Shown here piece by piece: positions 1 through 64,000 of a DNA stretch of 64,000 nt. The notes under the pieces were generated by a model that saw nothing but the letters and a program-made list of their open reading frames with translations, was not told where the DNA came from and searched no databases. This DNA comes from a virus: positions 186,001-250,000 of IMG/VR virus record IMGVR_UViG_3300032334_002567, one strand, 5' to 3'. The position numbers were made by a program, and so were the translations under genes. Numbering within the stretch: position 1 is the stretch's first letter; the number at the start of each line of letters is the position of its first letter.

Positions 1-1
1 A

Positions 2-580
2 ATTATTGATGACGTTTTGTCTTCTGAGGAATTAGAATTAATTTCTCTGTTTCTATCCAACTTAGGCCACTGGTCCCAGTCGAATGGGGGTGGCCTAAGT
101 TGGCAGGGAAGGATCATTCATGACTACAACGTATTCGAAGTAAACAATCAGTTGGGTCTTTTGTTGGCAAGTTTTAGAAATAGATTCCAGAAAGCTATTT
201 CTGAAGCATACCAACTCAAGGACTTGATTTATCCTGATACATTTGAAATTGTTCGTTGGGATGTTGGGTCTGAACAATCGCCTCATTGGGATGATATGGT
301 CGGGACTACCGCATCGGAGGAACACCTTCAATGGTGCAAGCACAGGGCTTATGGCTCTGTGCTTTATTTAAACGACGATTATACAGGTGGAGAAACTTAT
401 TATTCAAATTATGATTTCCAAATAACACCAAAAGCTGGTCGTTTGGCTGTGCATCCGGGTGATAAGAACCATGCACACGGAGTTCGTAAGGTATTAGGAA
501 AAACTAGATATACTATTGCATCTTTTTGGACTTTCGATAAAAATTTTGAAGATATATGGATTCCAAATATAAATTCTTGA
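2..580 (+). CDS. 2-oxoglutarate/Fe(II)-dependent oxygenase, 5' end cut by window
   Basis: Prolyl-4-hydroxylase-type 2OG-Fe(II) dioxygenase. The reading frame is already open at the window edge (I-I-D-D-V-L-S-S-E-E), so the true start lies upstream and 192 codons are visible. The iron site is readable: PHWDD gives the HxD pair, HAHGV near the C-terminus gives the distal His, and the R of KTRYT about ten residues later fits the 2-oxoglutarate-binding Arg. YLNDDYTGGETYY is the typical pre-core strand of phage and bacterial P4H-like proteins. Substrate unknown; a protein or nucleic acid of host or phage is possible. A TTG at 17 could serve as an internal start but has no visible ribosome-binding site. 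Confidence 0.85.
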   Translation: MIDDVLSSEELELISLFLSNLGHWSQSNGGGLSWQGRIIHDYNVFEVNNQLGLLLASFRNRFQKAISEAYQLKDLIYPDTFEIVRWDVGSEQSPHWDDMVGTTASEEHLQWCKHRAYGSVLYLNDDYTGGETYYSNYDFQITPKAGRLAVHPGDKNHAHGVRKVLGKTRYTIASFWTFDKNFEDIWIPNINS

Positions 581-618
581 CTATTTGCTGCCATTTATTT
601 ATTTTTCATTTTATTTAA

Positions 619-625
619 TATATAT
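619..625 (+). promoter_or_regulatory. TATATAT element upstream of the 639 gene
   Basis: AT-only element of the class found between tagged genes elsewhere in the window, followed by the strong Shine-Dalgarno GGAGGG at 631-635 and ATG at 639. Promoter role is inference. Confidence 0.3.
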
Positions 626-638
626 CTGCGGAGGGATC

Positions 639-911
639 ATGAAAACATTTAGAGAATGGCAATTAAAAACAAACGAATCTGCGGATTATTCCGATTTGTT
701 TGATGCCGTCACCAAAGAAGGTGCGAAGCAGCAAATAAGCCAGATACTAGATGAGCACCCAGAATTGGTGGATGGAATAAAGAATTTTAAGCAGAATGAA
801 CCAGAAAAGTTCAAAAGAAGTATTAGTAATTTTAACAATAATAGCGTTGATTTAAATCTTTTGATTAAATTATCGAAGGGTAAGTTTCTCGGCTATTACG
901 ATTGGATGTAA
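639..911 (+). CDS. Small protein with capsid-targeting-like N-terminus
   Basis: A 90-residue protein beginning MKTFREWQLKTNES. The start at 639 is chosen because GGAGGG precedes it at good spacing; an upstream in-frame Met would add an implausible hydrophobic leader. No known domain. The N-terminus matches the MxxFxxW...E tag that recurs in many genes of this window and resembles T4 internal-protein targeting sequences, with a possible cut after TNE. The rest is polar and helical. It lies between the oxygenase and a small zinc protein on the same strand. Function unknown; a virion-packaged protein is the inferred option. Confidence 0.7.
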   Translation: MKTFREWQLKTNESADYSDLFDAVTKEGAKQQISQILDEHPELVDGIKNFKQNEPEKFKRSISNFNNNSVDLNLLIKLSKGKFLGYYDWM

Positions 912-914
912 AGT

Positions 915-1199
915 GTGATAGGTGTTTGCCCTAGTTGTGGTTACAAACTAAACAACAAACTAAATGATGGTTTGTCAAATTGCATCAATTGCAATTGTGT
1001 CTTTAGTTCCACCGTTTTTAATGAGCTTTTAGCTGCCGCATGGCAGATAAGAAAAAACAATCTAACCATTGAGCAGGCACAAGAACAGATTAAAATAGAT
1101 AAAGACTTTATTGTTTTTGCTTTTTGCTTTGCTTCTCTTTTTGAATATTCGCATGATGAGTTTCTTTCTTTATTAAAAAAACTTGGTATCAAAAATTGA
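915..1199 (+). CDS. Small zinc-ribbon protein
   Basis: A 94-residue protein with an N-terminal CPSCG...CINCNC zinc-ribbon (residues about 5-28) followed by a helical region. The start is GTG at 915, only a few bases after the preceding stop, which suggests translational coupling. The zinc ribbon suggests nucleic-acid or protein contacts. No specific family recognised. Confidence 0.6.
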   Translation: MIGVCPSCGYKLNNKLNDGLSNCINCNCVFSSTVFNELLAAAWQIRKNNLTIEQAQEQIKIDKDFIVFAFCFASLFEYSHDEFLSLLKKLGIKN

Positions 1200-1243
1200 T
1201 CGACTAGTTTGTTTCTGCTAAAATCTTCCTCGCAACCCGAGGA
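1196..1243 (+). promoter_or_regulatory. Promoter and inverted repeat of the PRPP-synthetase-like gene
   Basis: TTGATC (1196-1201), 17-bp spacer, TAAAAT (1219-1224) with an extended -10 TG two bases ahead. Just downstream an inverted repeat, TCCTCG (1227-1232) / CGAGGA (1238-1243), overlaps the predicted start of transcription and the GAGGA ribosome-binding site, so it could be an operator. Confidence 0.6.
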
Positions 1244-1250
1244 CGCAGAA

Positions 1251-2258
1251 ATGAATGGAATAAGAATTTTTGGTCTAGGATCAAGCCTCAAATATGCAGA
1301 TAAAATTTCTGGTATTCTCGGTGTAAAAAGAACTCCACATATTGAACAATTTCACGATGACGATGAACCTTACGTTTTATCTCAGGAAAACGTAAGAGGT
1401 TGTGACGTTTTTATTGTTTCTAGTCTGCACTCATGCAATGAGGAAAGACTAGCAGACAAATTTTTAAAATTAATCTTATTTGCACGTTCTTTAAGAGATG
1501 CATCTGCAAAAAGAATAACTTTGGTGGTTCCTTATTTTGCTTTTCAAAGACAAGATAGAAAAACAGAAAGCAGAGCACCCGTATACACAAAGTATATTCC
1601 TGAAATAGTAGAAGGATTGCTAAGGCCAGATGATAGAATTTTAACTATGGATGCACACAATTTAAGTGCATACCAGAGCGGCCTCAGGATGATGTTGGAT
1701 CATCTAGAGGCAAAACCACTAATAGCAGACTGGTTTAGTCGTTCTGTTAATAGACTTTGGCCCGATCTAAATTTAGATAATTTGTGTTTTGCCTCCCCAG
1801 ATGAAGGTGGAGTTAAGCGAATAGGCTATTATCGGAAAAAAGTTCAATCAATAATGGGAATTTCAATTTCCACTGCATCTGTCTACAAAACGCACGAAGG
1901 AAGAGACATACATGCCCACGGAGTCATGGGCAACGTTGAAGGAAAAGATATTTTTCTTGGTGACGACATGATTTCTTCCGGTACCACCCTTGTAAAGGCT
2001 TATGACGCACTTTCAAGCATGGGTGGAAATGTGAGGGCTGCTATTGCGACACATGGCCTTTTTGTGGGTAAATCAAATGAAAATATTAAGTATCTGATTG
2101 ATAAAGGTGTCAGGATAATAACCACAGATACCATCCAAATAAATCGATTAAATGAAAATTTAAAAGAAAAAGTAATCACAATTCCAACATATGGGTTATT
2201 CGCAGAAGCAATTAGGTGTGTTCACAATGAAGAATCCATTAGTAGATTAATTTCTTGA
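1251..2258 (+). CDS. Ribose-phosphate pyrophosphokinase-like enzyme (Prs or ADPR-PP synthetase type)
   Basis: PRPP-synthetase family, 335 residues (bacterial Prs is about 315). Visible hallmarks are the catalytic-loop region PYFAFQRQDRK (94-104), LTMDAHNLSAYQSG (131-144), and the PRPP/ribose-5-phosphate loop GDDMISSGTT (237-246). Prs makes PRPP from ribose-5-phosphate and ATP for nucleotide and NAD synthesis. The segment before the DDM loop (KTHEGRDIHAHG) differs from the usual KxR flexible loop of cellular Prs. Phage homologues of this fold include ADP-ribose pyrophosphate synthetases of the NAD-rebuilding pathway, so the exact substrate is open. The start at 1251 has GAGGA upstream and its own promoter. 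No NadV/Namat partner is in the window. Confidence 0.88.
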   Translation: MNGIRIFGLGSSLKYADKISGILGVKRTPHIEQFHDDDEPYVLSQENVRGCDVFIVSSLHSCNEERLADKFLKLILFARSLRDASAKRITLVVPYFAFQRQDRKTESRAPVYTKYIPEIVEGLLRPDDRILTMDAHNLSAYQSGLRMMLDHLEAKPLIADWFSRSVNRLWPDLNLDNLCFASPDEGGVKRIGYYRKKVQSIMGISISTASVYKTHEGRDIHAHGVMGNVEGKDIFLGDDMISSGTTLVKAYDALSSMGGNVRAAIATHGLFVGKSNENIKYLIDKGVRIITTDTIQINRLNENLKEKVITIPTYGLFAEAIRCVHNEESISRLIS

Positions 2259-2280
2259 AAAATTTTTTGAAAAATCAGTA

Positions 2281-2308
2281 TTGCATAACGGATTTTTTTT
2301 GATAGAAT
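2281..2308 (+). promoter_or_regulatory. Sigma70-like promoter
   Basis: TTGCAT (2281-2286), 16-bp T-rich spacer, TAGAAT (2303-2308), about 50 bases ahead of the 2360 gene. Confidence 0.5.
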
Positions 2309-2359
2309 TCTCACCATTGGTTCGGTAGATTCTGTACCTGTTTCACAAAGGATTAAATA

Positions 2360-2557
2360 ATGGCTAGAGTTAAGAAGGAAACCCAGCAGAAAGTTTCAGT
2401 TATCATGGAAAAGGCCAATAATCTTTGGCAAGAAGTCTCTCCTAAGTTAAGCGAAATTCAAAAAGAATTCCGTGAAATTGGTGATGGTGCCACCACTCGT
2501 AACAAGAAGCTTGAAAGAGTCATCAAATATTTTTCGAGTTTTGTTGACAAGAACTGA
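2360..2557 (+). CDS. Small helical protein, unknown function
   Basis: A 65-residue, charged, helical protein starting MARVKKETQQK, preceded by AAAGGA at good spacing and by its own promoter. No motif recognised. First gene of a three-gene run with the zinc-ribbon and DUF6065 proteins. Confidence 0.6.
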   Translation: MARVKKETQQKVSVIMEKANNLWQEVSPKLSEIQKEFREIGDGATTRNKKLERVIKYFSSFVDKN

Positions 2558-2568
2558 GCTATAAAAAA

Positions 2569-3039
2569 ATGCCTAAAGGCAAAAAAGTTTGTAGCGAATG
2601 CGGCCAAGAAACTGGTGCCCGTGCCACCCAGTGTCGGTGCGGGCACCAGTTTTCTAGGCCCAAGCAAACGCCAATTGCTGTAGAAAAAACTTCTGTTGAA
2701 GTCAAAGAAACTGTTCAACCAACAGAAACAACGGCTTTTAAGAAGGCCAGCATATCTTGTCCAATAATTTATACTCCTTCTGGAAAGTGCCCTCACAAGC
2801 CAGAAGGATATCAAAAAAATTGGCCCGAAGGTCCGGTCGAGGAAAACGTTGTTGTAGAATGGGCGTTAAGGGTTTTGAACTCTGGTGCAGGTAGACGTTC
2901 TTATACTGTACACGCTGTTCAATACTGGGCTCATGAATTTTGGGATATAAATGGAGAAAATTGTGGTAAAGAATATAAAAGAGTTTGTGATATAATATTA
3001 AGAACTCTTTGCCCCCAGCAAGAATCTTCTTTTGAGTAA
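2569..3039 (+). CDS. Zinc-ribbon protein, unknown function
   Basis: A 156-residue protein. The N-terminus has a short zinc-ribbon (CSECG...CRCGHQF, about residues 8-27), then a Thr/Val-rich linker, then a C-terminal domain starting at CPIIYTPSGKCPHKPEG with a WALRVL helix and a HAVQYWAHEFW segment. The C-terminal part has the look of a conserved small domain but I cannot name it. It ends three bases before the DUF6065 gene, so the two are probably co-translated. Confidence 0.65.
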   Translation: MPKGKKVCSECGQETGARATQCRCGHQFSRPKQTPIAVEKTSVEVKETVQPTETTAFKKASISCPIIYTPSGKCPHKPEGYQKNWPEGPVEENVVVEWALRVLNSGAGRRSYTVHAVQYWAHEFWDINGENCGKEYKRVCDIILRTLCPQQESSFE

Positions 3040-3041
3040 AA

Positions 3042-3902
3042 ATGGGAAGTCCACATCATCAAGATTTTTTTATAGAGCCCTTTACCAGACCAAAAGGTCC
3101 AAATGGACCTTATATCAACGATCCCGGCTACGAAGTTCCTCCTAAAAAAATTGTTGTTGTGCCTTTTAAGGTTGAAAGCTCTACTCCAGTTTCTGGGTTC
3201 GATGGTTACTACAAAGAAATTGTAGAGCCTTTAGCTGGTAAGCTTAGAAGAGATTGGTTTGTTGCTCACTCATACTATTGTTTACCAATCATGGTAGGCA
3301 ATCAGTATGGTTTTTTAGTGAAATCTCTTAGAGATTATGAGCTATTCTGGGACGGCACAGAAAGAGATGCTCAAATTAATTTTCTAAATAATGATAACGC
3401 TGATAGACAGAACGTGCTAGCAAGATTCGGCTCAGGCGTTGTAAGCATACAAAACTTTTTTGCTCTAAAAACTGCTCCTGGCATTAACCTAATGACAATT
3501 CAACCCCCTAATTTGTTTATTCCGGGTTGTGTAGCCATGACAGCAATTATTGAAACAGATCAAATAAGAAGAGACTTTGCCTTCAGCTTTAAAATCACGA
3601 TTCCAAACTACAAAATAACGGTTAGAAAAGGAGATCCTGTTGGAGCTTTTATTCCTATTCAAAGATATTTTGTAGATGACTTTGAATTATCTATGGTTAA
3701 TGAAGTTTTTGAAGATAAAAGTCTATACGAAAATGAAATCGCTGACTCCTTTGAATTATCTAGACAAAGAGCCAATGAAGATAGAACTAAGCCGCATGAG
3801 TGCGGGAGGAAATACTTTAACGGAGAACATGCCTTTGGACAGAAATTTGATGACCACCAAAGGAATGTGCCTTCTAGATGCCCTATGCGTCAAACGCCCT
3901 AA
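3042..3902 (+). CDS. DUF6065 family protein
   Basis: A 286-residue protein. The YGFLVKS...ELFWDG segment, the FGSGVVS...F block, the MTAIIETD stretch and the VRKGDPVGAFIPIQRYF segment match, from memory, the pattern of DUF6065 proteins, which have no established function. The C-terminus is a polar tail with Cys and His (HECG..., RCPMR). It starts two bases after the upstream stop. The shorter overlapping frame at 3676-3933 is not favoured, because this frame keeps the family pattern to its end. Confidence 0.75.
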   Translation: MGSPHHQDFFIEPFTRPKGPNGPYINDPGYEVPPKKIVVVPFKVESSTPVSGFDGYYKEIVEPLAGKLRRDWFVAHSYYCLPIMVGNQYGFLVKSLRDYELFWDGTERDAQINFLNNDNADRQNVLARFGSGVVSIQNFFALKTAPGINLMTIQPPNLFIPGCVAMTAIIETDQIRRDFAFSFKITIPNYKITVRKGDPVGAFIPIQRYFVDDFELSMVNEVFEDKSLYENEIADSFELSRQRANEDRTKPHECGRKYFNGEHAFGQKFDDHQRNVPSRCPMRQTP

Positions 3903-3909
3903 TTTAAAA

Positions 3910-4086
3910 TTAGTGGGCGTCAGACTTGCTTAGTTCACTTCTTAATACCGTTATTTCCTTTTCAGCTTCGATTCCAATTCTAACTTTGTTTTTGTTGTCG
4001 ATTCTAACAACGGTAATCCTAATATCGTCCATATTTGGGCCTCTTAGGATGATTGTTTCGTCTTTCTTTCTGCTTAATACTAGCAT
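3910..4086 (-). CDS. csrA: CsrA-family RNA-binding translational regulator
   Basis: A 58-residue CsrA homologue. The start MLVLSRKKDETIIL matches the CsrA beta-1/beta-2 strands (L4 and R6 of the RNA-binding surface). KVRIGIEAEKEITVLRSEL matches beta-4/beta-5, including the invariant VRIG and the RNA-contact Arg in VLRSE. A few extra residues (RGPNMDD) sit in the loop after beta-2. CsrA dimers bind GGA motifs in mRNA leaders and control translation and decay. It is the only leftward gene between the DUF6065 gene and the basic-protein genes. Its ribosome-binding region contains two GGA triplets (AGGAAGGGA), so autoregulation is possible. The sequence looks closer to planctomycete-type than enterobacterial CsrA, from memory. 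Confidence 0.92.
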   Translation of the reverse strand: MLVLSRKKDETIILRGPNMDDIRITVVRIDNKNKVRIGIEAEKEITVLRSELSKSDAH

Positions 4087-4207
4087 TTTTTAGTTCCCTT
4101 CCTATTATTTTCTAAGTGTCCATCAAGCCTGCCGATATCAAAATAGTGTGGCTCTTTTGAATTTTTTAGACCCAAAGAAGAAAAAATAGGTTTTTTCATT
4201 TTGGTAC

Positions 4208-4282
4208 TTTACAATCGTATTTTTCAGTCTACACTTATTTCTAGAAGTGATGGTTTTCGAACAAACGGCCCTGTTCGGAAAA
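4208..4282 (+). promoter_or_regulatory. Promoter and leader hairpin of the winged-helix gene
   Basis: TTTACA (4208-4213), 16-bp spacer, TACACT (4230-4235). The leader then holds a hairpin, TTTTCGAACA (4254-4263) with TGTTCGGAAAA (4272-4282), which could stabilise the mRNA or regulate translation. The same -35, spacing and -10 recur at 12801-12827. Confidence 0.6.
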
Positions 4283-4323
4283 TCATATGAAAGAAAATGG
4301 GCCTTGTTTAGAAGGTAAGTCAG

Positions 4324-4725
4324 ATGACAGTTTCTAAGGAAATCAATAGTCTTACGAAGGGCTTCCAGAAGTTTTTGAAGACCCTTGTTGCTTCTTCGAC
4401 AACTAGTGTCAAGACCAAAAAGGGCACTAAAGCCAAGGCCAAGGTTGTCAAGGTCAAGGCAAAGAGAACGAAGAGAGTCGCTGGTGAAGTTGGCGGTCCA
4501 GGCCGTCCTTCTGGTGGCTTGAAGGAAAAGTTGGTTGATATTATTAAGGATGGTCCGATGACCGAGCAGGATATTGCTAAGAAGCTCCTGTCGGATAAGG
4601 AAAAGTATGGTTGGAATGAGAACGAGAGCACTCTCTATCAGACGCTTCGCAAGTGTGTCAAGGAAAAGCTTCTTGTTGAAGGCGATGATCGTGATAGGAA
4701 AACCAAGACCTATCAGGTCGCCTGA
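4324..4725 (+). CDS. Lys-rich protein with winged-helix domain (histone H1-like layout)
   Basis: A 133-residue protein. Residues about 30-60 are a Lys/Ala/Val-rich basic stretch (KAKAKVVKVKAKR) ending in a GRPSGG hinge that resembles an AT-hook. Residues about 65-133 look like a winged-helix DNA-binding domain (LVDIIKDGPMTEQDIAK, then STLYQTLRKCVKEKLLVEG). This is the architecture of a chromatin-like or nucleoid protein. Codon use is much richer in C and G at third positions (aag, ctc, gtc) than in neighbours, typical of very high expression. It has its own strong promoter and a neighbour of the same style. Confidence 0.75.
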   Translation: MTVSKEINSLTKGFQKFLKTLVASSTTSVKTKKGTKAKAKVVKVKAKRTKRVAGEVGGPGRPSGGLKEKLVDIIKDGPMTEQDIAKKLLSDKEKYGWNENESTLYQTLRKCVKEKLLVEGDDRDRKTKTYQVA

Positions 4726-4775
4726 TTTTTGTCCTTTAGAATCCCCATTACGGGGTAGAAAAGTGAGTTGTGTAA

Positions 4776-5174
4776 ATGTCTGCTACTAAGTCCGCTGCCG
4801 CCCCTACCAAGGCCGGTGTTGCTCGTGAGTTTATGAAGAAGATCGGTGCCCTCACCAAAAACCCACCAGAAGGTTGGTTGAAAAAGGTTGAAGATCACCT
4901 CAAGGAAAAGGGTTTTACTCTCGCCAAGTCCTCCGATGTGCAGATCTACACGATTCGAAGCAAGGCGATGGGGAAAACCAAGAAGGCGGCTAAGAAGAGT
5001 GCCGTTCCTAGCAAAGGCAAGGGGAAGATCAAGTCTAAGCCCAAGGCCCAGCACGGAACGATCCACACCTTTTCTGTAGATGATCTCGCTTCTGCAAAGA
5101 AGTACGCTGATGGTGCTGGCGGTGTTATGAGGAGCATCGAAACCCTCAAGGCTCTGCAACGCCTGATGTCTTGA
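4776..5174 (+). CDS. Basic protein, probable abundant DNA-binding protein
   Basis: A 132-residue protein with an Ala/Lys-rich N-terminus, a central basic stretch (KKAAKKSAVPSKGKGK, about residues 66-90) and a short helical C-terminus. It shares the GC-rich third-position codon bias of the upstream winged-helix gene and is closed by a strong terminator, so both probably form one highly expressed unit. No family recognised. A nucleoid-associated or DNA-compaction role is inferred from charge. Confidence 0.65.
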   Translation: MSATKSAAAPTKAGVAREFMKKIGALTKNPPEGWLKKVEDHLKEKGFTLAKSSDVQIYTIRSKAMGKTKKAAKKSAVPSKGKGKIKSKPKAQHGTIHTFSVDDLASAKKYADGAGGVMRSIETLKALQRLMS

Positions 5175-5206
5175 TCCTCAAACAAAACTCAATTGAGTTT
5201 TTATAA

Positions 5207-5238
5207 CCCCGCTGGCAATACCAGCGGGGTTTTTTTTA
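5207..5238 (+). terminator. Rho-independent terminator
   Basis: Perfect 9-bp stem CCCCGCTGG (5207-5215) / CCAGCGGGG (5221-5229), loop CAATA, followed by eight T. It ends the basic-protein operon and separates it from the convergent glycosyltransferase gene. Confidence 0.95.
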
Positions 5239-5242
5239 TTTA

Positions 5243-6331
5243 CTACTCAAAATTCTCTAAAAAACTAATCCACTTTTTGCCCACCACATTGATGTTGAAA
5301 TTTTCTCTAATATAAGAAGGCCCAGAATTTTTATAGGACAGTTTAATATCAGGGTTTTTTTCTAGGTATTTTATCTTTTCCACAATGTTCTTCGTTGAAC
5401 CCATTAATGGTTCCTCGGCAACTTTATCCTTTAAAAACTTTGAAGGGTTAACGCCTTTTGGAAAATCAACCCAAACAACATTGTTCTCATAGTATTCTGG
5501 CAATGCACCTAACCTATAAGTTACAACCACTAGACCCATAGCAACAGCTTCAGCAACCGCACAAGAAAATGTATCCTGATAAACTAGTTTTCCATGAGTA
5601 AAGCTAGGAAATATAAAATATTCACTTGTAATCAATTCTCTAAAAAGACTTATTTTGTCCAAACCTTTTTCTATGTCAAGATAATCAAAAGACTTAAACT
5701 TTGATTTGTCCCACCCGAGCTCCTCCACAGCTTTTAGAGCAACATCACCGCCCCTAGACCATTGTGCATGAAATATTGTTTTATTAGGAATACGGACCAG
5801 ATTCTCTTTTTCTACTTCTTCAATTATATCTGTCATTACGGGGTTAGGGATCACAACAGAAAACAGTTTTTGCACAACACTTTTAATGCCCCGCTCAGTC
5901 TCTTTTGTGTGCCCTAGCTCCCAGTTAGAAACATGAACCATTCCAACATCTAAAGAATTTTCTTTAGCGAATTCAATTAATTCTCTAATTCCATACATCC
6001 AAGCTAAATGGAACCAGTAAATAACCGCTTTTTTAACTTTAAACGGCAAACCTTTGTAACCTTCAAACCACAGGGAGTTTATAAGAATATCAAATTCTTC
6101 GTTTTTGATTTCAGAAAAGTCTAGATTTGTATAGCGAACCCCTCGACAAATTCCTTTTCCACCACACTCTAAAGCGATAGTTACATCATGACCACAAGAG
6201 GCAAGATACTCGGCAATTAAAATACAGCTTGAATCTGTGCCAGAAGAACTTGCACCACCATGCCGAATTGTATCTCCATTTAAAATGTTACTTCTAGGTT
6301 TGTTTCCTACTAATAAGAATAATACCTTCAT
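5243..6331 (-). CDS. GT-B fold glycosyltransferase (GT4-like)
   Basis: A 362-residue glycosyltransferase. The N-terminal Rossmann domain starts MKVLFLLVGN with a GGASSSG loop. The C-terminal nucleotide-sugar-binding domain contains FPSFTHGKLVYQDTFS followed by VAEAVAMGLVVVTYRLGALPE, the E-x7-E-like donor-binding pattern of GT4 enzymes. Acceptor and sugar cannot be read from sequence. Strong GGAGG ribosome-binding site. Last gene of the leftward tilS-tRNA-glycosyltransferase-VOC unit. Confidence 0.85.
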   Translation of the reverse strand: MKVLFLLVGNKPRSNILNGDTIRHGGASSSGTDSSCILIAEYLASCGHDVTIALECGGKGICRGVRYTNLDFSEIKNEEFDILINSLWFEGYKGLPFKVKKAVIYWFHLAWMYGIRELIEFAKENSLDVGMVHVSNWELGHTKETERGIKSVVQKLFSVVIPNPVMTDIIEEVEKENLVRIPNKTIFHAQWSRGGDVALKAVEELGWDKSKFKSFDYLDIEKGLDKISLFRELITSEYFIFPSFTHGKLVYQDTFSCAVAEAVAMGLVVVTYRLGALPEYYENNVVWVDFPKGVNPSKFLKDKVAEEPLMGSTKNIVEKIKYLEKNPDIKLSYKNSGPSYIRENFNINVVGKKWISFLENFE

Positions 6332-6344
6332 GCACCTCCATTTG

Positions 6345-6917
6345 CTATTTATTTGATTTTGTTGACTCCATTAGATCCTTAACATTCTCTACACAGAAAC
6401 CATGCTCTCCACGTTCAATAAATTCGTATATAACGCCTGTTAATTCGCTAGGCTTGGTAAACACTTGAGTTAGACCGGGACATGTCAATGGAGCTTCTGA
6501 GGCAAATTCTGCGTATCCTTTTTCTTTCCATTCTTTCATTGTCTTTTCAACGCTCTCTACCTGATATGCTAAATGATGTATTCCTCCGACTCCATCTCTT
6601 CTATCAACCCATTTTCCAACGATAGAATCAGGTGTCCCATCTGATACGAATATCTCTGGTGGGAGGTGGAATTCAGCAAATAAGCTTGAGTCTATTTCTA
6701 ATTCATTAAAAGAGTCCCCAACATATTGTCGAATCAGCCAATGAAGCTTTTTAACTTTTGGTTTTTCTGAAGGTTCTAGTGCAATGCACTTGGCAGTGGT
6801 TCCGTCCGCAAAATTAATGTCAAATTCTGTTTGTACCCTATACCCAAGAGCATTCATAAAAAATTGAGCTGTCTTTTTGCGATCTTTTACCCTGTAAGCG
6901 ATGTGGTCTAGACGCAT
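6345..6917 (-). CDS. VOC-family (glyoxalase/dioxygenase fold) protein
   Basis: A 190-residue protein with two VOC beta-alpha-beta-beta-beta modules. MRLDHIAYRVKD gives the first metal-ligand His (H5), GIHHLAYQVES begins the second module, and GVIYEFIERG supplies the C-terminal Glu. The layout resembles 4-hydroxyphenylpyruvate dioxygenase-like and methylmalonyl-CoA-epimerase-like proteins. Substrate unknown. AAAGGAGG precedes the ATG. It lies between two sugar-transfer genes, so a role in modifying a small molecule or sugar donor is possible but speculative. Confidence 0.75.
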   Translation of the reverse strand: MRLDHIAYRVKDRKKTAQFFMNALGYRVQTEFDINFADGTTAKCIALEPSEKPKVKKLHWLIRQYVGDSFNELEIDSSLFAEFHLPPEIFVSDGTPDSIVGKWVDRRDGVGGIHHLAYQVESVEKTMKEWKEKGYAEFASEAPLTCPGLTQVFTKPSELTGVIYEFIERGEHGFCVENVKDLMESTKSNK

Positions 6918-6929
6918 AGCAAACCTCCT

Positions 6930-7118
6930 TTAGTAGATTTTATTTGTTTTATTCACTATCTCTTTTAAACCCATTAACATGTAGTGAACAGCCAAAGCTG
7001 TTACGCATAGGTAAGAAATACCTTCTGTTATCCTATACGCATTTAAGAGAGTTATTCCAAAATAAGTACAAAATAATAGAGGCTGAATTGAAAATATAAA
7101 AAGTAGTATTTTTGACAT
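6930..7118 (-). CDS. Small two-helix membrane protein
   Basis: A 62-residue protein with two predicted membrane segments (ILLFIFSIQPLLFCTYFGIT and YLCVTALAVHYMLMG) and a Lys-rich end. No family. Same strand and unit as its neighbours. Confidence 0.5.
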   Translation of the reverse strand: MSKILLFIFSIQPLLFCTYFGITLLNAYRITEGISYLCVTALAVHYMLMGLKEIVNKTNKIY

Positions 7119-7154
7119 ACCCTATATATTCAGCCAATAAAGGATGTTAATGTA

Positions 7155-7826
7155 TTAAATTTTGATTGGCTTTTTTAACTGTGACTGCCAAAATTCTAGG
7201 TCCCGAGTATAGGTGTCCCCAATATCTGTCTTGTTTAAGTGAACCTGAATGGCCCCGAGGGGATATACGACATATTTTTGATTTAGAGACCGTGATAAAC
7301 AGCAGTCATAATGCATCGTAGGATTTATATTTAATAAAATATCAAATGCACGATAATTAAGAATAAATGCATGAGAGCAAACAGTAACAGAAGCTTTAAC
7401 TAAATTGGGTGTAATTAGGTCTAAACTCTCATCTGCTATTGTTGCCCCTAAAAATAATATTTCCCAATCTTTAATTTTTGAAATTTGTTCAATAGCAGCT
7501 TCTGTTGGATTTAATGGTGGTTGATTGTCTGCGTAAATTCTACAATCGTCTTCAAGCACTAAGATATTATTCATACCTTGTGCCTTAGCTTTTCTTACTA
7601 TCTCCATATGAGCAGCGGCATTACCAGCACTATACTGCTCAATTTTGTACCCCCCGTCAGCGAGTGGCAAATATCCTAGCTCTGCTGGCGTTTTTCCGTC
7701 TATACGTACAACTTTGGACTCTAAATTAAGTTCTTTTAAGTGTGCTAGTATAGCACTATTTTTATCTGTTCGATGTGGTAAATTTATATAAAATATACAA
7801 TCAACAAAATCTATGAGTTTAAACAT
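7155..7826 (-). CDS. GT25-family glycosyltransferase
   Basis: A 223-residue protein with the GT25 signature IFYINLPHRTDKN near the N-terminus, NAAAHMEIV, the acidic NILVLEDDCRI motif, and a C-terminal SHAFILN...LSRSL region. The start is taken at 7826 (MFKLIDFVD); a longer frame reaches 7883 but runs into the adjacent tRNA gene, so it is not credible. The tRNA 3' end lies 23 bases upstream, which suggests one transcript processed at the tRNA. Confidence 0.8.
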   Translation of the reverse strand: MFKLIDFVDCIFYINLPHRTDKNSAILAHLKELNLESKVVRIDGKTPAELGYLPLADGGYKIEQYSAGNAAAHMEIVRKAKAQGMNNILVLEDDCRIYADNQPPLNPTEAAIEQISKIKDWEILFLGATIADESLDLITPNLVKASVTVCSHAFILNYRAFDILLNINPTMHYDCCLSRSLNQKYVVYPLGAIQVHLNKTDIGDTYTRDLEFWQSQLKKPIKI

Positions 7827-7849
7827 TTCAAACAAGAGCAACTGAAAAA

Positions 7850-7923
7850 TGGGCCATCTAGGACTTGAACCTAGGACTTCCAAATTATGAGTTTGGCACT
7901 CTAACCAGCTGAGTTAATGGCCC
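7850..7923 (-). tRNA. tRNA with CAT anticodon, probably tRNA-Ile2 (lysidine substrate)
   Basis: A complete cloverleaf: acceptor GGGCCAT/ATGGCCC, TA, D-arm ACTC/GAGT with AGCTGGTTA loop, anticodon stem CCAAA/TTTGG around loop CTCATAA (anticodon CAT), T-arm CTAGG-TTCAAGT-CCTAG, discriminator A. No CCA is encoded. A CAT anticodon can be elongator Met, initiator Met or Ile2. Consecutive C4-G69 and C5-G68 acceptor pairs, which I recall as TilS recognition features of E. coli tRNA-Ile2, and a tilS gene 25 bases away favour Ile2, which reads AUA codons after lysidine modification. Confidence 0.9.
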
Positions 7924-7947
7924 CTTGTTCAGTTGCTCTTGCACATC

Positions 7948-8592
7948 TCACTTCTGCCTATTTGCTTCTAAAGTTTTCTCAATTTTTCTTTTCGCAAATT
8001 TTTCTAACGAAAGTTTTTGCGAATTCATTTCTGGGATAATATTTTTTCGAATCCAATTTCTGCGACTCCCTTTGATCACAGAATTGCTTTCGTCTTCAAC
8101 AACATAACACATCCATTTGTTTCGATCAAGGTACTGTTCAAAATCTTTTTTTGTTGAAAGTAAAAATGGGTGAATAATTTGATAGTTTTGAAAATAGCTA
8201 GTTAATTCAAACGGCACATGATTAGGATGCCCTCTAAAACAATTGAGAAGGTAATTCTCTACCCAGTCATTAAGATGATGAGCGGTAATTACTTTTCCTC
8301 CACCAGCGGCTTCTTCATAGAAATTAAGCCGTGCGTTTCTGCATTCTGCTTCTGTTTTTAAATTAGACCCTACAGAACTGATGCCCGCACAATTTAATTT
8401 TTGGCATAGTTCCTTAAATCTAAATTCCATTTTATGGTTTTGTTCCCGCAAATTATGATTAAAGTGCAGTGGTGTAATGTTGTAGCCCTTGCTTTTGAGC
8501 CAAAATAGGGCTGCAACACTGTCTACACCCATAGAAACCGCCAGATAGTAGTGCTGGTCTTTTGGTGCGAGTTGTTTGATGATTCTGATCAT
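7948..8592 (-). CDS. tilS: tRNA(Ile)-lysidine synthase
   Basis: PP-loop ATPase of the TilS family, 214 residues, corresponding to the N-terminal catalytic domain and its short extension. Motifs in order: the PP-loop AVSMGVDS (18-25, usually SGGxDS), LHFNHNLR, VITAHHLNDWVENYLL, HPFL, and the late DESN...RRNWIRKNIIP block. TilS converts C34 of tRNA-Ile(CAU) to lysidine so that it reads AUA. The adjacent CAT-anticodon tRNA makes a coherent two-gene module, presumably serving an AT-rich phage genome that uses ATA often. Confidence 0.93.
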   Translation of the reverse strand: MIRIIKQLAPKDQHYYLAVSMGVDSVAALFWLKSKGYNITPLHFNHNLREQNHKMEFRFKELCQKLNCAGISSVGSNLKTEAECRNARLNFYEEAAGGGKVITAHHLNDWVENYLLNCFRGHPNHVPFELTSYFQNYQIIHPFLLSTKKDFEQYLDRNKWMCYVVEDESNSVIKGSRRNWIRKNIIPEMNSQKLSLEKFAKRKIEKTLEANRQK

Positions 8593-8668
8593 TCTTAATT
8601 TTGAATTGGGTGTTTCGACTATTTAAAATTTGCTTTTCAATTGATCGTATCTTGTTTTAGGTTTTGGG

Positions 8669-8696
8669 TTTACAACCACTTAGATCGTGCTAAAAT
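8669..8696 (+). promoter_or_regulatory. clpX promoter
   Basis: TTTACA (8669-8674), 16-bp spacer, TAAAAT (8691-8696) with an extended -10 TGC. About 75 bases of leader follow, holding a small hairpin (GTCTTT...AAAGAC) and the ribosome-binding site AAGGAG. Confidence 0.65.
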
Positions 8697-8771
8697 ACAG
8701 TCAGTGTATCAATGTTGTGTCTTTGCGTCAAGGAAAGACGAATCAATTTTAAAATAATAAGGAGTGTTAAG

Positions 8772-10031
8772 ATGGCTAAAAAATCTTTTTGCTGTGATTT
8801 TTGCGGTAAGTCGAGTCGTTTGGTGGGTACGCTTATTGAATCCCCTACTTTTGAAAAAGAAGTGAACGGCAGATCAAAGGGCAGCAATTTTTATATTTGT
8901 TCGAATTGCGTAGAGCTTGCCCATCTAATGTCTAAGAAATCTGTTAAGTCTGAAGAGGGTGAAGCTGCACCTAAGATGGACATTCCCGATCCACAAAAAA
9001 TTGTCGAATACATGAACCAGTATATCGTTGGGCAAGATAGAGCAAAAAAGACTTTGGCTGTTGCTGTGTGCAATCACTACAAACGTTTATTTGCACAAAA
9101 TGTTGGTGATAAAGAATTAGACGAAACTACCATTGAAAAGTCTAATGTGCTTTTGGTTGGTCCTACTGGTTCTGGCAAGACACTTTTTGCTAGGACTTTG
9201 GCTAAGTATTTAAACGTTCCGTTTGCTATCGGTGATGCTACAACGCTCACAGAGGCGGGTTATGTTGGTGAAGACGTTGAGAACTTAGTTTTGAAGTTAC
9301 TTCATAGTGCCGATTTTGACGTAGAAGCAGCACAACGTGGAATTATTTATCTAGACGAGATTGATAAGATTGGAAGAACTAACCACAATGTCTCTATCAC
9401 CAGAGACGTTTCTGGTGAAGGTGTTCAACAATCTTTGTTAAAGATGATTGAAGGAACAGTTTGCAATGTTCCTCCTGCTGGCGGTCGCAAGCACCCAGAG
9501 CAGCAATTTATTCAAGTTGACACCACCAATATTCTGTTTATTTGTGGTGGAACCTTTGTAGGCTTGGATGACATTATTAAGAAAAGGCTTTGCAAAAAGT
9601 CTATCGGCTTTAATAAGGCCGAAGAAAAAGAATTCAACTTTGAAAACGTAATTGAAAGTGATCTTGTAGAGTACGGTTTAATTCCTGAGCTTATTGGTCG
9701 TCTTCCTTGCATCACGCCTTTGAAGGGTTTGGACGTTGAATCTATGGTTCGGGTTCTTTCCGAGCCAAAGAATTCACTGGTAAGGCAATATAAGAAAATC
9801 TTTAAGTGTGACAACGTAAATCTTGAGTTTACGAAAGATGCTTTGGAGGCAATTGCAAAAAGTACGATTGAAAAAGGCACTGGTGCCCGTGGACTCAGAA
9901 GCATGATGGAAAATCTTCTTATGGACTTAATGTTTGAAATTTCAAGTCATGCTGGGGAAACCGTAGTAATCACCGATAGGGTTGTAATTGGTAAGGAACA
10001 GCCTACCTTTGCAAAAAATAAGGCAGCATAA
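8772..10031 (+). CDS. clpX: ATP-dependent Clp protease ATP-binding subunit ClpX
   Basis: Full-length ClpX, 419 residues. The N-terminal zinc-binding domain has CDFC (8-11) and CSNC (43-46). The AAA+ module has Walker A GPTGSGKT (130-137), the pore loop GYVG (163-166), Walker B IYLDE (192-196), an RKH-type loop ([10 protein letters not shown]), ELIGRLP, and sensor-2 GARGLRS. ClpX unfolds proteins and feeds ClpP. No clpP is in this window, so it may use host ClpP with altered specificity or act alone as an unfoldase. The start at 8772 has AAGGAG upstream; an in-frame upstream Met would add a non-ClpX leader. Confidence 0.95.
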
Positions 10032-10044
10032 CTACTTTAAAGTT

Positions 10045-10653
10045 ATGTACCAAGTATGCACTTATTTTGACGATTCAACGTGGCTAGAGTTTGGCTCAAA
10101 TTGGCTTAATAAAGCTAAAAGAAACCAGTTTGAAGGCATTGTTCTTGCACATTTTGAAAATGCAAAGAACTTAGAGCGTCTTCAAGACTTTTGCGAGGGT
10201 TCTAGTTTAAGAGTATTGTCTTTGCAAGAAAAAGTAAGCTTTGTTGAAGCCTCTAGATTGGTGTCTGAGAATTTTGATGAAGTTTGTCTTCTAACAAAGC
10301 CCAACATCCTACCAGTCAAAGGTTTGCCTGAGACAAAGGGCGCTATTTGTTCGATTTCTCAAGAAGAAAAATCTTTTTTTGATGTGGTTTCGATAATTAC
10401 CAATATCAAGAATAGGGCCAAAGTTTTTGTGTGTTTAGAGGATTTAAAGTCACGATACGGTAGCATTTTATCTGCTGATTACATATTAGGAACCGCAGAA
10501 TTTTGGAGTGTGTTTTCAGGTCTTCAGAGCTATTTTCTTGAAAAGGGCTTTTTTGAGGATAATTCTGCTGCATCTGCTGGCTGTTCTGATTTATTTTTAA
10601 ATATTTCTTTTTCTCAATTAACTTCTGTTCCGATTGAAGTCATCAAGGATTAA
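10045..10653 (+). CDS. Conserved-looking protein of unknown function
   Basis: A 202-residue protein starting MYQVCTYFDDSTWLEFGSNW, apparently alpha/beta with alternating hydrophobic strands (FEGIVLAHF, DEVCLLTKPN, RAKVFVCLEDL). This resembles a nucleotide-sugar- or substrate-binding Rossmann-like layout, but no motif is diagnostic. It follows clpX by 13 bases and overlaps the next gene at TAATG, so it is part of the clpX operon. Confidence 0.6.
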   Translation: MYQVCTYFDDSTWLEFGSNWLNKAKRNQFEGIVLAHFENAKNLERLQDFCEGSSLRVLSLQEKVSFVEASRLVSENFDEVCLLTKPNILPVKGLPETKGAICSISQEEKSFFDVVSIITNIKNRAKVFVCLEDLKSRYGSILSADYILGTAEFWSVFSGLQSYFLEKGFFEDNSAASAGCSDLFLNISFSQLTSVPIEVIKD

Positions 10654-11063
10654 TGAGCAACTTAATTTTCGTATATGGAACCTTGAAAAGCGGTCATGTT
10701 AGAAACAGCTTTTTAAGGGGCCAAAAGTTTATAGGTGTCGCCTACACAGAGCCTAATTATAAGATTTATAGGCATGGTAGCTATCCTGCTTTGGTTGAAG
10801 ACCCCAATGGATCAGAAATATATGGGGAATTATACGAAGTAGATGATAATTGCTTAATTGAATTAGATAAAATAGAAGGTGTGGATGTTGGTTTATTTAC
10901 AAAAAAAACAATTAAATTGAATGGATATCATCTTTTTTCTTTGCCAGTTGAAAAAAATGTCAATCAAATGCTTTTTTCTAAATCAGCATTGTGTTACTTC
11001 TTCCTAAATAGAGATAGACTTGTTGGCTGCAAGGATTGTGGTCAAAACTGGACAATAAATTAG
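10653..11063 (+). CDS. Gamma-glutamylcyclotransferase-like (GGCT/YtfP) protein
   Basis: A 136-residue AIG2/GGCT-fold protein. The FVYGTLKSG motif (about residues 6-14) is the family signature, followed by YPALVED, EIYGELYEVD and LDKIEG, which carries the acidic residue of the active site. Family members cleave gamma-glutamyl amines or glutathione-related compounds with release of 5-oxoproline. Starts at the TAATG junction with the upstream gene. Confidence 0.82.
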   Translation: MSNLIFVYGTLKSGHVRNSFLRGQKFIGVAYTEPNYKIYRHGSYPALVEDPNGSEIYGELYEVDDNCLIELDKIEGVDVGLFTKKTIKLNGYHLFSLPVEKNVNQMLFSKSALCYFFLNRDRLVGCKDCGQNWTIN

Positions 11064-11076
11064 AGGTGCTCTATTA

Positions 11077-11445
11077 ATGGAAATATTTTTTAGTTTTGTA
11101 ATTCTTTCTATTCTTTTATTCATTTTATTTGTAACTATTCTTAAGTTTAAAAATAAACTTTCAGAGTTGGAGCATAAAGTTGAGTTAACGATGAAGGAAA
11201 CTTTAGAACTGGCAACAGCAGACCAACTCCTTAAAGAAATTCGTAAAAGAAAAGGAACTCCGTTTGTAATGTTGACGCCGATTAAAGAAAAAGATTACAA
11301 CGGATTAACAATAGAATCACATAGTGTCAACTCTGCTTCTTGTTTGGCAATACTGCATTTAGCTCGTTCTATCACGATGCAGGCTTTTAAAAAAAGAGGG
11401 GAAGATGTTCCCAATTTGCCATCTGTAGATGATTATTTTGATTAA
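11077..11445 (+). CDS. Membrane-anchored protein, unknown function
   Basis: A 122-residue protein with one N-terminal membrane helix (about residues 3-26), a short coiled coil (KLSELEHKVELTMKE) and a cytoplasmic domain containing TPFVMLTPIKEKDYNG. No family recognised. Preceded by GAGGTG. Confidence 0.55.
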   Translation: MEIFFSFVILSILLFILFVTILKFKNKLSELEHKVELTMKETLELATADQLLKEIRKRKGTPFVMLTPIKEKDYNGLTIESHSVNSASCLAILHLARSITMQAFKKRGEDVPNLPSVDDYFD

Positions 11446-11483
11446 AGTTTAATTTAGTATTTACTGACTGTTTTATTTAATAT

Positions 11484-11510
11484 AAACTTCTTTTAACCGG
11501 AGAGAAGTTT
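11484..11510 (+). promoter_or_regulatory. Hairpin presenting the Shine-Dalgarno of sigma factor 1
   Basis: AAACTTC (11484-11490) and GAAGTTT (11504-11510) form a 7-bp stem ending at the start codon. The loop contains ACCGGAGA, so the GGA of the ribosome-binding site is presented in a hairpin loop, the classic form of a CsrA site. CsrA control is inference, supported by the csrA gene at 3910-4086. Confidence 0.5.
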
Positions 11511-12389
11511 ATGACTGATAGAATTCTAAACGCATCTAATTATCTTTCTAGGGTTTTTGAGCACCCAGATTTTCAAAATCCTAAAAAATCAATTGAGATA
11601 ACTAAAGACATAGATTTTGAATTGCGACCAAATTCTATGCTTTGCTATGATTCTCCCCTTTTATCTTTTGAGCAAGAGCAACATCTTTTTAGAAAGATGA
11701 ATTATTTTAAATATAAAGCAAAGACCTTGCTAAAAAACAATCAAAAGGTTTCAACTAGAAGATTGATTAAAATAGAAGATTTGATTGCTAGGAGTAAGAA
11801 GGTTAGAAACCAAATAGCAGAATCTAATTTTCGTTTAGCAACTCAACTGCTGAGATGTGACATTTCTTTTTATCAGCAGAATAGCTTGGTTGATTCTTTG
11901 TTGTCAGATGCTTATTTTGATGTTTTAAAGGCAGTAGATTACTTTAATTGGACTTTGGGTAATAAATTCAGCACTTATGCAACTTGGGTTTTGAAAAAGA
12001 ACTTTTTTCGTGATTCTAAAGACAAAAAGAAACATGCTGACAAAACTATGCGATTAGATGACATAAGCCTTAACATTGAAGAATCTACTGGAAGTCTTAC
12101 AGAAGACGAGCTTCAATACTCAAGTCAAAAAAAGCTGGTGCAGAGTTTGCTTCAGCTATTGGGAAATGGAGACGGATCTACTGATAATCGAAGACAGGTT
12201 TTTGTGCTTGAAAATTACTTTGGATTGAATGGTTATGAAGAGCAAACTTTAGAGAAAATAAGTCTTAAATTAGGAGTTACCAAAGAGAGGGTAAGGCAGC
12301 TTAAGGAAAAAGGGCTAGAATGGATAAGATTTAAAGTAAAACAAATGAAAATAGATCAGGATATTGGATTAGAAAGTTTTCGTTACTAA
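11511..12389 (+). CDS. RNA polymerase sigma factor (sigma70 family), factor 1
   Basis: A 292-residue sigma70-family factor. Region 2 is readable in NFRLATQLLRCD...DAYFDVLKAVDYFNWTLGNKFSTYATWVLKKNF (about residues 104-165), with the FSTYATW core that contacts the -10. Region 4 is LEKISLKLGVTKERVRQLKEKGLEWIR (about residues 245-272), the -35 helix-turn-helix. Region 3 is short. It probably redirects host RNA polymerase to phage promoters. Its leader hairpin may be a CsrA target. A second, more diverged factor is at 25843. Confidence 0.9.
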   Translation: MTDRILNASNYLSRVFEHPDFQNPKKSIEITKDIDFELRPNSMLCYDSPLLSFEQEQHLFRKMNYFKYKAKTLLKNNQKVSTRRLIKIEDLIARSKKVRNQIAESNFRLATQLLRCDISFYQQNSLVDSLLSDAYFDVLKAVDYFNWTLGNKFSTYATWVLKKNFFRDSKDKKKHADKTMRLDDISLNIEESTGSLTEDELQYSSQKKLVQSLLQLLGNGDGSTDNRRQVFVLENYFGLNGYEEQTLEKISLKLGVTKERVRQLKEKGLEWIRFKVKQMKIDQDIGLESFRY

Positions 12390-12459
12390 TTGACCTTGAT
12401 TGAAAATAGATTTCAGGTAAGATTCGCCTTTGAACTTTCATCCAATAACGAGGTGGCAA

Positions 12460-12699
12460 TTGGACAAATACGAAATTAGAAGTGGTGAATTCGCTATAAT
12501 AATTCAACAAAAATCTGATGAAGCTGCGGCTTTGGAAGCCATAGCTCTTCATTACGAGAGTATGCACCATACTTCTCTAGGTCAGCTAACGATGGTTAAG
12601 AACAAGACGAAGAACTCAGAGGCACTTTATTTCTCGACGGATTCACTAATTGAGGAACTGTTTTGTCCAGCCAGTAAAAAGGGCGTTGCTAAATTCTAA
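12460..12699 (+). CDS. Small protein, unknown function
   Basis: A 79-residue protein read from a TTG start (MDKYEIRSGEFAIIIQQKSD), chosen because GAGGTGG ends a few bases upstream; an upstream ATG at 12430 has no such site. Alpha/beta content, no recognised family. Confidence 0.5.
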   Translation: MDKYEIRSGEFAIIIQQKSDEAAALEAIALHYESMHHTSLGQLTMVKNKTKNSEALYFSTDSLIEELFCPASKKGVAKF

Positions 12700-12751
12700 A
12701 TTAGCCAGTTTCAAGTTTAAAATTAGCCAGTTCTAATTCTAAATTGGCTTT
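12698..12751. repeat. Three phased direct repeats upstream of the 12923 gene
   Basis: AAATTAGCCAGTT at 12698-12710 and 12720-12732, and the weaker AAATTGGCTTT at 12741-12751, spaced 21-22 bases, i.e. about two helical turns. This is the layout of activator-binding sites. Related AAATTAG/AATTTAG words lie at 25660-25735 ahead of sigma factor 2. Confidence 0.55.
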
Positions 12752-12760
12752 GATAAAAAA

Positions 12761-12827
12761 ATTGTACCCTATAAAAGTGTTGCAGTGAGGCACGACAGAT
12801 TTACAAACGCATTTGTCGTGCTACACT
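12761..12827 (+). promoter_or_regulatory. Complex promoter of the 12923 gene
   Basis: ATTGTACCCTATAAAAGTGTTG (12761-12782 in full) is nearly identical to 25740-25761. Downstream, TTTACA (12801-12806), 16-bp spacer, TACACT (12822-12827) forms a promoter. An 8-bp inverted repeat GCACGACA (12790-12797) / TGTCGTGC (12814-12821) flanks the -35 and abuts the -10, as an operator would. Confidence 0.65.
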
Positions 12828-12922
12828 AATACAAGCGAGAGAAAGTTGCCCTCTTGGCCCCACAATGTGTGATCGGCCTCGATTTATAGGGCTTTTTACT
12901 CTCATAGTGGAGATTTTTAACC

Positions 12923-13837
12923 ATGGCCCGTGCTAAGAAGACTACCCCTGTTGCTGCTGTTGTCTCGACTCCTTCTTCCGCTAACGTCTTGAGTTCTTCG
13001 GATGTTCTTAAGAAGCTGGCTAATGTTGGCGTTGCTCCTGCCCCCAAGAGTACCAAGCCCGACCGCTGGGAGCTTCCTCTTGATGATAAGACAACCGTTG
13101 CCGCTACCCAGTGGGTTGCTGCCAAGACGGTTTGCGATGCCGTAGAGGCCCGTGTCGAGAATACCAAGGCACAGATTGTTGACTATGCTGTTGGCAAGTT
13201 GGCCGAGAAGTTTTTTGACAACAAGAATCGTCCGTCGAACCCTCAAATTGTTTTGAAGAAGGATGATGGTACTCCTGACCATCAGTTCATCTTCATGCTT
13301 ACCGATAGGTTTAAGGTTGAGTTTAAGGACATTCCTGAGGGTGTTCTTCCTGTTGACTTCTTTACTTCACTTTTTGAACAGGTTGGCCTGTCTCCTGAGA
13401 ACGCCAAGAAGATTACTGAGAACGAACTTGACTTCACCCCTGTGACTGGTGTGCGTTCGTTCACAGAGCTTCTGGATGGCCGATTTGGGGCTAACCGAGA
13501 ATGGATTGATTCTACGTCCGAAGAGAAGGCTGCTGGCAGCAAGATGGCCGCTCTTCTCCTTTGGGATGGCACCGGGGCTGCTCCCCAACCGCTTACTCCT
13601 GCTGAACAGGGTATTGTGGTTCGTCGTGACCCCGGTGTTGTTGTAAAGGCTGGCTTCTATGATCGTGTCGCACTTTACTGCACCACGGTTGATCAGATTA
13701 AGGGTGTGTTTTCTATCATTCGGCCTGTGTCTTATCCTTCCTATTGCAAGTTTGCAATGAATGATACTGATACGAGCAAGCTGAACCGCAAGATTGCCGC
13801 AGTCTCCGATATCCTTGGTGTTGGCGGCAAGGAGTGA
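12923..13837 (+). CDS. Probable very abundant early protein, unknown function
   Basis: A 304-residue protein with an Ala/Thr/Ser-rich N-terminus (MARAKKTTPVAAVVSTPSS) and a mixed alpha/beta body with no motif I can name. Third-position G+C is clearly higher than in neighbouring genes and the preferred codons match those of the two basic proteins at 4324 and 4776, which suggests selection for high expression rather than recent transfer. An elaborate promoter region (phased repeats, conserved element, inverted repeat) stands in front. The N-terminal repeat-poor basic stretch could bind nucleic acid, but this is a guess. Confidence 0.7.
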   Translation: MARAKKTTPVAAVVSTPSSANVLSSSDVLKKLANVGVAPAPKSTKPDRWELPLDDKTTVAATQWVAAKTVCDAVEARVENTKAQIVDYAVGKLAEKFFDNKNRPSNPQIVLKKDDGTPDHQFIFMLTDRFKVEFKDIPEGVLPVDFFTSLFEQVGLSPENAKKITENELDFTPVTGVRSFTELLDGRFGANREWIDSTSEEKAAGSKMAALLLWDGTGAAPQPLTPAEQGIVVRRDPGVVVKAGFYDRVALYCTTVDQIKGVFSIIRPVSYPSYCKFAMNDTDTSKLNRKIAAVSDILGVGGKE

Positions 13838-13850
13838 TTTAGCTAGGTTT

Positions 13851-13899
13851 GCAGTTGGGTGCATGGTTTTCCCCTCCTTTTTTCCATGCACCCAACTGC
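13851..13899 (+). promoter_or_regulatory. 16-bp perfect stem-loop with pyrimidine loop containing CCTCC
   Basis: GCAGTTGGGTGCATGG (13851-13866) pairs perfectly with 13884-13899. The 17-base loop is all pyrimidine (TTTTCCCCTCCTTTTTT) and carries an anti-Shine-Dalgarno-like CCTCCTTT. The next gene's ribosome-binding site GAAAGGAT follows at 13913-13920 and could pair with the loop. Either an intergenic processing or stability element, or a translational switch. It lacks the T-run of a standard terminator. Confidence 0.65.
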
Positions 13900-13925
13900 C
13901 ACCTTTTAACCCGAAAGGATTAACT

Positions 13926-14822
13926 ATGTCTTTTTCATTTAAACCCGGATTTCGTGTCACCAAATCCGTTAGGCAAGAACTTAACAAGAGAAATCAGACG
14001 ATCTTTGAGATGCGTGAGTCTGGTGCTTCTTGGAAGCAAATTTCTGCCAAGATAGGCTTGTCAGAACCTAGATGTAAGTTTCTTTGTCGTAAGCACAAAA
14101 GTTGTATTAGAAAACATTCGTCTCCTGCTTCTGTTAAGTCACGGGTGCTGAAGTCATTTTTGAATGATAGTTGGCCCATGATTTTGCTTGCAAGTCATGG
14201 CCCACAGGGCTTCAATTTGAAGATTAACTACCCTGTATTATTTTTGATGCTCGAAAGGATGGACCCATACTTCCAGCGTTCAAATGGAAGAGCGTATGTT
14301 TCTCTTTTAATGAGCCAGATTAAAGATGATCTTTTGAAGCGTTTTAATGAACACGCTCCGAAAGATAGCTTGGCTGTTGGGTGGTCTAGGGCAAGTGCTT
14401 CGGTCGTGCCACCCCATTTTTGGAACGATGCAGAGGTTGAAAGGCTTCTTTTTAATTGCAGCCTTCTTCGGGTAAAAGATATGTCGAACGATCAAAAGTC
14501 ACAGATTGCGGAATCGCTAGAGGCAATTCCAAAGCTATCTTTTGAAAAAAGAACAACTTTGTTGCGTGAAGATAAAGATGTTTTTAAGACAAGGCTTTTT
14601 GATCTTAAAAGTATGATTGAAATTGCTAAAGAAGATGAGTCTCTGCGGCGTGAGGACTACTTGATGCTTTTGGAAGAAGCTTTGGCTTGTATAGATTCCG
14701 TTTTAGACAAGCCAACTTCGGTTCCTGTGGCTGTTGTGGCTCCAACTGTAGAGAATGTAAAGAAAGCGATTTCTGTTTCGAAAAAAGTGCAGAAAGATTT
14801 TTGGCCTGAACCAACTTTTTAA
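13926..14822 (+). CDS. Helix-turn-helix DNA-binding protein, unknown role
   Basis: A 298-residue protein. Residues about 17-55 form a helix-turn-helix (IFEMRESGASWKQISAKIGL), followed by a basic linker (CRKHKSCIRKH) and a long helical body. The start at 13926 follows GAAAGGA; an upstream in-frame Met lies inside the preceding gene and would span the big stem-loop, so it is rejected. It could be a transcriptional regulator of the surrounding units. Confidence 0.65.
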   Translation: MSFSFKPGFRVTKSVRQELNKRNQTIFEMRESGASWKQISAKIGLSEPRCKFLCRKHKSCIRKHSSPASVKSRVLKSFLNDSWPMILLASHGPQGFNLKINYPVLFLMLERMDPYFQRSNGRAYVSLLMSQIKDDLLKRFNEHAPKDSLAVGWSRASASVVPPHFWNDAEVERLLFNCSLLRVKDMSNDQKSQIAESLEAIPKLSFEKRTTLLREDKDVFKTRLFDLKSMIEIAKEDESLRREDYLMLLEEALACIDSVLDKPTSVPVAVVAPTVENVKKAISVSKKVQKDFWPEPTF

Positions 14823-14835
14823 ATAGGAGATTATA

Positions 14836-15312
14836 ATGAGAACTATTGCTATTTTTGTTCTGTTTTTTGCTGCTTCGATGGTTAGTGCCGCAGGCGTCGA
14901 TCCTGCTGTTCAAAATGGTGTAACTGAAGCTATGCAGCGTAACTTTTCCGCTTGCAACGAAGAGGATATTAGGGCAACTATGGACTCTTGTTCCATGGAA
15001 ATGCCCGACAGGGATCGTTTTGAGCGTGAAACTAAGGATGTTTTTCAAGAAAAGGACATCTATTATTCGCTTGTCGAATGTGAGGTTCTTGAAGTAAAGC
15101 CTCCTTATGCTTTGGCTCGTATCGTACAAGATACTCATGTTGAGAATAGAGATTCAGGAACGAAGCAGCAATCTGCTTTTCGTAATAATTCTGCCTTGCT
15201 TCCTGATGAAAGAGTTGAGTATCTTAATACCTTCAAGTTTGAAAATGGTGTCTGGAAGCTACTTGTAATTGTTAGTGAGATGAGGCCTGTAAAGGCACAA
15301 CCGGCAAATTAA
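14836..15312 (+). CDS. Exported NTF2-like protein A
   Basis: A 158-residue protein with a clear Sec signal peptide (MRTIAIFVLFFAASMVSAAG, cleavage near 19). The mature part has the SnoaL/NTF2-like layout: helices with NEEDIRATMDSCSME, then strands EVLEVKPPYALARIVQDT and a final NTFKFENGVWKLLVIV. NTF2-like folds are small binding or enzyme scaffolds. A related exported protein is encoded at 15841, with one unrelated gene between. Such proteins are unusual for phages and resemble host secreted proteins. Confidence 0.7.
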   Translation: MRTIAIFVLFFAASMVSAAGVDPAVQNGVTEAMQRNFSACNEEDIRATMDSCSMEMPDRDRFERETKDVFQEKDIYYSLVECEVLEVKPPYALARIVQDTHVENRDSGTKQQSAFRNNSALLPDERVEYLNTFKFENGVWKLLVIVSEMRPVKAQPAN

Positions 15313-15322
15313 AGGTGGAAAT

Positions 15323-15844
15323 TTGTTGCACGAAAAGCTTGCTAATTTAGATTTTAGGGAAAAATGTTCGTTGGTCTGGCAGCATTATGTCTCTAGAAAA
15401 TTAGATAATGAATTTGAACCTGTTTGGACTCATTGTTCGTATGAATTAGTTAAGAATTATATTGACTCAAATGATCTCTCTCAGGAACAACTTTTTTTGT
15501 TAGGGGAGGTCATCAAAAGTCATACTCAAAAAGACGGTGCTGAAGTTCCTTTGAAAAGAGGTTTTCCAAATGAAAACTTAAGGATAATGCATGATTACTG
15601 GAAGGCCGGTAGTTTTACATGGGTTTTTATGGGTAGGTCTTTCTGTGAAAGTATAGAAAAACAAGGTGATTGGGTTGTTTTGAGTCGAACGTTGCCGAAT
15701 GAGCTTTACAAGCTGTTGGATTCAAATCTTGCCCCACCTACTTTGTTTTCCGCATATAGGCTAGACAGGCAAGACACAATAGGCCCAGCAATTTATAGAG
15801 AAAACGTGTTAAAAGAAATTAAAGAAAGAGAGAATGTAGTATGA
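15323..15844 (+). CDS. Protein of unknown function
   Basis: A 173-residue protein from a TTG start (MLHEKLANLDFREKC) preceded by AAGGTGG. Helical with several Trp (SLVWQHYVSRKL, SFTWVFMGRSF). No family recognised. Its end overlaps the start of the second exported NTF2-like gene by ATGA, so the three genes form one unit. Confidence 0.6.
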   Translation: MLHEKLANLDFREKCSLVWQHYVSRKLDNEFEPVWTHCSYELVKNYIDSNDLSQEQLFLLGEVIKSHTQKDGAEVPLKRGFPNENLRIMHDYWKAGSFTWVFMGRSFCESIEKQGDWVVLSRTLPNELYKLLDSNLAPPTLFSAYRLDRQDTIGPAIYRENVLKEIKERENVV

Positions 15845-16479
15845 ATAAGATTTGCTTTTTTGTTTTCGCTGTTTGTTTTTCGGTCGCTGCAATCGGTGCC
15901 GAAAGACCAGTTATGGTTAGTGGCGACAACGCAGGCCAACTGTCTGATAGCGATGTTGGTAATTTCCTTGAAAGTATTGTGGAAGCGTTTAATAAGCAAG
16001 ACTGTGTGCTTTATTCATCGTATTTCACAAAAGAAAATAGAGACTCAGCCAGAAGAAAGGCTGGAATGTCTTTTGCCAAGGATGACATTAATATTTCTCT
16101 TGTCGAGCATCACATTCTAGATCAAGTAGACGAATCTGCGGAAGTTGCTCTTGCATATAAAGTTTCAAGTGAAAACTGGTCTGGTAAGGTTGTATCAAAA
16201 GTTTATCTTGAAAAAGAAAATGGTGCATGGAAGTTGACCAAGGAGGTTACTGTCCAAAGGCGGATTGAGCAGACTGGTTACTTCGGTCAACCCGTCAGTA
16301 ATGTTCCGCCCAGAGTCGCCAACAACAATAACAATACTCCCAATTGCCAGAACGGTCGTTGTGGCGTACAGGTTCAAGTTCAATCATCTGGTGGTTGTGC
16401 AAACGGTCAGTGTGGAACAAGACTTCCTTTCAATACCAATGACTTCTGTAGAGATCTTGGCTTCAAACCAGTGAGATAA
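15841..16479 (+). CDS. Exported NTF2-like protein B with Cys-Asn-Gly tail
   Basis: A 212-residue protein with a Sec signal peptide (about residues 1-20, ending AAIGA). The NTF2-like domain (about 35-140) ends in KVYLEKENGAWKLTKEV, parallel to the NTFKFENGVWKLLVIV end of protein A. The C-terminal tail holds NCQNGRCG and GCANGQCG, cysteine-asparagine-glycine repeats I associate with secreted planctomycete proteins. Coupled to the upstream gene by ATGA. Probably paralogous to protein A. Confidence 0.7.
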   Translation: MNKICFFVFAVCFSVAAIGAERPVMVSGDNAGQLSDSDVGNFLESIVEAFNKQDCVLYSSYFTKENRDSARRKAGMSFAKDDINISLVEHHILDQVDESAEVALAYKVSSENWSGKVVSKVYLEKENGAWKLTKEVTVQRRIEQTGYFGQPVSNVPPRVANNNNNTPNCQNGRCGVQVQVQSSGGCANGQCGTRLPFNTNDFCRDLGFKPVR

Positions 16480-16481
16480 AA

Positions 16482-16757
16482 ATGGATTTGGACTCTTGGA
16501 AATTTACTCCGACCATTAAAAAAGGAGTTGCAGGGAAAATAAATGGTTCTGATGCACATTATGGGTGGTATGACAGGAAAATAAATGAAGTTCGTTGTGT
16601 CATATGCTTTCAAGATTTTTGGTCATATGTTACAATAGACGGTAACATGGAATTGCACAGCAAAGAGCTTACTATAGATTCTAATAACAGATGTTTGAAT
16701 AAACCTTTGAACGAAGAAGAAGTTAAAGCACTTATTTACCAAGGAACAAAGAAATGA
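16482..16757 (+). CDS. Small protein, unknown function
   Basis: A 91-residue protein, start two bases after the previous stop, mostly beta (GWYDRKINEVRCVICFQD). Its last bases overlap the next start (ATGA). No family recognised. Confidence 0.6.
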   Translation: MDLDSWKFTPTIKKGVAGKINGSDAHYGWYDRKINEVRCVICFQDFWSYVTIDGNMELHSKELTIDSNNRCLNKPLNEEEVKALIYQGTKK

Positions 16758-17098
16758 AGCTAAAAGATTTTTTAAAATCGACCGGTTATCGCATTAGTTC
16801 AGGCGATGAATTTCTTTGGAGTTGTTATGGAGAAAATGCACTTCTTATTGAATCTTGCCGGGGTAATTTTGTTGCTACTGTGGTGTTTGATACTAAAACC
16901 CAAAATGTTTATGAAATGACTTTTGCCGATGAAAAAAAGTCAGAGCCGTATCGTTATTCTAATCCTAGATTTGTTAGCAAACACAAAAAAGAGTCTAAGA
17001 ACAAAGGATTCAGGTTTGAACAGGCTTGGGATGATGTCGATTATATCGAAGTAAGTAGTAAGGAAATTTTGAAAAAGGCAAGAAAGGCTTTTAGCTGA
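16754..17098 (+). CDS. Small protein, unknown function
   Basis: A 114-residue protein starting MKLKDFLKSTGYRI. The N-terminus is only weakly like the MxxFxxWL tag and lacks the acidic site, so I do not count it in that set. Basic central segment (KHKKESKNKG). Overlaps the previous gene by ATGA. Confidence 0.6.
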   Translation: MKLKDFLKSTGYRISSGDEFLWSCYGENALLIESCRGNFVATVVFDTKTQNVYEMTFADEKKSEPYRYSNPRFVSKHKKESKNKGFRFEQAWDDVDYIEVSSKEILKKARKAFS

Positions 17099-17108
17099 AA
17101 GGAATCAA

Positions 17109-17321
17109 GTGGCAACTATTGATGTAAACAAGGGAACGATGAAGAAGATCATTGAGCTTTACAATAGTGGTTTATCTATTGATAAAGTTGCAATCCAAGT
17201 TGACTTGAAAAGAAGCCATGTAAATACTTTGCTTAAAAACAGTGGAATTCCATTGAGAAGCAAGGGTGCTCGAAAAGGTTACTTTTGGGGCAAACAATTA
17301 AATTCAAAAGAATCTTTATGA
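17109..17321 (+). CDS. Small helix-turn-helix protein
   Basis: A 70-residue protein from GTG with a helix-turn-helix (KKIIELYNSGLSIDKVAIQV, then SHVNTLLKNSGI), the pattern of resolvase/Hin-like or homeodomain-like HTHs found in phage transcription regulators. AAAGGAA precedes it. Coupled to the DUF6915 gene by ATGA. Confidence 0.6.
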   Translation: MATIDVNKGTMKKIIELYNSGLSIDKVAIQVDLKRSHVNTLLKNSGIPLRSKGARKGYFWGKQLNSKESL

Positions 17322-17719
17322 GCAAGCCTTGGATTCACGCAAAGAATAGTGCAAGGAAATTTGGCGGAAAGCCAGAAGATTATCTTGAAATACACAACTT
17401 GATGGACAGCAGTAAGAGTTGTATTGGTGATAATCGTCATCGTTGTTTGACTCACAACAGTTGGTTCATAGGTGCTGATGGCCCTCTTGAAAAAATATTT
17501 GGACCTGTTATCGTAAACAGTGATAAGAGAGAGGTATCGACCAGAGACATAGGAGAGCAGCACATTCTTGAAGACTTTGGGATGCAATACATCCCAACAG
17601 CACAGGATTTTCTTCAAGAAATGGAAATGAAAGATTGGATGAGCAACGGAAAAGGAAGTCCACCAAGTTTTCAAAAGATTGAAAAGAAAAAGACCAAGAA
17701 GCTTATTGACCTAGATTAA
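17318..17719 (+). CDS. DUF6915 family protein
   Basis: A 133-residue protein. HAKNSARKFGGKPEDYLEIH, the FADFRHRAL-like stretch CIGDNRHRCLTH, EKIFGPVI, and DIGEQHILEDFG match the pattern I recall for DUF6915, a family of unknown function common in bacteria and phages. The start at 17318 overlaps the upstream stop by ATGA; the longer upstream frame overlaps the HTH gene and is not used. Confidence 0.78.
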   Translation: MSKPWIHAKNSARKFGGKPEDYLEIHNLMDSSKSCIGDNRHRCLTHNSWFIGADGPLEKIFGPVIVNSDKREVSTRDIGEQHILEDFGMQYIPTAQDFLQEMEMKDWMSNGKGSPPSFQKIEKKKTKKLIDLD

Positions 17720-17730
17720 GGAGAGCAGAA

Positions 17731-18294
17731 ATGCCAACGGTAAAAGAATTAAACGCTAGAATTTCTAGGGCTAAGAAAGACATTGAAAAGCTTAAAATTA
17801 AGCTCGTCAAAGACACGCAGATGCTTTTCAAACAGTCAGTCAAAGATATCTTTAAGAAACATAAAGAGTTAATAAGCTTTTCTTGGACGCAGTTTACTCC
17901 CCATTGGAATGACGGCGACTCATGCCAGTTTTCTGCAAACACAGACTACATTTACCTGAATGGTTCCGAGGAGTCGGAGAGTCTATGGGACAACCAGAAT
18001 CTCTATAATGATCTTCTTGATTATGAGTCTGTACGAAATAAACTAAAGGCTGAAAACGTCAAACTCGCAAAGAAAAAAGATCAAAAGTGGCGAATAGAAT
18101 CAAATGAGAGAAAACTTGAAGAACTTGAAAACGCTGATATTAAACAGGTTAAGTGGAAAACTGAAGTCTTAAAAGACATTAATGGCCTTCTAGACATGGC
18201 TGATACTGATGCTTTGCTGGAAATGTTTAATGATCACGTTAAGGTTACTGTCACAAAAGACGGGATTGAAACGGAAGATTATGAGCATGACTAA
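17731..18294 (+). CDS. Coiled-coil protein, unknown function
   Basis: A 187-residue protein with an N-terminal coiled coil (about residues 1-40, KELNARISRAKKDIEKLKIK), a Trp-rich middle (FSWTQFTPHWNDGDSC) and a second coiled coil (about 100-140). Preceded by AAGGAG. Last rightward gene before a strand switch; its end overlaps the tail of a leftward small ORF. Confidence 0.6.
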   Translation: MPTVKELNARISRAKKDIEKLKIKLVKDTQMLFKQSVKDIFKKHKELISFSWTQFTPHWNDGDSCQFSANTDYIYLNGSEESESLWDNQNLYNDLLDYESVRNKLKAENVKLAKKKDQKWRIESNERKLEELENADIKQVKWKTEVLKDINGLLDMADTDALLEMFNDHVKVTVTKDGIETEDYEHD

Positions 18295-18398
18295 TTATCA
18301 TCAACACAACCTATTATAATAGGTATAATTACTTCAACCACAATTAGTGACAGCATTATGAAGCCGATGTAGTTAAAACCGTTAATTATACTGTCCAT
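18291..18398 (-). CDS. Possible 35-residue membrane peptide
   Basis: Starts inside the end of the SET gene (ATGGACAGTATAATTAACGG). It encodes one strongly hydrophobic helix (YIGFIMLSLIVVEVIIPIIIG). No clear ribosome-binding site; translational coupling would be needed. Confidence 0.3.
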   Translation of the reverse strand: MDSIINGFNYIGFIMLSLIVVEVIIPIIIGCVDDN

Positions 18399-18783
18399 TG
18401 TTAAATTCCTCTTCAAATTCACTAAAAACTCTGTAATCATAGGTGAGTTCTTCACCACAGAAAATGTCTCTATTTGCAATATCTATTCCTTCTTGCTCTC
18501 CTTCTAAAGCTATATTTTTTACATTGTTCTCGTCAGAATGGTTAAAGAATCTAGTATCGTCTGAGCATAAAATATAGTTCCCGGTAGTTTTACTTATGTA
18601 GGCATATTTTAAGAATTGCTGCCTACTAGTGTTTGATAGCTTCTGTATAAATTCTCTGGGGAATTCTTGGTCAAATTCTTTAACAAATTTCCAAATTATA
18701 GTTCCTTTTTGGATGTTTTCATCTGCAAAACATCCTATCCCATTAATTGAACTCTCTTTTAGTTTTGTCTTAATGTATAACAT
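18382..18783 (-). CDS. SET-domain protein (putative lysine methyltransferase)
   Basis: A 133-residue compact SET domain. GIGCFADENIQKGTIIW (15-31) is the N-terminal SET strand with the cofactor-binding GxG-like turn. RFFNHSDENNV (78-88) carries the NHS/C motif, and GEELTYDY (110-117) carries the C-terminal tyrosine motif. SET enzymes transfer a methyl group from SAM to protein lysines. The absence of pre- and post-SET domains is typical of bacterial and viral minimal SET proteins. Target unknown; host or phage chromatin-like proteins such as the Lys-rich proteins here are possible. Confidence 0.85.
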   Translation of the reverse strand: MLYIKTKLKESSINGIGCFADENIQKGTIIWKFVKEFDQEFPREFIQKLSNTSRQQFLKYAYISKTTGNYILCSDDTRFFNHSDENNVKNIALEGEQEGIDIANRDIFCGEELTYDYRVFSEFEEEFNNGQYN

Positions 18784-18785
18784 TT

Positions 18786-19484
18786 TTATAATAACTTTAT
18801 TCTTTTTTCTCTTACCTTGATATGTTTGTAGTCTTTTTTATCTTCTAACGAGATATCAAAGCTTTTTATATTTAAGTTTTTTAATCCATTTTTCCACATA
18901 TCACTACGCCCGGCTTTCTCATTTTCTCTTATTGCTCCATTTTTTATGTGAGCCTTGTACTCAATTGGGTCGTGTATTCTTTTTGTGTGTGGGACACAGT
19001 AAAACCTACCGGGAAACTTTTGGGCCGTTAGTCCCACTCTTTTTACCCGTTCGGCTAGTATATTGTCTTCTGATCCCCAACCCACGCAATTTAAGGGATA
19101 TCCATTTACATCTTCAAAGTGTTCTTTTCTAAAAATTATAACCCCACCCATAAACGAATCTTTGTGTTCCGCATACCCAGATTGACTGCTATATGTACTT
19201 ACATGAACAGGACTATCAGGATAAGAATAATCAGCAATTTCTGGAATAAAGTCTACATCATGAAAGCAATAATAATCTGAGTTTGGAAGCAATAAAAACC
19301 CTAAATTATTGATTAATCCTTTGTTAAATAATTTATTGTCATCTTGTTCGACTACAACTAGTTCAAAGTTATTTGTTTGTTTTGGTATGTATTCTTTGAG
19401 TTTAGGAATGAGTATATTTAAAGCTTTTATTCTATTCCTATAAGGTATTATGACTGATAATTTTTTACTTGCCTGCATAGACAT
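18786..19484 (-). CDS. Glycosyltransferase, beta-1,4-galactosyltransferase-like (GT7-like)
   Basis: A 232-residue GT-A enzyme. SVIIPYRNR near residue 10, FNKGLINNLGF, the metal-binding FHDVDFIP, and GGVIIFRKEHFEDVNG...GWGSEDNILAERV match the beta-1,4-galactosyltransferase/GT7 pattern rather than a generic GT2. The next gene, divergent, is an NDP-sugar 4-epimerase that could supply UDP-Gal or UDP-GalNAc. Likely modifies a phage or host surface glycan. Confidence 0.8.
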   Translation of the reverse strand: MSMQASKKLSVIIPYRNRIKALNILIPKLKEYIPKQTNNFELVVVEQDDNKLFNKGLINNLGFLLLPNSDYYCFHDVDFIPEIADYSYPDSPVHVSTYSSQSGYAEHKDSFMGGVIIFRKEHFEDVNGYPLNCVGWGSEDNILAERVKRVGLTAQKFPGRFYCVPHTKRIHDPIEYKAHIKNGAIRENEKAGRSDMWKNGLKNLNIKSFDISLEDKKDYKHIKVREKRIKLL

Positions 19485-19525
19485 AGATATGTAGAATGAA
19501 AAAAATTATAAATTATGTGTGTAAA

Positions 19526-20470
19526 ATGAAAACAATATTAGTTACAGGCGGAGCTGGTTTTATAGCTTCCCACATCACCGATTTCTTGTTGTTAAAAGGA
19601 TACAAAGTTAGAGTTTTAGATAATTTCTATACTGGATTTAAAGAAAACTTAGAACACAACTTTAACAACAGTAATTTTGAATTGTTTGATGGAGACATAA
19701 GAAACATAAATATCGTTAGAGTTGCTTGCCAAGGGGTTGATGCCATTTGCCACCAAGCTGCTTTGGGATCGGTGTTTAGAAGTATAGATGATCCTCTTAC
19801 TTCATATGATATAAACGTCAATGGGTTAATTAATATATTAGTATCTGCCAAAGAAGAAGGCATTAAAAGAATCGTTTATGCTTCTTCCTCTTCTGTTTAC
19901 GGTGATGAACTAACTCTTCCTAGGATGGAATCTAAGATTGGGAACCCTTTGTCCCCATATGCTCATACAAAACTTACGAATGAGATTTCTGCAAAATTAT
20001 TTTGTGATTTATATGGATTAGAATGTATAGGCTTGAGATATTTTAATGTTTTTGGACCGAGACAAAACGCAGGTGGTACATACAACCCTATCATACCCCA
20101 AATAATCACTAGTTTAAGAGACAATAAAGAAATAACAATATACGGAGATGGCTCTTTTACCAGAGACTTTACCTATGTTTCAAACATAGTTGCAGCTAAT
20201 TACCTAGCCATGACCAGTGAAAAAAGAGAAAATTTTGGTCAAGTTTTTAATATAGGATCTGATGGAGAGACATCAATAATAGAATTGTTTGATATTATCA
20301 AGAATATTATGGGGAAAAACTGCAGAATTAACTTCTCTGAAAGTCGTTTGGGAGATATTCCTCATGCTCGTGCTGACATTTCTAAAGCCAAGGATTTATT
20401 AGGTTATGAGCCTGATACTAATTTAATAGACGGATTAAAAAAGACCATAGATTATTATTGCAAAAAATAG
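19526..20470 (+). CDS. NAD-dependent nucleotide-sugar epimerase (GalE/WbpP type)
   Basis: A 314-residue extended short-chain dehydrogenase. TGGAGFIASHITDFLL is the NAD-binding glycine loop, DNFYTG follows, YASSSSVYGD carries the catalytic Ser region, and YAHTK carries the YxxxK pair. RYFNVFGPRQ and the DFTYVSNIV block are typical of UDP-sugar 4-epimerases. Start chosen at the second Met because it begins the fold directly; a start at 19496 would add 10 residues. Paired with a galactosyltransferase-like gene. Confidence 0.9.
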   Translation: MKTILVTGGAGFIASHITDFLLLKGYKVRVLDNFYTGFKENLEHNFNNSNFELFDGDIRNINIVRVACQGVDAICHQAALGSVFRSIDDPLTSYDINVNGLINILVSAKEEGIKRIVYASSSSVYGDELTLPRMESKIGNPLSPYAHTKLTNEISAKLFCDLYGLECIGLRYFNVFGPRQNAGGTYNPIIPQIITSLRDNKEITIYGDGSFTRDFTYVSNIVAANYLAMTSEKRENFGQVFNIGSDGETSIIELFDIIKNIMGKNCRINFSESRLGDIPHARADISKAKDLLGYEPDTNLIDGLKKTIDYYCKK

Positions 20471-20481
20471 ACATAAAATAA

Positions 20482-20488
20482 TATATAA
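20482..20488 (+). promoter_or_regulatory. TATATAA element close to the 20495 start
   Basis: TATATAA followed by TTCATC and ATG, with no Shine-Dalgarno between. Same layout as at 36935, 39405 and 61117. Promoter of a short-leader or leaderless mRNA is inferred. Confidence 0.35.
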
Positions 20489-20494
20489 TTCATC

Positions 20495-22777
20495 ATGCTT
20501 GGCTTTATTGAATACTTAGAGAATTACAATGAACAACAGCTTTTAGATATTATTCTAGAAGCTGTTGATATTGATTTAAGCAGCGTTGACGGCGAGTGGG
20601 ATAGCGGTCGAAGTAACTTCTATTTTAACGTTCCTGGAGACAATTGCCCAGAGAGTAGAAGAATATATCCTGGAGGAAGATGCTATAAAGTACACATTTA
20701 CGGAGGCGACAGTGTTAGTATCGCTTTTGATAGAGGAGGTAGCTACCAAGATGCTGACGCTGGTGCTGCTTTTAATGCTATAAGAATCATCCTTGCAGCA
20801 ATTGGCGTGTATTTAGAAGAAAAAAAGCCTTCAAAAATAAGTTGGAGTGCTGTTTCAAAAAGCAAAGCTAATAAAGTTACTGGACAAATGCAGAATCCAG
20901 ATGCCAGAGCAAGTATCTACGAAAGATGGGCTAAGAGGCACCTATTTCCAGATAAATATGTTCCTTTGAATCGTGATCATTGGATTTCTAGGGAAAAATA
21001 TGATAACGAATATGTTTCAAATGGATATCCAGCTATTCCTCAAACTATAAACTTGCAGAGTTCTGATCGTGAAAAAACTATTGTTATCAAAGATTTAAAA
21101 GAGAAAGCTGCGGCTGCACGTGAAGAAATCCAAAGAAGAGAAATAGAAGCTAGGGAGAGGGAAGAACAGGAACGTGAACGTGTAAGGACCGAAAGAGCAC
21201 AGGCGGCACAGCAAGACCCAAGGCACAATCCTGAAGGGCTTAAAGTTGATGATTTAATTTATGTGCTTCAAAATAGACAGTATGTTGAAGAAGGTACTAT
21301 AGGAAAAATTACGGGTTTTGATTTCCGTCCTATAGATCCATACGCAGAAGATCGGGGTTATAAGCTTTATGTCAATTTTAAACAACAGGTGTCAGATGGT
21401 TCATTTCGGTCAGACATTTTTAGGTTGCCCGTAGAAAATGTACAAAAAGACACAGAAGAAAGACGCTCTGAAAGAGAAAGACAACGTGTAGCCAAGCTAC
21501 AGGAACTACTTGCTGATCGTAGGAGTAATCCTAACGATATTAAAGTAGGAGATGAAGTTGCCTATCGTTCAAGACGAGGTGACATGAATGTTTTCACCGG
21601 CACAGTAGAAGACCTTAACTTCAAAAAAGAGTATGGCGACTATAAACTTCTGGTTAAAATAAACTGGGATGATTCTTCAAAAATTTCCATGAGTCATGCA
21701 AACATTGAGTTTGATAACTATGTCAATTTAGAAAATGTATCTAAAGCATCTGTTTATAAAGACAAACTAGCTAGTCTAATATCAGATAGAACTGCCAATC
21801 CAAATGGAATTAAGGTAGGAGATCAGGTAATAACTTTTTTGGCGAGTGATCCAACACATCGACACAATGGTATGGTTGGAAAAGTAAGAGAAATGATGTA
21901 TCAAGAAGGTTATAATTGGAGCGGTACAGCAAATGACTACAAGCTACTTGCATTTGTTGATTGGGATGAAAGATCCGCAACTTCTTTAGGCCCTAATCAG
22001 AACAGGGCTGTAGATGCAAAAAGCCTCATCCTAAACAATTCAGATGTTAACAACCGTATTCAGGCTGCTACAAGAGGGCATCAAGTTCAACAGCAAGTTG
22101 ATAGAAACAGAGAAAGACACGAAAGAAGACTACGAGATGATGAAGAGTTAAGACGAAGTCAGGAGTCTGGAATAAGCTCTCAGACGCCAGAAGAACTAGA
22201 AAGATTAGTCAATCATCCATCTAATCCACAAAAAATTAGACCTGGCGATTTCGTCAAAGTTGTTAATCACTGGAGAAGAGGCCTAAGAAATAAAAAAGGT
22301 GTAGTCGTAGGCCTATACAGTTACACTTATGATCGAGATATAATATATGTAAAAATAAAGATACATAGGTCTGATAGATCTGCTACAACCCTTCAAATTT
22401 CAAACGTAGAGAGAGACACATCAGCTACAGCAGCCAGAATACAGAATAGACAAGCTAGAAGAGATTCTGTGAGTGCTCTTTCTAGAGGCTTTAATATTGG
22501 AGATAGAGTAAAGGTAACAAGAGGAAGATACAATCAAAGAACAGGTAGGATATTAAACTTCCGACTAACCGCTAGTGATGCTTTGTCTGCGATAATCGTG
22601 TCAGACCAAGGTACAACCGGCGTAGACGGGACACACCAGCCTTTTCCGAATTTTAGTGTTAATGTTAATTTTATTGAAAGTTTACAGGGAACACCAACAC
22701 AGCCGTCTAATCATGGCCTACCAGAAAACAATTTAACTTTTTCTGATTACTTAAGAATAGTTGAAAGTTTTAGTTAA
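20495..22777 (+). CDS. Large protein with tandem KOW/SH3-like repeats and tag-like termini
   Basis: A 760-residue protein. The N-terminus MLGFIEYLENYNEQQ fits the tag seen in many genes here. A helical, Arg/Glu-rich linker (about 205-240) is followed by at least four related beta modules, each opening with NPxGIKVGDxV-like text: NPEGLKVDDLIYV, NPNDIKVGDEVAY, NPNGIKVGDQVIT, NPQKIRPGDFVKV. A fifth, FNIGDRVKV, is at about 665. Between them come YKLLVxVxWD-type strands. This is an SH3/KOW-like repeat architecture. The last residues, LTFSDYLRIVESF, again resemble the tag, at the C-terminus. Function unknown; virion or DNA-binding scaffold is possible. Confidence 0.7.
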   Translation: MLGFIEYLENYNEQQLLDIILEAVDIDLSSVDGEWDSGRSNFYFNVPGDNCPESRRIYPGGRCYKVHIYGGDSVSIAFDRGGSYQDADAGAAFNAIRIILAAIGVYLEEKKPSKISWSAVSKSKANKVTGQMQNPDARASIYERWAKRHLFPDKYVPLNRDHWISREKYDNEYVSNGYPAIPQTINLQSSDREKTIVIKDLKEKAAAAREEIQRREIEAREREEQERERVRTERAQAAQQDPRHNPEGLKVDDLIYVLQNRQYVEEGTIGKITGFDFRPIDPYAEDRGYKLYVNFKQQVSDGSFRSDIFRLPVENVQKDTEERRSERERQRVAKLQELLADRRSNPNDIKVGDEVAYRSRRGDMNVFTGTVEDLNFKKEYGDYKLLVKINWDDSSKISMSHANIEFDNYVNLENVSKASVYKDKLASLISDRTANPNGIKVGDQVITFLASDPTHRHNGMVGKVREMMYQEGYNWSGTANDYKLLAFVDWDERSATSLGPNQNRAVDAKSLILNNSDVNNRIQAATRGHQVQQQVDRNRERHERRLRDDEELRRSQESGISSQTPEELERLVNHPSNPQKIRPGDFVKVVNHWRRGLRNKKGVVVGLYSYTYDRDIIYVKIKIHRSDRSATTLQISNVERDTSATAARIQNRQARRDSVSALSRGFNIGDRVKVTRGRYNQRTGRILNFRLTASDALSAIIVSDQGTTGVDGTHQPFPNFSVNVNFIESLQGTPTQPSNHGLPENNLTFSDYLRIVESFS

Positions 22778-22970
22778 TTTTACAAATTGTTATAATTGCA
22801 CCTATGAATTTTTCTACTTCTTCTTTTTTGACTTTCTTTTTAACTCGATTAAACTTAAAGTTATTTTTGTCTTGTTCAACTTCTGTATAAGTTATTTGGT
22901 AACCTCCATCTTGGGGGTCAGCATGAATTTCGACATCGGGATACTGATCAAATATGCTTATGATATTCAT
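22770..22970 (-). CDS. Small protein, unknown function
   Basis: A 66-residue protein (MNIISIFDQYPDVEIHADPQ...) with a basic C-terminal half (RVKKKVKKEEVEK). Coupled to the upstream leftward gene by ATGA and overlapping the end of the convergent 760-residue gene by eight bases. Confidence 0.5.
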   Translation of the reverse strand: MNIISIFDQYPDVEIHADPQDGGYQITYTEVEQDKNNFKFNRVKKKVKKEEVEKFIGAIITICKIN

Positions 22971-23227
22971 AGTTTTATTTCTTTTAGCATTCTATCACAC
23001 TCTGCTTGTATTCGAAGCATTTGAAAAACTATTAATCCACAAAATATTGCTCCATTTTTATCTTTGGTGGTTTTGGAAAAATTTTTAATCCAAAAAGATA
23101 AAACAGGGTTTTCTTCATCTAGTTTCTTCATTTGTTCTTTAATATAAGCCTTATCTTGCCGCCCAGTTAACGCTCTTTCTATAGATGCTCCGATTTCTGG
23201 ACGTACTTTTGGTAAAAGATTCTTCAT
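22967..23227 (-). CDS. Small helical protein, unknown function
   Basis: An 86-residue protein starting MKNLLPKVRPEIG, chosen because AGGAG precedes it; an upstream in-frame Met at 23302 lacks a site. Helical and charged, no family recognised. Confidence 0.55.
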   Translation of the reverse strand: MKNLLPKVRPEIGASIERALTGRQDKAYIKEQMKKLDEENPVLSFWIKNFSKTTKDKNGAIFCGLIVFQMLRIQAECDRMLKEIKL

Positions 23228-23314
23228 AATTTTCTCCTGTGCAATAATATTATATGACAGGCTTTTCTCGTTCAATAGCAATAATTTAATTTTGTGGATC
23301 ATAAATATTAAAAG

Positions 23315-24196
23315 ATGAAATATAAAATATCTTTAGAATTCAACTGCAATCTAGACACAGACATATCAGAAAAAGAAGTTCAAAGTTTTTTTGAATCTAA
23401 TTTTGCTTCAATAAATGGTGCTTTTGATAAGAAGCTGAACATAAAAATAGGCAAAATAGACAAGATCGAAAGAATAAAATTAGGAGAATTTTCTGTAAAT
23501 GATGTGCTCTCTAATTTGTCTAAAACTAAAAAGGATTATGAATGCAATGGTCAAATTTACTGTGTGAAAATGAATTCTCACAGGTACTTTATGTTTAAAG
23601 AAAATAGGTTTTGTGTTTGCTGTGGAATAGAAGGAACTAAAATGTTCTTGGAGTGTCACAAGGCAGATATGACGCCACACTTTAACTTGTATGGCGAAAC
23701 TAAAGATGGATTAGTTTTAATGACAAAAGACCATATTCAGGCTAGGGCTTTAACAGGAGAAGATAGGCACTCGAACTACCAAACAATGTGCTCTGTTTGT
23801 AATAATTTAAAAGCACATACATCTTTGACGCTTGATTCTTTAAAAAGCTTGCGAGTGCTTTATGACGATAACAAAAATAATTTAGGCAAAAAGGCTCTAC
23901 ACATTTTGTTGGAAGAGGCAAAGACAAATCTAAAGAAATCAACAAGAGATACAAGCCAAAAGAATAAAACCAAAGAATCAGTCTTTACAAATTGTGATAT
24001 AAATTGCTACATCGATAAAGGGGATATTTTTGGCAAGTTTGTTTATGATTTAGCTGTGGGTAAGAAGCAAATAGGTTGTATAAAAAAAGGAACGCAGCTT
24101 GAACCTTTAGTTGAGTGCAAAAATAAAATCATATGCAAGCTCACAGACACAGAAGCCATATCTCTGGATAAACATCTGGTTGGTTCAAAAAATTGA
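23315..24196 (+). CDS. HNH endonuclease-like protein
   Basis: A 293-residue protein. The central HNH module starts at RFCVCCGIEG (zinc Cys pair, about residues 94-103), continues with LMTKDHIQARALTG carrying the D-H catalytic pair, NYQTMCSVCNNLKAH with the second Cys pair and Asn, and fits a ββα-metal zinc-stabilised HNH fold. The N-terminal 90 residues and a beta-rich C-terminal domain (about 230-293) are unassigned. No interrupted host gene is seen around it, so intron homing is not supported; degradation of foreign DNA or free-standing homing are alternatives. Confidence 0.8.
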   Translation: MKYKISLEFNCNLDTDISEKEVQSFFESNFASINGAFDKKLNIKIGKIDKIERIKLGEFSVNDVLSNLSKTKKDYECNGQIYCVKMNSHRYFMFKENRFCVCCGIEGTKMFLECHKADMTPHFNLYGETKDGLVLMTKDHIQARALTGEDRHSNYQTMCSVCNNLKAHTSLTLDSLKSLRVLYDDNKNNLGKKALHILLEEAKTNLKKSTRDTSQKNKTKESVFTNCDINCYIDKGDIFGKFVYDLAVGKKQIGCIKKGTQLEPLVECKNKIICKLTDTEAISLDKHLVGSKN

Positions 24197-24234
24197 ATTT
24201 GAATAATACATATATTGAACAAATAAGGAGGAAC

Positions 24235-24765
24235 ATGGCATTAGAACAATGGGAGATTGATCTTAGAAATCAATTAAATGGAGTTCAAGGGACTGTTAGT
24301 TTGGAAACTCCCCAGGAAGTAGTTGTTGAGGAAGCGGTTGTTAAACAGACAAGTGATTTAGCTCTTTACTTTGCTTTGGGTTGTTTTTTACTAGTTGCTT
24401 CTCTTCTTCTTTTGGACTTTAAGACTAATTTTATTTCTAATCTTGTAAGAAAAGATAACATGGTGGAAATTAAAGTTGATGACGAAATTCTCGCAGGAGC
24501 TGCATCTAACTCAAATGCTGCTCCAAATCTAATTCTTGAGGAAATAGACTCTTTAAAGAAAAGGGTTAAATCACATGGAGATAAAATTTTTCTTTTAGGT
24601 GTAGTTTCAAATGAAAATTCAACTATTTCCAAATATAATGGCAATAAGAAAGAAATGATATCTATTAACAAAGATTGGACGCTTAGTAGAAAGCCTACTC
24701 ATTTGTCTTTCACACAAGAAGATATGACGTACTTAGACAGTCTTCAGGGCAAGTTTAAAAACTAG
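24235..24765 (+). CDS. Membrane-anchored protein, unknown function
   Basis: A 176-residue protein (MALEQWEIDLRNQLNG). Start at 24235 chosen for the strong AAGGAGG site; a TTG 42 bases upstream overlaps the HNH gene. One membrane helix at about residues 43-62 (YFALGCFLLVASLLLL) splits an N-terminal segment and a helical, Ser-rich C-terminal domain. Confidence 0.6.
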   Translation: MALEQWEIDLRNQLNGVQGTVSLETPQEVVVEEAVVKQTSDLALYFALGCFLLVASLLLLDFKTNFISNLVRKDNMVEIKVDDEILAGAASNSNAAPNLILEEIDSLKKRVKSHGDKIFLLGVVSNENSTISKYNGNKKEMISINKDWTLSRKPTHLSFTQEDMTYLDSLQGKFKN

Positions 24766-25451
24766 TATATATTATTTGGTGTGTAGCTGTAACCGTTTGA
24801 GCATATTATTTTCTCTATAACTTTTGTGATGCAGTATGCTGTTTCTGAGGCTATGGATTCTTCACTTCTTAATTCGTGAACAATTTCTATTTGCATAGAT
24901 TGAACCTTGGGTTCAAAATACCATTTTCTAAATAGTTGGTTCATATTGTTCTTACCCCAACCAGAAAACTTTCCTCCGCTAGACCCCTCGTAGACTTTTA
25001 CTCCTAGTCCTTCCATTAAGTGTATGAACATATTTTTTCTCCAAAGGTCACAACTGAGACTTTGTGGGTAGCCTTCTCCATAGCCAACTACCATATCCAT
25101 TTTAGGATCATTTGCTATTAGTCTATGTCGATTTGACATGCCATGTATATGAAACATACAAACTATTGAATTCTTTTGTATTAGTTTATCTTTATAGCGA
25201 ATTATTGGATCTAAGAATTCTTCTTTTACAACGTCTTCATGGCAATGATTTACATTATTACAATCTGCTTTGTCTTTCATGAAATCTACCGATACACCAC
25301 GTTCCCAACCCAAGTTGATTACAGCACAGGCTTTTAGGTTTTTTGCAACAATTTCCGCAATAAACGCTGTTTTTTCGTCATCACCGTCAAATCCATGTGG
25401 GGCCACTATTATGACCGGTGTGTTCCCAGATATAGTTCTTACTCTTTCCAT
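24762..25451 (-). CDS. N-formylglutamate amidohydrolase-like protein
   Basis: A 229-residue protein. VIIVAPHGFDGDDEKT, VCMFHIHGM and the closing SMQIEIVHELRS match, in order, the metal-binding PH and H-x-HG strands and the QLE(L/I) end motif of the N-formylglutamate amidohydrolase/deformylase superfamily. Members cleave formyl-Glu or related gamma-glutamyl amide bonds with zinc. A role in modifying cell-wall or small-molecule amides is possible. Identification is by motif order and is moderate. Confidence 0.6.
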   Translation of the reverse strand: MERVRTISGNTPVIIVAPHGFDGDDEKTAFIAEIVAKNLKACAVINLGWERGVSVDFMKDKADCNNVNHCHEDVVKEEFLDPIIRYKDKLIQKNSIVCMFHIHGMSNRHRLIANDPKMDMVVGYGEGYPQSLSCDLWRKNMFIHLMEGLGVKVYEGSSGGKFSGWGKNNMNQLFRKWYFEPKVQSMQIEIVHELRSEESIASETAYCITKVIEKIICSNGYSYTPNNIY

Positions 25452-25476
25452 AATAAAATTTTGCTTTCTTCTCCCA

Positions 25477-25483
25477 TATATAA
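25477..25483. promoter_or_regulatory. TATATAA element between divergent starts
   Basis: TATATAA in the 38-base gap between the leftward start at 25451 and a small rightward ORF at 25490. See the other TATATA elements. Confidence 0.35.
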
Positions 25484-25489
25484 GAGTCT

Positions 25490-25639
25490 ATGGGGCAAAA
25501 TCACAAATTAATTAGAATTAATCTCTCTGAGGCGTCACCCCAACAAGTTTCTGACTGGCTTTCTGCGATAAAAAAGCTACTGGCACAAAAAAAAGTATGG
25601 GTAAGAGCTAAAAAACCAAAATTAGCAAAATCCGTTTAA
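25490..25639 (+). CDS. Possible 49-residue basic peptide
   Basis: MGQNHKLIRINLSEASPQQ, ending in a Lys-rich tail (RAKKPKLAKSV). Helical and basic; weak ribosome-binding site. It sits at the TATATAA element like other small genes. Confidence 0.4.
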   Translation: MGQNHKLIRINLSEASPQQVSDWLSAIKKLLAQKKVWVRAKKPKLAKSV

Positions 25640-25739
25640 CCTATTGAGCATTTTTAAATTAGGTTTCATATTGCCAATTTCAATTTAGACCTAGACTAAT
25701 TTTAAGTTTGTCCAAATGCAAAATTTAGACGGCAAATTG

Positions 25740-25794
25740 ATTGTACCCTATAAGGGTGTTGACACTAGGATTGAAGGTGGTATGCTAGTGAAAT
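25740..25794 (+). promoter_or_regulatory. Promoter and conserved element before sigma factor 2
   Basis: The element at 25740-25761 (ATTGTACCCTATAAGGGTGT plus TG) is shared with 12761-12782; here ACCCTATAAGGGT is a palindrome. It is followed by TTGACA (25760-25765), a 16-bp spacer and TATGCT (25782-25787). AATTTAG-type words fill 25660-25735. Between 25640 and 25842 I see no gene. Confidence 0.6.
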
Positions 25795-25842
25795 CTAGTC
25801 CACTTCTAAAGCAAGGATGCACTTTAACCCGTTGGAGAACAA

Positions 25843-26859
25843 ATGCTAAAGAGCCAGATCAACCATCGTGACCTTTCCATCGAAGAAAAGCTGTCTTTGA
25901 AGCAAAAGCTTCTTGGTGTTACGGCTCTTTTGACGAAGTGGTCAGCATACTACCCAGACCATCCAATGACAGAATTGAAGAATGAAATTTTTCGTGGCGT
26001 GAAGAATCCTTTCGGCAAAATTCCAGAAGCCGAGCTTGAACAGTTTTGGCAAGATCAAAAAGTCATCATGGATTTTCAGACAAAGATACTCCCAGAATTT
26101 GGAGTGACTGCCGAGATTGCTTTGTTAGAGTCATTCATGAAGGCTTGCTACAAAGAAGCAAGACGATGGGCCAGGCGTGTTTCCTCTTCATTGAATCTAA
26201 TTTTTGAAGATGCTTTTGAAGACTTGTTGCAAGACGCCTACAAATCTGTTCTTAGTTCGATGTATTATTTCACAGAATCTGACAAAGAAGTTTCTACCTA
26301 TGTGATTGGGTCTTTAAGAAAAAGTTTAGAGAGAGCCACCAGATACGATTACTGTAAACTTTCTCCAGTAAACCCAGACGATTTAAAGTTGCTTTACACA
26401 TACAACAAAGAAAGCATGGCAGAGGGCAGGACTTTTGAAGAAATTGTTTCAATAATGGGACTGAGTGAAGAACAGGTCGCAATTTTGTCCGATGTAATTC
26501 GTCCCGTAAAAAGGGAAGCAATCGTAACAAGCCATGACAAGGAAGTTAGAACGCTTGAACTTGTGCCATGCAAGAGAAACGATTCAGAAAGTGAATGTCT
26601 TGAGACCTTTTCTTTAATTAAGAGTTTTCTAGACCCTTCGTATGATAGTGTTTTGAATTTGACTGAAGAAGAAAAGAAGGTAATCAGGGCTGGTATGGAT
26701 AACAATTTTGCTAGAGGCTGGCAGTCTAGCTTTGCTGCTACTTCCTTGAGTCCCAACACAGGCAGACCTTATACCCGTCAAAGAGTTGGACAGTTGTTTG
26801 ATTCTGCGTCCTCAAAAATCAAGCCCTTGCTGCTTCAGAAGGCTAGAGGTGTTGCATGA
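25843..26859 (+). CDS. Divergent sigma70-family factor, factor 2
   Basis: A 338-residue protein. Region 2 is suggested by KACYKEARRWARRV...FEDLLQDAYKSVLSSMYYFTESDKEVSTYVIGSLRKSLERA (about 105-165), parallel to the FSTYATW region of factor 1. The C-terminus has a region-4 helix-turn-helix, TGRPYTRQRVGQLFDSASSKIKPLL (about 308-332), with the usual R-x-RV-GQL spacing. An internal helix-turn-helix-like segment (FEEIVSIMGLSEEQVAIL) may be region 3. More diverged than factor 1. GGAGAA precedes the ATG. Confidence 0.78.
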   Translation: MLKSQINHRDLSIEEKLSLKQKLLGVTALLTKWSAYYPDHPMTELKNEIFRGVKNPFGKIPEAELEQFWQDQKVIMDFQTKILPEFGVTAEIALLESFMKACYKEARRWARRVSSSLNLIFEDAFEDLLQDAYKSVLSSMYYFTESDKEVSTYVIGSLRKSLERATRYDYCKLSPVNPDDLKLLYTYNKESMAEGRTFEEIVSIMGLSEEQVAILSDVIRPVKREAIVTSHDKEVRTLELVPCKRNDSESECLETFSLIKSFLDPSYDSVLNLTEEEKKVIRAGMDNNFARGWQSSFAATSLSPNTGRPYTRQRVGQLFDSASSKIKPLLLQKARGVA

Positions 26860-27719
26860 ACAATATTGATGTAGCAAAACAATTCCGTGATTTAAATTAT
26901 AACGGTAAAAATCAGTTGGTTAAAGATTTTATCAATAGTAGAGAGCAACTAGGAAAAAACGAATTTAGACTTAGCAAGAGCGTTTTCAACCCAGTTGTTG
27001 TTGCAAAAAGTAAAGAAGATGAGATTTTAAGCATCGTTTCTGCTCCCAATTGTGATAAAAGAGAGGCACTATATGCAGCAGAAGTTTTAAATTTGCTTTT
27101 CAATCCAGATGGCTTGATCCTTTTTTTTGATGGCAATATTAAAAATGGACCTTTGTTGCAAAAAGAGTGCATCATTTCTTGTGAGTGCAACAAGGACTGT
27201 GCAACGAGAGTCGAAATTCTGCCTTATAACTTTAGTCAAGGAAACATTGAATGGGGTGAAATCCCAGACAATACAGTTCAAGGTGCCGGTGGTGCCATTG
27301 TAGATCACCTTAAAAAGACAATGAAGGTAAAGAGAGATCCCAAACCCCTTCACTTTTGCAAGGCGGCTTTTTCTAACTTAGCTTCTATGGGGTTTTTTGT
27401 CGAAGAATTTATTTCCAGAAAAGAATATAAAGACAAAAAAGCATACTTTAATTCTAAGGCTTTTATTGAAGAGGCGGAACAACTTGGTGTGCCAAGTTCA
27501 GCTATGTCTTGTTTACAGATTGCTTTTGATAACTTGGGAACAACAATGTTCAGAGATTTGCTTGAAAAAGCAATGCAGTCTTGTCCACAAATTACACAGG
27601 CTTTTAAAGTTGATCCGGGTCAAGAAAGATTGTTTGCTTGCTTTGTGGAAAAGAAGATATTTGATTGCGACTATACTGATTACGTTTCTTACGCCAACGA
27701 TTGCTATAAGTGGAATTAG
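26856..27719 (+). CDS. Protein of unknown function
   Basis: A 287-residue protein, coupled to sigma factor 2 by ATGA. Mostly helical with a Cys-rich centre (CIISCECNKDCATRVEIL) that could bind a metal. No family recognised. Co-expression with a sigma factor and SNF2 helicase suggests an early regulatory or DNA function. Confidence 0.6.
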   Translation: MNNIDVAKQFRDLNYNGKNQLVKDFINSREQLGKNEFRLSKSVFNPVVVAKSKEDEILSIVSAPNCDKREALYAAEVLNLLFNPDGLILFFDGNIKNGPLLQKECIISCECNKDCATRVEILPYNFSQGNIEWGEIPDNTVQGAGGAIVDHLKKTMKVKRDPKPLHFCKAAFSNLASMGFFVEEFISRKEYKDKKAYFNSKAFIEEAEQLGVPSSAMSCLQIAFDNLGTTMFRDLLEKAMQSCPQITQAFKVDPGQERLFACFVEKKIFDCDYTDYVSYANDCYKWN

Positions 27720-27731
27720 AGGAGAATAACA

Positions 27732-29870
27732 ATGTCTGTTTTCGTTAATCGGTATCCTTCTACTTGTTCAAATAAGGCTTGTGGTCAAGCTTTTGGAATT
27801 GGGCAGGGATACGTTCAAAAGACTAATGGCTCTTACATTCCTTGGTGCAAAAACTGTGTGCCAGAAAAAATTGGGCCTTCTAAATCTACTGCATCTACCG
27901 CTAGAAGAGAACTCACAGAAGATTTCAAAATCTTTATGCCCTATGAGCCAGAAAATATTCTTTTAGTTAAGTCGCTTCCTAAAGCCAAATGGAATCCAAC
28001 CGATAAGTTTTGGAGCGTTAGTAGTGACTTAGCAGACAGAAGGCGTATTCTGGAGGTTGCTAACTTAATTGGTTTAGATGTTCCTTCGGGCTTGAAATTG
28101 CCAGAGGAAGAAAAGCCTAAGCTGGAATTCGATACCAGTGAACTGTACCCCTTTCAAATTGAAGGCTCGACGTTTTGTCTTCAAAAGGGCAAATGTCTCT
28201 TAGGAGATGAAATGGGCCTTGGAAAGAGTGTGCAAGCACTTATGGCTCTTTCCAATAATAGCCCCGCTATGATCATCTGTAGGGCTGGTCTAAAGTATAA
28301 TTGGCTTGATGAAATCAAGCGATGGAGGCCGGATTTAAAGCCCGTTGTTATTTCTGGTAAGGATAATTTTTGCTGGCCCGAAAATGGCGAGATTATCATT
28401 ATTAATCACGACATTCTTCCCAAAGAATTTCAGTGTCCTACAAAGATCAGGGGAGAGATTAAGGGTGCTTATATGGATCGTGTTAAAACCTTTAGGAAAG
28501 AACTAAAGGTAATGAATTCAAAGGCTTGTGAAGTCGAGCTTATTGTAGATGAAGCACACGATTTTAAGACTTATTCTTCCCAAAGAAGCAAAAAGGTCAA
28601 AGAAATTTGCCGTATGGTTAAAAAGGTTATCGGTTTAACTGGTTCACCTTTGACTAATCGTCCGTCCGACCTTTATGGTGTGTTTGACACTTTAGGATTG
28701 GCGGGGGAAACCTTTGGCACTTTTGATAGATTCAAGACTTTATTTAACGCCAGAGACGAAGTCGTTAACCGTCACGGCCAAACTGCCACTGTTTGGGGCT
28801 TGCCAAATCCTATTGTTCCCGAGCTTCTCAAGCGTGTAATGCTTAGAAGGCTTAGAAAAGATGTTTTGCCTGATCTTCCTTCTAAGACTTATACCAATCT
28901 TTTTGTTGATTTAGGCTCTAAGCTTAAAAAGCAAATGGATGGTTTGTGGGAAGATTGGAAAGACTTGATGGAGCAAAAAGGCGAACTTCCTCCTTTTACA
29001 TGTTTTAGTGCAATAAGGAAAGAAATAGCTACTAGTAGAGTTGATGCTATGCTTGAATATGTTGAGGATGCCGAAGACCAGCAAATTCCTTTGGTGGTCT
29101 TTAGTGCTCATCTTGCTCCTCTAGATGCATTGTTGACTAGACCGGGTTGGGCTGTAATTAGTGGAGATACTCCGCCCGAAGTTAGACAAGAAATTGTCAG
29201 AAGCTTTCAGAATAATAAACTCAAGGGTGTTGGAGTAAGCATCCGAGCCGGTGGCGTTGGTATTACCTTGACTAATGCTTGGAAGGTTCTTTTTGTTGAT
29301 TTAGATTGGACCCCTGCGGCTAATTGGCAGGCAGAGGATAGAGTAGCTCGTATTGGGCAAAAGTCTAACAAGGTGGAAATTGTTAGGATGGTAAGCAATC
29401 ACGTTCTTGATCTTCACGTTCATGAACTTCTTGCCCAAAAAATAAAGGTAATTCAGGATTCAATTGACGGTAATATTCAAGGCAAGAAAGTCATAAGCAA
29501 TGTTGAAACAGACGAACAGTTTGAAAACAGAATCAAGGCCGTTGTTGAAAAACAGCAACAGTTTGAAAAAAATCTTGCTAAAACAAAAGTGCAAGAAATC
29601 TATAAAAGAGAAAAAGAAAAGTCTTGTCCTGTTGTTCTTAATGAAAAAATTATAGAATCCACTAGAAAAGCATTTAATCATATGCTTTCTGTTTGTGACG
29701 GGGCAGTTTCTGAGGACGATATTGGTTTTAACAAGCCTGATTCTGCCATTGCACATTGGGTTCTTTCTGCCGGTTTGGAGACTGATGAAGAGTTACAAAC
29801 CGCTCATTTCATTCTGAGTCGTTACAAAAGGCAGCTTAAAACCAAGTTTCCGGCCTTATTCCGAAGTTAA
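27732..29870 (+). CDS. SNF2-family helicase/ATPase (SMARCAL1/HARP-like)
   Basis: A 712-residue Swi2/Snf2 ATPase. N-terminal zinc module (CSNKACG...CKNC, about 12-42), then a HARP-like substrate domain (FKIFMPYEPENILLVKSLP...WNPTDKFWSV, 65-96). Helicase motifs: I GDEMGLGKS (158-166), II DEAH (273-276), III LTGSPLTN, IV LVVFSAHL, V GVSIRAGGVGITLT, and VI EDRVARIGQKS. These enzymes remodel DNA or protein-DNA complexes and can anneal or reverse forks. The charged C-terminal 150 residues are unassigned. GAGGAG site. Confidence 0.93.
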   Translation: MSVFVNRYPSTCSNKACGQAFGIGQGYVQKTNGSYIPWCKNCVPEKIGPSKSTASTARRELTEDFKIFMPYEPENILLVKSLPKAKWNPTDKFWSVSSDLADRRRILEVANLIGLDVPSGLKLPEEEKPKLEFDTSELYPFQIEGSTFCLQKGKCLLGDEMGLGKSVQALMALSNNSPAMIICRAGLKYNWLDEIKRWRPDLKPVVISGKDNFCWPENGEIIIINHDILPKEFQCPTKIRGEIKGAYMDRVKTFRKELKVMNSKACEVELIVDEAHDFKTYSSQRSKKVKEICRMVKKVIGLTGSPLTNRPSDLYGVFDTLGLAGETFGTFDRFKTLFNARDEVVNRHGQTATVWGLPNPIVPELLKRVMLRRLRKDVLPDLPSKTYTNLFVDLGSKLKKQMDGLWEDWKDLMEQKGELPPFTCFSAIRKEIATSRVDAMLEYVEDAEDQQIPLVVFSAHLAPLDALLTRPGWAVISGDTPPEVRQEIVRSFQNNKLKGVGVSIRAGGVGITLTNAWKVLFVDLDWTPAANWQAEDRVARIGQKSNKVEIVRMVSNHVLDLHVHELLAQKIKVIQDSIDGNIQGKKVISNVETDEQFENRIKAVVEKQQQFEKNLAKTKVQEIYKREKEKSCPVVLNEKIIESTRKAFNHMLSVCDGAVSEDDIGFNKPDSAIAHWVLSAGLETDEELQTAHFILSRYKRQLKTKFPALFRS

Positions 29871-29895
29871 ACCCGCTGATTTAAGCCATTTCCTG

Positions 29896-29923
29896 TTTAC
29901 AAGCTACTCTTTCAAGCTATAAT
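29896..29923 (+). promoter_or_regulatory. Strong sigma70-like promoter
   Basis: TTTACA (29896-29901), 16-bp spacer, perfect TATAAT (29918-29923), 35 bases before the 29958 start. It drives the run of small genes ending with RNA ligase. Confidence 0.75.
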
Positions 29924-29957
29924 GTTAAGTGTCAGCTTTGTAGCTTTTGGAGGAATT

Positions 29958-30272
29958 ATGGCTGCTATTTCAAATTTAGAAAATGGGTTTGTTTCGATGA
30001 TTTCTGCAACAAAATATCTCACGCAGGAACAACTGAAGAAGGCAAAAAATGTATTGCTTTTAGATAAGAAGTTTAATGAAACTCCATATAGCTTTGCCTA
30101 TTTATGGCGCATGTTCAATCAAGACCCGCCTGAGCCTCCTTATGACTATTACTTTGAATCTCAAGATGAGGCTGTTGATTTTGCTGAACGGGCAATGGAA
30201 AAGTACAACATTACTTGTGAAATTGATCCGGTTGAATCAAGGAAGTGGAAGCTAGTTAGCAAGCAATATTAA
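29958..30272 (+). CDS. Small protein, unknown function
   Basis: A 104-residue protein (MAAISNLENGFVSMISATKY) with TTGGAGGA at good spacing. C-terminal half EAVDFAERAMEKYNITCEI looks like a small alpha/beta domain. First gene after the strong promoter. Confidence 0.65.
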   Translation: MAAISNLENGFVSMISATKYLTQEQLKKAKNVLLLDKKFNETPYSFAYLWRMFNQDPPEPPYDYYFESQDEAVDFAERAMEKYNITCEIDPVESRKWKLVSKQY

Positions 30273-30281
30273 GGTGCAACA

Positions 30282-30812
30282 ATGACAATTACTCGGAATA
30301 AGCATTTCTCAGAAAGAAGAGTTGAATTTGCTTTGCTGACTCGGCAAGGTTGGAGTATGTCGAAAATAGCTAAAAAGTACAATATTTCACGGCAAGCAGT
30401 ATCTTTGTCTTTGAAAAAAGCGGCTATTGAAGGTGAAGTGGTCTACAAGTGTAAAGCATGTAAAAACGATGCAACAAACTATATTATTGTTAGAAGAAAG
30501 AAACCTTCTGCTTGTTGTGAATGCGGCAAAGAGTTTTTTGTAGCCAACAAAAAGACTAAGACTTGTAGTCCTGAATGTCTTAAAAAGCTTAGAGAAAAAA
30601 CTCTTTATGGCGGTGAGTGGAGTAGAGCAGAATTCATTGAATTGGACTGCAAAGGCTGCGGGCAGAGTTTTAAAAGGTCGAAATACATTTTTAGTGTAAC
30701 CTCTAAATGTAAAAAGAATAAAGATCATAATTACTGTAGCAGAAAATGCTACCACCATTCTAAGAGATGGCCAAATAAATTGCCAGAATTAATTCTATAT
30801 GGAAAATATTGA
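30282..30812 (+). CDS. HTH and zinc-finger protein
   Basis: A 176-residue protein. The N-terminal helix-turn-helix is FALLTRQGWSMSKIAKKYNISRQAVSLSLKKA (about 16-47). Three CxxC-type zinc modules follow: CKACK, CCECGKEF...TCSPEC, and CKGCGQSF...YCSRKCYHH. This suggests a DNA-binding regulator or a nuclease-associated zinc protein. Overlaps the next gene. Confidence 0.72.
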   Translation: MTITRNKHFSERRVEFALLTRQGWSMSKIAKKYNISRQAVSLSLKKAAIEGEVVYKCKACKNDATNYIIVRRKKPSACCECGKEFFVANKKTKTCSPECLKKLREKTLYGGEWSRAEFIELDCKGCGQSFKRSKYIFSVTSKCKKNKDHNYCSRKCYHHSKRWPNKLPELILYGKY

Positions 30813-31230
30813 TTATTACCAAAAGATGGGTATAAACTCTGTTAAACCTTTTAAAAAGAATGACAGATGGGTTTTTAAAGCGGACAATGGAATGGTTTAT
30901 GACATGGCTCCCGCACAAGCAACAGAAGCAATTCTAGACCCACTAGTAATAGGTGCAGATCGACTAATTGCTGTGGGTTGCAAACTAAAAGGAATCAGGA
31001 ACCCAGAGAATGGGTTTTTGCTGTTGTTTTCTAAAGACTATTTCCCAAATGCTGATGTAAAGTTTACTCTCTCCGAACCAAAGTTTACAGGTTGGGTCTA
31101 TACGGTAGAAGAGCTTAATTTAAAAGGAATTCCCGTTGGCCAAGCAGCATGGGTATGTCCGTACATTACTCAATTTTATTCACAACCACCACAACATGTA
31201 TACCTCAGAATTGAAGAGCTAGAATCATGA
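30799..31230 (+). CDS. DUF6717-like protein
   Basis: A 143-residue protein. RWVFKADNGMVYDM, LVIGADRLI, ENGFLLLFSKDYFPN and AAWVCPYITQFYSQPP match in order the pattern I recall for DUF6717 (a W-V-F-D opening, a GFRLLFS strand, and a WLCPAL...Y end). Function unknown. Starts inside the previous gene's end and is coupled to the next by ATGA. Confidence 0.65.
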   Translation: MENIDYYQKMGINSVKPFKKNDRWVFKADNGMVYDMAPAQATEAILDPLVIGADRLIAVGCKLKGIRNPENGFLLLFSKDYFPNADVKFTLSEPKFTGWVYTVEELNLKGIPVGQAAWVCPYITQFYSQPPQHVYLRIEELES

Positions 31231-31430
31231 AGTTTCAAATTACGGTAGAAATCTTTAATGAAAAAAAGAACAGAAATGTGACAACTAAAGATTTAAAGCC
31301 TTTTGGCACAATTTCTTTCGTTAAAGGACTAACTAAAGCATTAAAGAAATCAATTAAGGCAAGTTGTTGGCCTTTTGATGCCAAAATTCATGTAAGCGTA
31401 TTAGATAAGCCAAAGCAAAAACAATCATGA
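31227..31430 (+). CDS. Small basic protein, unknown function
   Basis: A 67-residue, Lys-rich protein (MKFQITVEIFNEKKNRN). ATGA overlaps on both sides place it firmly in the operon. Confidence 0.6.
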   Translation: MKFQITVEIFNEKKNRNVTTKDLKPFGTISFVKGLTKALKKSIKASCWPFDAKIHVSVLDKPKQKQS

Positions 31431-31759
31431 AACAAGACAAATACATCACAGATTTTTTAATGTGCTTTTTTATGTTGATATTAGGCATATTGAGATTTTT
31501 GGATGACGATGTTATTGGCCTTACTGTATTTGTTTCATTGGCTTCTTTATTCTTTTTTTCTTCTTATTCATCTTGGTACACAGAAGAGTACGGTTCTCAG
31601 TCCAAAAAGGTGCAAGAGAACAGGACAAAAATTTTTAAATCGCTTTCAACTCCTAGAATAGAAACAAAAATAGAGAGCAACTCCAATATCACTACTTTAA
31701 TTGTCCCCTCTTTAGAGTTCTATAAGGAACAACAGAACAAGCAAAATAAGCTAAAATGA
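31427..31759 (+). CDS. Small two-helix membrane protein
   Basis: A 110-residue protein with two membrane helices (about 10-28 and 33-50, FLMCFFMLILGILRF and LTVFVSLASLFFFSS) and a charged cytoplasmic tail. ATGA overlaps on both sides. Confidence 0.6.
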   Translation: MKQDKYITDFLMCFFMLILGILRFLDDDVIGLTVFVSLASLFFFSSYSSWYTEEYGSQSKKVQENRTKIFKSLSTPRIETKIESNSNITTLIVPSLEFYKEQQNKQNKLK

Positions 31760-32082
31760 TGATTTTTCTTATAGAAGATGAAGGTTTTACTGGAAAGTAC
31801 ATTCTTTTAAAAGAAGAAGGTGATCTTTGTGTTGTTCAAGAACTGAAATTAAGCGGCCAATGTGGAGAGCCTTTCCAGATAAGCAGGTCTCTTTTGGTAG
31901 AGCATAAAGCTTCTTTGCCGTGGCTAGCAGCTTTATCCGTATGGAAACTCACTAATAGTTCAACAAACCAAGAAGAAAAGTACAAAGACAAAGTTGTTAG
32001 TTTATTGGCACAAAAGTATAAAATGTCTTTTGAAGAAATGAATGAACTAATTGATGAGCTAAGAGAAGTAGACATTATCTGA
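31756..32082 (+). CDS. Small protein, unknown function
   Basis: A 108-residue protein with a beta-rich N-terminus (EGFTGKYILLKEEGDLCVV) and a helical C-terminus. Overlaps the RNA ligase start (TGATG). No family recognised. Confidence 0.6.
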   Translation: MMIFLIEDEGFTGKYILLKEEGDLCVVQELKLSGQCGEPFQISRSLLVEHKASLPWLAALSVWKLTNSSTNQEEKYKDKVVSLLAQKYKMSFEEMNELIDELREVDII

Positions 32083-33086
32083 TGATAGATTCTCTGAACA
32101 ATTATTGCGAGATGGGCCTACTTCACAAACAAGCCCATCCAACACTGCCTCTTTTTATTTGGAACTATACGCCAAAAGTTCAATATGAGAGGCTTTGGGA
32201 TTCGATAACTTTAAGTTGTCGAGGTCTAGTTACAGATCATCAAGGCAACGTTGTTGCAAAAAGCTTTGATAAGTTTTTTAACTTAGAAGAGCTTTCTTCT
32301 TTTGAAATTCCTGTGGAGCCTTTTGAGGTCTATGAAAAATTAGATGGTTCTTTGATTATTGTTTTTTGGTATCTAGGGCAGATCGTTGTTGCTTCAAGAG
32401 GCTCTTTTGATAGCGATCATGCCTTAGAAGCAAAAAGCATACTTGATGCATATGATCTTGATAAACTCGATAAATCCAAGATTTATTGTGGAGAACTAAT
32501 TGTACCTTGGAACAGAATTGTAGTCGGCTATGGAAACAAAAGATCTGTTGTTTTTCTAGCAAAGTTTGATACTGCTGGCAATGAATATCCAATAGACGAT
32601 TACAAGCAATATGGTTTTGAAGTAGTTAAAAAATTAGATCTATCAAACTTAGATCTATCTAAATTAAAACAACAAATAAGAGATGATGAAGAAGGCTATG
32701 TTATCAAGTTTAAGTCAGGTAAAAGATTAAAAATAAAAGGACAAGAATATATCAGATTACATAAGATAGTAACAGGAATTTCTAGTGTAGTTATATGGGA
32801 AAACATGATGAGTAATATCCCTATTGATGCTATTCTGGAAGAACTTCCAGATGAATTTTATAACTGGGCAAAAGACGTTCAAAGAAATCTTCAAGACAGA
32901 TACAACTTGATTCTTGAAGAGTCAACTAAAGTTTATCGTGAGTTCGAAACTAGAAAAGAGACTGCTCTTTATTTTCTTGAACAAAAATACCCTCAAGTTC
33001 TTTTTTCTATTCTAAATAAAAAAGACCCTAGCAAGTTAATATGGAAGTTAATTAGACCTGAGTACAAGACACCCTTTGGTGAATAA
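32082..33086 (+). CDS. T4 Rnl1-like RNA ligase
   Basis: A 334-residue RNA ligase. The nucleotidyl-transfer motif I is EKLDGS (85-90) with K86 as the AMP-accepting lysine. Upstream SCRGLVTD...VVAKSFDKFFNLEE is the Rnl1-type N-terminal signature. Later come motif III-like YCGELIVPWNRIV, motif IV EEGYVIKF (about 205) and motif V RLKIKG. Rnl1 joins 5'-phosphate and 3'-hydroxyl RNA ends and repairs tRNAs cut by host anticodon nucleases. A P-loop kinase (41417) could supply end healing. Confidence 0.9.
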   Translation: MIDSLNNYCEMGLLHKQAHPTLPLFIWNYTPKVQYERLWDSITLSCRGLVTDHQGNVVAKSFDKFFNLEELSSFEIPVEPFEVYEKLDGSLIIVFWYLGQIVVASRGSFDSDHALEAKSILDAYDLDKLDKSKIYCGELIVPWNRIVVGYGNKRSVVFLAKFDTAGNEYPIDDYKQYGFEVVKKLDLSNLDLSKLKQQIRDDEEGYVIKFKSGKRLKIKGQEYIRLHKIVTGISSVVIWENMMSNIPIDAILEELPDEFYNWAKDVQRNLQDRYNLILEESTKVYREFETRKETALYFLEQKYPQVLFSILNKKDPSKLIWKLIRPEYKTPFGE

Positions 33087-33087
33087 A

Positions 33088-33261
33088 TTAGCTCTTTTTT
33101 CCGTCTTTTTTCTTCCACTCTTCTAGCTTATTTTTCGTAAAAAAAGCTGCGATTCCACTAATTATTCCGCCAATTATGCTCTGTGCTACCAATAAAATAA
33201 TTGTACACAAAGAAAAAGAGGTGATAATAGCAGTACCTATAAAAGACTTCTTTTTCTTCAT
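33088..33261 (-). CDS. Small two-helix membrane protein
   Basis: A 57-residue protein (MKKKKSFIGTAIITSFSL) with two membrane helices and a charged C-terminus (KKDGKKS). Divergent from the metallopeptidase gene across only 13 bases containing TATATA. No ribosome-binding site. Confidence 0.5.
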   Translation of the reverse strand: MKKKKSFIGTAIITSFSLCTIILLVAQSIIGGIISGIAAFFTKNKLEEWKKKDGKKS

Positions 33262-33265
33262 GCTG

Positions 33266-33271
33266 TATATA
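33266..33271. promoter_or_regulatory. TATATA element between divergent starts
   Basis: The whole 13-base gap between start codons at 33261 (-) and 33275 (+) is GCTGTATATAGCC, nearly palindromic with flanking CATG/CATG. Best read as a bidirectional promoter of leaderless or near-leaderless mRNAs. Confidence 0.4.
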
Positions 33272-33274
33272 GCC

Positions 33275-33916
33275 ATGCTAAAAATAAAATATAATATAAA
33301 AGAAATAGCTTCTAACGTGTTCGCAATAATTATAAAAGATGAGTACACTAGAGGTATGCTCTTTTGTAAAATTCAAGAATATTACGAATGCAGCAATGAA
33401 AAGTTTAAGAATAAAAAGTTTTCTATATGGGAATATCAATATTGGTATTCCCACAAGCATAAAGGTTGCTTTTCATACCCAGCAGATTACGAAGGGTTTA
33501 ACATTCCTTTAGAAGTCGCCTTAAGATGTAGGAACACATGGAGCATAGAAACTCCCTATGATGAAGAGATGGATAAAATACTCTCAAAAATCAACGGAGG
33601 GCCTAAGGCTTATATTATAGGCGTTAAGAGTTTAAAGGGAATGATATTTAAGCACGAAATGTGTCACGCCCTTTATTATACAAATAAAAGTTACAAAGAG
33701 GACATGGATCAAATAACAAATTCTTTAAGCAAAAATAAGTATAAAAAATTTGTTAAGAATCTTAAGAAATTGGGGTACCATAATAGCGTAATGAAAGACG
33801 AGATACAGGCTTACATGTCCACAGATACAGACTACAGGGTTCTAAAAGGAATTTCTCAAAAAAAGATAATACATAAAGAGTATAAATCTATTTTCAAAGA
33901 ATACTATAAAAAATGA
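33275..33916 (+). CDS. Putative zinc metallopeptidase
   Basis: A 213-residue protein with the metzincin/gluzincin core HEMCH (127-131) in IFKHEMCHALYYT and a downstream acidic segment KDEIQAY (about 174-180) that could supply the third zinc ligand. Start taken at 33275 (MLKIKYNIKE); an upstream in-frame Met at 33176 lies inside the divergent gene. No signal peptide. Substrate unknown. Coupled to the next gene by ATGA. Confidence 0.65.
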   Translation: MLKIKYNIKEIASNVFAIIIKDEYTRGMLFCKIQEYYECSNEKFKNKKFSIWEYQYWYSHKHKGCFSYPADYEGFNIPLEVALRCRNTWSIETPYDEEMDKILSKINGGPKAYIIGVKSLKGMIFKHEMCHALYYTNKSYKEDMDQITNSLSKNKYKKFVKNLKKLGYHNSVMKDEIQAYMSTDTDYRVLKGISQKKIIHKEYKSIFKEYYKK

Positions 33917-34557
33917 ATATAAATATAAATCCATTTTATTGTTATGTAAAAAAAGAACACTTGTTTGGATATGATGAAAAAAGTGAAGGCTTTGAGAGTG
34001 TTCTTGTATTTGCTGCAAGAAGCGTACCAGCTAGAGCCCTTCTTTTTCACATAATGACAGAGGGTGGTGCACAAAGAGCTAATGTTCCAATATCAGCCTT
34101 AGTTCATAAAAAGGATGCAGTAAGTATACCACTAGATTATCTACAGCTATGGGATTGTTTTGGAAAAGAAATTAATGTTGTTGTTTTTGACTACTTAGTT
34201 AACAAAAGGTGTCAGGTTGTATTAAAGGACAAAACAGTTAATTGGGGAACCTATATGATGACATTTGACTGGGCGAACAACACGTACTCAGACACACCAC
34301 AAGACTATAAGAATGCACATCTAATAAAGCTTGATAATGGTTGTTTCGCTCTTCAGCCAAATAATAGAATATTTTGGAGGGATTCTAATTTTATTACTAA
34401 ACCCATAAATATTGGCGACGTACCTAAATATAAAGTGGATAATAAGATCTTCGTTTGCGAGGTATCAGATCGCTGGACTTCCCAAGATACGGATTGTTTT
34501 TATTACGATGTTATGGAAGAAAATGAACTTCAAAAAGTGGATGACAGAACAACCTGA
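33913..34557 (+). CDS. Protein of unknown function
   Basis: A 214-residue, mostly beta protein (MNININPFYCYVKKEHLFGY; VLVFAARSVPARALLFHIM; DYLQLWDCFG; LQPNNRIFWRDSNFI). The text looks like a conserved phage family but I cannot name it. Its end is overlapped by the start of the next gene. Confidence 0.6.
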   Translation: MNININPFYCYVKKEHLFGYDEKSEGFESVLVFAARSVPARALLFHIMTEGGAQRANVPISALVHKKDAVSIPLDYLQLWDCFGKEINVVVFDYLVNKRCQVVLKDKTVNWGTYMMTFDWANNTYSDTPQDYKNAHLIKLDNGCFALQPNNRIFWRDSNFITKPINIGDVPKYKVDNKIFVCEVSDRWTSQDTDCFYYDVMEENELQKVDDRTT

Positions 34558-34879
34558 AGCAGACTATATTGGGAAAGTAGCAATATTTTATATTCCCGAG
34601 AATAAGTTAACAAAATCTGTTAGAAAAGAACTTCATGATTTTTTTGTTAAAAACTATAACGCATATACACACGAAGTAAGTAAGATACAAGGTTATTGGG
34701 TCAAGCAAAACAAACTAATTAAAGACAAACACGAAAGATATGAAGTTGCTTTTGACGGAGAGCAAAATCTTAAGAAATTTGTCGGTTTTTTGTCTAAATT
34801 GTGCGATACCATAGAGGAAGATTCTATTTATTTAATTGTTGGTGATGAGTCTTATCTGGTAAGACCTAAGAAAAATTAA
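34523..34879 (+). CDS. Tagged small protein
   Basis: A 118-residue protein starting MNFKKWMTEQPEADY, one of the tag-bearing genes. Start at 34523 chosen because GGAAGAA precedes it and it begins with the tag; a longer frame from 34412 overlaps the upstream gene heavily. Body is alpha/beta (GKVAIFYIPENKL, EDSIYLIVGDESYLV). Function unknown. Confidence 0.65.
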   Translation: MNFKKWMTEQPEADYIGKVAIFYIPENKLTKSVRKELHDFFVKNYNAYTHEVSKIQGYWVKQNKLIKDKHERYEVAFDGEQNLKKFVGFLSKLCDTIEEDSIYLIVGDESYLVRPKKN

Positions 34880-34908
34880 ATTTAAACTATATTAGAATGG
34901 AGGATAAA

Positions 34909-35184
34909 ATGGCAATATTCCAGAAAATTAAAGATTGGTTTGAGAAGGTCTGTTACCCATGTTGTGAAGGCAATGAGTGCAAATGTAATACCGCACAAAA
35001 TTCTTTACCAGCACCAGAAGTTGTAGCAGATAATGTGGTTGATACCGTAGAAGAAACGCCAACACAAGCTGTGGAAGCACCAATTAAATTAGAACCTGTT
35101 AAAAATCCAAAGAAGGCTGCCGGTGCCCATAAAAAGAAACATGCCAAAAAGCCTCCAAAGCCCTCAAAGAGAAAAAAGAAGTAA
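34909..35184 (+). CDS. Small Lys-rich-tailed protein
   Basis: A 91-residue protein (MAIFQKIKDWFEKVCYPCC) with a Cys cluster, an acidic Val/Glu/Pro middle and a strongly basic end (KKKHAKKPPKPSKRKKK). AATGGAGGA precedes the ATG. The N-terminus (F..I.DWFE) is loosely tag-like. The tail suggests contact with packaged DNA; inference. Confidence 0.6.
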   Translation: MAIFQKIKDWFEKVCYPCCEGNECKCNTAQNSLPAPEVVADNVVDTVEETPTQAVEAPIKLEPVKNPKKAAGAHKKKHAKKPPKPSKRKKK

Positions 35185-35185
35185 T

Positions 35186-35443
35186 TTACTTATTTTCTTG
35201 TCTTTTGATTCTTTCGTGGTGTTGGTAAGTCATTTGACCATGATCTACTTCATCCTCATCGGCTTTTGGACCCAGCTTTTGTAAAGCATCTGCCGCAATT
35301 GGTGTAAAGTACCCAGCGGAGTAATGGCTCCTCATATACCCATCAGGATAGGCCCAGTGAGATATGCCTGCTCGTGCGGCTTTTTCAGATATTACTGGTA
35401 GCTCTTTTTTATTATCTGTGCAAAATTCTATAAATGTTTTCAA
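35186..35443 (-). CDS. Tagged small protein (TTG start)
   Basis: An 85-residue protein beginning MKTFIEFCTDNKKE from TTG at 35443, with AAAGGAAG upstream. Tag-bearing. The rest contains a SHWAYPDGYMRSHYSAGYF stretch and polar helices. Function unknown. Confidence 0.65.
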   Translation of the reverse strand: MKTFIEFCTDNKKELPVISEKAARAGISHWAYPDGYMRSHYSAGYFTPIAADALQKLGPKADEDEVDHGQMTYQHHERIKRQENK

Positions 35444-35505
35444 TTTTCTTCCTTTAAATGCTTTTTTTGTACTAGTTTAAAGCATACTTATTTATGGAGC
35501 TAACA

Positions 35506-35682
35506 ATGAATTTTAAAGATGTTATATTTTCGGACAATACCGCAGTGCCTCAAAGTCTGACAGTAACGAATGTTTCAGCATTTAATGTCTCTGATGAACT
35601 TAATATGTGCTCAATTTTGGATGTGATAAATAAAAAATTTGTTGATGGAACATACTTAGAAATAGTCTCTATGAATTCTTAG
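35506..35682 (+). CDS. Small protein, unknown function
   Basis: A 58-residue protein (MNFKDVIFSDNTAVPQ) after ATGGAGC. The N-terminus is only partly tag-like. Followed closely by a 40-residue membrane peptide. Confidence 0.5.
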   Translation: MNFKDVIFSDNTAVPQSLTVTNVSAFNVSDELNMCSILDVINKKFVDGTYLEIVSMNS

Positions 35683-35689
35683 GAGGTCT

Positions 35690-35812
35690 ATGCAGTGTTT
35701 TTTTCAAGTTTGCTTGTGTGTAATTGCTGCTTCTTTTTCTCTAGTTGTATTCTCCGCCTCTGTTGGCTTCGCAACCGCAGTTTATCGTTTTATTTTTAAA
35801 ATAGAAGAATAG
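35690..35812 (+). CDS. 40-residue membrane peptide
   Basis: MQCFFQVCLCVIAASFSL and onward: a single hydrophobic helix, ending FKIEE. The strong AGGAGG site right after the preceding gene supports translation. Stop one base before the next ATG. Confidence 0.6.
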   Translation: MQCFFQVCLCVIAASFSLVVFSASVGFATAVYRFIFKIEE

Positions 35813-35813
35813 A

Positions 35814-36431
35814 ATGAACTTTTTTGAAATATTTGATAAAGCTTATTGTATCAATTTGGACAAAAGAAAAGATAGACTACTCAATTTCGAACTACAGGTT
35901 AAAAAGTATAATTTGGGGCCATATGCGAGGTTTAGAGCCTTTGATGGCTTTAAGATGCCCACAAACCTTGATAAAGGAAATGCAGGCCTAATTAAGTCCG
36001 TAATCGCTGTATTAAAAGAATGTTTAGATGAAGGTACCAGCAAGGTACTTATTTTAGAAGATGATTGTGAGTTTAAAGAAGATATTATAAATATATACGA
36101 ATATTTTAAATATGTACCCTCTGATTGGGACATGGTCTATTTTGGTGGAAATCACAATATCCATATTGGAAAGGAACCACCAAAAAGAATAAACGAAAAA
36201 ATAGCTAAACTACATTACACTTTCACTACTCATTGTATTGCAATAAAAAGGCATATGTTTGAGCCTATAATTCAAAAAATAGGTAATTATGAATCGCCAA
36301 TTGATGTTGCTTACCAACAGTTTCAACAAACACACAACGTATATGGATTTTATCCTTCTCTTGTAAAACAAGCCTCTGGATTTAGTGACATAAGGGGCCA
36401 GCATGTTGACTATGACTGGTTGATTACGTAA
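35814..36431 (+). CDS. GT25-family glycosyltransferase
   Basis: A 205-residue protein with YCINLDKRKDR (about 11-21), FRAFDGF, KVLILEDDCEF (the acidic GT25 motif) and a FTTHCIAIKR segment. Related in type to the genes at 7155 and 58552. The N-terminus MNFFEIFDK is fold sequence, not counted as a tag. Acceptor unknown. Confidence 0.82.
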   Translation: MNFFEIFDKAYCINLDKRKDRLLNFELQVKKYNLGPYARFRAFDGFKMPTNLDKGNAGLIKSVIAVLKECLDEGTSKVLILEDDCEFKEDIINIYEYFKYVPSDWDMVYFGGNHNIHIGKEPPKRINEKIAKLHYTFTTHCIAIKRHMFEPIIQKIGNYESPIDVAYQQFQQTHNVYGFYPSLVKQASGFSDIRGQHVDYDWLIT

Positions 36432-36911
36432 TTAGTCTGAAAAGACGGCACACCAATAAAGCCTGCCCTCTTTGTCTTCTTCTACACCGAATCCAACCCT
36501 CTTATAGCTTGTCCCTAGTATATTCCATCTATGCATTGGAGACCACATCCAAGCTTCAACAACCAACTTTTCTGTTTCTTGTCCCCAAGCAATGTTCTCT
36601 CCAACTAAACTCGAATCTTCATTAACCTTAATAAGGTCTGACATGCTTGAATGATACAAAGAATTCTTTTTAACCATTTTTTGTGCGTGTTTTTGTGCAT
36701 ATTCGCACAGTTTTTTGTCAAGTGTTAATGGTTTTAGTTTTCTAGAGGTTCTTTCTCGGTTATGAGCAACCAGAAGTTTTTCTTTTGTGCTAATAATTGG
36801 AGCACTGATTTCATCTGGTATCTGGGGCGTAGATTTTTGGGGCACTTCTTTTTTTTGGGAGCTGCATCCAATTAGAACAAAAAATGCGATTAAAATAATG
36901 ATTGTTTTCAT
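36432..36911 (-). CDS. CAP-domain (SCP/PR1-like) lipoprotein
   Basis: A 159-residue exported protein. Lipoprotein signal with lipobox LIGC (C16). CAP domain: LLVAHNRERTSRKL, CEYAQKHAQKM, GENIAWG, and WMWSPMHRWNIL...VGFGVEE, the four conserved CAP segments including the His of WxxSxxHR. Bacterial CAP proteins are extracellular or envelope-bound. Likely acts at the host envelope during infection. Confidence 0.88.
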   Translation of the reverse strand: MKTIIILIAFFVLIGCSSQKKEVPQKSTPQIPDEISAPIISTKEKLLVAHNRERTSRKLKPLTLDKKLCEYAQKHAQKMVKKNSLYHSSMSDLIKVNEDSSLVGENIAWGQETEKLVVEAWMWSPMHRWNILGTSYKRVGFGVEEDKEGRLYWCAVFSD

Positions 36912-36934
36912 ATTGTATTTATTAATGTGCTAAA

Positions 36935-36943
36935 TATATATAT
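36935..36943. promoter_or_regulatory. TATATATAT element between divergent starts
   Basis: TATATATAT two bases ahead of the 36946 ATG, which has no Shine-Dalgarno, and 24 bases from the leftward lipoprotein start. Confidence 0.4.
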
Positions 36944-36945
36944 TT

Positions 36946-37107
36946 ATGAAAACTTTTAATCAGTGGCTTCAAGAAATGGTGGGGTCAAATTCGATAACGA
37001 CTTGCAAGGACAGAAAAAATCCAAATTTTCAAATTTGGGGAGCTATGTCTGACTTGGGCTGCAAGCCGGAAAAGAAAATTCCAACAATGAAATTCAATAA
37101 AAAATGA
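36946..37107 (+). CDS. 53-residue tagged protein
   Basis: MKTFNQWLQEMVGSNS, a clear tag with a candidate cut after LQE. The remainder has two Cys and a basic end. Overlaps the next start by ATGA, so it is translated together with the phospholipase-like gene. Confidence 0.65.
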   Translation: MKTFNQWLQEMVGSNSITTCKDRKNPNFQIWGAMSDLGCKPEKKIPTMKFNKK

Positions 37108-37595
37108 AACTAAAATTTACAGAGTGGCTAAAATTAGAAGAAATCGATACTCGTAATCTTAAAGATTACATGAAGACTAAGTTTGATCTAAACATAGACG
37201 AATTACCTCTTAACCCTATGGACTACGCTAGTAGAGCTGAAACGGAACCAGAGGGTCAAGGATTAGACACTCAAGCACCTTGGTACAGATACGGAAACTA
37301 TTGCGGACCAGGACCGGCATTAGCTAGTTCATGTAATAAACTTGCAACAGGAGATAAGCTTCCTCCTGCGAAGAACAGTGTTGACAGTCAATGTAAGAAT
37401 CATGATGTTGATTACTGTAAATGTGGAGTAGATTGGAAGGCTGGATTGCCGGGTGGTGGCACACCTTGTTCAAAAGAAGCCGATAAAGATTTTGTTTCAG
37501 GCCTTCAAAGATTAAGAAAAAAGATAAATCCAGAAGAAAGAAGGATAGCGGATATTATTAGGACTTATTTTACTTGGAAGAAAATATTCGGTTAG
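37104..37595 (+). CDS. Tagged phospholipase A2-like protein
   Basis: A 163-residue protein. N-terminal tag MKLKFTEWLKLEE. The PLA2 core is readable: calcium loop YGNYCGPG (63-70), catalytic helix DSQCKNHDVDYC (94-105) with H100-D101, and the second acidic helix CSKEADKDF (122-130). Conserved Cys match between the two helices. This is the same His-Asp/calcium chemistry as secreted PLA2 and the parvovirus VP1 domain; it hydrolyses the sn-2 ester of phospholipids. Combined with the tag it would be a lipid-attacking enzyme carried in the particle; inference. Confidence 0.82.
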   Translation: MKLKFTEWLKLEEIDTRNLKDYMKTKFDLNIDELPLNPMDYASRAETEPEGQGLDTQAPWYRYGNYCGPGPALASSCNKLATGDKLPPAKNSVDSQCKNHDVDYCKCGVDWKAGLPGGGTPCSKEADKDFVSGLQRLRKKINPEERRIADIIRTYFTWKKIFG

Positions 37596-39088
37596 TGATT
37601 TCTATTTTCTACTTGAGCTAGTTGTTGTCCAACAATTGGTGTTCTTGTTTGCTTTCTTAACATCTCAGGAACAAATGGTACATCGTACTTCTTAAGTACC
37701 TCTTTAAGGTTATTCGCATAAGGTGCTAAACTTGGACTTTGTAGGTCGTTATTTTTGATTGCCTTTATCACATTATCGATGTTCTGCTTGGTTGGCGGGA
37801 AGTTCAATTCTAAGTCGCCGGAATCTGTTTTCTTAATTAAGTGTTCATTGCTAAAACCTTCTGCGTTTCTAAAAAAGGAACCATCTTTATTTAAAAGCAA
37901 TACTTTATTATTATAGTAATAAGTTGCGGGGTCATGTTTAACCATAATTCCTTCATAAAGTTGAGACTGATTTCCATACCATTTTACCACAACTATTGTA
38001 TTGATTAGCTTGCTTAAAAAAGATTGAATTTTTCTTTTAAATTCCTTTTCTTTACGTATTTTCTTTAGTCCTATTACAGTGTCTCTTTGTGTTTGTAATA
38101 TGGACATCAAAGCTTCTTTTTTATAAGAACTCGGCAGTGTTTTTATTATTTCTCGGATGTAACTTCGGGTTAGATACAAATTAGGAGAAACCCTTAAAAA
38201 ATCAGCGGGTCTCAAATAATCTGTGTAGAATCTCTGATACATTAAGCTCATTGCAGGATCGGCTGCAGAGAAATTAAAGCCATTTACTTTTGACCCAGAT
38301 TTTTCTTCTTCTTGATTCATTTTCGCCACAGAAGCCAATAAATGATTGTATATTTCTAAAGCGGTTTTTGTGTCGTTATTTTTTGTAAGGCTGTAGCCGT
38401 TTGGTCCTTCAAAATATATTTCATAAACATTTTTTAATTGCTTGCCTTGAAAGTTTATGCTTGATGGTTCGATACCTACTTTGTATTCGTTGCCTTTTAT
38501 TTCAAACTTTGCTTCATAGCCTCCATGGCTGTCTGGTGGGTTTTCTTCTTCATGAGAAATTCTACGTTCTTCCTGTTCTGATTCGTGGTCACTCATTTTT
38601 TCTTGTACACAGGCGTCTATTGCTTCATCTCGGGCTTTTCTTATAGCTTCTTCCATTTCTTCTCTTCTTTCATCCATTTTATCTCGCCAATCTTGTAGAG
38701 CACTATCATATTCAGACTGAGCACTTTCTAGTTCTTCTTCCCAATTAGCAACTGCCTCTTCATGTTCCTCATCTGATGACGAGTCTTCTCTTTCTGGTTT
38801 GGGGTTTTCTTTTTCCCATTCCTCTCCATTTATGTGTTCAAAGTCTGGGTCTTCATCTGGCTCATCATATATGGGTTCGTCATAAACATCTTCATAACTA
38901 ATGTCATCACCCGCATCCATACAATCTTCATAAGCACTATCATGATCAAATTCTTCTCCTTCGAATTCTTCTGATTCACCAGGTCTTTTTTTTAGTTTGA
39001 TTTTGTCGAGTGGTAATTGAGAGGCACTACGCAAACCTTCCCAGAATATTTCGCCGTTATTACTTAGCCATTCACTGAAGTTGAACAT
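37592..39088 (-). CDS. Tagged paralogue 1 of a three-member family (with acidic insert)
   Basis: A 498-residue protein. N-terminus MFNFSEWLSNNGE fits the tag. Residues about 40-195 are an extremely Asp/Glu-rich, probably disordered and coiled-coil insert. The C-terminal 300 residues form the family domain shared with 57387 and 60057: YEIYFEGPNGYSLT, a NHLLASVAKM helix, VNGFNFSAADPAMSLMYQRFYTDYLRPADFLRV, and LYLTRSYIRE. Function unknown. Overlaps the phospholipase-like gene tail to tail by four bases. GAGGAAT site. Confidence 0.75.
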   Translation of the reverse strand: MFNFSEWLSNNGEIFWEGLRSASQLPLDKIKLKKRPGESEEFEGEEFDHDSAYEDCMDAGDDISYEDVYDEPIYDEPDEDPDFEHINGEEWEKENPKPEREDSSSDEEHEEAVANWEEELESAQSEYDSALQDWRDKMDERREEMEEAIRKARDEAIDACVQEKMSDHESEQEERRISHEEENPPDSHGGYEAKFEIKGNEYKVGIEPSSINFQGKQLKNVYEIYFEGPNGYSLTKNNDTKTALEIYNHLLASVAKMNQEEEKSGSKVNGFNFSAADPAMSLMYQRFYTDYLRPADFLRVSPNLYLTRSYIREIIKTLPSSYKKEALMSILQTQRDTVIGLKKIRKEKEFKRKIQSFLSKLINTIVVVKWYGNQSQLYEGIMVKHDPATYYYNNKVLLLNKDGSFFRNAEGFSNEHLIKKTDSGDLELNFPPTKQNIDNVIKAIKNNDLQSPSLAPYANNLKEVLKKYDVPFVPEMLRKQTRTPIVGQQLAQVENRNH

Positions 39089-39091
39089 AAT

Positions 39092-39403
39092 TTATTCCTC
39101 TACAAAAAAAGCTTTCTCCCACCAGTCATCGTTTATCTGTTGGAAGCCCGCAGCCAAATATTCAGCAGTTTTGTCTTTGCTAACAAATTTCGCATGACCT
39201 GCACCGTCATAAGCAAGGTACATTGAAGTATTTGGAATTCTTGCAATAAAATTGGATCCCTGATTCATTACCTTCCCAGATTGATTTATCGTGGGTGGAG
39301 ATTTCTCAAACTGCATATCAACTGCAGCTACAATTTGATCTTTAATTTTCACCGGATGCGGCAAAGTGAAGCTTGCCATTTCTATAAATTGTTTAAATTC
39401 CAT
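39092..39403 (-). CDS. Tagged small protein
   Basis: A 103-residue protein starting MEFKQFIEMASFTLP (tag, candidate cut after FIE). Beta-rich body (SNFIARIPNTSMYLAYDG) with NDDWWEKAFF. The TATATAAAT element touches the start codon and no Shine-Dalgarno exists. Three bases separate it from the 39088 gene. Confidence 0.65.
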   Translation of the reverse strand: MEFKQFIEMASFTLPHPVKIKDQIVAAVDMQFEKSPPTINQSGKVMNQGSNFIARIPNTSMYLAYDGAGHAKFVSKDKTAEYLAAGFQQINDDWWEKAFFVEE

Positions 39404-39404
39404 A

Positions 39405-39413
39405 ATTTATATA
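39405..39413 (-). promoter_or_regulatory. TATATAAAT element abutting the 39403 start
   Basis: On the minus strand: TTAATATATAAATT then ATG. Fits an AT-rich -10 for a leaderless mRNA. Confidence 0.4.
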
Positions 39414-39442
39414 TTAACAATAGAAAAAAAATGGGGGTATGA

Positions 39443-39685
39443 TTGTTTACTTTAGCATTATTGGCAATTTTTATCTTTATTTTAGCTATACTTATAGGCC
39501 CAATTGTTTTCTTGGTTCATAAGGTAGACTTTGTCCCAAACTACATAAAATTTACTATTTCTTTTGTTTCAATTTGTTGCTGTGCTTATATGATAGCGGT
39601 AGTGCCAGTTCCTATATTGCAACTATTCTTTTTAATTTCTATAGGCTTTATCTTAGCTGCAAGGGGCAAACCTCACATAAAATAG
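39443..39685 (+). CDS. Small membrane protein
   Basis: An 80-residue protein from TTG after a G-run (GGGGGT), with three hydrophobic segments (LALLAIFIFILAILIGP; FTISFVSICCCAYM; LQLFFLISIGFILA). End overlaps the convergent gene by 13 bases. Start uncertain. Confidence 0.45.
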   Translation: MFTLALLAIFIFILAILIGPIVFLVHKVDFVPNYIKFTISFVSICCCAYMIAVVPVPILQLFFLISIGFILAARGKPHIK

Positions 39686-39915
39686 TGCAGATGTATTGCG
39701 TAAACCAAGCAAAGAAAAAAGTGCCCCATCATGCAAAGAACCAAGAATTTGCATGTATTTGCCATTGGGCTAGTGTACTCTAGTTGCTTTACTATTTGAT
39801 GTACACGAATCTTGTCAAGCTTATTTTGACATATTAAATAGTTGAGCTGAACATCTGTGCAATCACCACTAACGTATCTTTTTGCAAGGTTGTATTCTAT
39901 ATCTGTATTTTCCAT
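39673..39915 (-). CDS. Small protein with C-terminal hydrophobic segment
   Basis: An 80-residue protein (MENTDIEYNLAKRYVSGDCTD) after TGAGGCC. The C-terminal end is a hydrophobic helix (FLVLCMMGHFFLCLVYA). An upstream Met at 39960 lacks a site. Confidence 0.5.
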   Translation of the reverse strand: MENTDIEYNLAKRYVSGDCTDVQLNYLICQNKLDKIRVHQIVKQLEYTSPMANTCKFLVLCMMGHFFLCLVYAIHLHYFM

Positions 39916-39972
39916 TTTAGGCCTCAAAATATTGTAGTATTGAATGCCTAAATATATCAAAATGGAGGAAGA

Positions 39973-40176
39973 ATGGAAATATTAACTAATTTTTGGCTTT
40001 GGCTAGCTGTATTCATTGTTTCCGGTGGCTACATTCTTTATATCAAAAAGAAAGAAAGAGAAAACGTACAGGCACAGTTTGTTATTACCGGTACGTTGCT
40101 TATTGTGTTTTATGCGGTATGCTTTTGTTCAGGAATATGCACTATTTTAAATTTTATTCGCAACTGGTTTTTTTAA
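39973..40176 (+). CDS. Small two-helix membrane protein
   Basis: A 67-residue protein (MEILTNFWLWLAVFIVSGG) with two membrane helices separated by a KKKERE turn. ATGGAGGAAG precedes the start. Precedes the CCA-adding enzyme by eight bases. Confidence 0.6.
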   Translation: MEILTNFWLWLAVFIVSGGYILYIKKKERENVQAQFVITGTLLIVFYAVCFCSGICTILNFIRNWFF

Positions 40177-40184
40177 GGTAAAAT

Positions 40185-41420
40185 ATGAATTTTAAACAAT
40201 GGCTCCTTACAGAAGAGCGTCAATCAATGGGTGCATCTATCCCCATGCCAGATGAAGTACAAATTCTATCCAATCTGTTTAGTAGTTTTGGAGCTAAATT
40301 GTATGCTGTTGGTGGAGCTATAAGAGACTACTTATACCATATATTCCACGATAGACATATTCCTTACAACCCCAAAGACGTAGATTTAACCACAGATCAA
40401 CCACCAGATCAAGTTACAAGAATACTTAGCTCTCCAGCAGCAGTTCAGCATGGGATTAGGGTCTTACCTAAGGGAGAAAGCTTTGGAGTTATCAGTGCTA
40501 TTATAAATGGCAAAGAATTTGAGATCGCAACCTTCCGAACAGAAGTCTATGATGCTGCCACGGGTGATGGCAGAAGACCAGATAGTGTTCAATACAGTAC
40601 AGCCGCTGAAGACGCCAAGCGTAGAGACCTTCACATAAACGCATTGTTCTATGATCTTCATAGCAAAGAAATACATGATTACAATGTAGATGAGAATGGA
40701 GAGGGAGAAGGATTTAAGGACATTAGGAACAAAAAAGTTAGAGTTGTAGGAGATCCTTTTGAGAGATTTAGAGAAGATAAGCTTAGAGTTTTAAGGCTTG
40801 TCAGATTCTTTTGTAGGTTTAATGAGGACGTGATAACCAGTCACTTAGATTCAAGAACATTATCTGCCGTAGATAACTTCAAGGATTTGAAGGGAGTTAG
40901 TGGCGAAAGAATAGCAAATGAATTTATTTCTGGACTTAAGACTTGTAAGAGTACAAAAAACTACATTTTAAGCTTCAAGTCTTTGGGGTTGATACCAACA
41001 ATATTTCCCGGCTTAAATGTTAATACTTCTGAAATGGATGCTATGGACTCTTCAAGAAACTCAATAGCAGTCACTGCTTTTTTACTCAGAGACAATGATA
41101 TAAAAGTTATTAAATCTAAGCTAAATTCACTCAAGTACTCTAACGAATTTATAAACACACTTTCTTTGGTGCTCATGGCAGCTTACAAATTAGATAAGTC
41201 TAATTTTATTCGTTTGTTAAGAATGAGAGATAATCTAAATGATAGCTTAAAAAGTTCGCTTGTTGAATTCGGTAAAATAAGTGGTCTGGAAAGAGAAATG
41301 AGTCATTTTGTACATTACACTCAAGTCACAAAATCAGAAGACTATATGCATCTACAGAATGAAAAAAGAGGAGAGAAGATGAGTGAAGATGAATACGAAA
41401 ATTATAAGGAAAATTCATGA
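40185..41420 (+). CDS. Tagged tRNA CCA-adding enzyme / poly(A) polymerase family
   Basis: A 411-residue class II nucleotidyltransferase. Tag-like N-terminus MNFKQWLLTEE. Catalytic core: AVGGAIRDYL (41-50), the DxD metal site in PKDVDLTT (D65, D67), RRDLHINALFYD, and the RVVGDPFERFREDKLRVLRLVRF neck typical of CCA-adding and poly(A) polymerases. It would add or repair tRNA 3' CCA; both tRNAs in this window lack encoded CCA. The C-terminal third is diverged. The tag suggests the enzyme may be packaged and injected. Confidence 0.88.
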   Translation: MNFKQWLLTEERQSMGASIPMPDEVQILSNLFSSFGAKLYAVGGAIRDYLYHIFHDRHIPYNPKDVDLTTDQPPDQVTRILSSPAAVQHGIRVLPKGESFGVISAIINGKEFEIATFRTEVYDAATGDGRRPDSVQYSTAAEDAKRRDLHINALFYDLHSKEIHDYNVDENGEGEGFKDIRNKKVRVVGDPFERFREDKLRVLRLVRFFCRFNEDVITSHLDSRTLSAVDNFKDLKGVSGERIANEFISGLKTCKSTKNYILSFKSLGLIPTIFPGLNVNTSEMDAMDSSRNSIAVTAFLLRDNDIKVIKSKLNSLKYSNEFINTLSLVLMAAYKLDKSNFIRLLRMRDNLNDSLKSSLVEFGKISGLEREMSHFVHYTQVTKSEDYMHLQNEKRGEKMSEDEYENYKENS

Positions 41421-41908
41421 ACTCTTTCATTTCTTGGCTAGAAAATAGAGATAGAAAAGAACTCATACTAATGAGAGGTGTTTCATCATCGGGTAAAAGC
41501 ACTGTAGCTAAAAGTTTGGTTGGCGGTGGAAAGATATTCTCTACAGATGACTTTTTCATGCAGGGAAATAGGTATGTTTTTGACCCAAAAAATATTGGTA
41601 CAAACCACAAACTAAACCAGAGCAGAACAGAAGAAGCTATGAAACAGGGTATTAGTCCAATTATAATAGATAATACTAATACTGAGTCTTGGGAGATGAA
41701 ACCTTACGTTTTATTGGCCGATAATTATGGATACTCAATAAAAATAGTAGAACTACCACCTTTAGACATAGAAGAGTTGATGAGACGACAAGAGAGTAGA
41801 AGATCTTTTAATAAGGCTTTGCCTAGAAAGTCCTTGGAGCGGGCGATAGAGCGCTATCAACACAATGTAAGTGTAGACGATATTCGAAATAGTTCGCCTC
41901 CTTTTTAA
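41417..41908 (+). CDS. Tagged P-loop kinase (polynucleotide-kinase/N4BP2-like)
   Basis: A 163-residue P-loop NTPase. Tag-like MNSFISWLENRDRKE, then Walker A GVSSSGKST (21-29), a STDDFF strand, IIIDNTNTE (kinase switch), and LMRRQESRRSFNKALPR with lid arginines. The pattern resembles N4BP2-type and T4 Pnk-type kinases that phosphorylate nucleic-acid 5' ends. It directly follows the CCA-adding enzyme with an ATGA overlap, which supports a role in RNA end repair with the RNA ligase. Confidence 0.82.
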   Translation: MNSFISWLENRDRKELILMRGVSSSGKSTVAKSLVGGGKIFSTDDFFMQGNRYVFDPKNIGTNHKLNQSRTEEAMKQGISPIIIDNTNTESWEMKPYVLLADNYGYSIKIVELPPLDIEELMRRQESRRSFNKALPRKSLERAIERYQHNVSVDDIRNSSPPF

Positions 41909-41910
41909 TT

Positions 41911-42498
41911 ATGTGTTTATTTGATGCCTTAATCCTTTTATATTGTTCTCCAATTATACTGCTTTATTTTTTGATGTGCTCAACCATACCTTTCATCAGG
42001 GTAGGAGAAATAAAGAAGGGTAAGGGTGTAGATTTGTTTATTTGCCGGGATATAATCCACTCAGACTTTATTTTTAAATCTAGTCTTTGGAGTGAAGTTT
42101 TTGAGCCAAAAGGCGAATACATTAAAATCGGTTGGGGAGACAGAAAAATATTCTTAGAAACAAAGGTTTGGGCTAATCTAAGAGCCTTTGATGTAATGAC
42201 AGCATTTGTCGGTATCAATAAAACAGTTTTAAGAGTAGAGTTTTTGGACACAGTGCCAGAAGGCTGTGTCAAAATGGAAATAGATGACTGCCAACTAGAA
42301 GTGATTAAAATCCACGTTAACCAATCTTTTAGTGGTAAACCTATAAAGAAGCAAAGTTGGCACTGTGAACGTGGAGACTTTTACGAGTCTAAGTTGAGAT
42401 ACAATTGTATAACAAATTGCAATAACTGGGTTAATCGTGCTCTCTTCGTATGCAGAGCAACCAATAGAGTTTGGTGTCCACTAAGTTTATACTTTTAG
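41911..42498 (+). CDS. DUF2459-like membrane-anchored protein
   Basis: A 195-residue protein with an N-terminal membrane helix (about 5-24). IKIGWGDRKIFLETKVWANL, TVLRVEFLD, CQLEVIKIHVNQSF, GDFYESKLRYN and TNCNNWVNRAL follow the order I recall for DUF2459 (TIGR02117), an exported family with a conserved GWGD and a CNxWxN cysteine segment. Function unknown; envelope location likely. Confidence 0.72.
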   Translation: MCLFDALILLYCSPIILLYFLMCSTIPFIRVGEIKKGKGVDLFICRDIIHSDFIFKSSLWSEVFEPKGEYIKIGWGDRKIFLETKVWANLRAFDVMTAFVGINKTVLRVEFLDTVPEGCVKMEIDDCQLEVIKIHVNQSFSGKPIKKQSWHCERGDFYESKLRYNCITNCNNWVNRALFVCRATNRVWCPLSLYF

Positions 42499-42692
42499 TG
42501 CTTTTTCTTTTTGTGATTTTTCTTTTTATGTTTTTTCTTGAGGCTGTTGCGACTAGCCTTTACATAAACTTGATCCGACCCAGTTTGATTCGCTAGTGGA
42601 GGATGAGTTCCTATACCGCCATATTGGGGTGGGTAAATTCCAACTATTCCTTCTCCAAGTCTGCTTTTTAGAAATTCAAAAAATGTTTTCAT
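42495..42692 (-). CDS. Tagged small Lys/His-rich protein
   Basis: A 65-residue protein: MKTFFEFLKSRLGEGIVG is the clearest tag in the window, with LGE-G as an ideal prohead-protease-type cut. A Pro/Gly/Tyr middle leads to a Lys/His tail (LKKKHKKKNHKKKKH). Comparable in design to small DNA-binding internal head proteins. Coupled to the upstream gene by ATGA. Confidence 0.7.
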   Translation of the reverse strand: MKTFFEFLKSRLGEGIVGIYPPQYGGIGTHPPLANQTGSDQVYVKASRNSLKKKHKKKNHKKKKH

Positions 42693-43000
42693 TGGTTAAA
42701 TACGTTCTTTCCTGTTGAAGCTTGCATTTTGCTTGTTTCTTCTACTAGCTGTTCAAATAAAGCTAACATTCTGGGATTTCTTGCAACATACCTTAGTAAA
42801 GGAACATATGTGTTTGACTTCTCTCCAATTTTATTTGAAATTCTATTTAGAACTCTTGCAAATGCATTTTTGTCCTCGTGCCCGGTATTTAGCTCGTTAT
42901 CATCAGGGTTAGCAGCGGCCTGTGTTTGTCTATTAGTCATTTGAGGGTTTGCTACAATCGGTTGTGCATTCATATTTTGAACTAATTCATAGAAATTCAT
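42689..43000 (-). CDS. Small tag-like protein
   Basis: A 103-residue protein from MNFYELVQNMNAQP, after AAAGGAATAAA; a Met 24 bases upstream lacks a site. Polar Asn/Gln/Thr-rich N-terminal half, then helices (NAFARVLNRISNKIGE; LRYVARNPRMLALFEQLVEE). The N-terminus is a weak tag match without an acidic cut site. Confidence 0.6.
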   Translation of the reverse strand: MNFYELVQNMNAQPIVANPQMTNRQTQAAANPDDNELNTGHEDKNAFARVLNRISNKIGEKSNTYVPLLRYVARNPRMLALFEQLVEETSKMQASTGKNVFNQ

Positions 43001-43053
43001 TTTATTCCTTTTCTGTGTGGACAAACTATATATGCTTAAGGGAAAAAATCAAA

Positions 43054-43140
43054 ATGACAGACTTAATGATATTAAATTATTTGGCCTTTTTTGCGTTTGT
43101 TTTAGTTCTATTAACTTGGATACATTTCAACAATGATTAA
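43054..43140 (+). CDS. 28-residue membrane peptide
   Basis: MTDLMILNYLAFFAFVLV, a single hydrophobic helix. Its stop overlaps the start of the next gene (ATGATTAA), compatible with coupling. Weak ribosome-binding site. Confidence 0.35.
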   Translation: MTDLMILNYLAFFAFVLVLLTWIHFNND

Positions 43141-43567
43141 ATTTAGTGTATGGTTAGAAAACAAGATTAAAGCTATTCGAACAGCTAGTGATGCTGAGTT
43201 GGACCAAGTTGTCAAGGGAGCACCTTACACTTCTCCTATGTTAAGAAGAATTAACTATTTAACAAATAATGGGAAACCGTTCGATCCTTCTAGTCCGGTA
43301 AATGATTACTTTCAACATTATGTTGGCGTTAACAAAACAAGATCTAGAAAAGCAAATAAAGATAGAGCCTGGGCTTTAGGGCTGGAAGTGCCAGAAGAAG
43401 ATAGAGAAATAATTCGGGTCGGGGGCATTGAAAAACCCAGCAGTGCGGTTCCTTATCTTAAACCAGATCACATAAAAACAATTACTAGGCTGGGTGCAGG
43501 AAAGCAAAAGCCCAGAGATGCACAAAGATTTGTAGGTACTTACAAAAGATTATTTGGCGAAAGATGA
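43133..43567 (+). CDS. Tagged protein, unknown function
   Basis: A 144-residue basic protein starting MIKFSVWLENKIKAIRTAS. Strong tag match with a possible cut after WLE. Body rich in Lys/Arg (NKTRSRKANKDRAWALG). No family recognised. Coupled to the ADP-ribosyltransferase-like gene by ATGA. Confidence 0.65.
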   Translation: MIKFSVWLENKIKAIRTASDAELDQVVKGAPYTSPMLRRINYLTNNGKPFDPSSPVNDYFQHYVGVNKTRSRKANKDRAWALGLEVPEEDREIIRVGGIEKPSSAVPYLKPDHIKTITRLGAGKQKPRDAQRFVGTYKRLFGER

Positions 43568-44280
43568 AAACATTCAAACAATACCTAGAAGATCGTCAAA
43601 TAATGATTTTTTCTACTAGACCGGTAGAGTTATATCATGGTTCAAACACTGGAGCCGATAATAGTGCTTTAAATAGCTTGTTAAAAGATGGCATTAAACC
43701 AACAGTAGCTCAAGGACATGGCCAAGGATCAGGTTTTTATGTATGGTCAGATAAAAACAGTGCCATCAACCACACTAAAGCCATAACCTCAGGCTCTATT
43801 ACAACTAATGCTAAGACAGACGGTCTTCCAATGATAGTAACAGTCGAAGCCATAGCAGACCCAGAAAAATGGGATTTAGATTATGAATCTAATAAACGAT
43901 CAATCGTTAATTGGCTACATGATAATTTTGAAAAACTTCAACCGCTATTGAAACCAGAAGACAAAGTTCAACTAAGGTCTAAACAGAATAGAGAAATCGT
44001 AAACAATAGAGATGAAAAAATAATGTCAAAGGGTGTAAGTGTTTCTTTAGAGACTTACAAAACACTATATGCTCAGAGTGAACCTAATATTCGGGACGGA
44101 GAGGTTATAGCACCAATTATAAATAAGCTACAACAAAAAGACCCTCAAACTGTACATAAATTCGAAGAACTATTTTTTGCCAACATGAAGCCAGGGGTTG
44201 CAATAAAGTATGTTGGCAGTGAAATATTAAGACCCAAAAGAATAGAGATATTTAAAGATGGTCAATGGGTTCAAGCTTAA
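43564..44280 (+). CDS. Tagged ADP-ribosyltransferase-like protein
   Basis: A 238-residue protein. Tag MKTFKQYLEDRQ. VELYHGSNTG (21-30), LLKDGIKPT and GHGQGSGFYVWSDKNSAINH (51-70), then LPMIVTVEA, reproduce the start of DUF3990/ART-type mono-ADP-ribosyltransferases: a strand with Y-H-G-(S/T), a G-x-GFY turn and a following helix. The catalytic acidic residue cannot be assigned with certainty. T4 Alt is a packaged, injected ADP-ribosyltransferase, so a tagged one here is a striking functional parallel. Toxin-like or RNA-modifying activity are alternatives. Confidence 0.65.
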   Translation: MKTFKQYLEDRQIMIFSTRPVELYHGSNTGADNSALNSLLKDGIKPTVAQGHGQGSGFYVWSDKNSAINHTKAITSGSITTNAKTDGLPMIVTVEAIADPEKWDLDYESNKRSIVNWLHDNFEKLQPLLKPEDKVQLRSKQNREIVNNRDEKIMSKGVSVSLETYKTLYAQSEPNIRDGEVIAPIINKLQQKDPQTVHKFEELFFANMKPGVAIKYVGSEILRPKRIEIFKDGQWVQA

Positions 44281-44636
44281 TTAGGGAATCTATTTCTGAT
44301 GTGGTCAACGTCTTTCATTATATCAGTGTTACACCTAGTCCAGTTTTTAAGGTGCCCGAAAAATAGATGACAATTAAAGCTTTCGCTTTCACAAAGAGAA
44401 ATTAGATTTTCTGGGTCAAGTTCTCTGTCAGGATCTAGATGAACTGGGACTATATGATGTGGCACAACATTCTTGTCGCTTCCGCATATCGCACATCTTG
44501 GATTATTTTCTAGATGTGCAAGTCTAACTTTTCTCCATTTTGAAGATCTTGGATATGCTAGAACCTGCACCTCATCTACAGAAAGGCTCTGTATCTGATC
44601 CCGAAAACAAAATAATTTTTTTAAGAACTCTATCAA
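44277..44636 (-). CDS. HNH endonuclease
   Basis: A 119-residue HNH nuclease. SSKWRKVRLAHLENNPRCAICG (first Cys pair), NVVPHHIVPVHLDPD with the catalytic HH, then DPENLISLCESESFNCHLFFGH with the Asn and zinc residues. Typical of small free-standing phage HNH enzymes (HNH_5-like). Overlaps the ART-like gene tail to tail by four bases. Confidence 0.88.
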   Translation of the reverse strand: MIEFLKKLFCFRDQIQSLSVDEVQVLAYPRSSKWRKVRLAHLENNPRCAICGSDKNVVPHHIVPVHLDPDRELDPENLISLCESESFNCHLFFGHLKNWTRCNTDIMKDVDHIRNRFPN

Positions 44637-44648
44637 ATGAAACTTTCC

Positions 44649-45032
44649 TTATTCTGGTTTTGAAGAGTAGTGATTTCCACTTCTTGTCATTCTTGACCAT
44701 GAAGAGAAATCAGAAGATCTTAGCTTGCTACCTTTTTCAGCTAATCCAATAGCTTTACTAACTGCTTCTTTTATTTTGGATTCTTCTTTTAATCCATATT
44801 CTAAAGTTCTTTTAATTTCAAGAAAGACTTTTAGCAACTCACTATTTAATTCTACAAAGTTTGCTATTCTTTCGTCTTTTTCATCTATCATGTCTGCGAT
44901 TTGACGCAAATGATGTGTATGAGAAACCTCTGATTTGAGTGTGCCCGCTGGAGGAGTGCGTGGAAGGCCAATATCCCCGGTCGGCGGTACATTTTCGGAT
45001 GATGATTCTAAAAATTGCTCAAAACTTTTCAT
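44649..45032 (-). CDS. Tagged coiled-coil protein
   Basis: A 127-residue protein starting MKSFEQFLESSSENVPPTG; tag with an ideal FLE-S cut. A Pro/Gly/Thr linker leads to a helical coiled coil (about 48-100). Preceded by ACAGGAG and TATATAAAA. Function unknown; candidate internal head protein. Confidence 0.7.
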   Translation of the reverse strand: MKSFEQFLESSSENVPPTGDIGLPRTPPAGTLKSEVSHTHHLRQIADMIDEKDERIANFVELNSELLKVFLEIKRTLEYGLKEESKIKEAVSKAIGLAEKGSKLRSSDFSSWSRMTRSGNHYSSKPE

Positions 45033-45054
45033 ATTTGTCTCCTGTAGAATTCAC

Positions 45055-45063
45055 TTTTATATA
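45055..45063 (-). promoter_or_regulatory. TATATAAAA element for the 45032 gene
   Basis: On the minus strand TATATAAAA lies 22 bases before the start codon, with the Shine-Dalgarno CAGGAG between. A divergent canonical promoter starts eight bases away. Confidence 0.45.
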
Positions 45064-45070
45064 TCAAAAC

Positions 45071-45099
45071 TTGACAAAAAAAGCAAATTAGGCTATCAT
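45071..45099 (+). promoter_or_regulatory. Canonical sigma70 promoter
   Basis: Perfect TTGACA (45071-45076), 17-bp spacer, TATCAT (45094-45099), 28 bases before the 45127 ATG. It starts the long rightward block of small genes and is adjacent to the divergent TATATAAAA element. Confidence 0.8.
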
Positions 45100-45126
45100 T
45101 CACTGATCTTGCCAAGGAAATATCAC

Positions 45127-45585
45127 ATGAAAGAAAATTTGTGTAAATCTCTGAAGATTCTCCCCACAGACTACGAAGATTACGGGGGTGAGGTAAAGAG
45201 ATGGAAAGATCCAAATTTAAATTACCCAGATTGCTCTTCTGGATGTAAGTTTTTTGCTGAACTAAAAGGTTCTTTAGGCCTTGATTGGGGCGTTTGCTCA
45301 AATCCAAACGGCCCCAGAAAAGGAATGTTGACTTGGGAGCATCAAGCTGGTTTTGGATGTTTTGAACGTGAGCCGTCTTGTGAAGTAAAAGATGTAGTTC
45401 AAGAAGTCATAGATCATTTAAATAAGACCACAAAACTCCCAGAAGGTTGTGATTTAAGTGATCTTGGAAATGAAATCGGACTTGTAATCGGCAAATATGT
45501 CACAAGCAAAAACATTGGTTTCGAACTAGAAAGTTTCTTGTCGGGCGTTAAACACGGTGTTAGCTTAGTTGATGGGACACATTAA
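45127..45585 (+). CDS. Conserved protein with DYGGEV/WGVC motifs
   Basis: A 152-residue protein. DYEDYGGEVKRWKDP, YPDCSSGCKFF and DWGVCSNPNGPRKGMLTWEHQ form a conserved block with Cys residues that I recall from bacterial proteins of unknown function (possibly DUF3027-like, not certain). The C-terminal half is helical. Start at 45127 follows AAGGA and its own promoter; the longer upstream frame crosses the promoter. Confidence 0.7.
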   Translation: MKENLCKSLKILPTDYEDYGGEVKRWKDPNLNYPDCSSGCKFFAELKGSLGLDWGVCSNPNGPRKGMLTWEHQAGFGCFEREPSCEVKDVVQEVIDHLNKTTKLPEGCDLSDLGNEIGLVIGKYVTSKNIGFELESFLSGVKHGVSLVDGTH

Positions 45586-46197
45586 ATGGGCAAAGTTACA
45601 TTAATTGGCGACTTGCACGGCAAATATAAAAGATATCACGAAATAATTCGTGAGAAGGATCGCTTTCCATACACCGTACAGTTGGGCGATTTTGGTTTTG
45701 ATTATGAAACTCTTAAAAACGTTGATTCAAAAAATCATGTTTTCGTTGGAGGTAACCACGACAACTACGAAAAGGTTAAAACCGTCCCCAATTATCTTGG
45801 TGATTTCGGACACATGGTCAACTTTAACGGTTTAGACTTTTTCTATTATCGTGGAGCTTACAGTATCGACAGACAGTATCGCACTATAGGAATTGATTGG
45901 TGGGCAGAAGAACAAGTGAGCGTTGAAGGCTTTATGGAAGCTAGAGAACTTTATCGTGGGATAAAGCCTAGAATTATGCTTACTCATGATTGCCCCGAAA
46001 AAATAGCATATCTGATGTTGGAGCCCGGATGTAGAATATACCAAAATATGACGGGCTGGGCGTTACAAGAATTGCTCAATATTCACGAGCCAGAATACTG
46101 GATTTTTGGTCACTACCATCAATCTAAAACTATTAAGCATGGTAACACCACATTTATTTGCCTTGATGAACTAGAAACTTATGATATAATTGCATAA
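45586..46197 (+). CDS. Calcineurin-like metallophosphoesterase
   Basis: A 203-residue phosphoesterase with all blocks in order: IGDLHGK (7-13), VQLGDFGFD, VGGNHDNY, ML(T)HDCPE, and FGHYHQS. The two-metal site is intact. Family members act as phosphoprotein phosphatases, nucleases or nucleotide hydrolases; the small size is typical of phage phosphatases. Start immediately follows the previous stop. Confidence 0.93.
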   Translation: MGKVTLIGDLHGKYKRYHEIIREKDRFPYTVQLGDFGFDYETLKNVDSKNHVFVGGNHDNYEKVKTVPNYLGDFGHMVNFNGLDFFYYRGAYSIDRQYRTIGIDWWAEEQVSVEGFMEARELYRGIKPRIMLTHDCPEKIAYLMLEPGCRIYQNMTGWALQELLNIHEPEYWIFGHYHQSKTIKHGNTTFICLDELETYDIIA

Positions 46198-46202
46198 GTC
46201 TG

Positions 46203-46290
46203 AGTCGAAAGACTAACGAATCGCGGGTATTTCGTTAAATAGACAGCCGTAGACTTTGGTGGTTTTGTGTAAGACTGAAAACCACTTTTT
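46203..46290 (+). ncRNA. Structured leader with three stem-loops and a terminator
   Basis: AGTC-GAAA-GACT (46203-46214), AACGAA/TTCGTT (46215-46220, 46231-46236), and GTGGTTTT/AAAACCAC (46259-46266, 46278-46285) followed by TTTTT (46286-46290). The last is a good intrinsic terminator. The first two could belong to an attenuator or a small RNA. RNA identity unproven. Confidence 0.45.
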
Positions 46291-46305
46291 AATGAAAGTT
46301 GAAAA

Positions 46306-46584
46306 ATGCTTGATTTGACCGGTCATGCTATGGATCACGGATGGTTTCCGCATAAACCCGAAACATGGAAATATAAATTTGCAACACTCCGCAAGCCAGT
46401 TGTTATGTTGCATTTGCAGAATTCTAAAGAAGTTGAAATTCCTGTTCCTGCTGGACAAACAGTGAAGCTCGTTATGGTGTCAAGATTTGGCGATGTTGGA
46501 GTCACCGAGGATCTAAATGCGGAGAACGGTTATGGAGTTCGACTGCCTTTAGACGATCTGTGTGATTGGAGAGCACAACCATAA
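46306..46584 (+). CDS. Small protein, unknown function
   Basis: A 92-residue protein (MLDLTGHAMDHGWFPHKPETW), beta-rich (VEIPVPAGQTVKLVMVSRFGDVGVT), ending in a Leu/Asp-rich stretch. It lies just after a terminator-like hairpin, so expression may be attenuated. Family not recognised, but the text looks conserved. Confidence 0.6.
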   Translation: MLDLTGHAMDHGWFPHKPETWKYKFATLRKPVVMLHLQNSKEVEIPVPAGQTVKLVMVSRFGDVGVTEDLNAENGYGVRLPLDDLCDWRAQP

Positions 46585-46968
46585 ATGAAACCTAAACTAA
46601 TTGAACTTTTGGAAGAAATCATTGAATCTGCTGATTCTTATTACATAGAATCAAATCCAAGCGTTCCAGTAATACTGGAAAAAATAGTTTTTAATGCTGC
46701 TAGTATGATTAAGATATTATCAAAGGATAATAAAAAAATATCTATCACAGAGGGTGACACTCTGGCAAATATCCGAACTACAGATTCTTATCGTGAAATG
46801 CCAAGTGGTCCGCCGCCTTCTTTATCTAAAAATGCAGAGATTAAGAGTTTGAAACTTACAGATAAAGAAATTGTGGCGATTGAGTGGTGTGTGGAGCAGT
46901 GGACAGGTATAAAAAGAGCAGAGACTCTCCGTAATCTATTAGAAAGAATAAAGAAAAATGAACGATAA
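46585..46968 (+). CDS. Small protein with C-terminal LTDKEI-LRNLLERI module
   Basis: A 127-residue protein. The C-terminal 45 residues (LTDKEIVAIEW ... LRNLLERIKKN) form a helical module shared with the proteins at 47442 and 47734; the N-terminal part is unrelated. I recall similar LTDxExxAIE...LLERL ends in many small phage proteins. Starts directly after the previous stop. Confidence 0.65.
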   Translation: MKPKLIELLEEIIESADSYYIESNPSVPVILEKIVFNAASMIKILSKDNKKISITEGDTLANIRTTDSYREMPSGPPPSLSKNAEIKSLKLTDKEIVAIEWCVEQWTGIKRAETLRNLLERIKKNER

Positions 46969-47212
46969 CAATGAAGTAGTTACTGTGACACTATCGCTTA
47001 CCAAACATCAGTGGAAAGACATTATCCAACATATTATGAACGACGCTAGTATGTTAGAAATGGGATTATGCGCCCAAGCTGGTCGTGATGCAGTAATGAG
47101 AATAACATCTAACGCACTAGAAATGGCAAACAAAATTAAAGATGCCACTGGTGTTGACGTAGACTTGGCAGAATGGAAATTTATGTATGGAGAAAGAATA
47201 AAGGATAAATAA
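46958..47212 (+). CDS. Small protein, unknown function
   Basis: An 84-residue protein (MNDNNEVVTVTLSLTKHQW), helical, with a KDATGVDVDLAEWKF end. Overlaps both neighbours. Its last codons (GERIKDK) come from the same repeated DNA segment that ends the LRNLLERI modules. Confidence 0.6.
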   Translation: MNDNNEVVTVTLSLTKHQWKDIIQHIMNDASMLEMGLCAQAGRDAVMRITSNALEMANKIKDATGVDVDLAEWKFMYGERIKDK

Positions 47213-47442
47213 TGAATAACCTACCAGAAATAGACAAAATATCAGTAATGAATCTGAAACCAGACGATATACTAGTTTTTAGTACCTATGATAAAATAGC
47301 TAGTAGTGTTTATTCAAGAATAGATCAAAAAATAACCGATTGGAAAGCCCAAAACAATATAACAAACAAACATTTGATACTAACTTCTCTAAAACTAGAA
47401 GTATTATCAAAGGAACAGACTCAAAAACTGGAAAATAACTAA
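47212..47442 (+). CDS. Small protein, unknown function
   Basis: A 76-residue protein (MNNLPEIDKISVMNLKPDD); DDILVFSTYDKIASS. Coupled at TAATG on both sides. No family recognised. Confidence 0.55.
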   Translation: MNNLPEIDKISVMNLKPDDILVFSTYDKIASSVYSRIDQKITDWKAQNNITNKHLILTSLKLEVLSKEQTQKLENN

Positions 47443-47756
47443 TGACTAAAGAAAATGAACCTGTAGCATGGCACGTTTCCGATAAAAACGGTCAGGTGTG
47501 GGCTTGTGTTGAATCTGAGGATGAAGCACTTCAGATAGCTAGAGATTTCTCAAATACTGATGATAATCATATGGTATATTCGTCTTTTCCTGTTTATCGT
47601 CAGATAACCCTTACTGATGAGGAAATTGAGGCGATTGAGGCGGCTATTGACCGATTTAGAGATTGGGTCAATGGATTTGATGATGATGAACGTGCCACTA
47701 TCCTTCGTAATCTATTAGAAAGAATAAAGGATAATGAAAACTCTAATAACAATTGA
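47442..47756 (+). CDS. Small protein with LTDEEI-LRNLLERI module
   Basis: A 104-residue protein with an N-terminal PVAWHVSDKNGQVWACVESEDEALQ segment and the shared C-terminal module (LTDEEIEAIEA...ILRNLLERIKDN). Overlaps the following gene. Confidence 0.65.
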   Translation: MTKENEPVAWHVSDKNGQVWACVESEDEALQIARDFSNTDDNHMVYSSFPVYRQITLTDEEIEAIEAAIDRFRDWVNGFDDDERATILRNLLERIKDNENSNNN

Positions 47757-48039
47757 AGTTGAAAATGAAATCGGCAATCCTTCTGTTGAAGAAGTAAAAT
47801 CCTTTGTTAAACAAATCTTAGAAAAAGGACTTGTTGGGAATTTTGACATATACAAGTATTGCCCAATGAGTGGAATATCGCTAAGAGTTTTAAGCACAGA
47901 AATTGAACGATTGAAACTTACAGATAAAGAAATTGAGGCGATGGCGTATTTTGCACATTTTTTCCCAGTATGTGCAGCAGAGATTGATGCAGCATCAGAC
48001 ATTCTTCGTAACCTATTAGAAAGAACAAAGGATAAATAA
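47734..48039 (+). CDS. Small protein with LTDKEI-LRNLLERT module
   Basis: A 101-residue protein with a beta-alpha N-terminal part (MKTLITIEVENEIGNPS) and the shared module (LTDKEIEAMAY...ILRNLLERTKD). Same repeated DNA at its end as the two genes above. Confidence 0.65.
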   Translation: MKTLITIEVENEIGNPSVEEVKSFVKQILEKGLVGNFDIYKYCPMSGISLRVLSTEIERLKLTDKEIEAMAYFAHFFPVCAAEIDAASDILRNLLERTKDK

Positions 48040-48329
48040 TGATTACCTATAAAAATAAAAAGATCAAAATTTTACCCAAATCCGAATTACCAACAGTATT
48101 GGAAAAACATAACCAATCTGATATACAAGTTCCATTTCATCAGTATAATAATGATTTGATGGAGCATTTATGTTCTTTTGTGGACGATATGGAAAAGTAT
48201 GATCCTAAGAATGAATATGATACAGTTTACAGCTTTTATCATAATAATGAATGGGGAGTTATTGCGTTCAATCCAAATGTTCAACAAAATAAAACCTACT
48301 TAGTAAAGAGTACAAATGACCGAAACTAA
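48039..48329 (+). CDS. Small protein, unknown function
   Basis: A 96-residue protein (MITYKNKKIKILPKSEL) with a Tyr/Asp-rich middle (YDPKNEYDTVYSFYHNNEWG). TAATG overlap with the previous gene. Confidence 0.55.
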   Translation: MITYKNKKIKILPKSELPTVLEKHNQSDIQVPFHQYNNDLMEHLCSFVDDMEKYDPKNEYDTVYSFYHNNEWGVIAFNPNVQQNKTYLVKSTNDRN

Positions 48330-48423
48330 ACAAAAAAGCTGGACTGATCTTTTGGGCAAACCTCAAACATACGATCAGAGATTTTACAGGAGAATAAATA
48401 ATGACCCCAGAAGATATACATGA
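48316..48423 (+). CDS. Possible 35-residue protein
   Basis: MTETKQKSWTDLLGKPQ, overlapping both neighbours in other frames. Its presence fills an otherwise empty gap; only a weak AAGAG site supports it. Confidence 0.35.
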   Translation: MTETKQKSWTDLLGKPQTYDQRFYRRINNDPRRYT

Positions 48424-48601
48424 TTTGCGATCAGTTGTTAATGAACAATTTGACTATATTAATAGACTCATGCCACTGGTTTATGCTGCAAACAAAGACC
48501 CTAAAGATTTTCAAACAATATATGAATCCATAGTAGATTGTAATAAAGTTATGATGGAGATAATTAATGGACCAAGTGGAACTATTGAGAAAATGATATG
48601 A
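48401..48601 (+). CDS. Small helical protein, unknown function
   Basis: A 66-residue protein (MTPEDIHDLRSVVNEQFD) after AGGAGAA. Coupled to the next gene by ATGA. Confidence 0.6.
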   Translation: MTPEDIHDLRSVVNEQFDYINRLMPLVYAANKDPKDFQTIYESIVDCNKVMMEIINGPSGTIEKMI

Positions 48602-48741
48602 AAATACAAAATATTCCAAATTGGGAAAAAGATGATATAATTGCTTTGATAAACCATGATGGTGGAGTTATATCTTTTACACCCCCAAAGAATATGCCAG
48701 AAGGATGTAGTTGGGAAAAGATTCAAGAAAATGTAGTATAA
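48598..48741 (+). CDS. 47-residue protein, unknown function
   Basis: MKIQNIPNWEKDDIIALIN ... ISFTPPKNMPEGCSWEKIQENVV. Coupled by ATGA to the preceding gene, which supports it as real. Confidence 0.6.
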   Translation: MKIQNIPNWEKDDIIALINHDGGVISFTPPKNMPEGCSWEKIQENVV

Positions 48742-48770
48742 TTACTCAAATTAGTGCCCGAAATTCTACT

Positions 48771-49013
48771 ATGACTAAGCTAGATCAATTTATTTCAGAC
48801 TGTCCTAATTGCATTTCTCCTTGGAAATGTAATGGTCCTCATTTAGAAAAAGCATACGAGAACATTTATCGTAGCAAAGATGGGTATTACATGTTGTCTA
48901 AGACCACAAATATGTGGGTTTTTGTGGCTCACGAAGGCGAATACACAGCACAGAATTTGCTTGACATTGCAAACACACTCAGTATACTGAGTGAAGGATG
49001 TCACAAAGTTTAA
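48771..49013 (+). CDS. Small Cys-containing protein
   Basis: An 80-residue protein (MTKLDQFISDCPNCISPWKCNG) with CPNC...C near the N-terminus, possibly zinc-binding. The longer upstream frame overlaps the 47-residue gene and is not used. Confidence 0.55.
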   Translation: MTKLDQFISDCPNCISPWKCNGPHLEKAYENIYRSKDGYYMLSKTTNMWVFVAHEGEYTAQNLLDIANTLSILSEGCHKV

Positions 49014-49036
49014 ATTTCAAAATTGAAAGTCAAAAC

Positions 49037-49456
49037 ATGAACGCTGAACTTGAACAAAAGCTTTTTGAAGAACACCCAGATTTGTTCCAAAACCGTCACA
49101 AATCTAGTCAAGAAAGCTGTATGGTCTGGGGCATAGAATTTGGTGATGGATGGTATGACCTCATAAAGAATGTGTGTGTTGAAATAACACGACATGAAAA
49201 AAATGTGACTAATGAAAAAGACGCTTATAGGTATAAAAAAGACTACGAACAGGTTAGATTTGATCAAACAAAACAAAAATTTGGTGGTTTAAGAATTTAT
49301 TACTCTGGTGGTGACGACCATATCAGAGGTGTAATTGATATGGCAGAAGCAATGAGCTACTGTATCTGTGAGGATTGTGGTAATAAAGGCACACCTAATA
49401 AAGGTGGTTGGATTACCACTCTTTGTGAAAATTGTAGGAGCAGAACAACGAAATAG
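49037..49456 (+). CDS. Phage zinc-ribbon protein (MNxEL...CEDCG type)
   Basis: A 139-residue protein. MNAELEQKLFEEHPDLF, CMVWGIEFGDGWYDLI, KQKFGGLRIYYSGGDD and the C-terminal zinc-ribbon CICEDCG...TLCENCR form a family I recall from many unrelated phages; function unknown. Start at the second Met chosen because the family usually begins MNxEL; 48998 is an alternative. Confidence 0.75.
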   Translation: MNAELEQKLFEEHPDLFQNRHKSSQESCMVWGIEFGDGWYDLIKNVCVEITRHEKNVTNEKDAYRYKKDYEQVRFDQTKQKFGGLRIYYSGGDDHIRGVIDMAEAMSYCICEDCGNKGTPNKGGWITTLCENCRSRTTK

Positions 49457-49470
49457 ATAATTGAGAACAC

Positions 49471-49812
49471 ATGAAAATTCAAATTAATAACGCAGAAATA
49501 ATAGATCTAACCACACCAGAACTATATGATTGTTGGCTTATAGATAAAGAAAGCTTTCATCATTGGTTAACTAGAAAGTCTAACCTAAAAATACCTCTAG
49601 AAGCGGATACTGGGACTTGGTTTTTCTCAGACAAAATATCTGGGGATAGAGTGTTTACTGTTGATTTAAAAGATTATATCGAATGGTGGAATCCTCTTGT
49701 TGCTTATATAAAAGCTCAACGTGTAGATAGCTACAAAATAATTGAAGAATCAATAGTTAATATAGAGTTTGAGACATATTTGAATAATTACCCAGAAGGA
49801 TATTGGGACTAA
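49471..49812 (+). CDS. Small protein, unknown function
   Basis: A 113-residue protein (MKIQINNAEIIDLTTPELYD) rich in Trp and Asp. No family recognised. Overlaps nothing; preceded only by a weak site. Confidence 0.55.
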   Translation: MKIQINNAEIIDLTTPELYDCWLIDKESFHHWLTRKSNLKIPLEADTGTWFFSDKISGDRVFTVDLKDYIEWWNPLVAYIKAQRVDSYKIIEESIVNIEFETYLNNYPEGYWD

Positions 49813-49832
49813 AACAACAGATTGGTGGAATT

Positions 49833-50234
49833 ATGAACAAAAACATTATGAAAAAATGGATTAAAGCTCTTCGATCTGGCAAGTATAAGCAAGGCAGAGG
49901 AACTTTAAAACATTATGACACTAACGCACAAGCACGGCATTGTTGCTTAGGCGTTCTTTGTGAGCTGTATAACGATCAAATGAGAAAAGATGAAAAGAAA
50001 ACTTTGTCTGAAAAAACTCTTCATCATGATTCCTTTACTCATGGAGTAGTTGAATTTAGTAGAAACAGGGATTATTTGCCAAAAAAGGTTGTTGATTGGG
50101 CTGATATGAATGATAATCTTGGTTATTTTTATGATGAAAAAAATAAAGATAATTGCTTGTCTGATATGAACGATGACGGCAAAAAATTTAAAACAATAGC
50201 GAACATTATTGAGAAAAATTGGGAAAATATATGA
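49833..50234 (+). CDS. Phage protein with CCLGVLCEL motif
   Basis: A 133-residue protein. KKWIKALRSGKYKQGRGTL, RHCCLGVLCELY, LPKKVVDWADM and DDGKKFKTIANIIE follow the order of a small protein family I recall as widespread in phages of many hosts, function unknown. Start follows GGTGGAA; coupled to the next gene by ATGA. Confidence 0.75.
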   Translation: MNKNIMKKWIKALRSGKYKQGRGTLKHYDTNAQARHCCLGVLCELYNDQMRKDEKKTLSEKTLHHDSFTHGVVEFSRNRDYLPKKVVDWADMNDNLGYFYDEKNKDNCLSDMNDDGKKFKTIANIIEKNWENI

Positions 50235-50422
50235 AAAACATGATTGAATCTGAAGACTCTGATATCCGCCTACATAACCCAACATTAAAAGAATTGTCGA
50301 GAGCATGTGAGGATTTATGCCATAAATTGAGAGTACCATATGATCCGTATAAAATACGAGTCACTACAGACTATGGCGCCAAGGTGGTAATTTATTATGA
50401 TGGTGGTGGTGAGTTATTATGA
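50231..50422 (+). CDS. Small protein, unknown function
   Basis: A 63-residue protein (MKNMIESEDSDIRLHNPT) with CEDLCHKLRVPYDPY. ATGA overlaps on both sides. Confidence 0.6.
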   Translation: MKNMIESEDSDIRLHNPTLKELSRACEDLCHKLRVPYDPYKIRVTTDYGAKVVIYYDGGGELL

Positions 50423-50649
50423 TAACAAAAACTAAAGACGTTCAACAACAATTGCTCTATCTTATCAGCAAAATAGAAAAGATAGAGGATTTGTGTAAAG
50501 AAGAAACTCTGGAACCATTCGGACCTTATCTTGACAGTATAGACTTTATGAAAGTGCTTGAGGGTAGTAAAAAGCTCTCATACTCAGATGGATTAGAGGC
50601 GGGGATATCTCACATGGCAAGTAAAATATTAAGGATACTCTACTCATGA
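50419..50649 (+). CDS. Small protein, unknown function
   Basis: A 76-residue helical protein (MITKTKDVQQQLLYLISKI). The stop is followed by coding-like sequence in the +1 frame (50633-50728), so it may once have been longer. Confidence 0.55.
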   Translation: MITKTKDVQQQLLYLISKIEKIEDLCKEETLEPFGPYLDSIDFMKVLEGSKKLSYSDGLEAGISHMASKILRILYS

Positions 50650-50728
50650 ATTTACAGATTTTATATTTCATATTAATGGTAATGGAGAAGAATGGTATCA
50701 AATAAAGCTAAACAAATTCAACTATTGG
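50633..50728 (+). pseudogene. Orphan coding-like fragment in the +1 frame
   Basis: In frame +1 relative to the 50419 gene the sequence reads THEFTDFIFHINGNGEEWYQ and stops at 50726-50728. No start codon follows the stop just upstream. Either the remnant of a gene or the end of the 50419 gene after a frameshift. Confidence 0.3.
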
Positions 50729-50741
50729 AGTGTGTAGAAGT

Positions 50742-51287
50742 ATGAGAAAAGAAGAATTAGCCGTTGACCACATCATGTTGTTTGGTGGACTAGTTATATT
50801 TACAGCAGTATTATGTGCTCTTGTTCTTAATCCTATTCATAAAAAGAATGTAGAAAAGTTAAAATCAAACAAGCTAATAAACAGACAGAAAATTACCATC
50901 GACAATATTGTTGGTACCGTAGAAAGCATTCATCCTTGGGGACGTACAGAAATTGTTCCCATGAAGAGTATCGAATTAGAATATTTTGAATATGATGATC
51001 AATGGGTTATGTATGGTGATGTTGTTCAACCAGTTGGTCGCAAAGATTATTTTATGCCGGTCATGAAGGGCAGACTAAATCTTGATGTTAAAGAAATGAC
51101 TCAAACATGGATTGAATATGGTAGCTATGCTACTGGTCTTGATAAGGAAGCAGAAACTTATGAAGATTTTAGATTAGCTCATATCAAAGTCAAGCAGGGT
51201 AAAATTATTGATATACAATACTCTCATTATAGATTACTATCAAATAATACTTGGAGCATAATAGCGTCGTGGAAAGCAAAAATATAG
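50742..51287 (+). CDS. Membrane-anchored protein, unknown function
   Basis: A 181-residue protein (MRKEELAVDHIMLFGG) with one N-terminal membrane helix (about 10-30) and a beta-rich domain outside or inside the membrane (IDNIVGTVESIHPWGRTEIV; RLAHIKVKQGKIIDIQYS). A GTG at 50730 is an alternative start. Confidence 0.6.
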   Translation: MRKEELAVDHIMLFGGLVIFTAVLCALVLNPIHKKNVEKLKSNKLINRQKITIDNIVGTVESIHPWGRTEIVPMKSIELEYFEYDDQWVMYGDVVQPVGRKDYFMPVMKGRLNLDVKEMTQTWIEYGSYATGLDKEAETYEDFRLAHIKVKQGKIIDIQYSHYRLLSNNTWSIIASWKAKI

Positions 51288-51766
51288 AAGTTAAAGTGAT
51301 TGAATGGTTTGCGGAGGTGCGCAAGCCGCTGACCGTATTATGTTTTTTAATTTTGTGCGTCCCTATACCTGTTTTGGGTGAGAATTATATTTCACTTAAA
51401 AAAGATTTAGTAGTTACTGTTGACCAAGACTATATCGATTTACCTGTAATTTCGATTGATAGCGAAAAAATAGAAAGCAGAATTGGATACGGCATTTATT
51501 TTGAGTCTTGGTCATCTAAATCTTATGTTTGCCGTATTCATCTAAACAGAAATATAGATAAAATTAAAAAAGACACCGTAATTGTTTTAAATGGTAAATA
51601 TGAGATTGAAAAGACTTCTTCTGGTATGTTTGCACACAAGTTCTTCGTAAAAGAGCCGAAAGAAATAAGCTATATAGCCTGCGGTGTTTATGTAGACTAC
51701 TATAGAAGTCTTTTGGGCGAAAAAGTGCGACTGATATCCAGAACTTTTCCAGATGATTTTAAATAA
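51269..51766 (+). CDS. Membrane-anchored or exported protein, unknown function
   Basis: About 165 residues from GTG at 51269 (TTG at 51251 is an alternative). A hydrophobic segment VLCFLILCVPIPVLG near residue 25 could anchor it or act as an internal signal. The rest is beta-rich. Overlaps the upstream gene in another frame. Confidence 0.5.
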   Translation: MESKNIEVKVIEWFAEVRKPLTVLCFLILCVPIPVLGENYISLKKDLVVTVDQDYIDLPVISIDSEKIESRIGYGIYFESWSSKSYVCRIHLNRNIDKIKKDTVIVLNGKYEIEKTSSGMFAHKFFVKEPKEISYIACGVYVDYYRSLLGEKVRLISRTFPDDFK

Positions 51767-51773
51767 ACAGTAT

Positions 51774-51802
51774 TTGACTTTATGCTTGCTTAATTGTATA
51801 CT
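51774..51802 (+). promoter_or_regulatory. Canonical sigma70 promoter
   Basis: TTGACT (51774-51779), 17-bp spacer, TATACT (51797-51802), followed 35 bases later by the lipoprotein start. Confidence 0.75.
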
Positions 51803-51836
51803 AAGCACTTTAATTCACGTCAAAAAGGAGTTTCAA

Positions 51837-52199
51837 ATGAAAAGATTGTTTTTTCTTTCTTTTATTGTTGGATGTGGAGTTTCCTCTAAGCCCGCCAAAG
51901 AAATTATAGTCGAGACTCAGCCGACAGTTGTAGTAGAGCAATCTGTTGTAGAGAATGAAACTCCAGATTTGCAAAGGATTGCTTATGATATTGGATACAA
52001 AAGAGGATACAAAAATTTTACGAGTCAGATGAACCTTGAGCCAACTGTTGAGTCTAAAGAATTTGCTTACACGGTTAAAAAGGAAGACGAAGCAATTTTA
52101 GAAACAGAAGCATATCAAGATATTATGATGAAAGGCTATGTAGATGGCTATCATAAAGCGGGTGAATCGATGGTACAAGGTTGCCCAAGAAAGAATTAA
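51837..52199 (+). CDS. Small lipoprotein, unknown function
   Basis: A 120-residue lipoprotein: signal MKRLFFLSFIVGC with lipobox IVGC (C13), a Thr/Val-rich linker and a helical domain with two related GYxxGYxx segments (DIGYKRGYKN; GYVDGYHKAGES). AAAAGGAG precedes the start. Confidence 0.7.
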   Translation: MKRLFFLSFIVGCGVSSKPAKEIIVETQPTVVVEQSVVENETPDLQRIAYDIGYKRGYKNFTSQMNLEPTVESKEFAYTVKKEDEAILETEAYQDIMMKGYVDGYHKAGESMVQGCPRKN

Positions 52200-52201
52200 C
52201 A

Positions 52202-52960
52202 ATGTTAAGAAGCCGAATTAATTATTGGGGTTGTTCTAAATTTGCCGATTGGATTCGGGGCGAAAAGAAACCATTCGCTCTTGAATGGGGCAAGTGGGAA
52301 GAGTGGAAAGAAGAGCAAAGCAGAAAGAGACCAATTCGTTTTTGGATATCAGATACTCTGTTGAATAAAATCCAAAATTTTATCTTTTATCCTTCTGATG
52401 TTTGGAATGAAATTAGACACTACTATTACAACAGGTTTGTTTCTAAAACTCATTATCTCAAAACAGGATTGAAACCCGGAAGATACCATGAACTAGATGA
52501 AAGAATAATTCATGGATTGTTCAACGAGTTAGTTGATTTCGTGGAATGCGAACAAGCATGGATGAACCACATCTGTAGTGAAAACAAAAACTTTAAGTTC
52601 AAAAAAGGCAGATGCCCAGAAGCAGGAATAGATTATCTTAATTGGGCCATTTCACTTAAAAATGACGAAGATAGTGGTTTTGAAAAGGGAGATAAAGATT
52701 ATGGCACACCAAGTCGCCAATCCATAGCAGCACAGAAAATTCTTGATATTTATAATTGGTGGAAGTTTGAACGCCCTAACAGAAAAGACCCTATGGAAGT
52801 CAGTGGTTGGAGTGATTATTATGACAACAAAGGCAACTACACAAAAAAACAACAATCAGCAATTCTAAAAAAGCTTGATAAGGTTGAAGTATCATACAAT
52901 CAAGAAGACGAAGACATGATGATAGAGCTAATAAAGATTCGCAGCAGTTTGTGGACTTAA
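52202..52960 (+). CDS. Protein of unknown function
   Basis: A 252-residue protein rich in Trp and charged residues. RSRINYWGCSKFADWIRG, KTHYLKTGLKPGRYHELDERI and HGLFNELVDFVECEQAW look conserved; I have an impression of similar orphans in large phages but cannot name one. Convergent overlap with the Myb-like gene by four bases. Confidence 0.6.
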   Translation: MLRSRINYWGCSKFADWIRGEKKPFALEWGKWEEWKEEQSRKRPIRFWISDTLLNKIQNFIFYPSDVWNEIRHYYYNRFVSKTHYLKTGLKPGRYHELDERIIHGLFNELVDFVECEQAWMNHICSENKNFKFKKGRCPEAGIDYLNWAISLKNDEDSGFEKGDKDYGTPSRQSIAAQKILDIYNWWKFERPNRKDPMEVSGWSDYYDNKGNYTKKQQSAILKKLDKVEVSYNQEDEDMMIELIKIRSSLWT

Positions 52961-54123
52961 ACTAAACTTTCTTCAATAAGCTCTGGACACTCTAATCCCG
53001 TCCATATATCTTTATTTCCTTCGACTCTGCTTCTCATTAGTTTAATTCTTTCTCTGCGAATCTTCTCCATCAAATCTCCAGAAGAAGCAACATTTTTACT
53101 AATTATTTCTTGCTCTCTTTTTCTCAATCCATTGATCTTTTTAACTTCAATGCTTGAAATCTTTATTTTTAACCTAACTAAATTCGATATAACTCTTCGG
53201 TTGTTTACAGGAAACTTTGCATTAGCCTTGTTCCAAAGTATCATTAGATCGTTCGGTGTCTTGCCAGCCCAGTTGCTCAAAAGAAAACTCTTGAATCTTT
53301 CCTGAACATCCATTGGCAATCCGACTATTTTTAATTTTTTTGCGAGACCAAGTCTGCAAAGTTTCTTTTGAATTGCATTTAAAGTATAGGGCAATATCTT
53401 TAAGTTAAAAACTACACGAGCAGATTTGCCTTGATTGTGTAAATCATGCAATAAGTTAATATGCTCAATAGGCCATTCTGGGCGACTTGGTTTTGTCTCA
53501 ACCAATCCCAATCGAATCATCTTGCTCTTAATTGCACTTTTGGATCTATTTGAGCGAACTTTACCACACTTTAAATTTTCTATTTCTTCATTTGACCAAA
53601 CTTTCGTTCTCTTTAATCCCATCCTATAAAGTTTTAGTTTAACGCTTTCTTTACTACGGCCGGGAACTTGAGGAATAATACCATCCGCATCAGAATAGTT
53701 TTTTAAGATTTCTAACTCTGACTTTTTCCATTTTCTGCCCTTCAGCAGGCCAAGTGAAGCCATTTTTAATCTAACTGCATAGTCAGTTCTACCCGCTATT
53801 TGTGGTATTTTTCCTTGGCTGTTTCGGATGATGGCTACTTCTTCATCCGTCCAATATTGGCTTTTGATTAGCTTTAAACGATACATTCTTCTTTTAATAG
53901 AAGCTTGGCTTTTTCCCTTTATTTCTGGGATTATTCCTTTAGACGCTGCCTCTTTAAGAATTTCAATTTCTTTATTGTTCCAAACTCTTGAGTTAAGCAA
54001 CCCAAGACGTAGCATTTTATTTCTTACATATCTTCTTTCTCGTCCTTTAATATTCGGGACAATATCTTTAGAGCTGGCTCTTTCGAGGATTTTTATTTCC
54101 TCTACAGTCCATTTCGCCACCAT
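52957..54123 (-). CDS. Tandem Myb/SANT-like repeat DNA-binding protein
   Basis: A 388-residue protein built from at least five related repeats of about 40-50 residues in the first 260 residues. Each has the form W(T/N/K)xEEIxILKxx...IPxIxGRSxxSVKxKMxRLGL: KWTVEEIKILER, VWNNKEIEILKE, YWTDEEVAIIRN, KWKKSELEILKN, VWSNEEIENLKC, and a diverged WPIEHINLLHD. The aromatic-spaced helices and a GRS recognition-turn recall Myb/SANT domains. A basic C-terminal region follows. Likely binds DNA at long sites. GGAGGTG site, own promoter. Confidence 0.8.
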   Translation of the reverse strand: MVAKWTVEEIKILERASSKDIVPNIKGRERRYVRNKMLRLGLLNSRVWNNKEIEILKEAASKGIIPEIKGKSQASIKRRMYRLKLIKSQYWTDEEVAIIRNSQGKIPQIAGRTDYAVRLKMASLGLLKGRKWKKSELEILKNYSDADGIIPQVPGRSKESVKLKLYRMGLKRTKVWSNEEIENLKCGKVRSNRSKSAIKSKMIRLGLVETKPSRPEWPIEHINLLHDLHNQGKSARVVFNLKILPYTLNAIQKKLCRLGLAKKLKIVGLPMDVQERFKSFLLSNWAGKTPNDLMILWNKANAKFPVNNRRVISNLVRLKIKISSIEVKKINGLRKREQEIISKNVASSGDLMEKIRRERIKLMRSRVEGNKDIWTGLECPELIEESLV

Positions 54124-54165
54124 AAAACACCTCCATGCTCTTAGCGTCTACAAGTTGGAATGATT

Positions 54166-54193
54166 AGTATAGCAAACTAATTCTTTTTTGCAA
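54166..54193 (-). promoter_or_regulatory. Promoter of the Myb-like gene
   Basis: Minus strand TTGCAA (54193-54188), 16-bp spacer, TATACT (54171-54166), about 40 bases before the start at 54123. Confidence 0.6.
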
Positions 54194-54274
54194 CTAATAA
54201 TATAACAAATTTTAGATTAGAATGTCTTGACTAAAGATCAATTTTTCATTATATTTGTCACCAAAGGAAAAAAT

Positions 54275-54631
54275 ATGCCAAGCAACAGATACGACTCAAT
54301 AAAATACTACATTGAACCAAACGCAAAAGAAATACTTCACCCAGAAGAAGTTGATAAACTTGTTAAGTTTATGGTGGATGAAATTTTTGATCGCAACTGG
54401 AACGGTCAAGGAACACTTGTAAGCAGATGTTTTACAGATGATGATCAAGTAATTTATGTCTTAGCAATGGAAGCAAAAGGCAAAGGTTTTGATTATGTCA
54501 TTCTTCTTACTAGAAAAGACCTACAATATAGCCACAACGGCCACAGCCCAGAATTATCTAAGCTTCTAGACGACTATGATGAAAAACATTCTAAAAATCA
54601 GGTCGCAACAAAAAAATTAAGCGACTTGTGA
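54275..54631 (+). CDS. Small protein, unknown function
   Basis: A 118-residue protein (MPSNRYDSIKYYIEPN) after AAAGGAA, alpha/beta (QVIYVLAMEAKGKGFDYVILL). No family recognised. An in-frame extension to 54227 lacks a site. Confidence 0.6.
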   Translation: MPSNRYDSIKYYIEPNAKEILHPEEVDKLVKFMVDEIFDRNWNGQGTLVSRCFTDDDQVIYVLAMEAKGKGFDYVILLTRKDLQYSHNGHSPELSKLLDDYDEKHSKNQVATKKLSDL

Positions 54632-54632
54632 A

Positions 54633-55289
54633 TCATCTGGAAGGAAAAACAAACTCTTCTTTTAATACTATGACGCCGGGAGGCAGATCCCAGAAATCCC
54701 ATAGGTTTGAATGTATGTCTTTAGTTTGAAACATTAGTTCGTGCGTCTTCATATTATCTGAAGTTCGTTGAACTATCTTTTGGATTTTTTCTCTAGCTAT
54801 CCCAGAATTTAATTGATCCGTTATATACAGCCTCATTGCTGCTTGTTCTATGCGTTTATTTCTCCAACACAGATATCCACAAAAATATGGTTCTTCACAC
54901 CACTCACAGTAATTGTTTTTTTTAAGCTTTAAAATATATTTTTCGCCAACATCTAGTTCAGTTTTAATTGAGCACATATCATTCTTAGACGAATATAATA
55001 TTTCAAATCCTTTTGGGAATCTATCTTCTTTATTTAAGAACCAAATAGAAGGGATGTTGCCTTCTTCATCTGTTACGCAAAAATATTCTGATAATATTTC
55101 TCCACATCTTAATGCTATTTCTGTGTCATTGTGATTTAAGTTTGCCCTTAAAGCTGGTACCGCTTTAAACCCAAGCTTTTTAAGTTCCCCAGAAGCAATT
55201 TCTCTTTCTTTATACTCTTCTTTACCAAGATCATTAATTAATTGATCTAGATTAATTTGGCAAAACAACAAAATTAAGAGCATTAACAT
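54633..55289 (-). CDS. Exported protein with HEAT-like segment, host-derived look
   Basis: A 218-residue protein. Short signal-like N-terminus (MLMLLILLFCQ), then DLGKEEYKEREIASGELKKLG, KAVPALRANL, and EIALRCGEIL. That order, a D-L-G-x-x-x-Y-K-x-R-E-x-A start, A-V-P-A-L-R and a final R-C-x-E-I-L, is a HEAT-like repeat I associate with planctomycete secreted proteins. The middle has a Cys cluster (CEWCEEP...CGYLC). The TATATAAAT element stands before the start, no Shine-Dalgarno. Function unknown. Confidence 0.65.
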   Translation of the reverse strand: MLMLLILLFCQINLDQLINDLGKEEYKEREIASGELKKLGFKAVPALRANLNHNDTEIALRCGEILSEYFCVTDEEGNIPSIWFLNKEDRFPKGFEILYSSKNDMCSIKTELDVGEKYILKLKKNNYCEWCEEPYFCGYLCWRNKRIEQAAMRLYITDQLNSGIAREKIQKIVQRTSDNMKTHELMFQTKDIHSNLWDFWDLPPGVIVLKEEFVFPSR

Positions 55290-55293
55290 TGTA

Positions 55294-55302
55294 ATTTATA
55301 TA
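55294..55302 (-). promoter_or_regulatory. TATATAAAT element
   Basis: Minus strand TATATAAAT, four bases before the 55289 start and inside the divergent gap to the sedolisin gene. A second AT-only stretch (ATAATATATC) follows on the plus side. Confidence 0.4.
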
Positions 55303-55337
55303 CTATCATAATATATCTAAATTAACAGGGGAAATAA

Positions 55338-56762
55338 ATGCCATATAGACGTTATTCAATATTAAAAGGACCAGCAGAAGACAATAAAACATTAATACAA
55401 AATATTGCTAGCCCCAAGACTTCTGGGCCTTATTTGCCTATGGAACTAGCTACTATTTATAATTTTCCATCTGGCTTCAATGGCTCGGGTCAAAAAGTAG
55501 CATTTATTGAATTAGGCGGTGGATTTGTACAGTCTGATTTAGATGCCTTTTTTGCTTCTTTTGGAATAACCGCACCTACTGTTCAATTTGTTTCTGTAAA
55601 CGGTGCACAGAACCTTCCAACAAATGCAAATTCTGATGACGTAGAAGTAATGTTAGATTTAGCTGTTACTATTGGAGTCGCTCCCGGTATAACTCCAATT
55701 GTTTATATGGCTCCTAATTCGATTCAAGGGTTTGTAGGAGCTATAAATAGAGCTGTAACAGACGCAGTAAACATTATAAGTATATCGTGGGGAGCACCAG
55801 AGCCCTATTGGAATAATACTGAATTAGCTATGATGAATGCAGCTTTTCAAGCTGCTGTTAATGCTGGGATATCTGTCTTTACTGCCTCCGGAGACGCAGG
55901 AGCTAGCGATGGTTTAAGTGGCTTGAATGTTGATTTTCCAGGCAGTTCTCCTTTTGTGACTAGTTGTGGTGGTACAACTTTAAATGCTAGTCAAAATACT
56001 TACTTATCAGAAACTGTTTGGAATAATTCTACTTATTCTTCAACAGGTGGTGGATTGAGTGCGAAATTTGGACTCCCCACATATCAGATTAATGCGGGAG
56101 TAAAGAATAATACAGGAGCAAATTCGGTAAGAAGAGGCGTTCCAGACGTTGCAGGAAATGCAGACCCAGATACTGGCATAATAGTTCCTGTTGATGGTGC
56201 CAATTACATTGTAGGCGGCACAAGTGCTGTGGCTCCTTTATGGGCAGGGCTCACGGCCGTTCTTAATCAAGGTTTGGGTAGGAATTTAGGTTTCTTGAAT
56301 CCAATAATATATCCTTTATTTTTAGATCATCGAGGCGACCCTGCTACACCGCTTCACGATATTACCTTAGGCAACAACAATGGCTATACAGCTAAATCTG
56401 GCTGGGACGCTTGCACCGGTTGTGGAAGTCCCAATGCACAAGTTCTTTATAATCTACTTTCTTCTTCACCTACTCCAACCCCCACCCCCACAGCAACACC
56501 AACTCCCACTCCAACAAGAACAAGAACTCCTACCCCCACTCCAACAAGAACAAGAACTCCTACCCCAACTCCAACAAGAACAAGAACTCCTACCCCAACT
56601 CCAACAAGAACCCCAATTCCAACAAGAACACCAACCCCTACACCAACTAGAACAAGAACACCGACGCCAACTCCAAGGTCTACAAGAACTCCAACACCCA
56701 CCCCAAGGGTCATGAGAACACCAGCTCCAAGAATACTCAAGAAAAAAAGAGATTCAAAATGA
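55338..56762 (+). CDS. Sedolisin (S53) family serine-carboxyl peptidase with Pro-Thr-Arg tail
   Basis: A 474-residue protein. The catalytic domain (about 30-375) has the sedolisin triad: E103 and D107 in VEVMLD, D186 in ASGDAG, S296 in GGTSAVAP, with the calcium-site text [10 protein letters not shown]...GWDACTG near the end. No inhibitory pro-domain and no signal peptide are visible. Residues about 378-465 are a low-complexity tail of [10 protein letters not shown] repeats ending in a basic KKKRDSK. A secreted or virion-borne protease is inferred. GGGGAAATA site; coupled to the next gene by ATGA. Confidence 0.9.
56511..56610 (+). repeat. 30-bp in-frame tandem repeats in the sedolisin tail
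   Basis: Three near-identical 30-bp units (start CCAACAAGAACAAGAACTCC) at 56511, 56541 and 56571, plus a partial fourth, encoding [10 protein letters not shown]. Coding minisatellite prone to copy-number change. Confidence 0.85.
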
Positions 56763-57412
56763 AAAAATATATCGCTATTTTATCGCTGTTACTAATTATT
56801 ATTATTGGATATTTCTGCATAGAAAATCACGAATCATATAGCAAAGAAGAAATTACTTTCACTATAGACAAACCCTATTTATCAACAGTAAAGGGTCTAG
56901 CAACAAAGAACTCTTTAGAGAAAATGGTAGAAGAAAATGATGGTATGCTTGTTTACAAGAACTGGGAGAATTTTGATATTGAAGTGCCCCAAAGAATATT
57001 GAGAATAAAAGAATATAAAGTACATGGCAAACTCAGATTTACGGTAGAAAAAACAGATCATGATCTTGGACAAATTAAATTACCATTTATACAAGAAATA
57101 CATTTAGACAACCACATCTTTGACATAAGCACTAAACTAGTTTCACCACAAAAACACGTACCATCCTACAACAAGACCATACAAATAAGTCCGCTCTTTG
57201 AAGACAACAATAAGATCGCTCAAAAAACTCATGTAAAAATAAGCAGTGAACTTAAGATAAAGAAATTAATACCAATATTTTTCAAAAAATTTATGGACGA
57301 TAAGGTAGAGCAAACCAACCAAAAAGATATAGACCAACTCAAGAACAATATATTAAATATATCTAATCAAAAAAGTATATTAACTTTTAAGCTACAACCT
57401 CAAGGGATTTAG
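56759..57412 (+). CDS. Membrane-anchored protein, unknown function
   Basis: A 217-residue protein with one N-terminal membrane helix (about 5-22, [13 protein letters not shown]), the rest beta-rich and facing outward by charge ([10 protein letters not shown]...). Coupled to the sedolisin gene by ATGA, so it may be the anchor or partner of that protease. Overlaps the convergent gene by 26 bases. Confidence 0.6.
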
Positions 57413-58481
57413 AAGGCTCGTTTTGTAGCCATGTAGAAAAAGGCCCAGAAGGCTTATAGGTTTTAAGTACCTCTTCAAAGTTACGACTATAAGCCGCTGC
57501 ATTTGTGGGATGAGAGATACCCCTCATAGTAGCCATTCCTGATGGAAGAGGTATCGAAACTCCTGTTGCTTTTATATTTTCTATTGCATGTAATACTTCA
57601 TCTATTTGGCTCTTGGTAGGAGCCGCAGTGAGCTTAAATTTAGGAAACTCACCTTTAATTGAGGTATTTCTTATTATATCATTATGGTGTACATCTATCA
57701 TGTTCAGTTTTTTATCTTTTAAAACAAACATCTTAACAAAATTGGTAAAAGACAGTGGCGGTCCAACTGCAACTATAAAACCTACAACTTGTTTCATACT
57801 ATTTGACGCATGATCTACGCCATTAAAAGCAACAATTCTATTTACCATTTTATTTAAAAATGCCGTTGCTGCTCTATCGACCATTTTTTCTTTTCTTGCA
57901 TCATTTATTCCTTTATCTGCTTCTTTATTGTTGTCTGCTATTTGCCCCAAAACATTTTTCTTATCTGGACCACTCAACCCAGACATAAGTTGTCTAATGT
58001 ACGGTTTCTTTAAGTACAGCTGTGAATTCACCCTGAGATAACCAGCAGGTTTTAGATAATCTTTGTAAAATTTTCTATACATTAGAGCCATCTTAGACTC
58101 GGCCGGGGTGAAGACAAATCCTTGTACATTTTTTTCGACATCTACCATTTTTACTACCGATGCCAGCACATGGTCATAAACGCTTTTTGCAACGCCGGGA
58201 TTATTTTTATTTGCTGTAAGGAATCCAGTTGGACCATGAAAACTTATGTCATAAACTTTTTCTAAGATTTTTCCAATGAATTTTTTATTTTGTAAAGATT
58301 TTATGTCTACGGTGTAATCGTCTTCGCCTATCTTAAACTTGCTAACATAGTTTGCTTGACCTCTGTTGTCAAAAAAACTCGTCAAATTAACTTTATCCAA
58401 TGGTAGAATGCTTGTATCTCTTGCAACTTCCAGATAGTCACAAAGAATCTCTTCAAACTCGAACCAATTTCTAAATTCCAT
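57387..58481 (-). CDS. Tagged paralogue 2 of the three-member family
   Basis: A 364-residue protein. N-terminus MEFRNWFEFEEILCDYLE is tag-like (AGGAAAA before it). Family domain: YDISFHGPTGFLTANKNN, VYDHVLASVVKM, VQGFVFTPAESKMALMYRKFYKDYLKPAGYLRV, LYLKKPYIRQLM, then a variable C-terminal part. SISTER proteins at 37592 and 60057. No known fold recognised. Confidence 0.75.
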   Translation of the reverse strand: MEFRNWFEFEEILCDYLEVARDTSILPLDKVNLTSFFDNRGQANYVSKFKIGEDDYTVDIKSLQNKKFIGKILEKVYDISFHGPTGFLTANKNNPGVAKSVYDHVLASVVKMVDVEKNVQGFVFTPAESKMALMYRKFYKDYLKPAGYLRVNSQLYLKKPYIRQLMSGLSGPDKKNVLGQIADNNKEADKGINDARKEKMVDRAATAFLNKMVNRIVAFNGVDHASNSMKQVVGFIVAVGPPLSFTNFVKMFVLKDKKLNMIDVHHNDIIRNTSIKGEFPKFKLTAAPTKSQIDEVLHAIENIKATGVSIPLPSGMATMRGISHPTNAAAYSRNFEEVLKTYKPSGPFSTWLQNEPSKSLEVVA

Positions 58482-58514
58482 GCTTTTCCTAATATTTTCT
58501 ATTATTTTGTAATA

Positions 58515-58523
58515 TTTTATATA
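58515..58523. promoter_or_regulatory. TATATAAAA element between divergent genes
   Basis: Minus-strand TATATAAAA between the tagged 58481 gene and the rightward 58552 gene. Confidence 0.4.
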
Positions 58524-58551
58524 CACTTTCTCTTATACATTTAGGTGTAAT

Positions 58552-59868
58552 ATGGAACATATATTTCAAAAAGAACAATTTGGCGAAGATTGGTTCACCT
58601 CTCCTGATCTTTATTCCCGTATGGTTAAAAAAGCAATAAATGGGAGCATATTTGTTGAGGTGGGTTCTTGGAAAGGCAAATCTTCTTCCTATATGGCCAC
58701 AGAAATAATTAACTCAAATAAGGACATACAGTTCTTTTGTGTTGATACTTGGGAAGGCAGTATAGAACATGAAGGAATGGAATTAGATAATCTTTATGAA
58801 ACTTTTTTAAATAACATGAAACCTTTAGAGTCTTATTATTTTCCTTTAAAAGTCACATCAATAGAAGCAAGTAAAAAGTTTAAGGACAATTCCTTAGATT
58901 TTGTATTTTTAGATGCTTCTCACGAATATGAAGATGTTAAAGCGGATATCTTGGCGTGGCTACCCAAAGTAAAACCGGGCGGAGTTCTCGCTGGTCATGA
59001 TTATTACCAAGAAACTGATTACTTTCCGGGTGTAAGTAAAGCAGTAGATGAAGTTTTAAACAACTTTGAAATTGTTGATAATTGTTTTGTGTTTTACAAA
59101 GACAAGCTAAGAAACTTCCCATCAGTTAATTTTATAAGCATAGAAGAAAGCCAACACAGAAGAGATTTATTAAAAAAGAAGTTCAATTCTTATGGTATCA
59201 AAAATACAACAGGATATGTTTTTGAAAGATATAAAGAAGGTGATTGCAACCTATTTGGAGAAATGATTATTGATCTAAAAACAGAAAGTAAAGGACCGGT
59301 AACATCTCACTTAAAAGCAATCAAAGATTGGTATAATAATACGAACGAACCTTATGCATTTTTCTGTGAAGATGATTTAAGCCTAGAAACAGTTAAATAT
59401 TGGAACTTTACTTGGGAAGAATTCTTTGCTCGACTCCCCAAAGATTGGGGTTGTGTTCAACTTGCTTGGATACGTGATGAGTTTTTCAAGTTCGGATACA
59501 AACTAAGAAACAGATGCTGGTGTGATTGGTCTGGGTGTGCCTACCTATTAAGCAGAGAACACGCTAAGAAGCTAATAGAATCATACCACTATGACGATAA
59601 CTTTTACCTAGACTTCAAAGGATCAGACACAGATGCAAGAGAAGATTGGGCTAAAGTACCAGTTATAGAAACAGTAATCTTTTCCCCAGTTACAAAGGTG
59701 TACTCTTTTCCAATGTTCGTTGAAGACGTAATTCTTTGTAACTCTACTTACCAAGAAGGCCAAGGAGATATGCACTTTGGCTCACATCACAACACAATAG
59801 AATTTTGGAAGAATATAGGTAAATATGCTTCTTTAAATGAACTTGTTGATCATTCTATTTTGCACTAG
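58552..59868 (+). CDS. SAM methyltransferase fused to GT25-like glycosyltransferase
   Basis: A 438-residue two-domain protein. Residues about 1-180: class I methyltransferase (Methyltransf_24 type) with FVEVGSWKGKSSSYMA (motif I), FFCVDTWEG and DFVFLDASHEYEDVKADI...KPGGVLAGHDYY. Residues about 190-438: GT25-like domain with NFISIEESQHRRDLL, a PYAFFCEDDLSLE acidic motif and GCAYLLSREHAKKLI. The fusion suggests sequential methylation and glycosylation of one glycan or carrier. No Shine-Dalgarno worth noting. Confidence 0.85.
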   Translation: MEHIFQKEQFGEDWFTSPDLYSRMVKKAINGSIFVEVGSWKGKSSSYMATEIINSNKDIQFFCVDTWEGSIEHEGMELDNLYETFLNNMKPLESYYFPLKVTSIEASKKFKDNSLDFVFLDASHEYEDVKADILAWLPKVKPGGVLAGHDYYQETDYFPGVSKAVDEVLNNFEIVDNCFVFYKDKLRNFPSVNFISIEESQHRRDLLKKKFNSYGIKNTTGYVFERYKEGDCNLFGEMIIDLKTESKGPVTSHLKAIKDWYNNTNEPYAFFCEDDLSLETVKYWNFTWEEFFARLPKDWGCVQLAWIRDEFFKFGYKLRNRCWCDWSGCAYLLSREHAKKLIESYHYDDNFYLDFKGSDTDAREDWAKVPVIETVIFSPVTKVYSFPMFVEDVILCNSTYQEGQGDMHFGSHHNTIEFWKNIGKYASLNELVDHSILH

Positions 59869-60037
59869 CAGCTATCGTTTCTTTCAACTTTTGATTCTCA
59901 GTCTTTAAGAACTTAATCTGATTTTCCATGTCGGTAATCGCACGAATAATCCTATAAACCTGATTGCTCTTTTCTTGCTCATAGGTATTGGTAGCAAGAC
60001 GCTTTAATTCATTCATATCATCTAAAGAAATAGGCAT
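59855..60037 (-). CDS. Small coiled-coil protein
   Basis: A 60-residue protein: MPISLDDMNELKRLATN, ending in a leucine-heptad stretch (MENQIKFLKTENQKLKETI). AGGAGGA site. Overlaps the convergent fusion gene's end by 14 bases. Confidence 0.6.
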   Translation of the reverse strand: MPISLDDMNELKRLATNTYEQEKSNQVYRIIRAITDMENQIKFLKTENQKLKETIAASAK

Positions 60038-60056
60038 AAATCCTCCTGTATTACCA

Positions 60057-61115
60057 TTAAGATAGTACAGCTGGAACAGAACTGGGAAAAGATAATTTGT
60101 ATCTATCGAGAATTTTTTGTAAAAAAATAGCTGTTTGGTTAGGACTTCCTTCCCAAGAATCTATGGACTTCTTGATAGAAGCCAAAATAGGTTCTATTTC
60201 GCTCTTTGTTGCAGGAGGCAATAGTTCGAAACGGCCATTGTCTGCAGACTGGAAAAAATCCTTATAAGGAATGGAATAATCCCATCCAGTACCATTCTGT
60301 ACTATTATTACTTTAGCTAATCCATCTGAAGTATGAAGTTCTTTTAAAATTCCAATTGATCGTGGTCGGTTTGCCCAACCATCAGTTCCATGAGAAGCAA
60401 AAGGAACTATGTGACCTATCATGCGTTTCAAAGTAGGTTCTGCTTGTCTGTTCAAAGCTTTTAAATTTCTTATTTTTTTAAGCCCTTCTTTTTCTGATCT
60501 TAAATTATCTCTTATTTGTTTCGCTACTTTAGGCTTTTCTTCTGCTTTTAAAAGTTCACGGAGATAATTTTTTCTAACAATGAACCCTCCCGAACCTTTT
60601 ATGAATCCATTTGGTCTCAAGTACTCTTTATAGAACTTGTCATAAATTAAAGCCATTTTGCTTTCTTGAGGACGAAAAACAAAACCATTTACCTCTCTAC
60701 CTTCTTCTTTTTCTCTTTTCATCATCTTCCATATAGAAGCTAATAAGTGGTCATAAACTTGCCTAGCCGTTGCAGCATTATTTCCTCCAGTAGTCTGGAA
60801 ACCTTTAGGCCCATGAAACGCAACACTAAAAAGATTGTTAATATCAATCCAACGTTCCACAGAAACACCGTCAGTTTTTGTTACCGGCAATTGATCATTT
60901 GTTCTTTCCATTTCTACTTTATAAGGAACTCTGTCAACCTTAAAGGTCGAATAATAATTATCTGGTGGATCAATATTAGAGATATCGTCCTCATATTCAT
61001 CATCGTAATTATCGCTATCAGGAGCAAAGCCTATTCCAAGCTTAACGCTTCCTGTAGGCAATAGGTTTGGGTCTCTAGCCTCTATTGTTATCAACCACTC
61101 TTTAAAACTTATCAT
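60057..61115 (-). CDS. Tagged paralogue 3 of the three-member family
   Basis: A 352-residue protein starting MISFKEWLITIEARDP, a clear tag (candidate cut IE-A). After an acidic linker (DNYDDEYEDDIS) comes the family domain: FSVAFHGPKGFQTTG, VYDHLLASIWKM, VNGFVFRPQESKMALIYDKFYKEYLRPNGFI, and IVRKNYLRELL. C-terminus variable. TATATAAAA sits next to the start and no Shine-Dalgarno is present. Confidence 0.78.
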   Translation of the reverse strand: MISFKEWLITIEARDPNLLPTGSVKLGIGFAPDSDNYDDEYEDDISNIDPPDNYYSTFKVDRVPYKVEMERTNDQLPVTKTDGVSVERWIDINNLFSVAFHGPKGFQTTGGNNAATARQVYDHLLASIWKMMKREKEEGREVNGFVFRPQESKMALIYDKFYKEYLRPNGFIKGSGGFIVRKNYLRELLKAEEKPKVAKQIRDNLRSEKEGLKKIRNLKALNRQAEPTLKRMIGHIVPFASHGTDGWANRPRSIGILKELHTSDGLAKVIIVQNGTGWDYSIPYKDFFQSADNGRFELLPPATKSEIEPILASIKKSIDSWEGSPNQTAIFLQKILDRYKLSFPSSVPAVLS

Positions 61116-61116
61116 G

Positions 61117-61125
61117 TTTTATATA
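61117..61125 (-). promoter_or_regulatory. TATATAAAA element abutting the 61115 start
   Basis: Minus strand CATATATAAAAC then ATG; fits a -10 of a leaderless mRNA. Confidence 0.4.
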
Positions 61126-61152
61126 TGAGCCTACTATATTAATTAGGTTCAG

Positions 61153-61241
61153 GTTTACCTGTCTTTGACAGATAAACATGGTAACTTCGAAAGAAGAAAT
61201 AATAGTTTTTAGCGTGGTTTTCTATTCAAAAAAATCACGCT
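61153..61241 (+). other. Two stem-loops upstream of tRNA-Gly
   Basis: GTTTA-C-CTGTC / GACAG-A-TAAAC (61153-61177, loop TTT) and AGCGTGGTTTT / AAAATCACGCT (61211-61241). The second ends four bases before the tRNA. Processing signals, terminator remnants or a small RNA. No gene is visible between 61116 and 61245. Confidence 0.5.
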
Positions 61242-61245
61242 TTAT

Positions 61246-61318
61246 GCGAGTGTAGCTCAGTTGGTAGAGCATTTGATTTCCAATCAAAATGTCGCCGGAT
61301 CGTACCCGGTCACTCGCT
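61246..61318 (+). tRNA. tRNA-Gly(TCC)
   Basis: Cloverleaf: acceptor GCGAGTG/CACTCGC, D-arm GCTC/GAGC, anticodon stem TTTGA/TCAAA with loop TTTCCAA (anticodon TCC), T-stem GCCGG/CCGGT with a slightly unusual T-loop ATCGTAC, discriminator T as usual for bacterial Gly. No CCA encoded. Confidence 0.93.
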
Positions 61319-61383
61319 CTTTTCTTTAAATTTTGTCCAATAACCTTTACCGTTTACAAAATTTTATAAGAGAATTTTAATCT

Positions 61384-61527
61384 TTATTCGCTCTCATCTT
61401 TAAAAGGCTTAAATCCAACCCTTTTCATATTTTCGTATTCTTCTATATTCTTCCAGACTTCTCTTACTGGCTGGGACATTATTATTGCAATCAATAAGAA
61501 CAATAGTGCCAAAACACAAAATTGCAT
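61384..61527 (-). CDS. 47-residue membrane peptide
   Basis: MQFCVLALLFLLIAIIMSQ followed by a charged tail (EVWKNIEEYENMKR). Strong CAGGAG site. Single membrane helix. The 61319-61383 gap holds nothing recognised. Confidence 0.6.
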   Translation of the reverse strand: MQFCVLALLFLLIAIIMSQPVREVWKNIEEYENMKRVGFKPFKDESE

Positions 61528-61589
61528 AGTTTATCTCCTGTGAAAAGTGACGTAAATTATCAAATACAATTGGAAAAATCAATCCTGAA

Positions 61590-62009
61590 CTATTTTTCTA
61601 ATTGAACGTCTTTAAGCGTTTTGTTTTTACGCAATCTTTCAATAAAGGAATTTATGTTTTTGAGAGCAAAAAGCTTAACTTCATAGGTGCTATTTTCATT
61701 CTGTTTCACAGAAATTATTTGGCCACCACCATCAGAAACAATATCTGCAATAGTTTTTGTATTAGCGTTATTGGCTTCTATTACAATTGTGACATTTTTA
61801 TTTGGCATAGAATTATAAGTCAAAAATCCAGCCCCTATCAATAAACAGGCGGCAGCTACATAAGAAAATCTTTTATACCAATATGGTTCTTCTAGTATAA
61901 TTTGTCCCATGTCCACAACAGGCCCATCACCAAAACTGTTATTTTCTTTAATAGATTCAAGATATTGAGGTAAATCTCTTAAGGGCATTGGATCTTTTTG
62001 TGGGTTCAT
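61590..62009 (-). CDS. Single-pass membrane protein, unknown function
   Basis: A 139-residue protein with a cytoplasmic N-terminus (MNPQKDPMPLRDLPQYLES), a central membrane helix (YVAAACLLIGAGFLTY, about 49-66) and an external alpha/beta domain (VTIVIEANNANTKTIADIV). The layout resembles small membrane-bound regulators such as anti-sigma-like proteins, but no motif proves it. AAAGGAT site. Confidence 0.6.
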   Translation of the reverse strand: MNPQKDPMPLRDLPQYLESIKENNSFGDGPVVDMGQIILEEPYWYKRFSYVAAACLLIGAGFLTYNSMPNKNVTIVIEANNANTKTIADIVSDGGGQIISVKQNENSTYEVKLFALKNINSFIERLRKNKTLKDVQLEK

Positions 62010-62113
62010 TTTATCCTTTAATTTGGTTATTTATATCTATCAGAGTAAATATCTTTTTAGATTGAAAAGCATAAATAAGAATGAATTATTTATAGATTTG
62101 GAGTTTTTAAACT

Positions 62114-62650
62114 ATGCAAAATAAACAAAATATTAATGAAATGTGGCCGTTTTCAACATCAGATCTTTATCATCCTGATGCTATGAAAAAGATTAATCTT
62201 AAAGACCTAGAACGTAGAATATACAAATCAATAAATAGCTATAAAGACATGCTTTTAGATGCGTCTAGGAAGCAAGGAGAAACGGACGATAATATCCATC
62301 ATGATGTGATTAGGAAGGATCAAGAACATAGAAGCATAGTAAAGTTTATTGCACAACTCTTTGCTCAGGTTTACGATTACGAGAAAGGTTCTACGAAACT
62401 AAAGCCAAGTTTTTTTAGCGACACAGTTTTTGAAAAAGTAGCTCGTTACGCAAAGAACAAGCTCGGATATCATGCAGATGAGATCGCAGACCACCTCAGA
62501 CAATTAAATCCAGCTTCTTTAGAGGATCTATACAACATTTGGCGTCCAGGTTCTTGGACTGGAATGAGGGAAAATATGAGCTTTTATAAAATGATGCAAA
62601 TCATGGAATCGAAATCTGCCCCTCAAGGTAAAAGCATTAGAAAAAAATAA
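62114..62650 (+). CDS. Helical protein with tag-like C-terminus
   Basis: A 178-residue, mostly helical protein (MQNKQNINEMWPFSTSDLY). The C-terminal text MSFYKMMQIMESKSAPQG again resembles the tag, as at the end of the 760-residue protein. GGAG site nearby. No family recognised. Confidence 0.6.
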   Translation: MQNKQNINEMWPFSTSDLYHPDAMKKINLKDLERRIYKSINSYKDMLLDASRKQGETDDNIHHDVIRKDQEHRSIVKFIAQLFAQVYDYEKGSTKLKPSFFSDTVFEKVARYAKNKLGYHADEIADHLRQLNPASLEDLYNIWRPGSWTGMRENMSFYKMMQIMESKSAPQGKSIRKK

Positions 62651-62742
62651 AGTTACTAATATATAAAAATATGTGTTTTTTGCTATTTTGGCAACAATCC
62701 ACGCTCTAAAGATCAAGCATCTATTAATGGTTAGTAATTTAT

Positions 62743-64000
62743 ATGGGAACATTTGCAAACAATAAAGACAATAAAACTACTATCAGAATGTCTGGTGGTA
62801 AGTTTTTTATAAAGTACAATAACTCTTTAACACTGGGCGGATATGGATCAACGATAAGCAACTTTAATCTGACCCCTGTTATTAACTACCAAAAATTAAA
62901 TTATTCATTAAGCGTTTCTGGTTCTTCTCTCACGTTAACCGATACACAAATAAACCAAATACAAGCACTTAATCCTGACGGATTGCTAATAGAAAGCAAC
63001 CAAAACAGTATAGATCTACAAACCGGACAATCAATCAGTTTTAGTCTATATTACCCAACATCTGCCACAAAATTAAGACAAGGTGGAAGTATAGTTTTAT
63101 CTATTCTATCATCATTGTACTACTCGATGGTGAAGAAAGATGTACAGGATATACCCTCAAAAATAAGCGCCAGTTTAGGAATAGATATTTCCCAATATGT
63201 AGGTAGTCAAAATGACACAACACCGTCAGGAACAGTTGCTGAGACTATTAGTAGACTTCAGGTTTTATCAACAGCTTCCCAATCTAATATTTCAAATTCT
63301 ACATTTACTCATGTTCTAGATAGTATCAGTGAAATAATAGGTTCAGGTGTTTCTGCCGCTACACCCACGCAGTTTTTTAGCAATAACGCATCAGATATTG
63401 TTACGAAGATTCAGAAAAAAGCATTGGGTCTAGCAGATAATCAAAGCGTTCCAAATCCAACGGCATTATCGAACTTGGCTCAGAACATAAATTCTATAGC
63501 TCAAAATCAAGTTGACCAAACCAACGCAGGCAATATTGTTTCTTCTATAGTCTATTCTTCTCAAGTATTACAAAGCATAGCAACTCCACTTACAAATTCT
63601 ATAACTTCACAACAGATAAATTCTGCGGCATCAAGTGTTATATCGAGTTTGACACCAACAGCCACACCAACACTAACTAATACACCGATACCAGCAACAA
63701 ATACACCTACGCCAACTAATACACCCATACCAGCAACAAGCACACCTACACCGACTAACACACCCATACCAGCAACAAGCACACCTACGCCAACTGCCGC
63801 AGTGTCGATTTCATATGCTAACAAGTTTGGTTACGGTAACGGCAGCGTTGATGCAGCGTACTCGGTTAGCGGCACTGGAACGATAACCGCTAGCCTGACA
63901 GGAGGTGGTGACAACTCTGACACTCGGCTCTGGCTTCTGATCGGAAGCTCTGGATCTCTCAGTTACACGGTGACAGCCAACAGCGAGGACGGTTACGACG
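62743..64000 (+). CDS. Adhesin/tail-fibre-like protein with Thr-Pro repeats, 3' end cut by window
   Basis: Open from ATG at 62743 to the window edge (about 419 codons seen). N-terminal 110 residues are beta-rich (MGTFANNKDNKTTIRMSGG), then a long Ser/Asn/Thr/Gln-rich region (about 140-310) without Cys, then Thr-Pro-rich repeats (about 306-351), then a Gly/Ser/Thr-rich beta domain (YGNGSVDAAYSVSGTGTIT...) that runs off the end. The last 200 bases are clearly richer in G+C than the rest. Layout fits a secreted or virion surface fibre. No Shine-Dalgarno. Confidence 0.75.
   Translation, partial: MGTFANNKDNKTTIRMSGGKFFIKYNNSLTLGGYGSTISNFNLTPVINYQKLNYSLSVSGSSLTLTDTQINQIQALNPDGLLIESNQNSIDLQTGQSISFSLYYPTSATKLRQGGSIVLSILSSLYYSMVKKDVQDIPSKISASLGIDISQYVGSQNDTTPSGTVAETISRLQVLSTASQSNISNSTFTHVLDSISEIIGSGVSAATPTQFFSNNASDIVTKIQKKALGLADNQSVPNPTALSNLAQNINSIAQNQVDQTNAGNIVSSIVYSSQVLQSIATPLTNSITSQQINSAASSVISSLTPTATPTLTNTPIPATNTPTPTNTPIPATSTPTPTNTPIPATSTPTPTAAVSISYANKFGYGNGSVDAAYSVSGTGTITASLTGGGDNSDTRLWLLIGSSGSLSYTVTANSEDGYD
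63679..63795 (+). repeat. 39-bp in-frame tandem repeats in the adhesin-like gene
   Basis: Three 39-bp units at 63679, 63718 and 63757 encoding NTPIPAT(N/S)TPTPT. Confidence 0.85.

Follow-up and report, generated by a model that had tools for sequence, protein, structure and literature searches.

The closest described system is that of phage T4, whose internal proteins IPI, IPII and IPIII and Alt carry a capsid-targeting sequence (CTS) (Repoila 1994; Mullaney & Black 1996; in the reviews PMC9026906 and PMC12373910), in which, by mutation, residues 4 and 7 serve targeting and residues 8 and 10 (L/I-x-E) serve processing (PMC9026906). IPI-III, which bear the CTS, are injected proteins that act on restriction by the host (PMC12373910), and the T4 core proteins gp22 and gp67 are cut up by gp21 (PMC9026906). 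A second comparison is offered by phiKZ and SPN3US, whose ejection proteins are cut by gp175/gp245 and which resemble the case proposed here in their many internal head proteins, in a distant gp21 homologue and in cleavage after Glu; unlike here, their propeptides are mostly long, often >100 residues, and no short common leader of the present kind has been described (PMC5694885, PMC10052503).

We analyzed a window of 64,000 nucleotides (positions 186,001 to 250,000 of the 381-kb record IMGVR_UViG_3300032334_002567, from a giant T4-like phage) together with the whole record. By profile scan, about 50 proteins of the record share an N-terminal tag, which very probably represents an expanded capsid-targeting cargo system of the T4 type. 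As in T4 IP/Alt, the leader takes up 10-20 N-terminal residues, stands before unrelated bodies and is all that the putative cargo has in common, with an aromatic residue at 4 and 7, Leu/Ile at 8 and Glu soon after. T4 has 4 such proteins, whereas here there are about 50 candidates; also unlike in T4, Trp is preferred at 7 and is followed by E-N-[KR]-E, the cut site appears less fixed, the tagged genes extend over most of the genome, and RNA-repair and other enzymes are among the candidate cargo.

A sequence-only reading of the window had described the tag on about 15 proteins between 34.5 and 61.1 kb. All 16 proteins that it listed are present with the N-termini given, and 15 of them pass the profile threshold; the set was counted too low, since the profile of the whole record gives about 50, and the tag is not limited to that interval but genome-wide. 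Scanning the whole proteome with a profile, as had been proposed, yielded 38 N-termini above the q=0.001 threshold with an expectation of 0.6, and 49 against 2.9 expected at q=0.005; the total of about 50 is approximate, four profile matches having been excluded by eye, as they looked membrane-like or were in some other way doubtful. At the strict threshold, N-termini match about 140 times as often as interior positions. In the window, 15 of 114 genes pass the profile threshold (here the score passed by 0.5% of internal decoy segments), where about 0.6 would be expected. The strict pattern M-x(1-4)-F-x-x-W-[LIFM] is found at 24 of the 581 N-termini in the record, against 0.28 expected from internal positions and 0.50 from shuffled N-termini (maximum 4 in 1000), and in 1 of 1734 internal Met-anchored segments. 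Within the tag, F reaches a frequency of 0.93, W/F/Y three residues on 0.97, and L/I/F immediately after 0.86. The gene calls come from a home-made caller and a few tagged starts are miscalled; at genome 32707, 333143 and 64576 the tag sits downstream of the called start. Chance or start-codon choice, with short hydrophobic N-termini selected by eye, would fit the few members that are marginal or TTG-started (35443), but 24 strict matches against 0.3-0.5 expected, 38 profile matches against 0.6 and the same logo in relatives leave it a practically negligible probability; for the set as a whole this reading is refuted by the tag counts.

The tagged genes of the window are described here in order, with a slash in the tag marking a possible cut. 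At 639..911 (+), a 90-aa protein opens with MKTFREWQLKTNE/SADY (profile 13.5) and has a late-promoter-like ATATATA about 21 bp upstream, and at 20495..22777 (+), a 760-aa protein with a weak KOW-like match opens with MLGFIEYLENYNE (profile 6.3). The gene at 34523..34879 (+) encodes 118 aa beginning MNFKKWMTE/QPEA (profile 14.8). The weakly tagged 85-aa protein at 35186..35443 (-), with MKTFIEFCTDNKKE, is the one member listed earlier whose tag holds only in part: it scores 5.1, below threshold, and needs a TTG start, but its paralogue at genome 20326(-), with a body 67% identical, is tagged (MKTFIQWAGESKRE). A small protein of 53 aa (36946..37107, +; MKTFNQWLQE/MVGS; profile 17.2) is followed by a PLA2-like protein of 163 aa (37104..37595, +; MKLKFTEWLKLE/EIDT; PF08398 E 2.4e-5; profile 14.2), by paralogue A of 498 aa (37592..39088, -; MFNFSEWLSNNGE; profile 17.7; alignment A1) and by a 103-aa protein (39092..39403, -; MEFKQFIE/MASF; profile 13.0) with ATATATAA about 11 bp upstream. 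The CCA-adding enzyme of 411 aa (40185..41420, +; MNFKQWLLTE/ERQ; PF01743 E 1.6e-23; phrog_2244 2.5e-40) overlaps by 4 bp the gene for a P-loop (polynucleotide-kinase-like) kinase of 163 aa (41417..41908, +; MNSFISWLENRDRKELILMRGVSSSGKS; AAA_33; phrog_505/2071). A Lys-rich peptide of 65 aa (42495..42692, -; MKTFFEFLKSRLGE/GIVG; profile 9.0) has the tail KKKHKKKNHKKKKH; further on are a 144-aa protein (43133..43567, +; MIKFSVWLENK; profile 15.1), an ART-like protein of 238 aa (43564..44280, +; MKTFKQYLEDRQ; profile 14.8) and a 127-aa protein (44649..45032, -; MKSFEQFLE/SSSE; profile 15.3) with ATATATAA about 32 bp upstream. Paralogue B (57387..58481, -; 364 aa; MEFRNWFEFEE; profile 14.6) and paralogue C (60057..61115, -; 352 aa; MISFKEWLITIE/ARDP; profile 19.2) complete the set, the latter with ATATATAA about 11 bp upstream.

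An acidic residue by position 9-14 had been claimed as part of the tag, and this is borne out by composition: Glu makes up 19.7% of residues 9-15 in tagged against 6.3% in untagged proteins (p=5e-17) and is at background level again by residues 19-25. Such a peak and fall is the pattern that would be expected of a gp21-type cut site. The motif [LIVMFA]-x-E lies within residues 7-24 of 32 of 45 tagged proteins against 34% of untagged ones (p=1.7e-6), and is missing there from the other 13; its excess over composition is modest, as 31 of 2000 tail shuffles attain the same level.

The conserved tag positions (4, 7, 8, then Glu) coincide with those of the T4 CTS. When a profile blind to T4 was run on 274 T4 proteins, gp61.1, which opens with MKTFKEFIKED, ranked first and IPI second; IPII and IPIII, which have Tyr at position 4, ranked only 25-26, and the packaged protein Alt ranked 97. 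With F, W and L at i, i+3 and i+4 the tag would also present the hydrophobic face of an amphipathic helix, whose destination would be a membrane, a chaperonin or a replication compartment rather than the head, and the N-terminus of T4 gp23 does send proteins to GroEL. Residues 9-18 are, however, net acidic in tagged proteins (-0.72 against -0.03 in untagged ones), which most membrane-binding helices are not. Replication proteins are without the tag, relatives have it on a head gene and its conserved positions agree with the T4 CTS; we consider such a destination very improbable.

The distribution of the tag is selective. None of the 20 genes of the tail module is tagged, the block at 268-323 kb has a chance-like 2 of 121, and no tag was found on polymerases, helicases, SSB, RecA, RNR or baseplate proteins. 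The bodies behind the tag had been called unrelated, and indeed the 50 tagged proteins fall into 46 body families, of which one is a paralogue group of four members and another one of two; the candidate cargo includes CCA-adding enzymes, a kinase, NUDIX, ART-like and PLA2-like proteins. For the CCA-adding enzyme 40185(+), the match to known enzymes starts only at about residue 25-39, and the alignments with solved CCA enzymes begin at residue 25-32; its orthologue L109, 67% identical, is tagged. In the kinase 41417(+), AAA_33 is aligned at residues 16-148, starting at profile position 1, and the orthologue L131 (64% identical) is likewise tagged. The product of 43564(+) is ART-like from its motifs (LYHGS...GSGFYV); a homologue, L150, shares its first 10 residues identically, and the predicted structure is too poor for use (pLDDT 32). 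PDB searches gave no significant match for either the PLA2-like protein or the kinase and no convincing one for the paralogue family, the weak matches being domains of large multidomain phage proteins; the 498-aa paralogue has no relative among the viral contigs searched.

Among relatives, 73 of 996 proteins are tagged against 5 expected, with the same logo, [STN]-F-K-E-W-L-E-N-[KR]-E (F 0.90, K 0.42, E 0.42, W 0.58, L 0.59, E 0.40), and orthologues at 33-69% body identity (CCA enzyme, kinase and others) retain the tag. Gene-end exchange is frequent in phages and some tags are nearly identical (the MKTF.. forms), as if the tag were a relic of recombination that copied 5' ends between genes and had no sorting role; we find this scarcely credible, given that the same degenerate pattern is retained across about 46 body families and the relatives, also where orthologous bodies have diverged to 33-69% identity, and that tail and early-block genes are avoided.

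A gp21-like prohead protease had been looked to as a check of the capsid-targeting reading. Our search of this record found no gp21 protease, portal, scaffold or gp23 capsid gene. Single T4 sequences were too weak as queries for head genes; the record does encode the gp17 terminase (E 4e-36). The record begins inside a (GTTGGT)20 repeat, and its last 2 kb or so are repeats. At its left end it is collinear with the relative G012, in which the head module is located past that point. The head module is thus missing apparently because the record breaks in repeats, i.e. is incomplete. In 11 of 14 relatives, a gp21-like S77 protease (Peptidase S77) was found over the cut-off (E 1e-26 to 1e-29), and the same 11 have a gp23-like capsid protein by profile (E 1e-85 to 1e-90); the protease, absent from the record, is encoded by its kin. 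Close relatives resemble T4 in having the gp21-family protease alongside gp20/22/23-type head genes, the portal and scaffold genes being assigned from gene size and order. Their capsid protein has an invariant VLLE/NQ about 33 residues ahead of the VRR.YPQLIA block, which compared with T4 by eye is about at the gp23 cut position. In the window, the untagged gene at 59855..60037 (-) has a homologue in G006 (tblastn E 4.5e-12), and that at 61590..62009 (-) has homologues in G012, G004, G005 and G006 (tblastn E 1e-24 to 5e-31). All of these homologues lie downstream of the major capsid gene, those of 61590..62009 immediately so, and this second gene shows a head-operon context beside paralogue C.

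A portal-adjacent gene family of the relatives (about 115-195 aa, reciprocal matches) is itself tagged (MKTFQQYLNIKE, MKTFSQFVGLKE and others). This conserved family resembles a core protein, T4 core proteins are cut up by gp21, as noted above, and many tagged proteins are small ones without an assigned function; the tag may bind the scaffold core while most tagged proteins act as assembly or core helpers that are degraded or retained in the head, not injected. We hold this to be unlikely, as full enzymes with no obvious assembly role (CCA-adding, kinase, NUDIX) are tagged and the CTS-bearing IPI-III of T4 do enter the host.

A TATATA element stands upstream of 19 of 50 tagged genes (shuffles 3.0 +/- 1.7) and of none of the 121 genes of the 268-323 kb block; untagged genes also have it (38 of 406, shuffle mean 15), and similar elements precede most portal operons of relatives. 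The literal T4 late promoter TATAAATA showed no enrichment. Tagged genes and head operons thus appear to have a late-promoter-like element in common. Capsid targeting is supported by this element together with the match to T4 CTS positions, the second rank of IPI among 274 proteins, gp21 in relatives and the tagged portal-adjacent gene.

In the capsid-targeting reading, the tag would use its aromatic face (Phe at about 3-4, Trp/Phe/Tyr at +3, then Leu/Ile) to dock the protein on the scaffold core during prohead core assembly; once the shell is complete, the gp21-family protease would cleave after the nearby Glu and leave the mature protein free inside the head, where DNA would be packaged around it and from which, on infection, it would pass into the host together with the DNA. 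We infer these steps (docking, cleavage, packaging, injection) from the sequences. About 50 proteins would be loaded in this way, among them RNA-repair enzymes, nucleotide and ADP-ribose enzymes, lipase-like proteins, small Lys-rich ones and many unknowns, with possible roles in head assembly, counter-defence and take-over ahead of phage gene expression.

We lean slightly towards a wider view, in which one huge phage uses one degenerate N-terminal code for about 50 head-loaded proteins (complete enzymes of RNA repair and of ADP-ribose/nucleotide metabolism among them), a broad counter-defence kit acting at time zero of infection, and in which cargo is exchanged between phages as bodies are swapped behind the tag. 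The Dar proteins of P1 and the polyvalent injected proteins are head-borne anti-defence cargo, as proposed here, in other phages and by another assembly route; we know of no short FxxWL leader on them. If the capsid-targeting reading is right, the T4 CTS would extend beyond its few internal proteins to a set of about 50, which would rank among the largest protein cargoes to have been read off a phage genome, and large capsids would seem to serve enzyme delivery too. DNA alone would reveal which proteins huge T4-like phages carry as cargo, dozens of 'hypothetical' genes per genome would turn into testable injected effectors and anti-defence candidates, and metagenomic phages without a cultured host would receive a concrete prediction of the proteins that enter the cell with the DNA.

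The tag is not universal, since the jumbo T4-like (RaK2-like) phage CBB (KU574722), chosen as an experimentally anchored test with a published virion proteome, has no excess of the motif (23 against 20 in the control). C-terminal tags show no enrichment in this record and a mild one in relatives, partly from dubious short ORFs. Two proteins of the window carry a second tag-like segment close to the C-terminus, FSDYLRIVE in 20495(+) and FSTWLQNE in paralogue B, 58481(-).

We searched for the N-terminal tag of the MxxFxxWLxxxE type in 581 predicted proteins of the phage, a gene set obtained with a simple codon/ribosome-site caller that is blind to the motif. Of these, 24 open with the strict form M-x(1-4)-F-x-x-W-[LIFM], where internal positions predict 0.28 and shuffled N-termini 0.50 (never more than 4 over 1000 trials); among internal Met-anchored segments, 1 of 1734 matched. 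A scan of the whole proteome, which the sequence-only reading had proposed, was carried out with a profile refined on the N-termini of this phage and built without T4. It matched 38 proteins versus 0.6 expected at a stricter threshold, where the rate at N-termini was about 140 times the interior rate, and 49 versus 2.9 at a looser one. Once four doubtful proteins had been dropped by eye, the 50 best tagged ones represented 46 body families, in agreement with the earlier claim of a common tag on unrelated bodies. That claim had been made for about 15 proteins, most of them at 34523-61115 of the window; the tag itself held, but its extent had to be revised, to about 50 proteins spread through 12-260 kb and 323-347 kb of the genome. 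None of the 20 genes of the tail module is tagged, and the 268-323 kb block contains 2 tagged genes out of 121, the chance level. The proteins at window 20495-22777 and 57387-58481 and at L132 8266-8763 (-) have a tag-like motif near the C-terminus in addition to the N-terminal one, an arrangement reminiscent of T4 Alt, which is processed at both ends. Outside the window, about six adjoining genes at genome 265.7-269.5 kb (L014 16237-19487, L015 530-1063) have a second common N-terminus, (D)GPIYSMLSGKP.

A terminase search in IMG/VR identified about 40 close relatives (50-73% identity), and in the pieces fetched from relatives 73 of 996 proteins scored as tagged versus 5 expected. They give the same anchored logo as this phage, [STN]-F-K-E-W-L-E-N-[KR]-E; its core positions are partly selected for, as these tags were found with the profile of this phage, yet the flanks, which the profile does not cover (Lys at -2, and the later N, [KR] and E), are unselected and also agree. 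The tag is kept in orthologues as bodies drift, such as those of the CCA-adding enzyme (67%), the kinase (64%), the HD-like protein (33%), a 144-aa repeat protein (69%) and the DUF5872-like protein, while an ART-like pair shares identical first ten residues at 53% overall identity. Not every T4-like jumbo phage uses the tag, since CBB showed no excess of the motif.

The window covers positions 186,001-250,000 of a record that is 381,443 bases long. By its gene content the phage is a T4-like jumbo phage, with a terminase like T4 gp17 (genome 4213-6039; phmmer E 4e-36, phrog_2 7e-46), a baseplate wedge protein (genome 366,307) and replication genes. Portal, protease, scaffold and capsid genes were not detectable in this incomplete record. 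Tandem repeats lie at both record ends, (GTTGGT)20 at the start (L016 1-118) and about 2 kb of repeats at the end (L025 12.9-15.4 kb), and the head module is probably missing through assembly breaks in repeats. Low-complexity repeats also occur at the right end of the window (63656-63795). The gp21-like prohead protease that the sequence-only reading called for was not detected here but was found in relatives: in 11 of 14 relative records Peptidase S77 (gp21; E 1e-26 to 1e-29) and gp23 (E about 1e-85 to 1e-90) both match, at sites ~1-2 kb apart, and the other 3 have neither, where the region may simply not be covered. Gene order in the relatives (portal-size gene, protease, scaffold-size gene, capsid) is that of T4. 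In eight of them the gene beside the portal, on the opposite strand, belongs to a tagged family (about 115-195 aa) linked by reciprocal BLAST matches (starts MKTFQQYLNIKE, MKTFSQFVGLKE, MKTFKQYVRVRE, MRKFVEYVKLRE and others). Judged by capsid protein, the closest deposited relative is the uncultured 595-kb phage LR756511 (79.6% identity to the G012 capsid protein), which appears to have this family too (start reassigned by eye). Further tagged genes lie downstream of the capsid gene in four relatives (G012, G004, G005, G006). By sequence search, homologues of genes downstream of the relatives' capsid gene were found at window 61590-62009 (-) and 59855-60037 (-), with the tagged gene 60057-61115 (-) between them; by this homology the window holds part of the capsid-gene neighbourhood. 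Overall, the tag is genuine and found throughout the genome, it is conserved within the clade, and it goes together with head genes. A stretch of ~108 aa in a 587-aa protein (genome 28923-30686; L017 9991-10311) is 38% identical to the major capsid protein of the relatives (residues 139-236), and the two may share an insertion domain.

In T4, ten N-terminal residues of IPIII (MKTYQEFIAE) are enough for packaging; of these, 4 and 7 are important in targeting and 8 and 10 in processing, with gp21 cleaving after L/I-x-E (PMC9026906). The tag of this phage conserves the same positions 4, 7, 8 and 10. On 274 T4 proteins, the T4-blind profile ranked gp61.1 first, IPI second, IPII and IPIII, which have Tyr at position 4, 25-26, and Alt 97. 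The top match, gene 61.1 (NC_000866 18966-19130 (-); MKTFKEFIKED), is annotated as hypothetical, and its product may be an internal protein of T4 that is so far uncharacterised. The acidic residue previously noticed by position 9-14 was confirmed as Glu, which makes up 19.7% of residues 9-15 in tagged proteins versus 6.3% in untagged ones and 5.4% in untagged ones with hydrophobic N-termini, and is back at the background level by residues 19-25. Of 45 tagged proteins, 32 contain [LIVMFA]-x-E, versus 34% of untagged ones (p 1.7e-6), and its spacing, given the Glu excess, is only modestly non-random (31/2000 shuffles). On this evidence a putative cut site is supported but not placed exactly. Together with IPI at rank 2, the protease and capsid matches in relatives and the tagged portal neighbour, the conserved positions favour the capsid-targeting reading already put forward, and a T4-type capsid-targeting sequence is very probably the best explanation of the tag.

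The tagged proteins include a CCA-adding enzyme in the window (domain match), a P-loop kinase, a NUDIX protein (E 1.5e-15), a GP88 protein, HD, DUF5872, LigT-like and M90-like proteins (weak matches), an ART-like protein (by motif), Lys-rich peptides and four paralogues of one family. A tag-like start was also seen on a second PolyA_pol protein, at genome 340,477. Also tagged is a Phospholipase A2-like protein (PF08398; window 37104-37595 (+)), and a head-borne protein of this kind would be unusual in a phage. Since the best-covered alignments of the CCA enzyme to solved enzymes begin only at residue 25-32, and the P-loop domain of the kinase at residue 16, the tag is in both an extension ahead of the catalytic domain. 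Jumbo-phage CCA-adding enzymes have been read as RNA repair (PMC7824862), and T4 IPI-III are injected anti-restriction proteins whose leader is their only common part (PMC12373910), which makes it plausible that the tagged set is a predicted injected repair and counter-signalling kit. What is new here is the scale and breadth of tag use, and the consensus, which lets cargo be read from sequence; no description of the tag in this clade was found in the open-access literature.

Of the 50 tagged genes, 19 have ATATATA/TATATAA in the 70 bp upstream, against 3.0 +/- 1.7 in dinucleotide shuffles (at most 7). The element likewise precedes 37 of the 387 genes that are neither tagged nor in the two special blocks, and none of the 121 in the 268-323 kb block. 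TATATA-type elements also precede most portal operons of relatives (by eye), and we infer that this element is the late promoter of the clade. In that block, which is outside the window (L015, L021, L022), 56 of the 121 genes have TTGTACCCT in the 70 bp upstream, whereas no gene elsewhere, tagged ones included, has it; this element is probably an early promoter. Two small proteins that begin MLVLSRKKDE, at window 3910-4086 (-) and genome 182789-182980 (+), resemble CsrA homologues as judged by eye.
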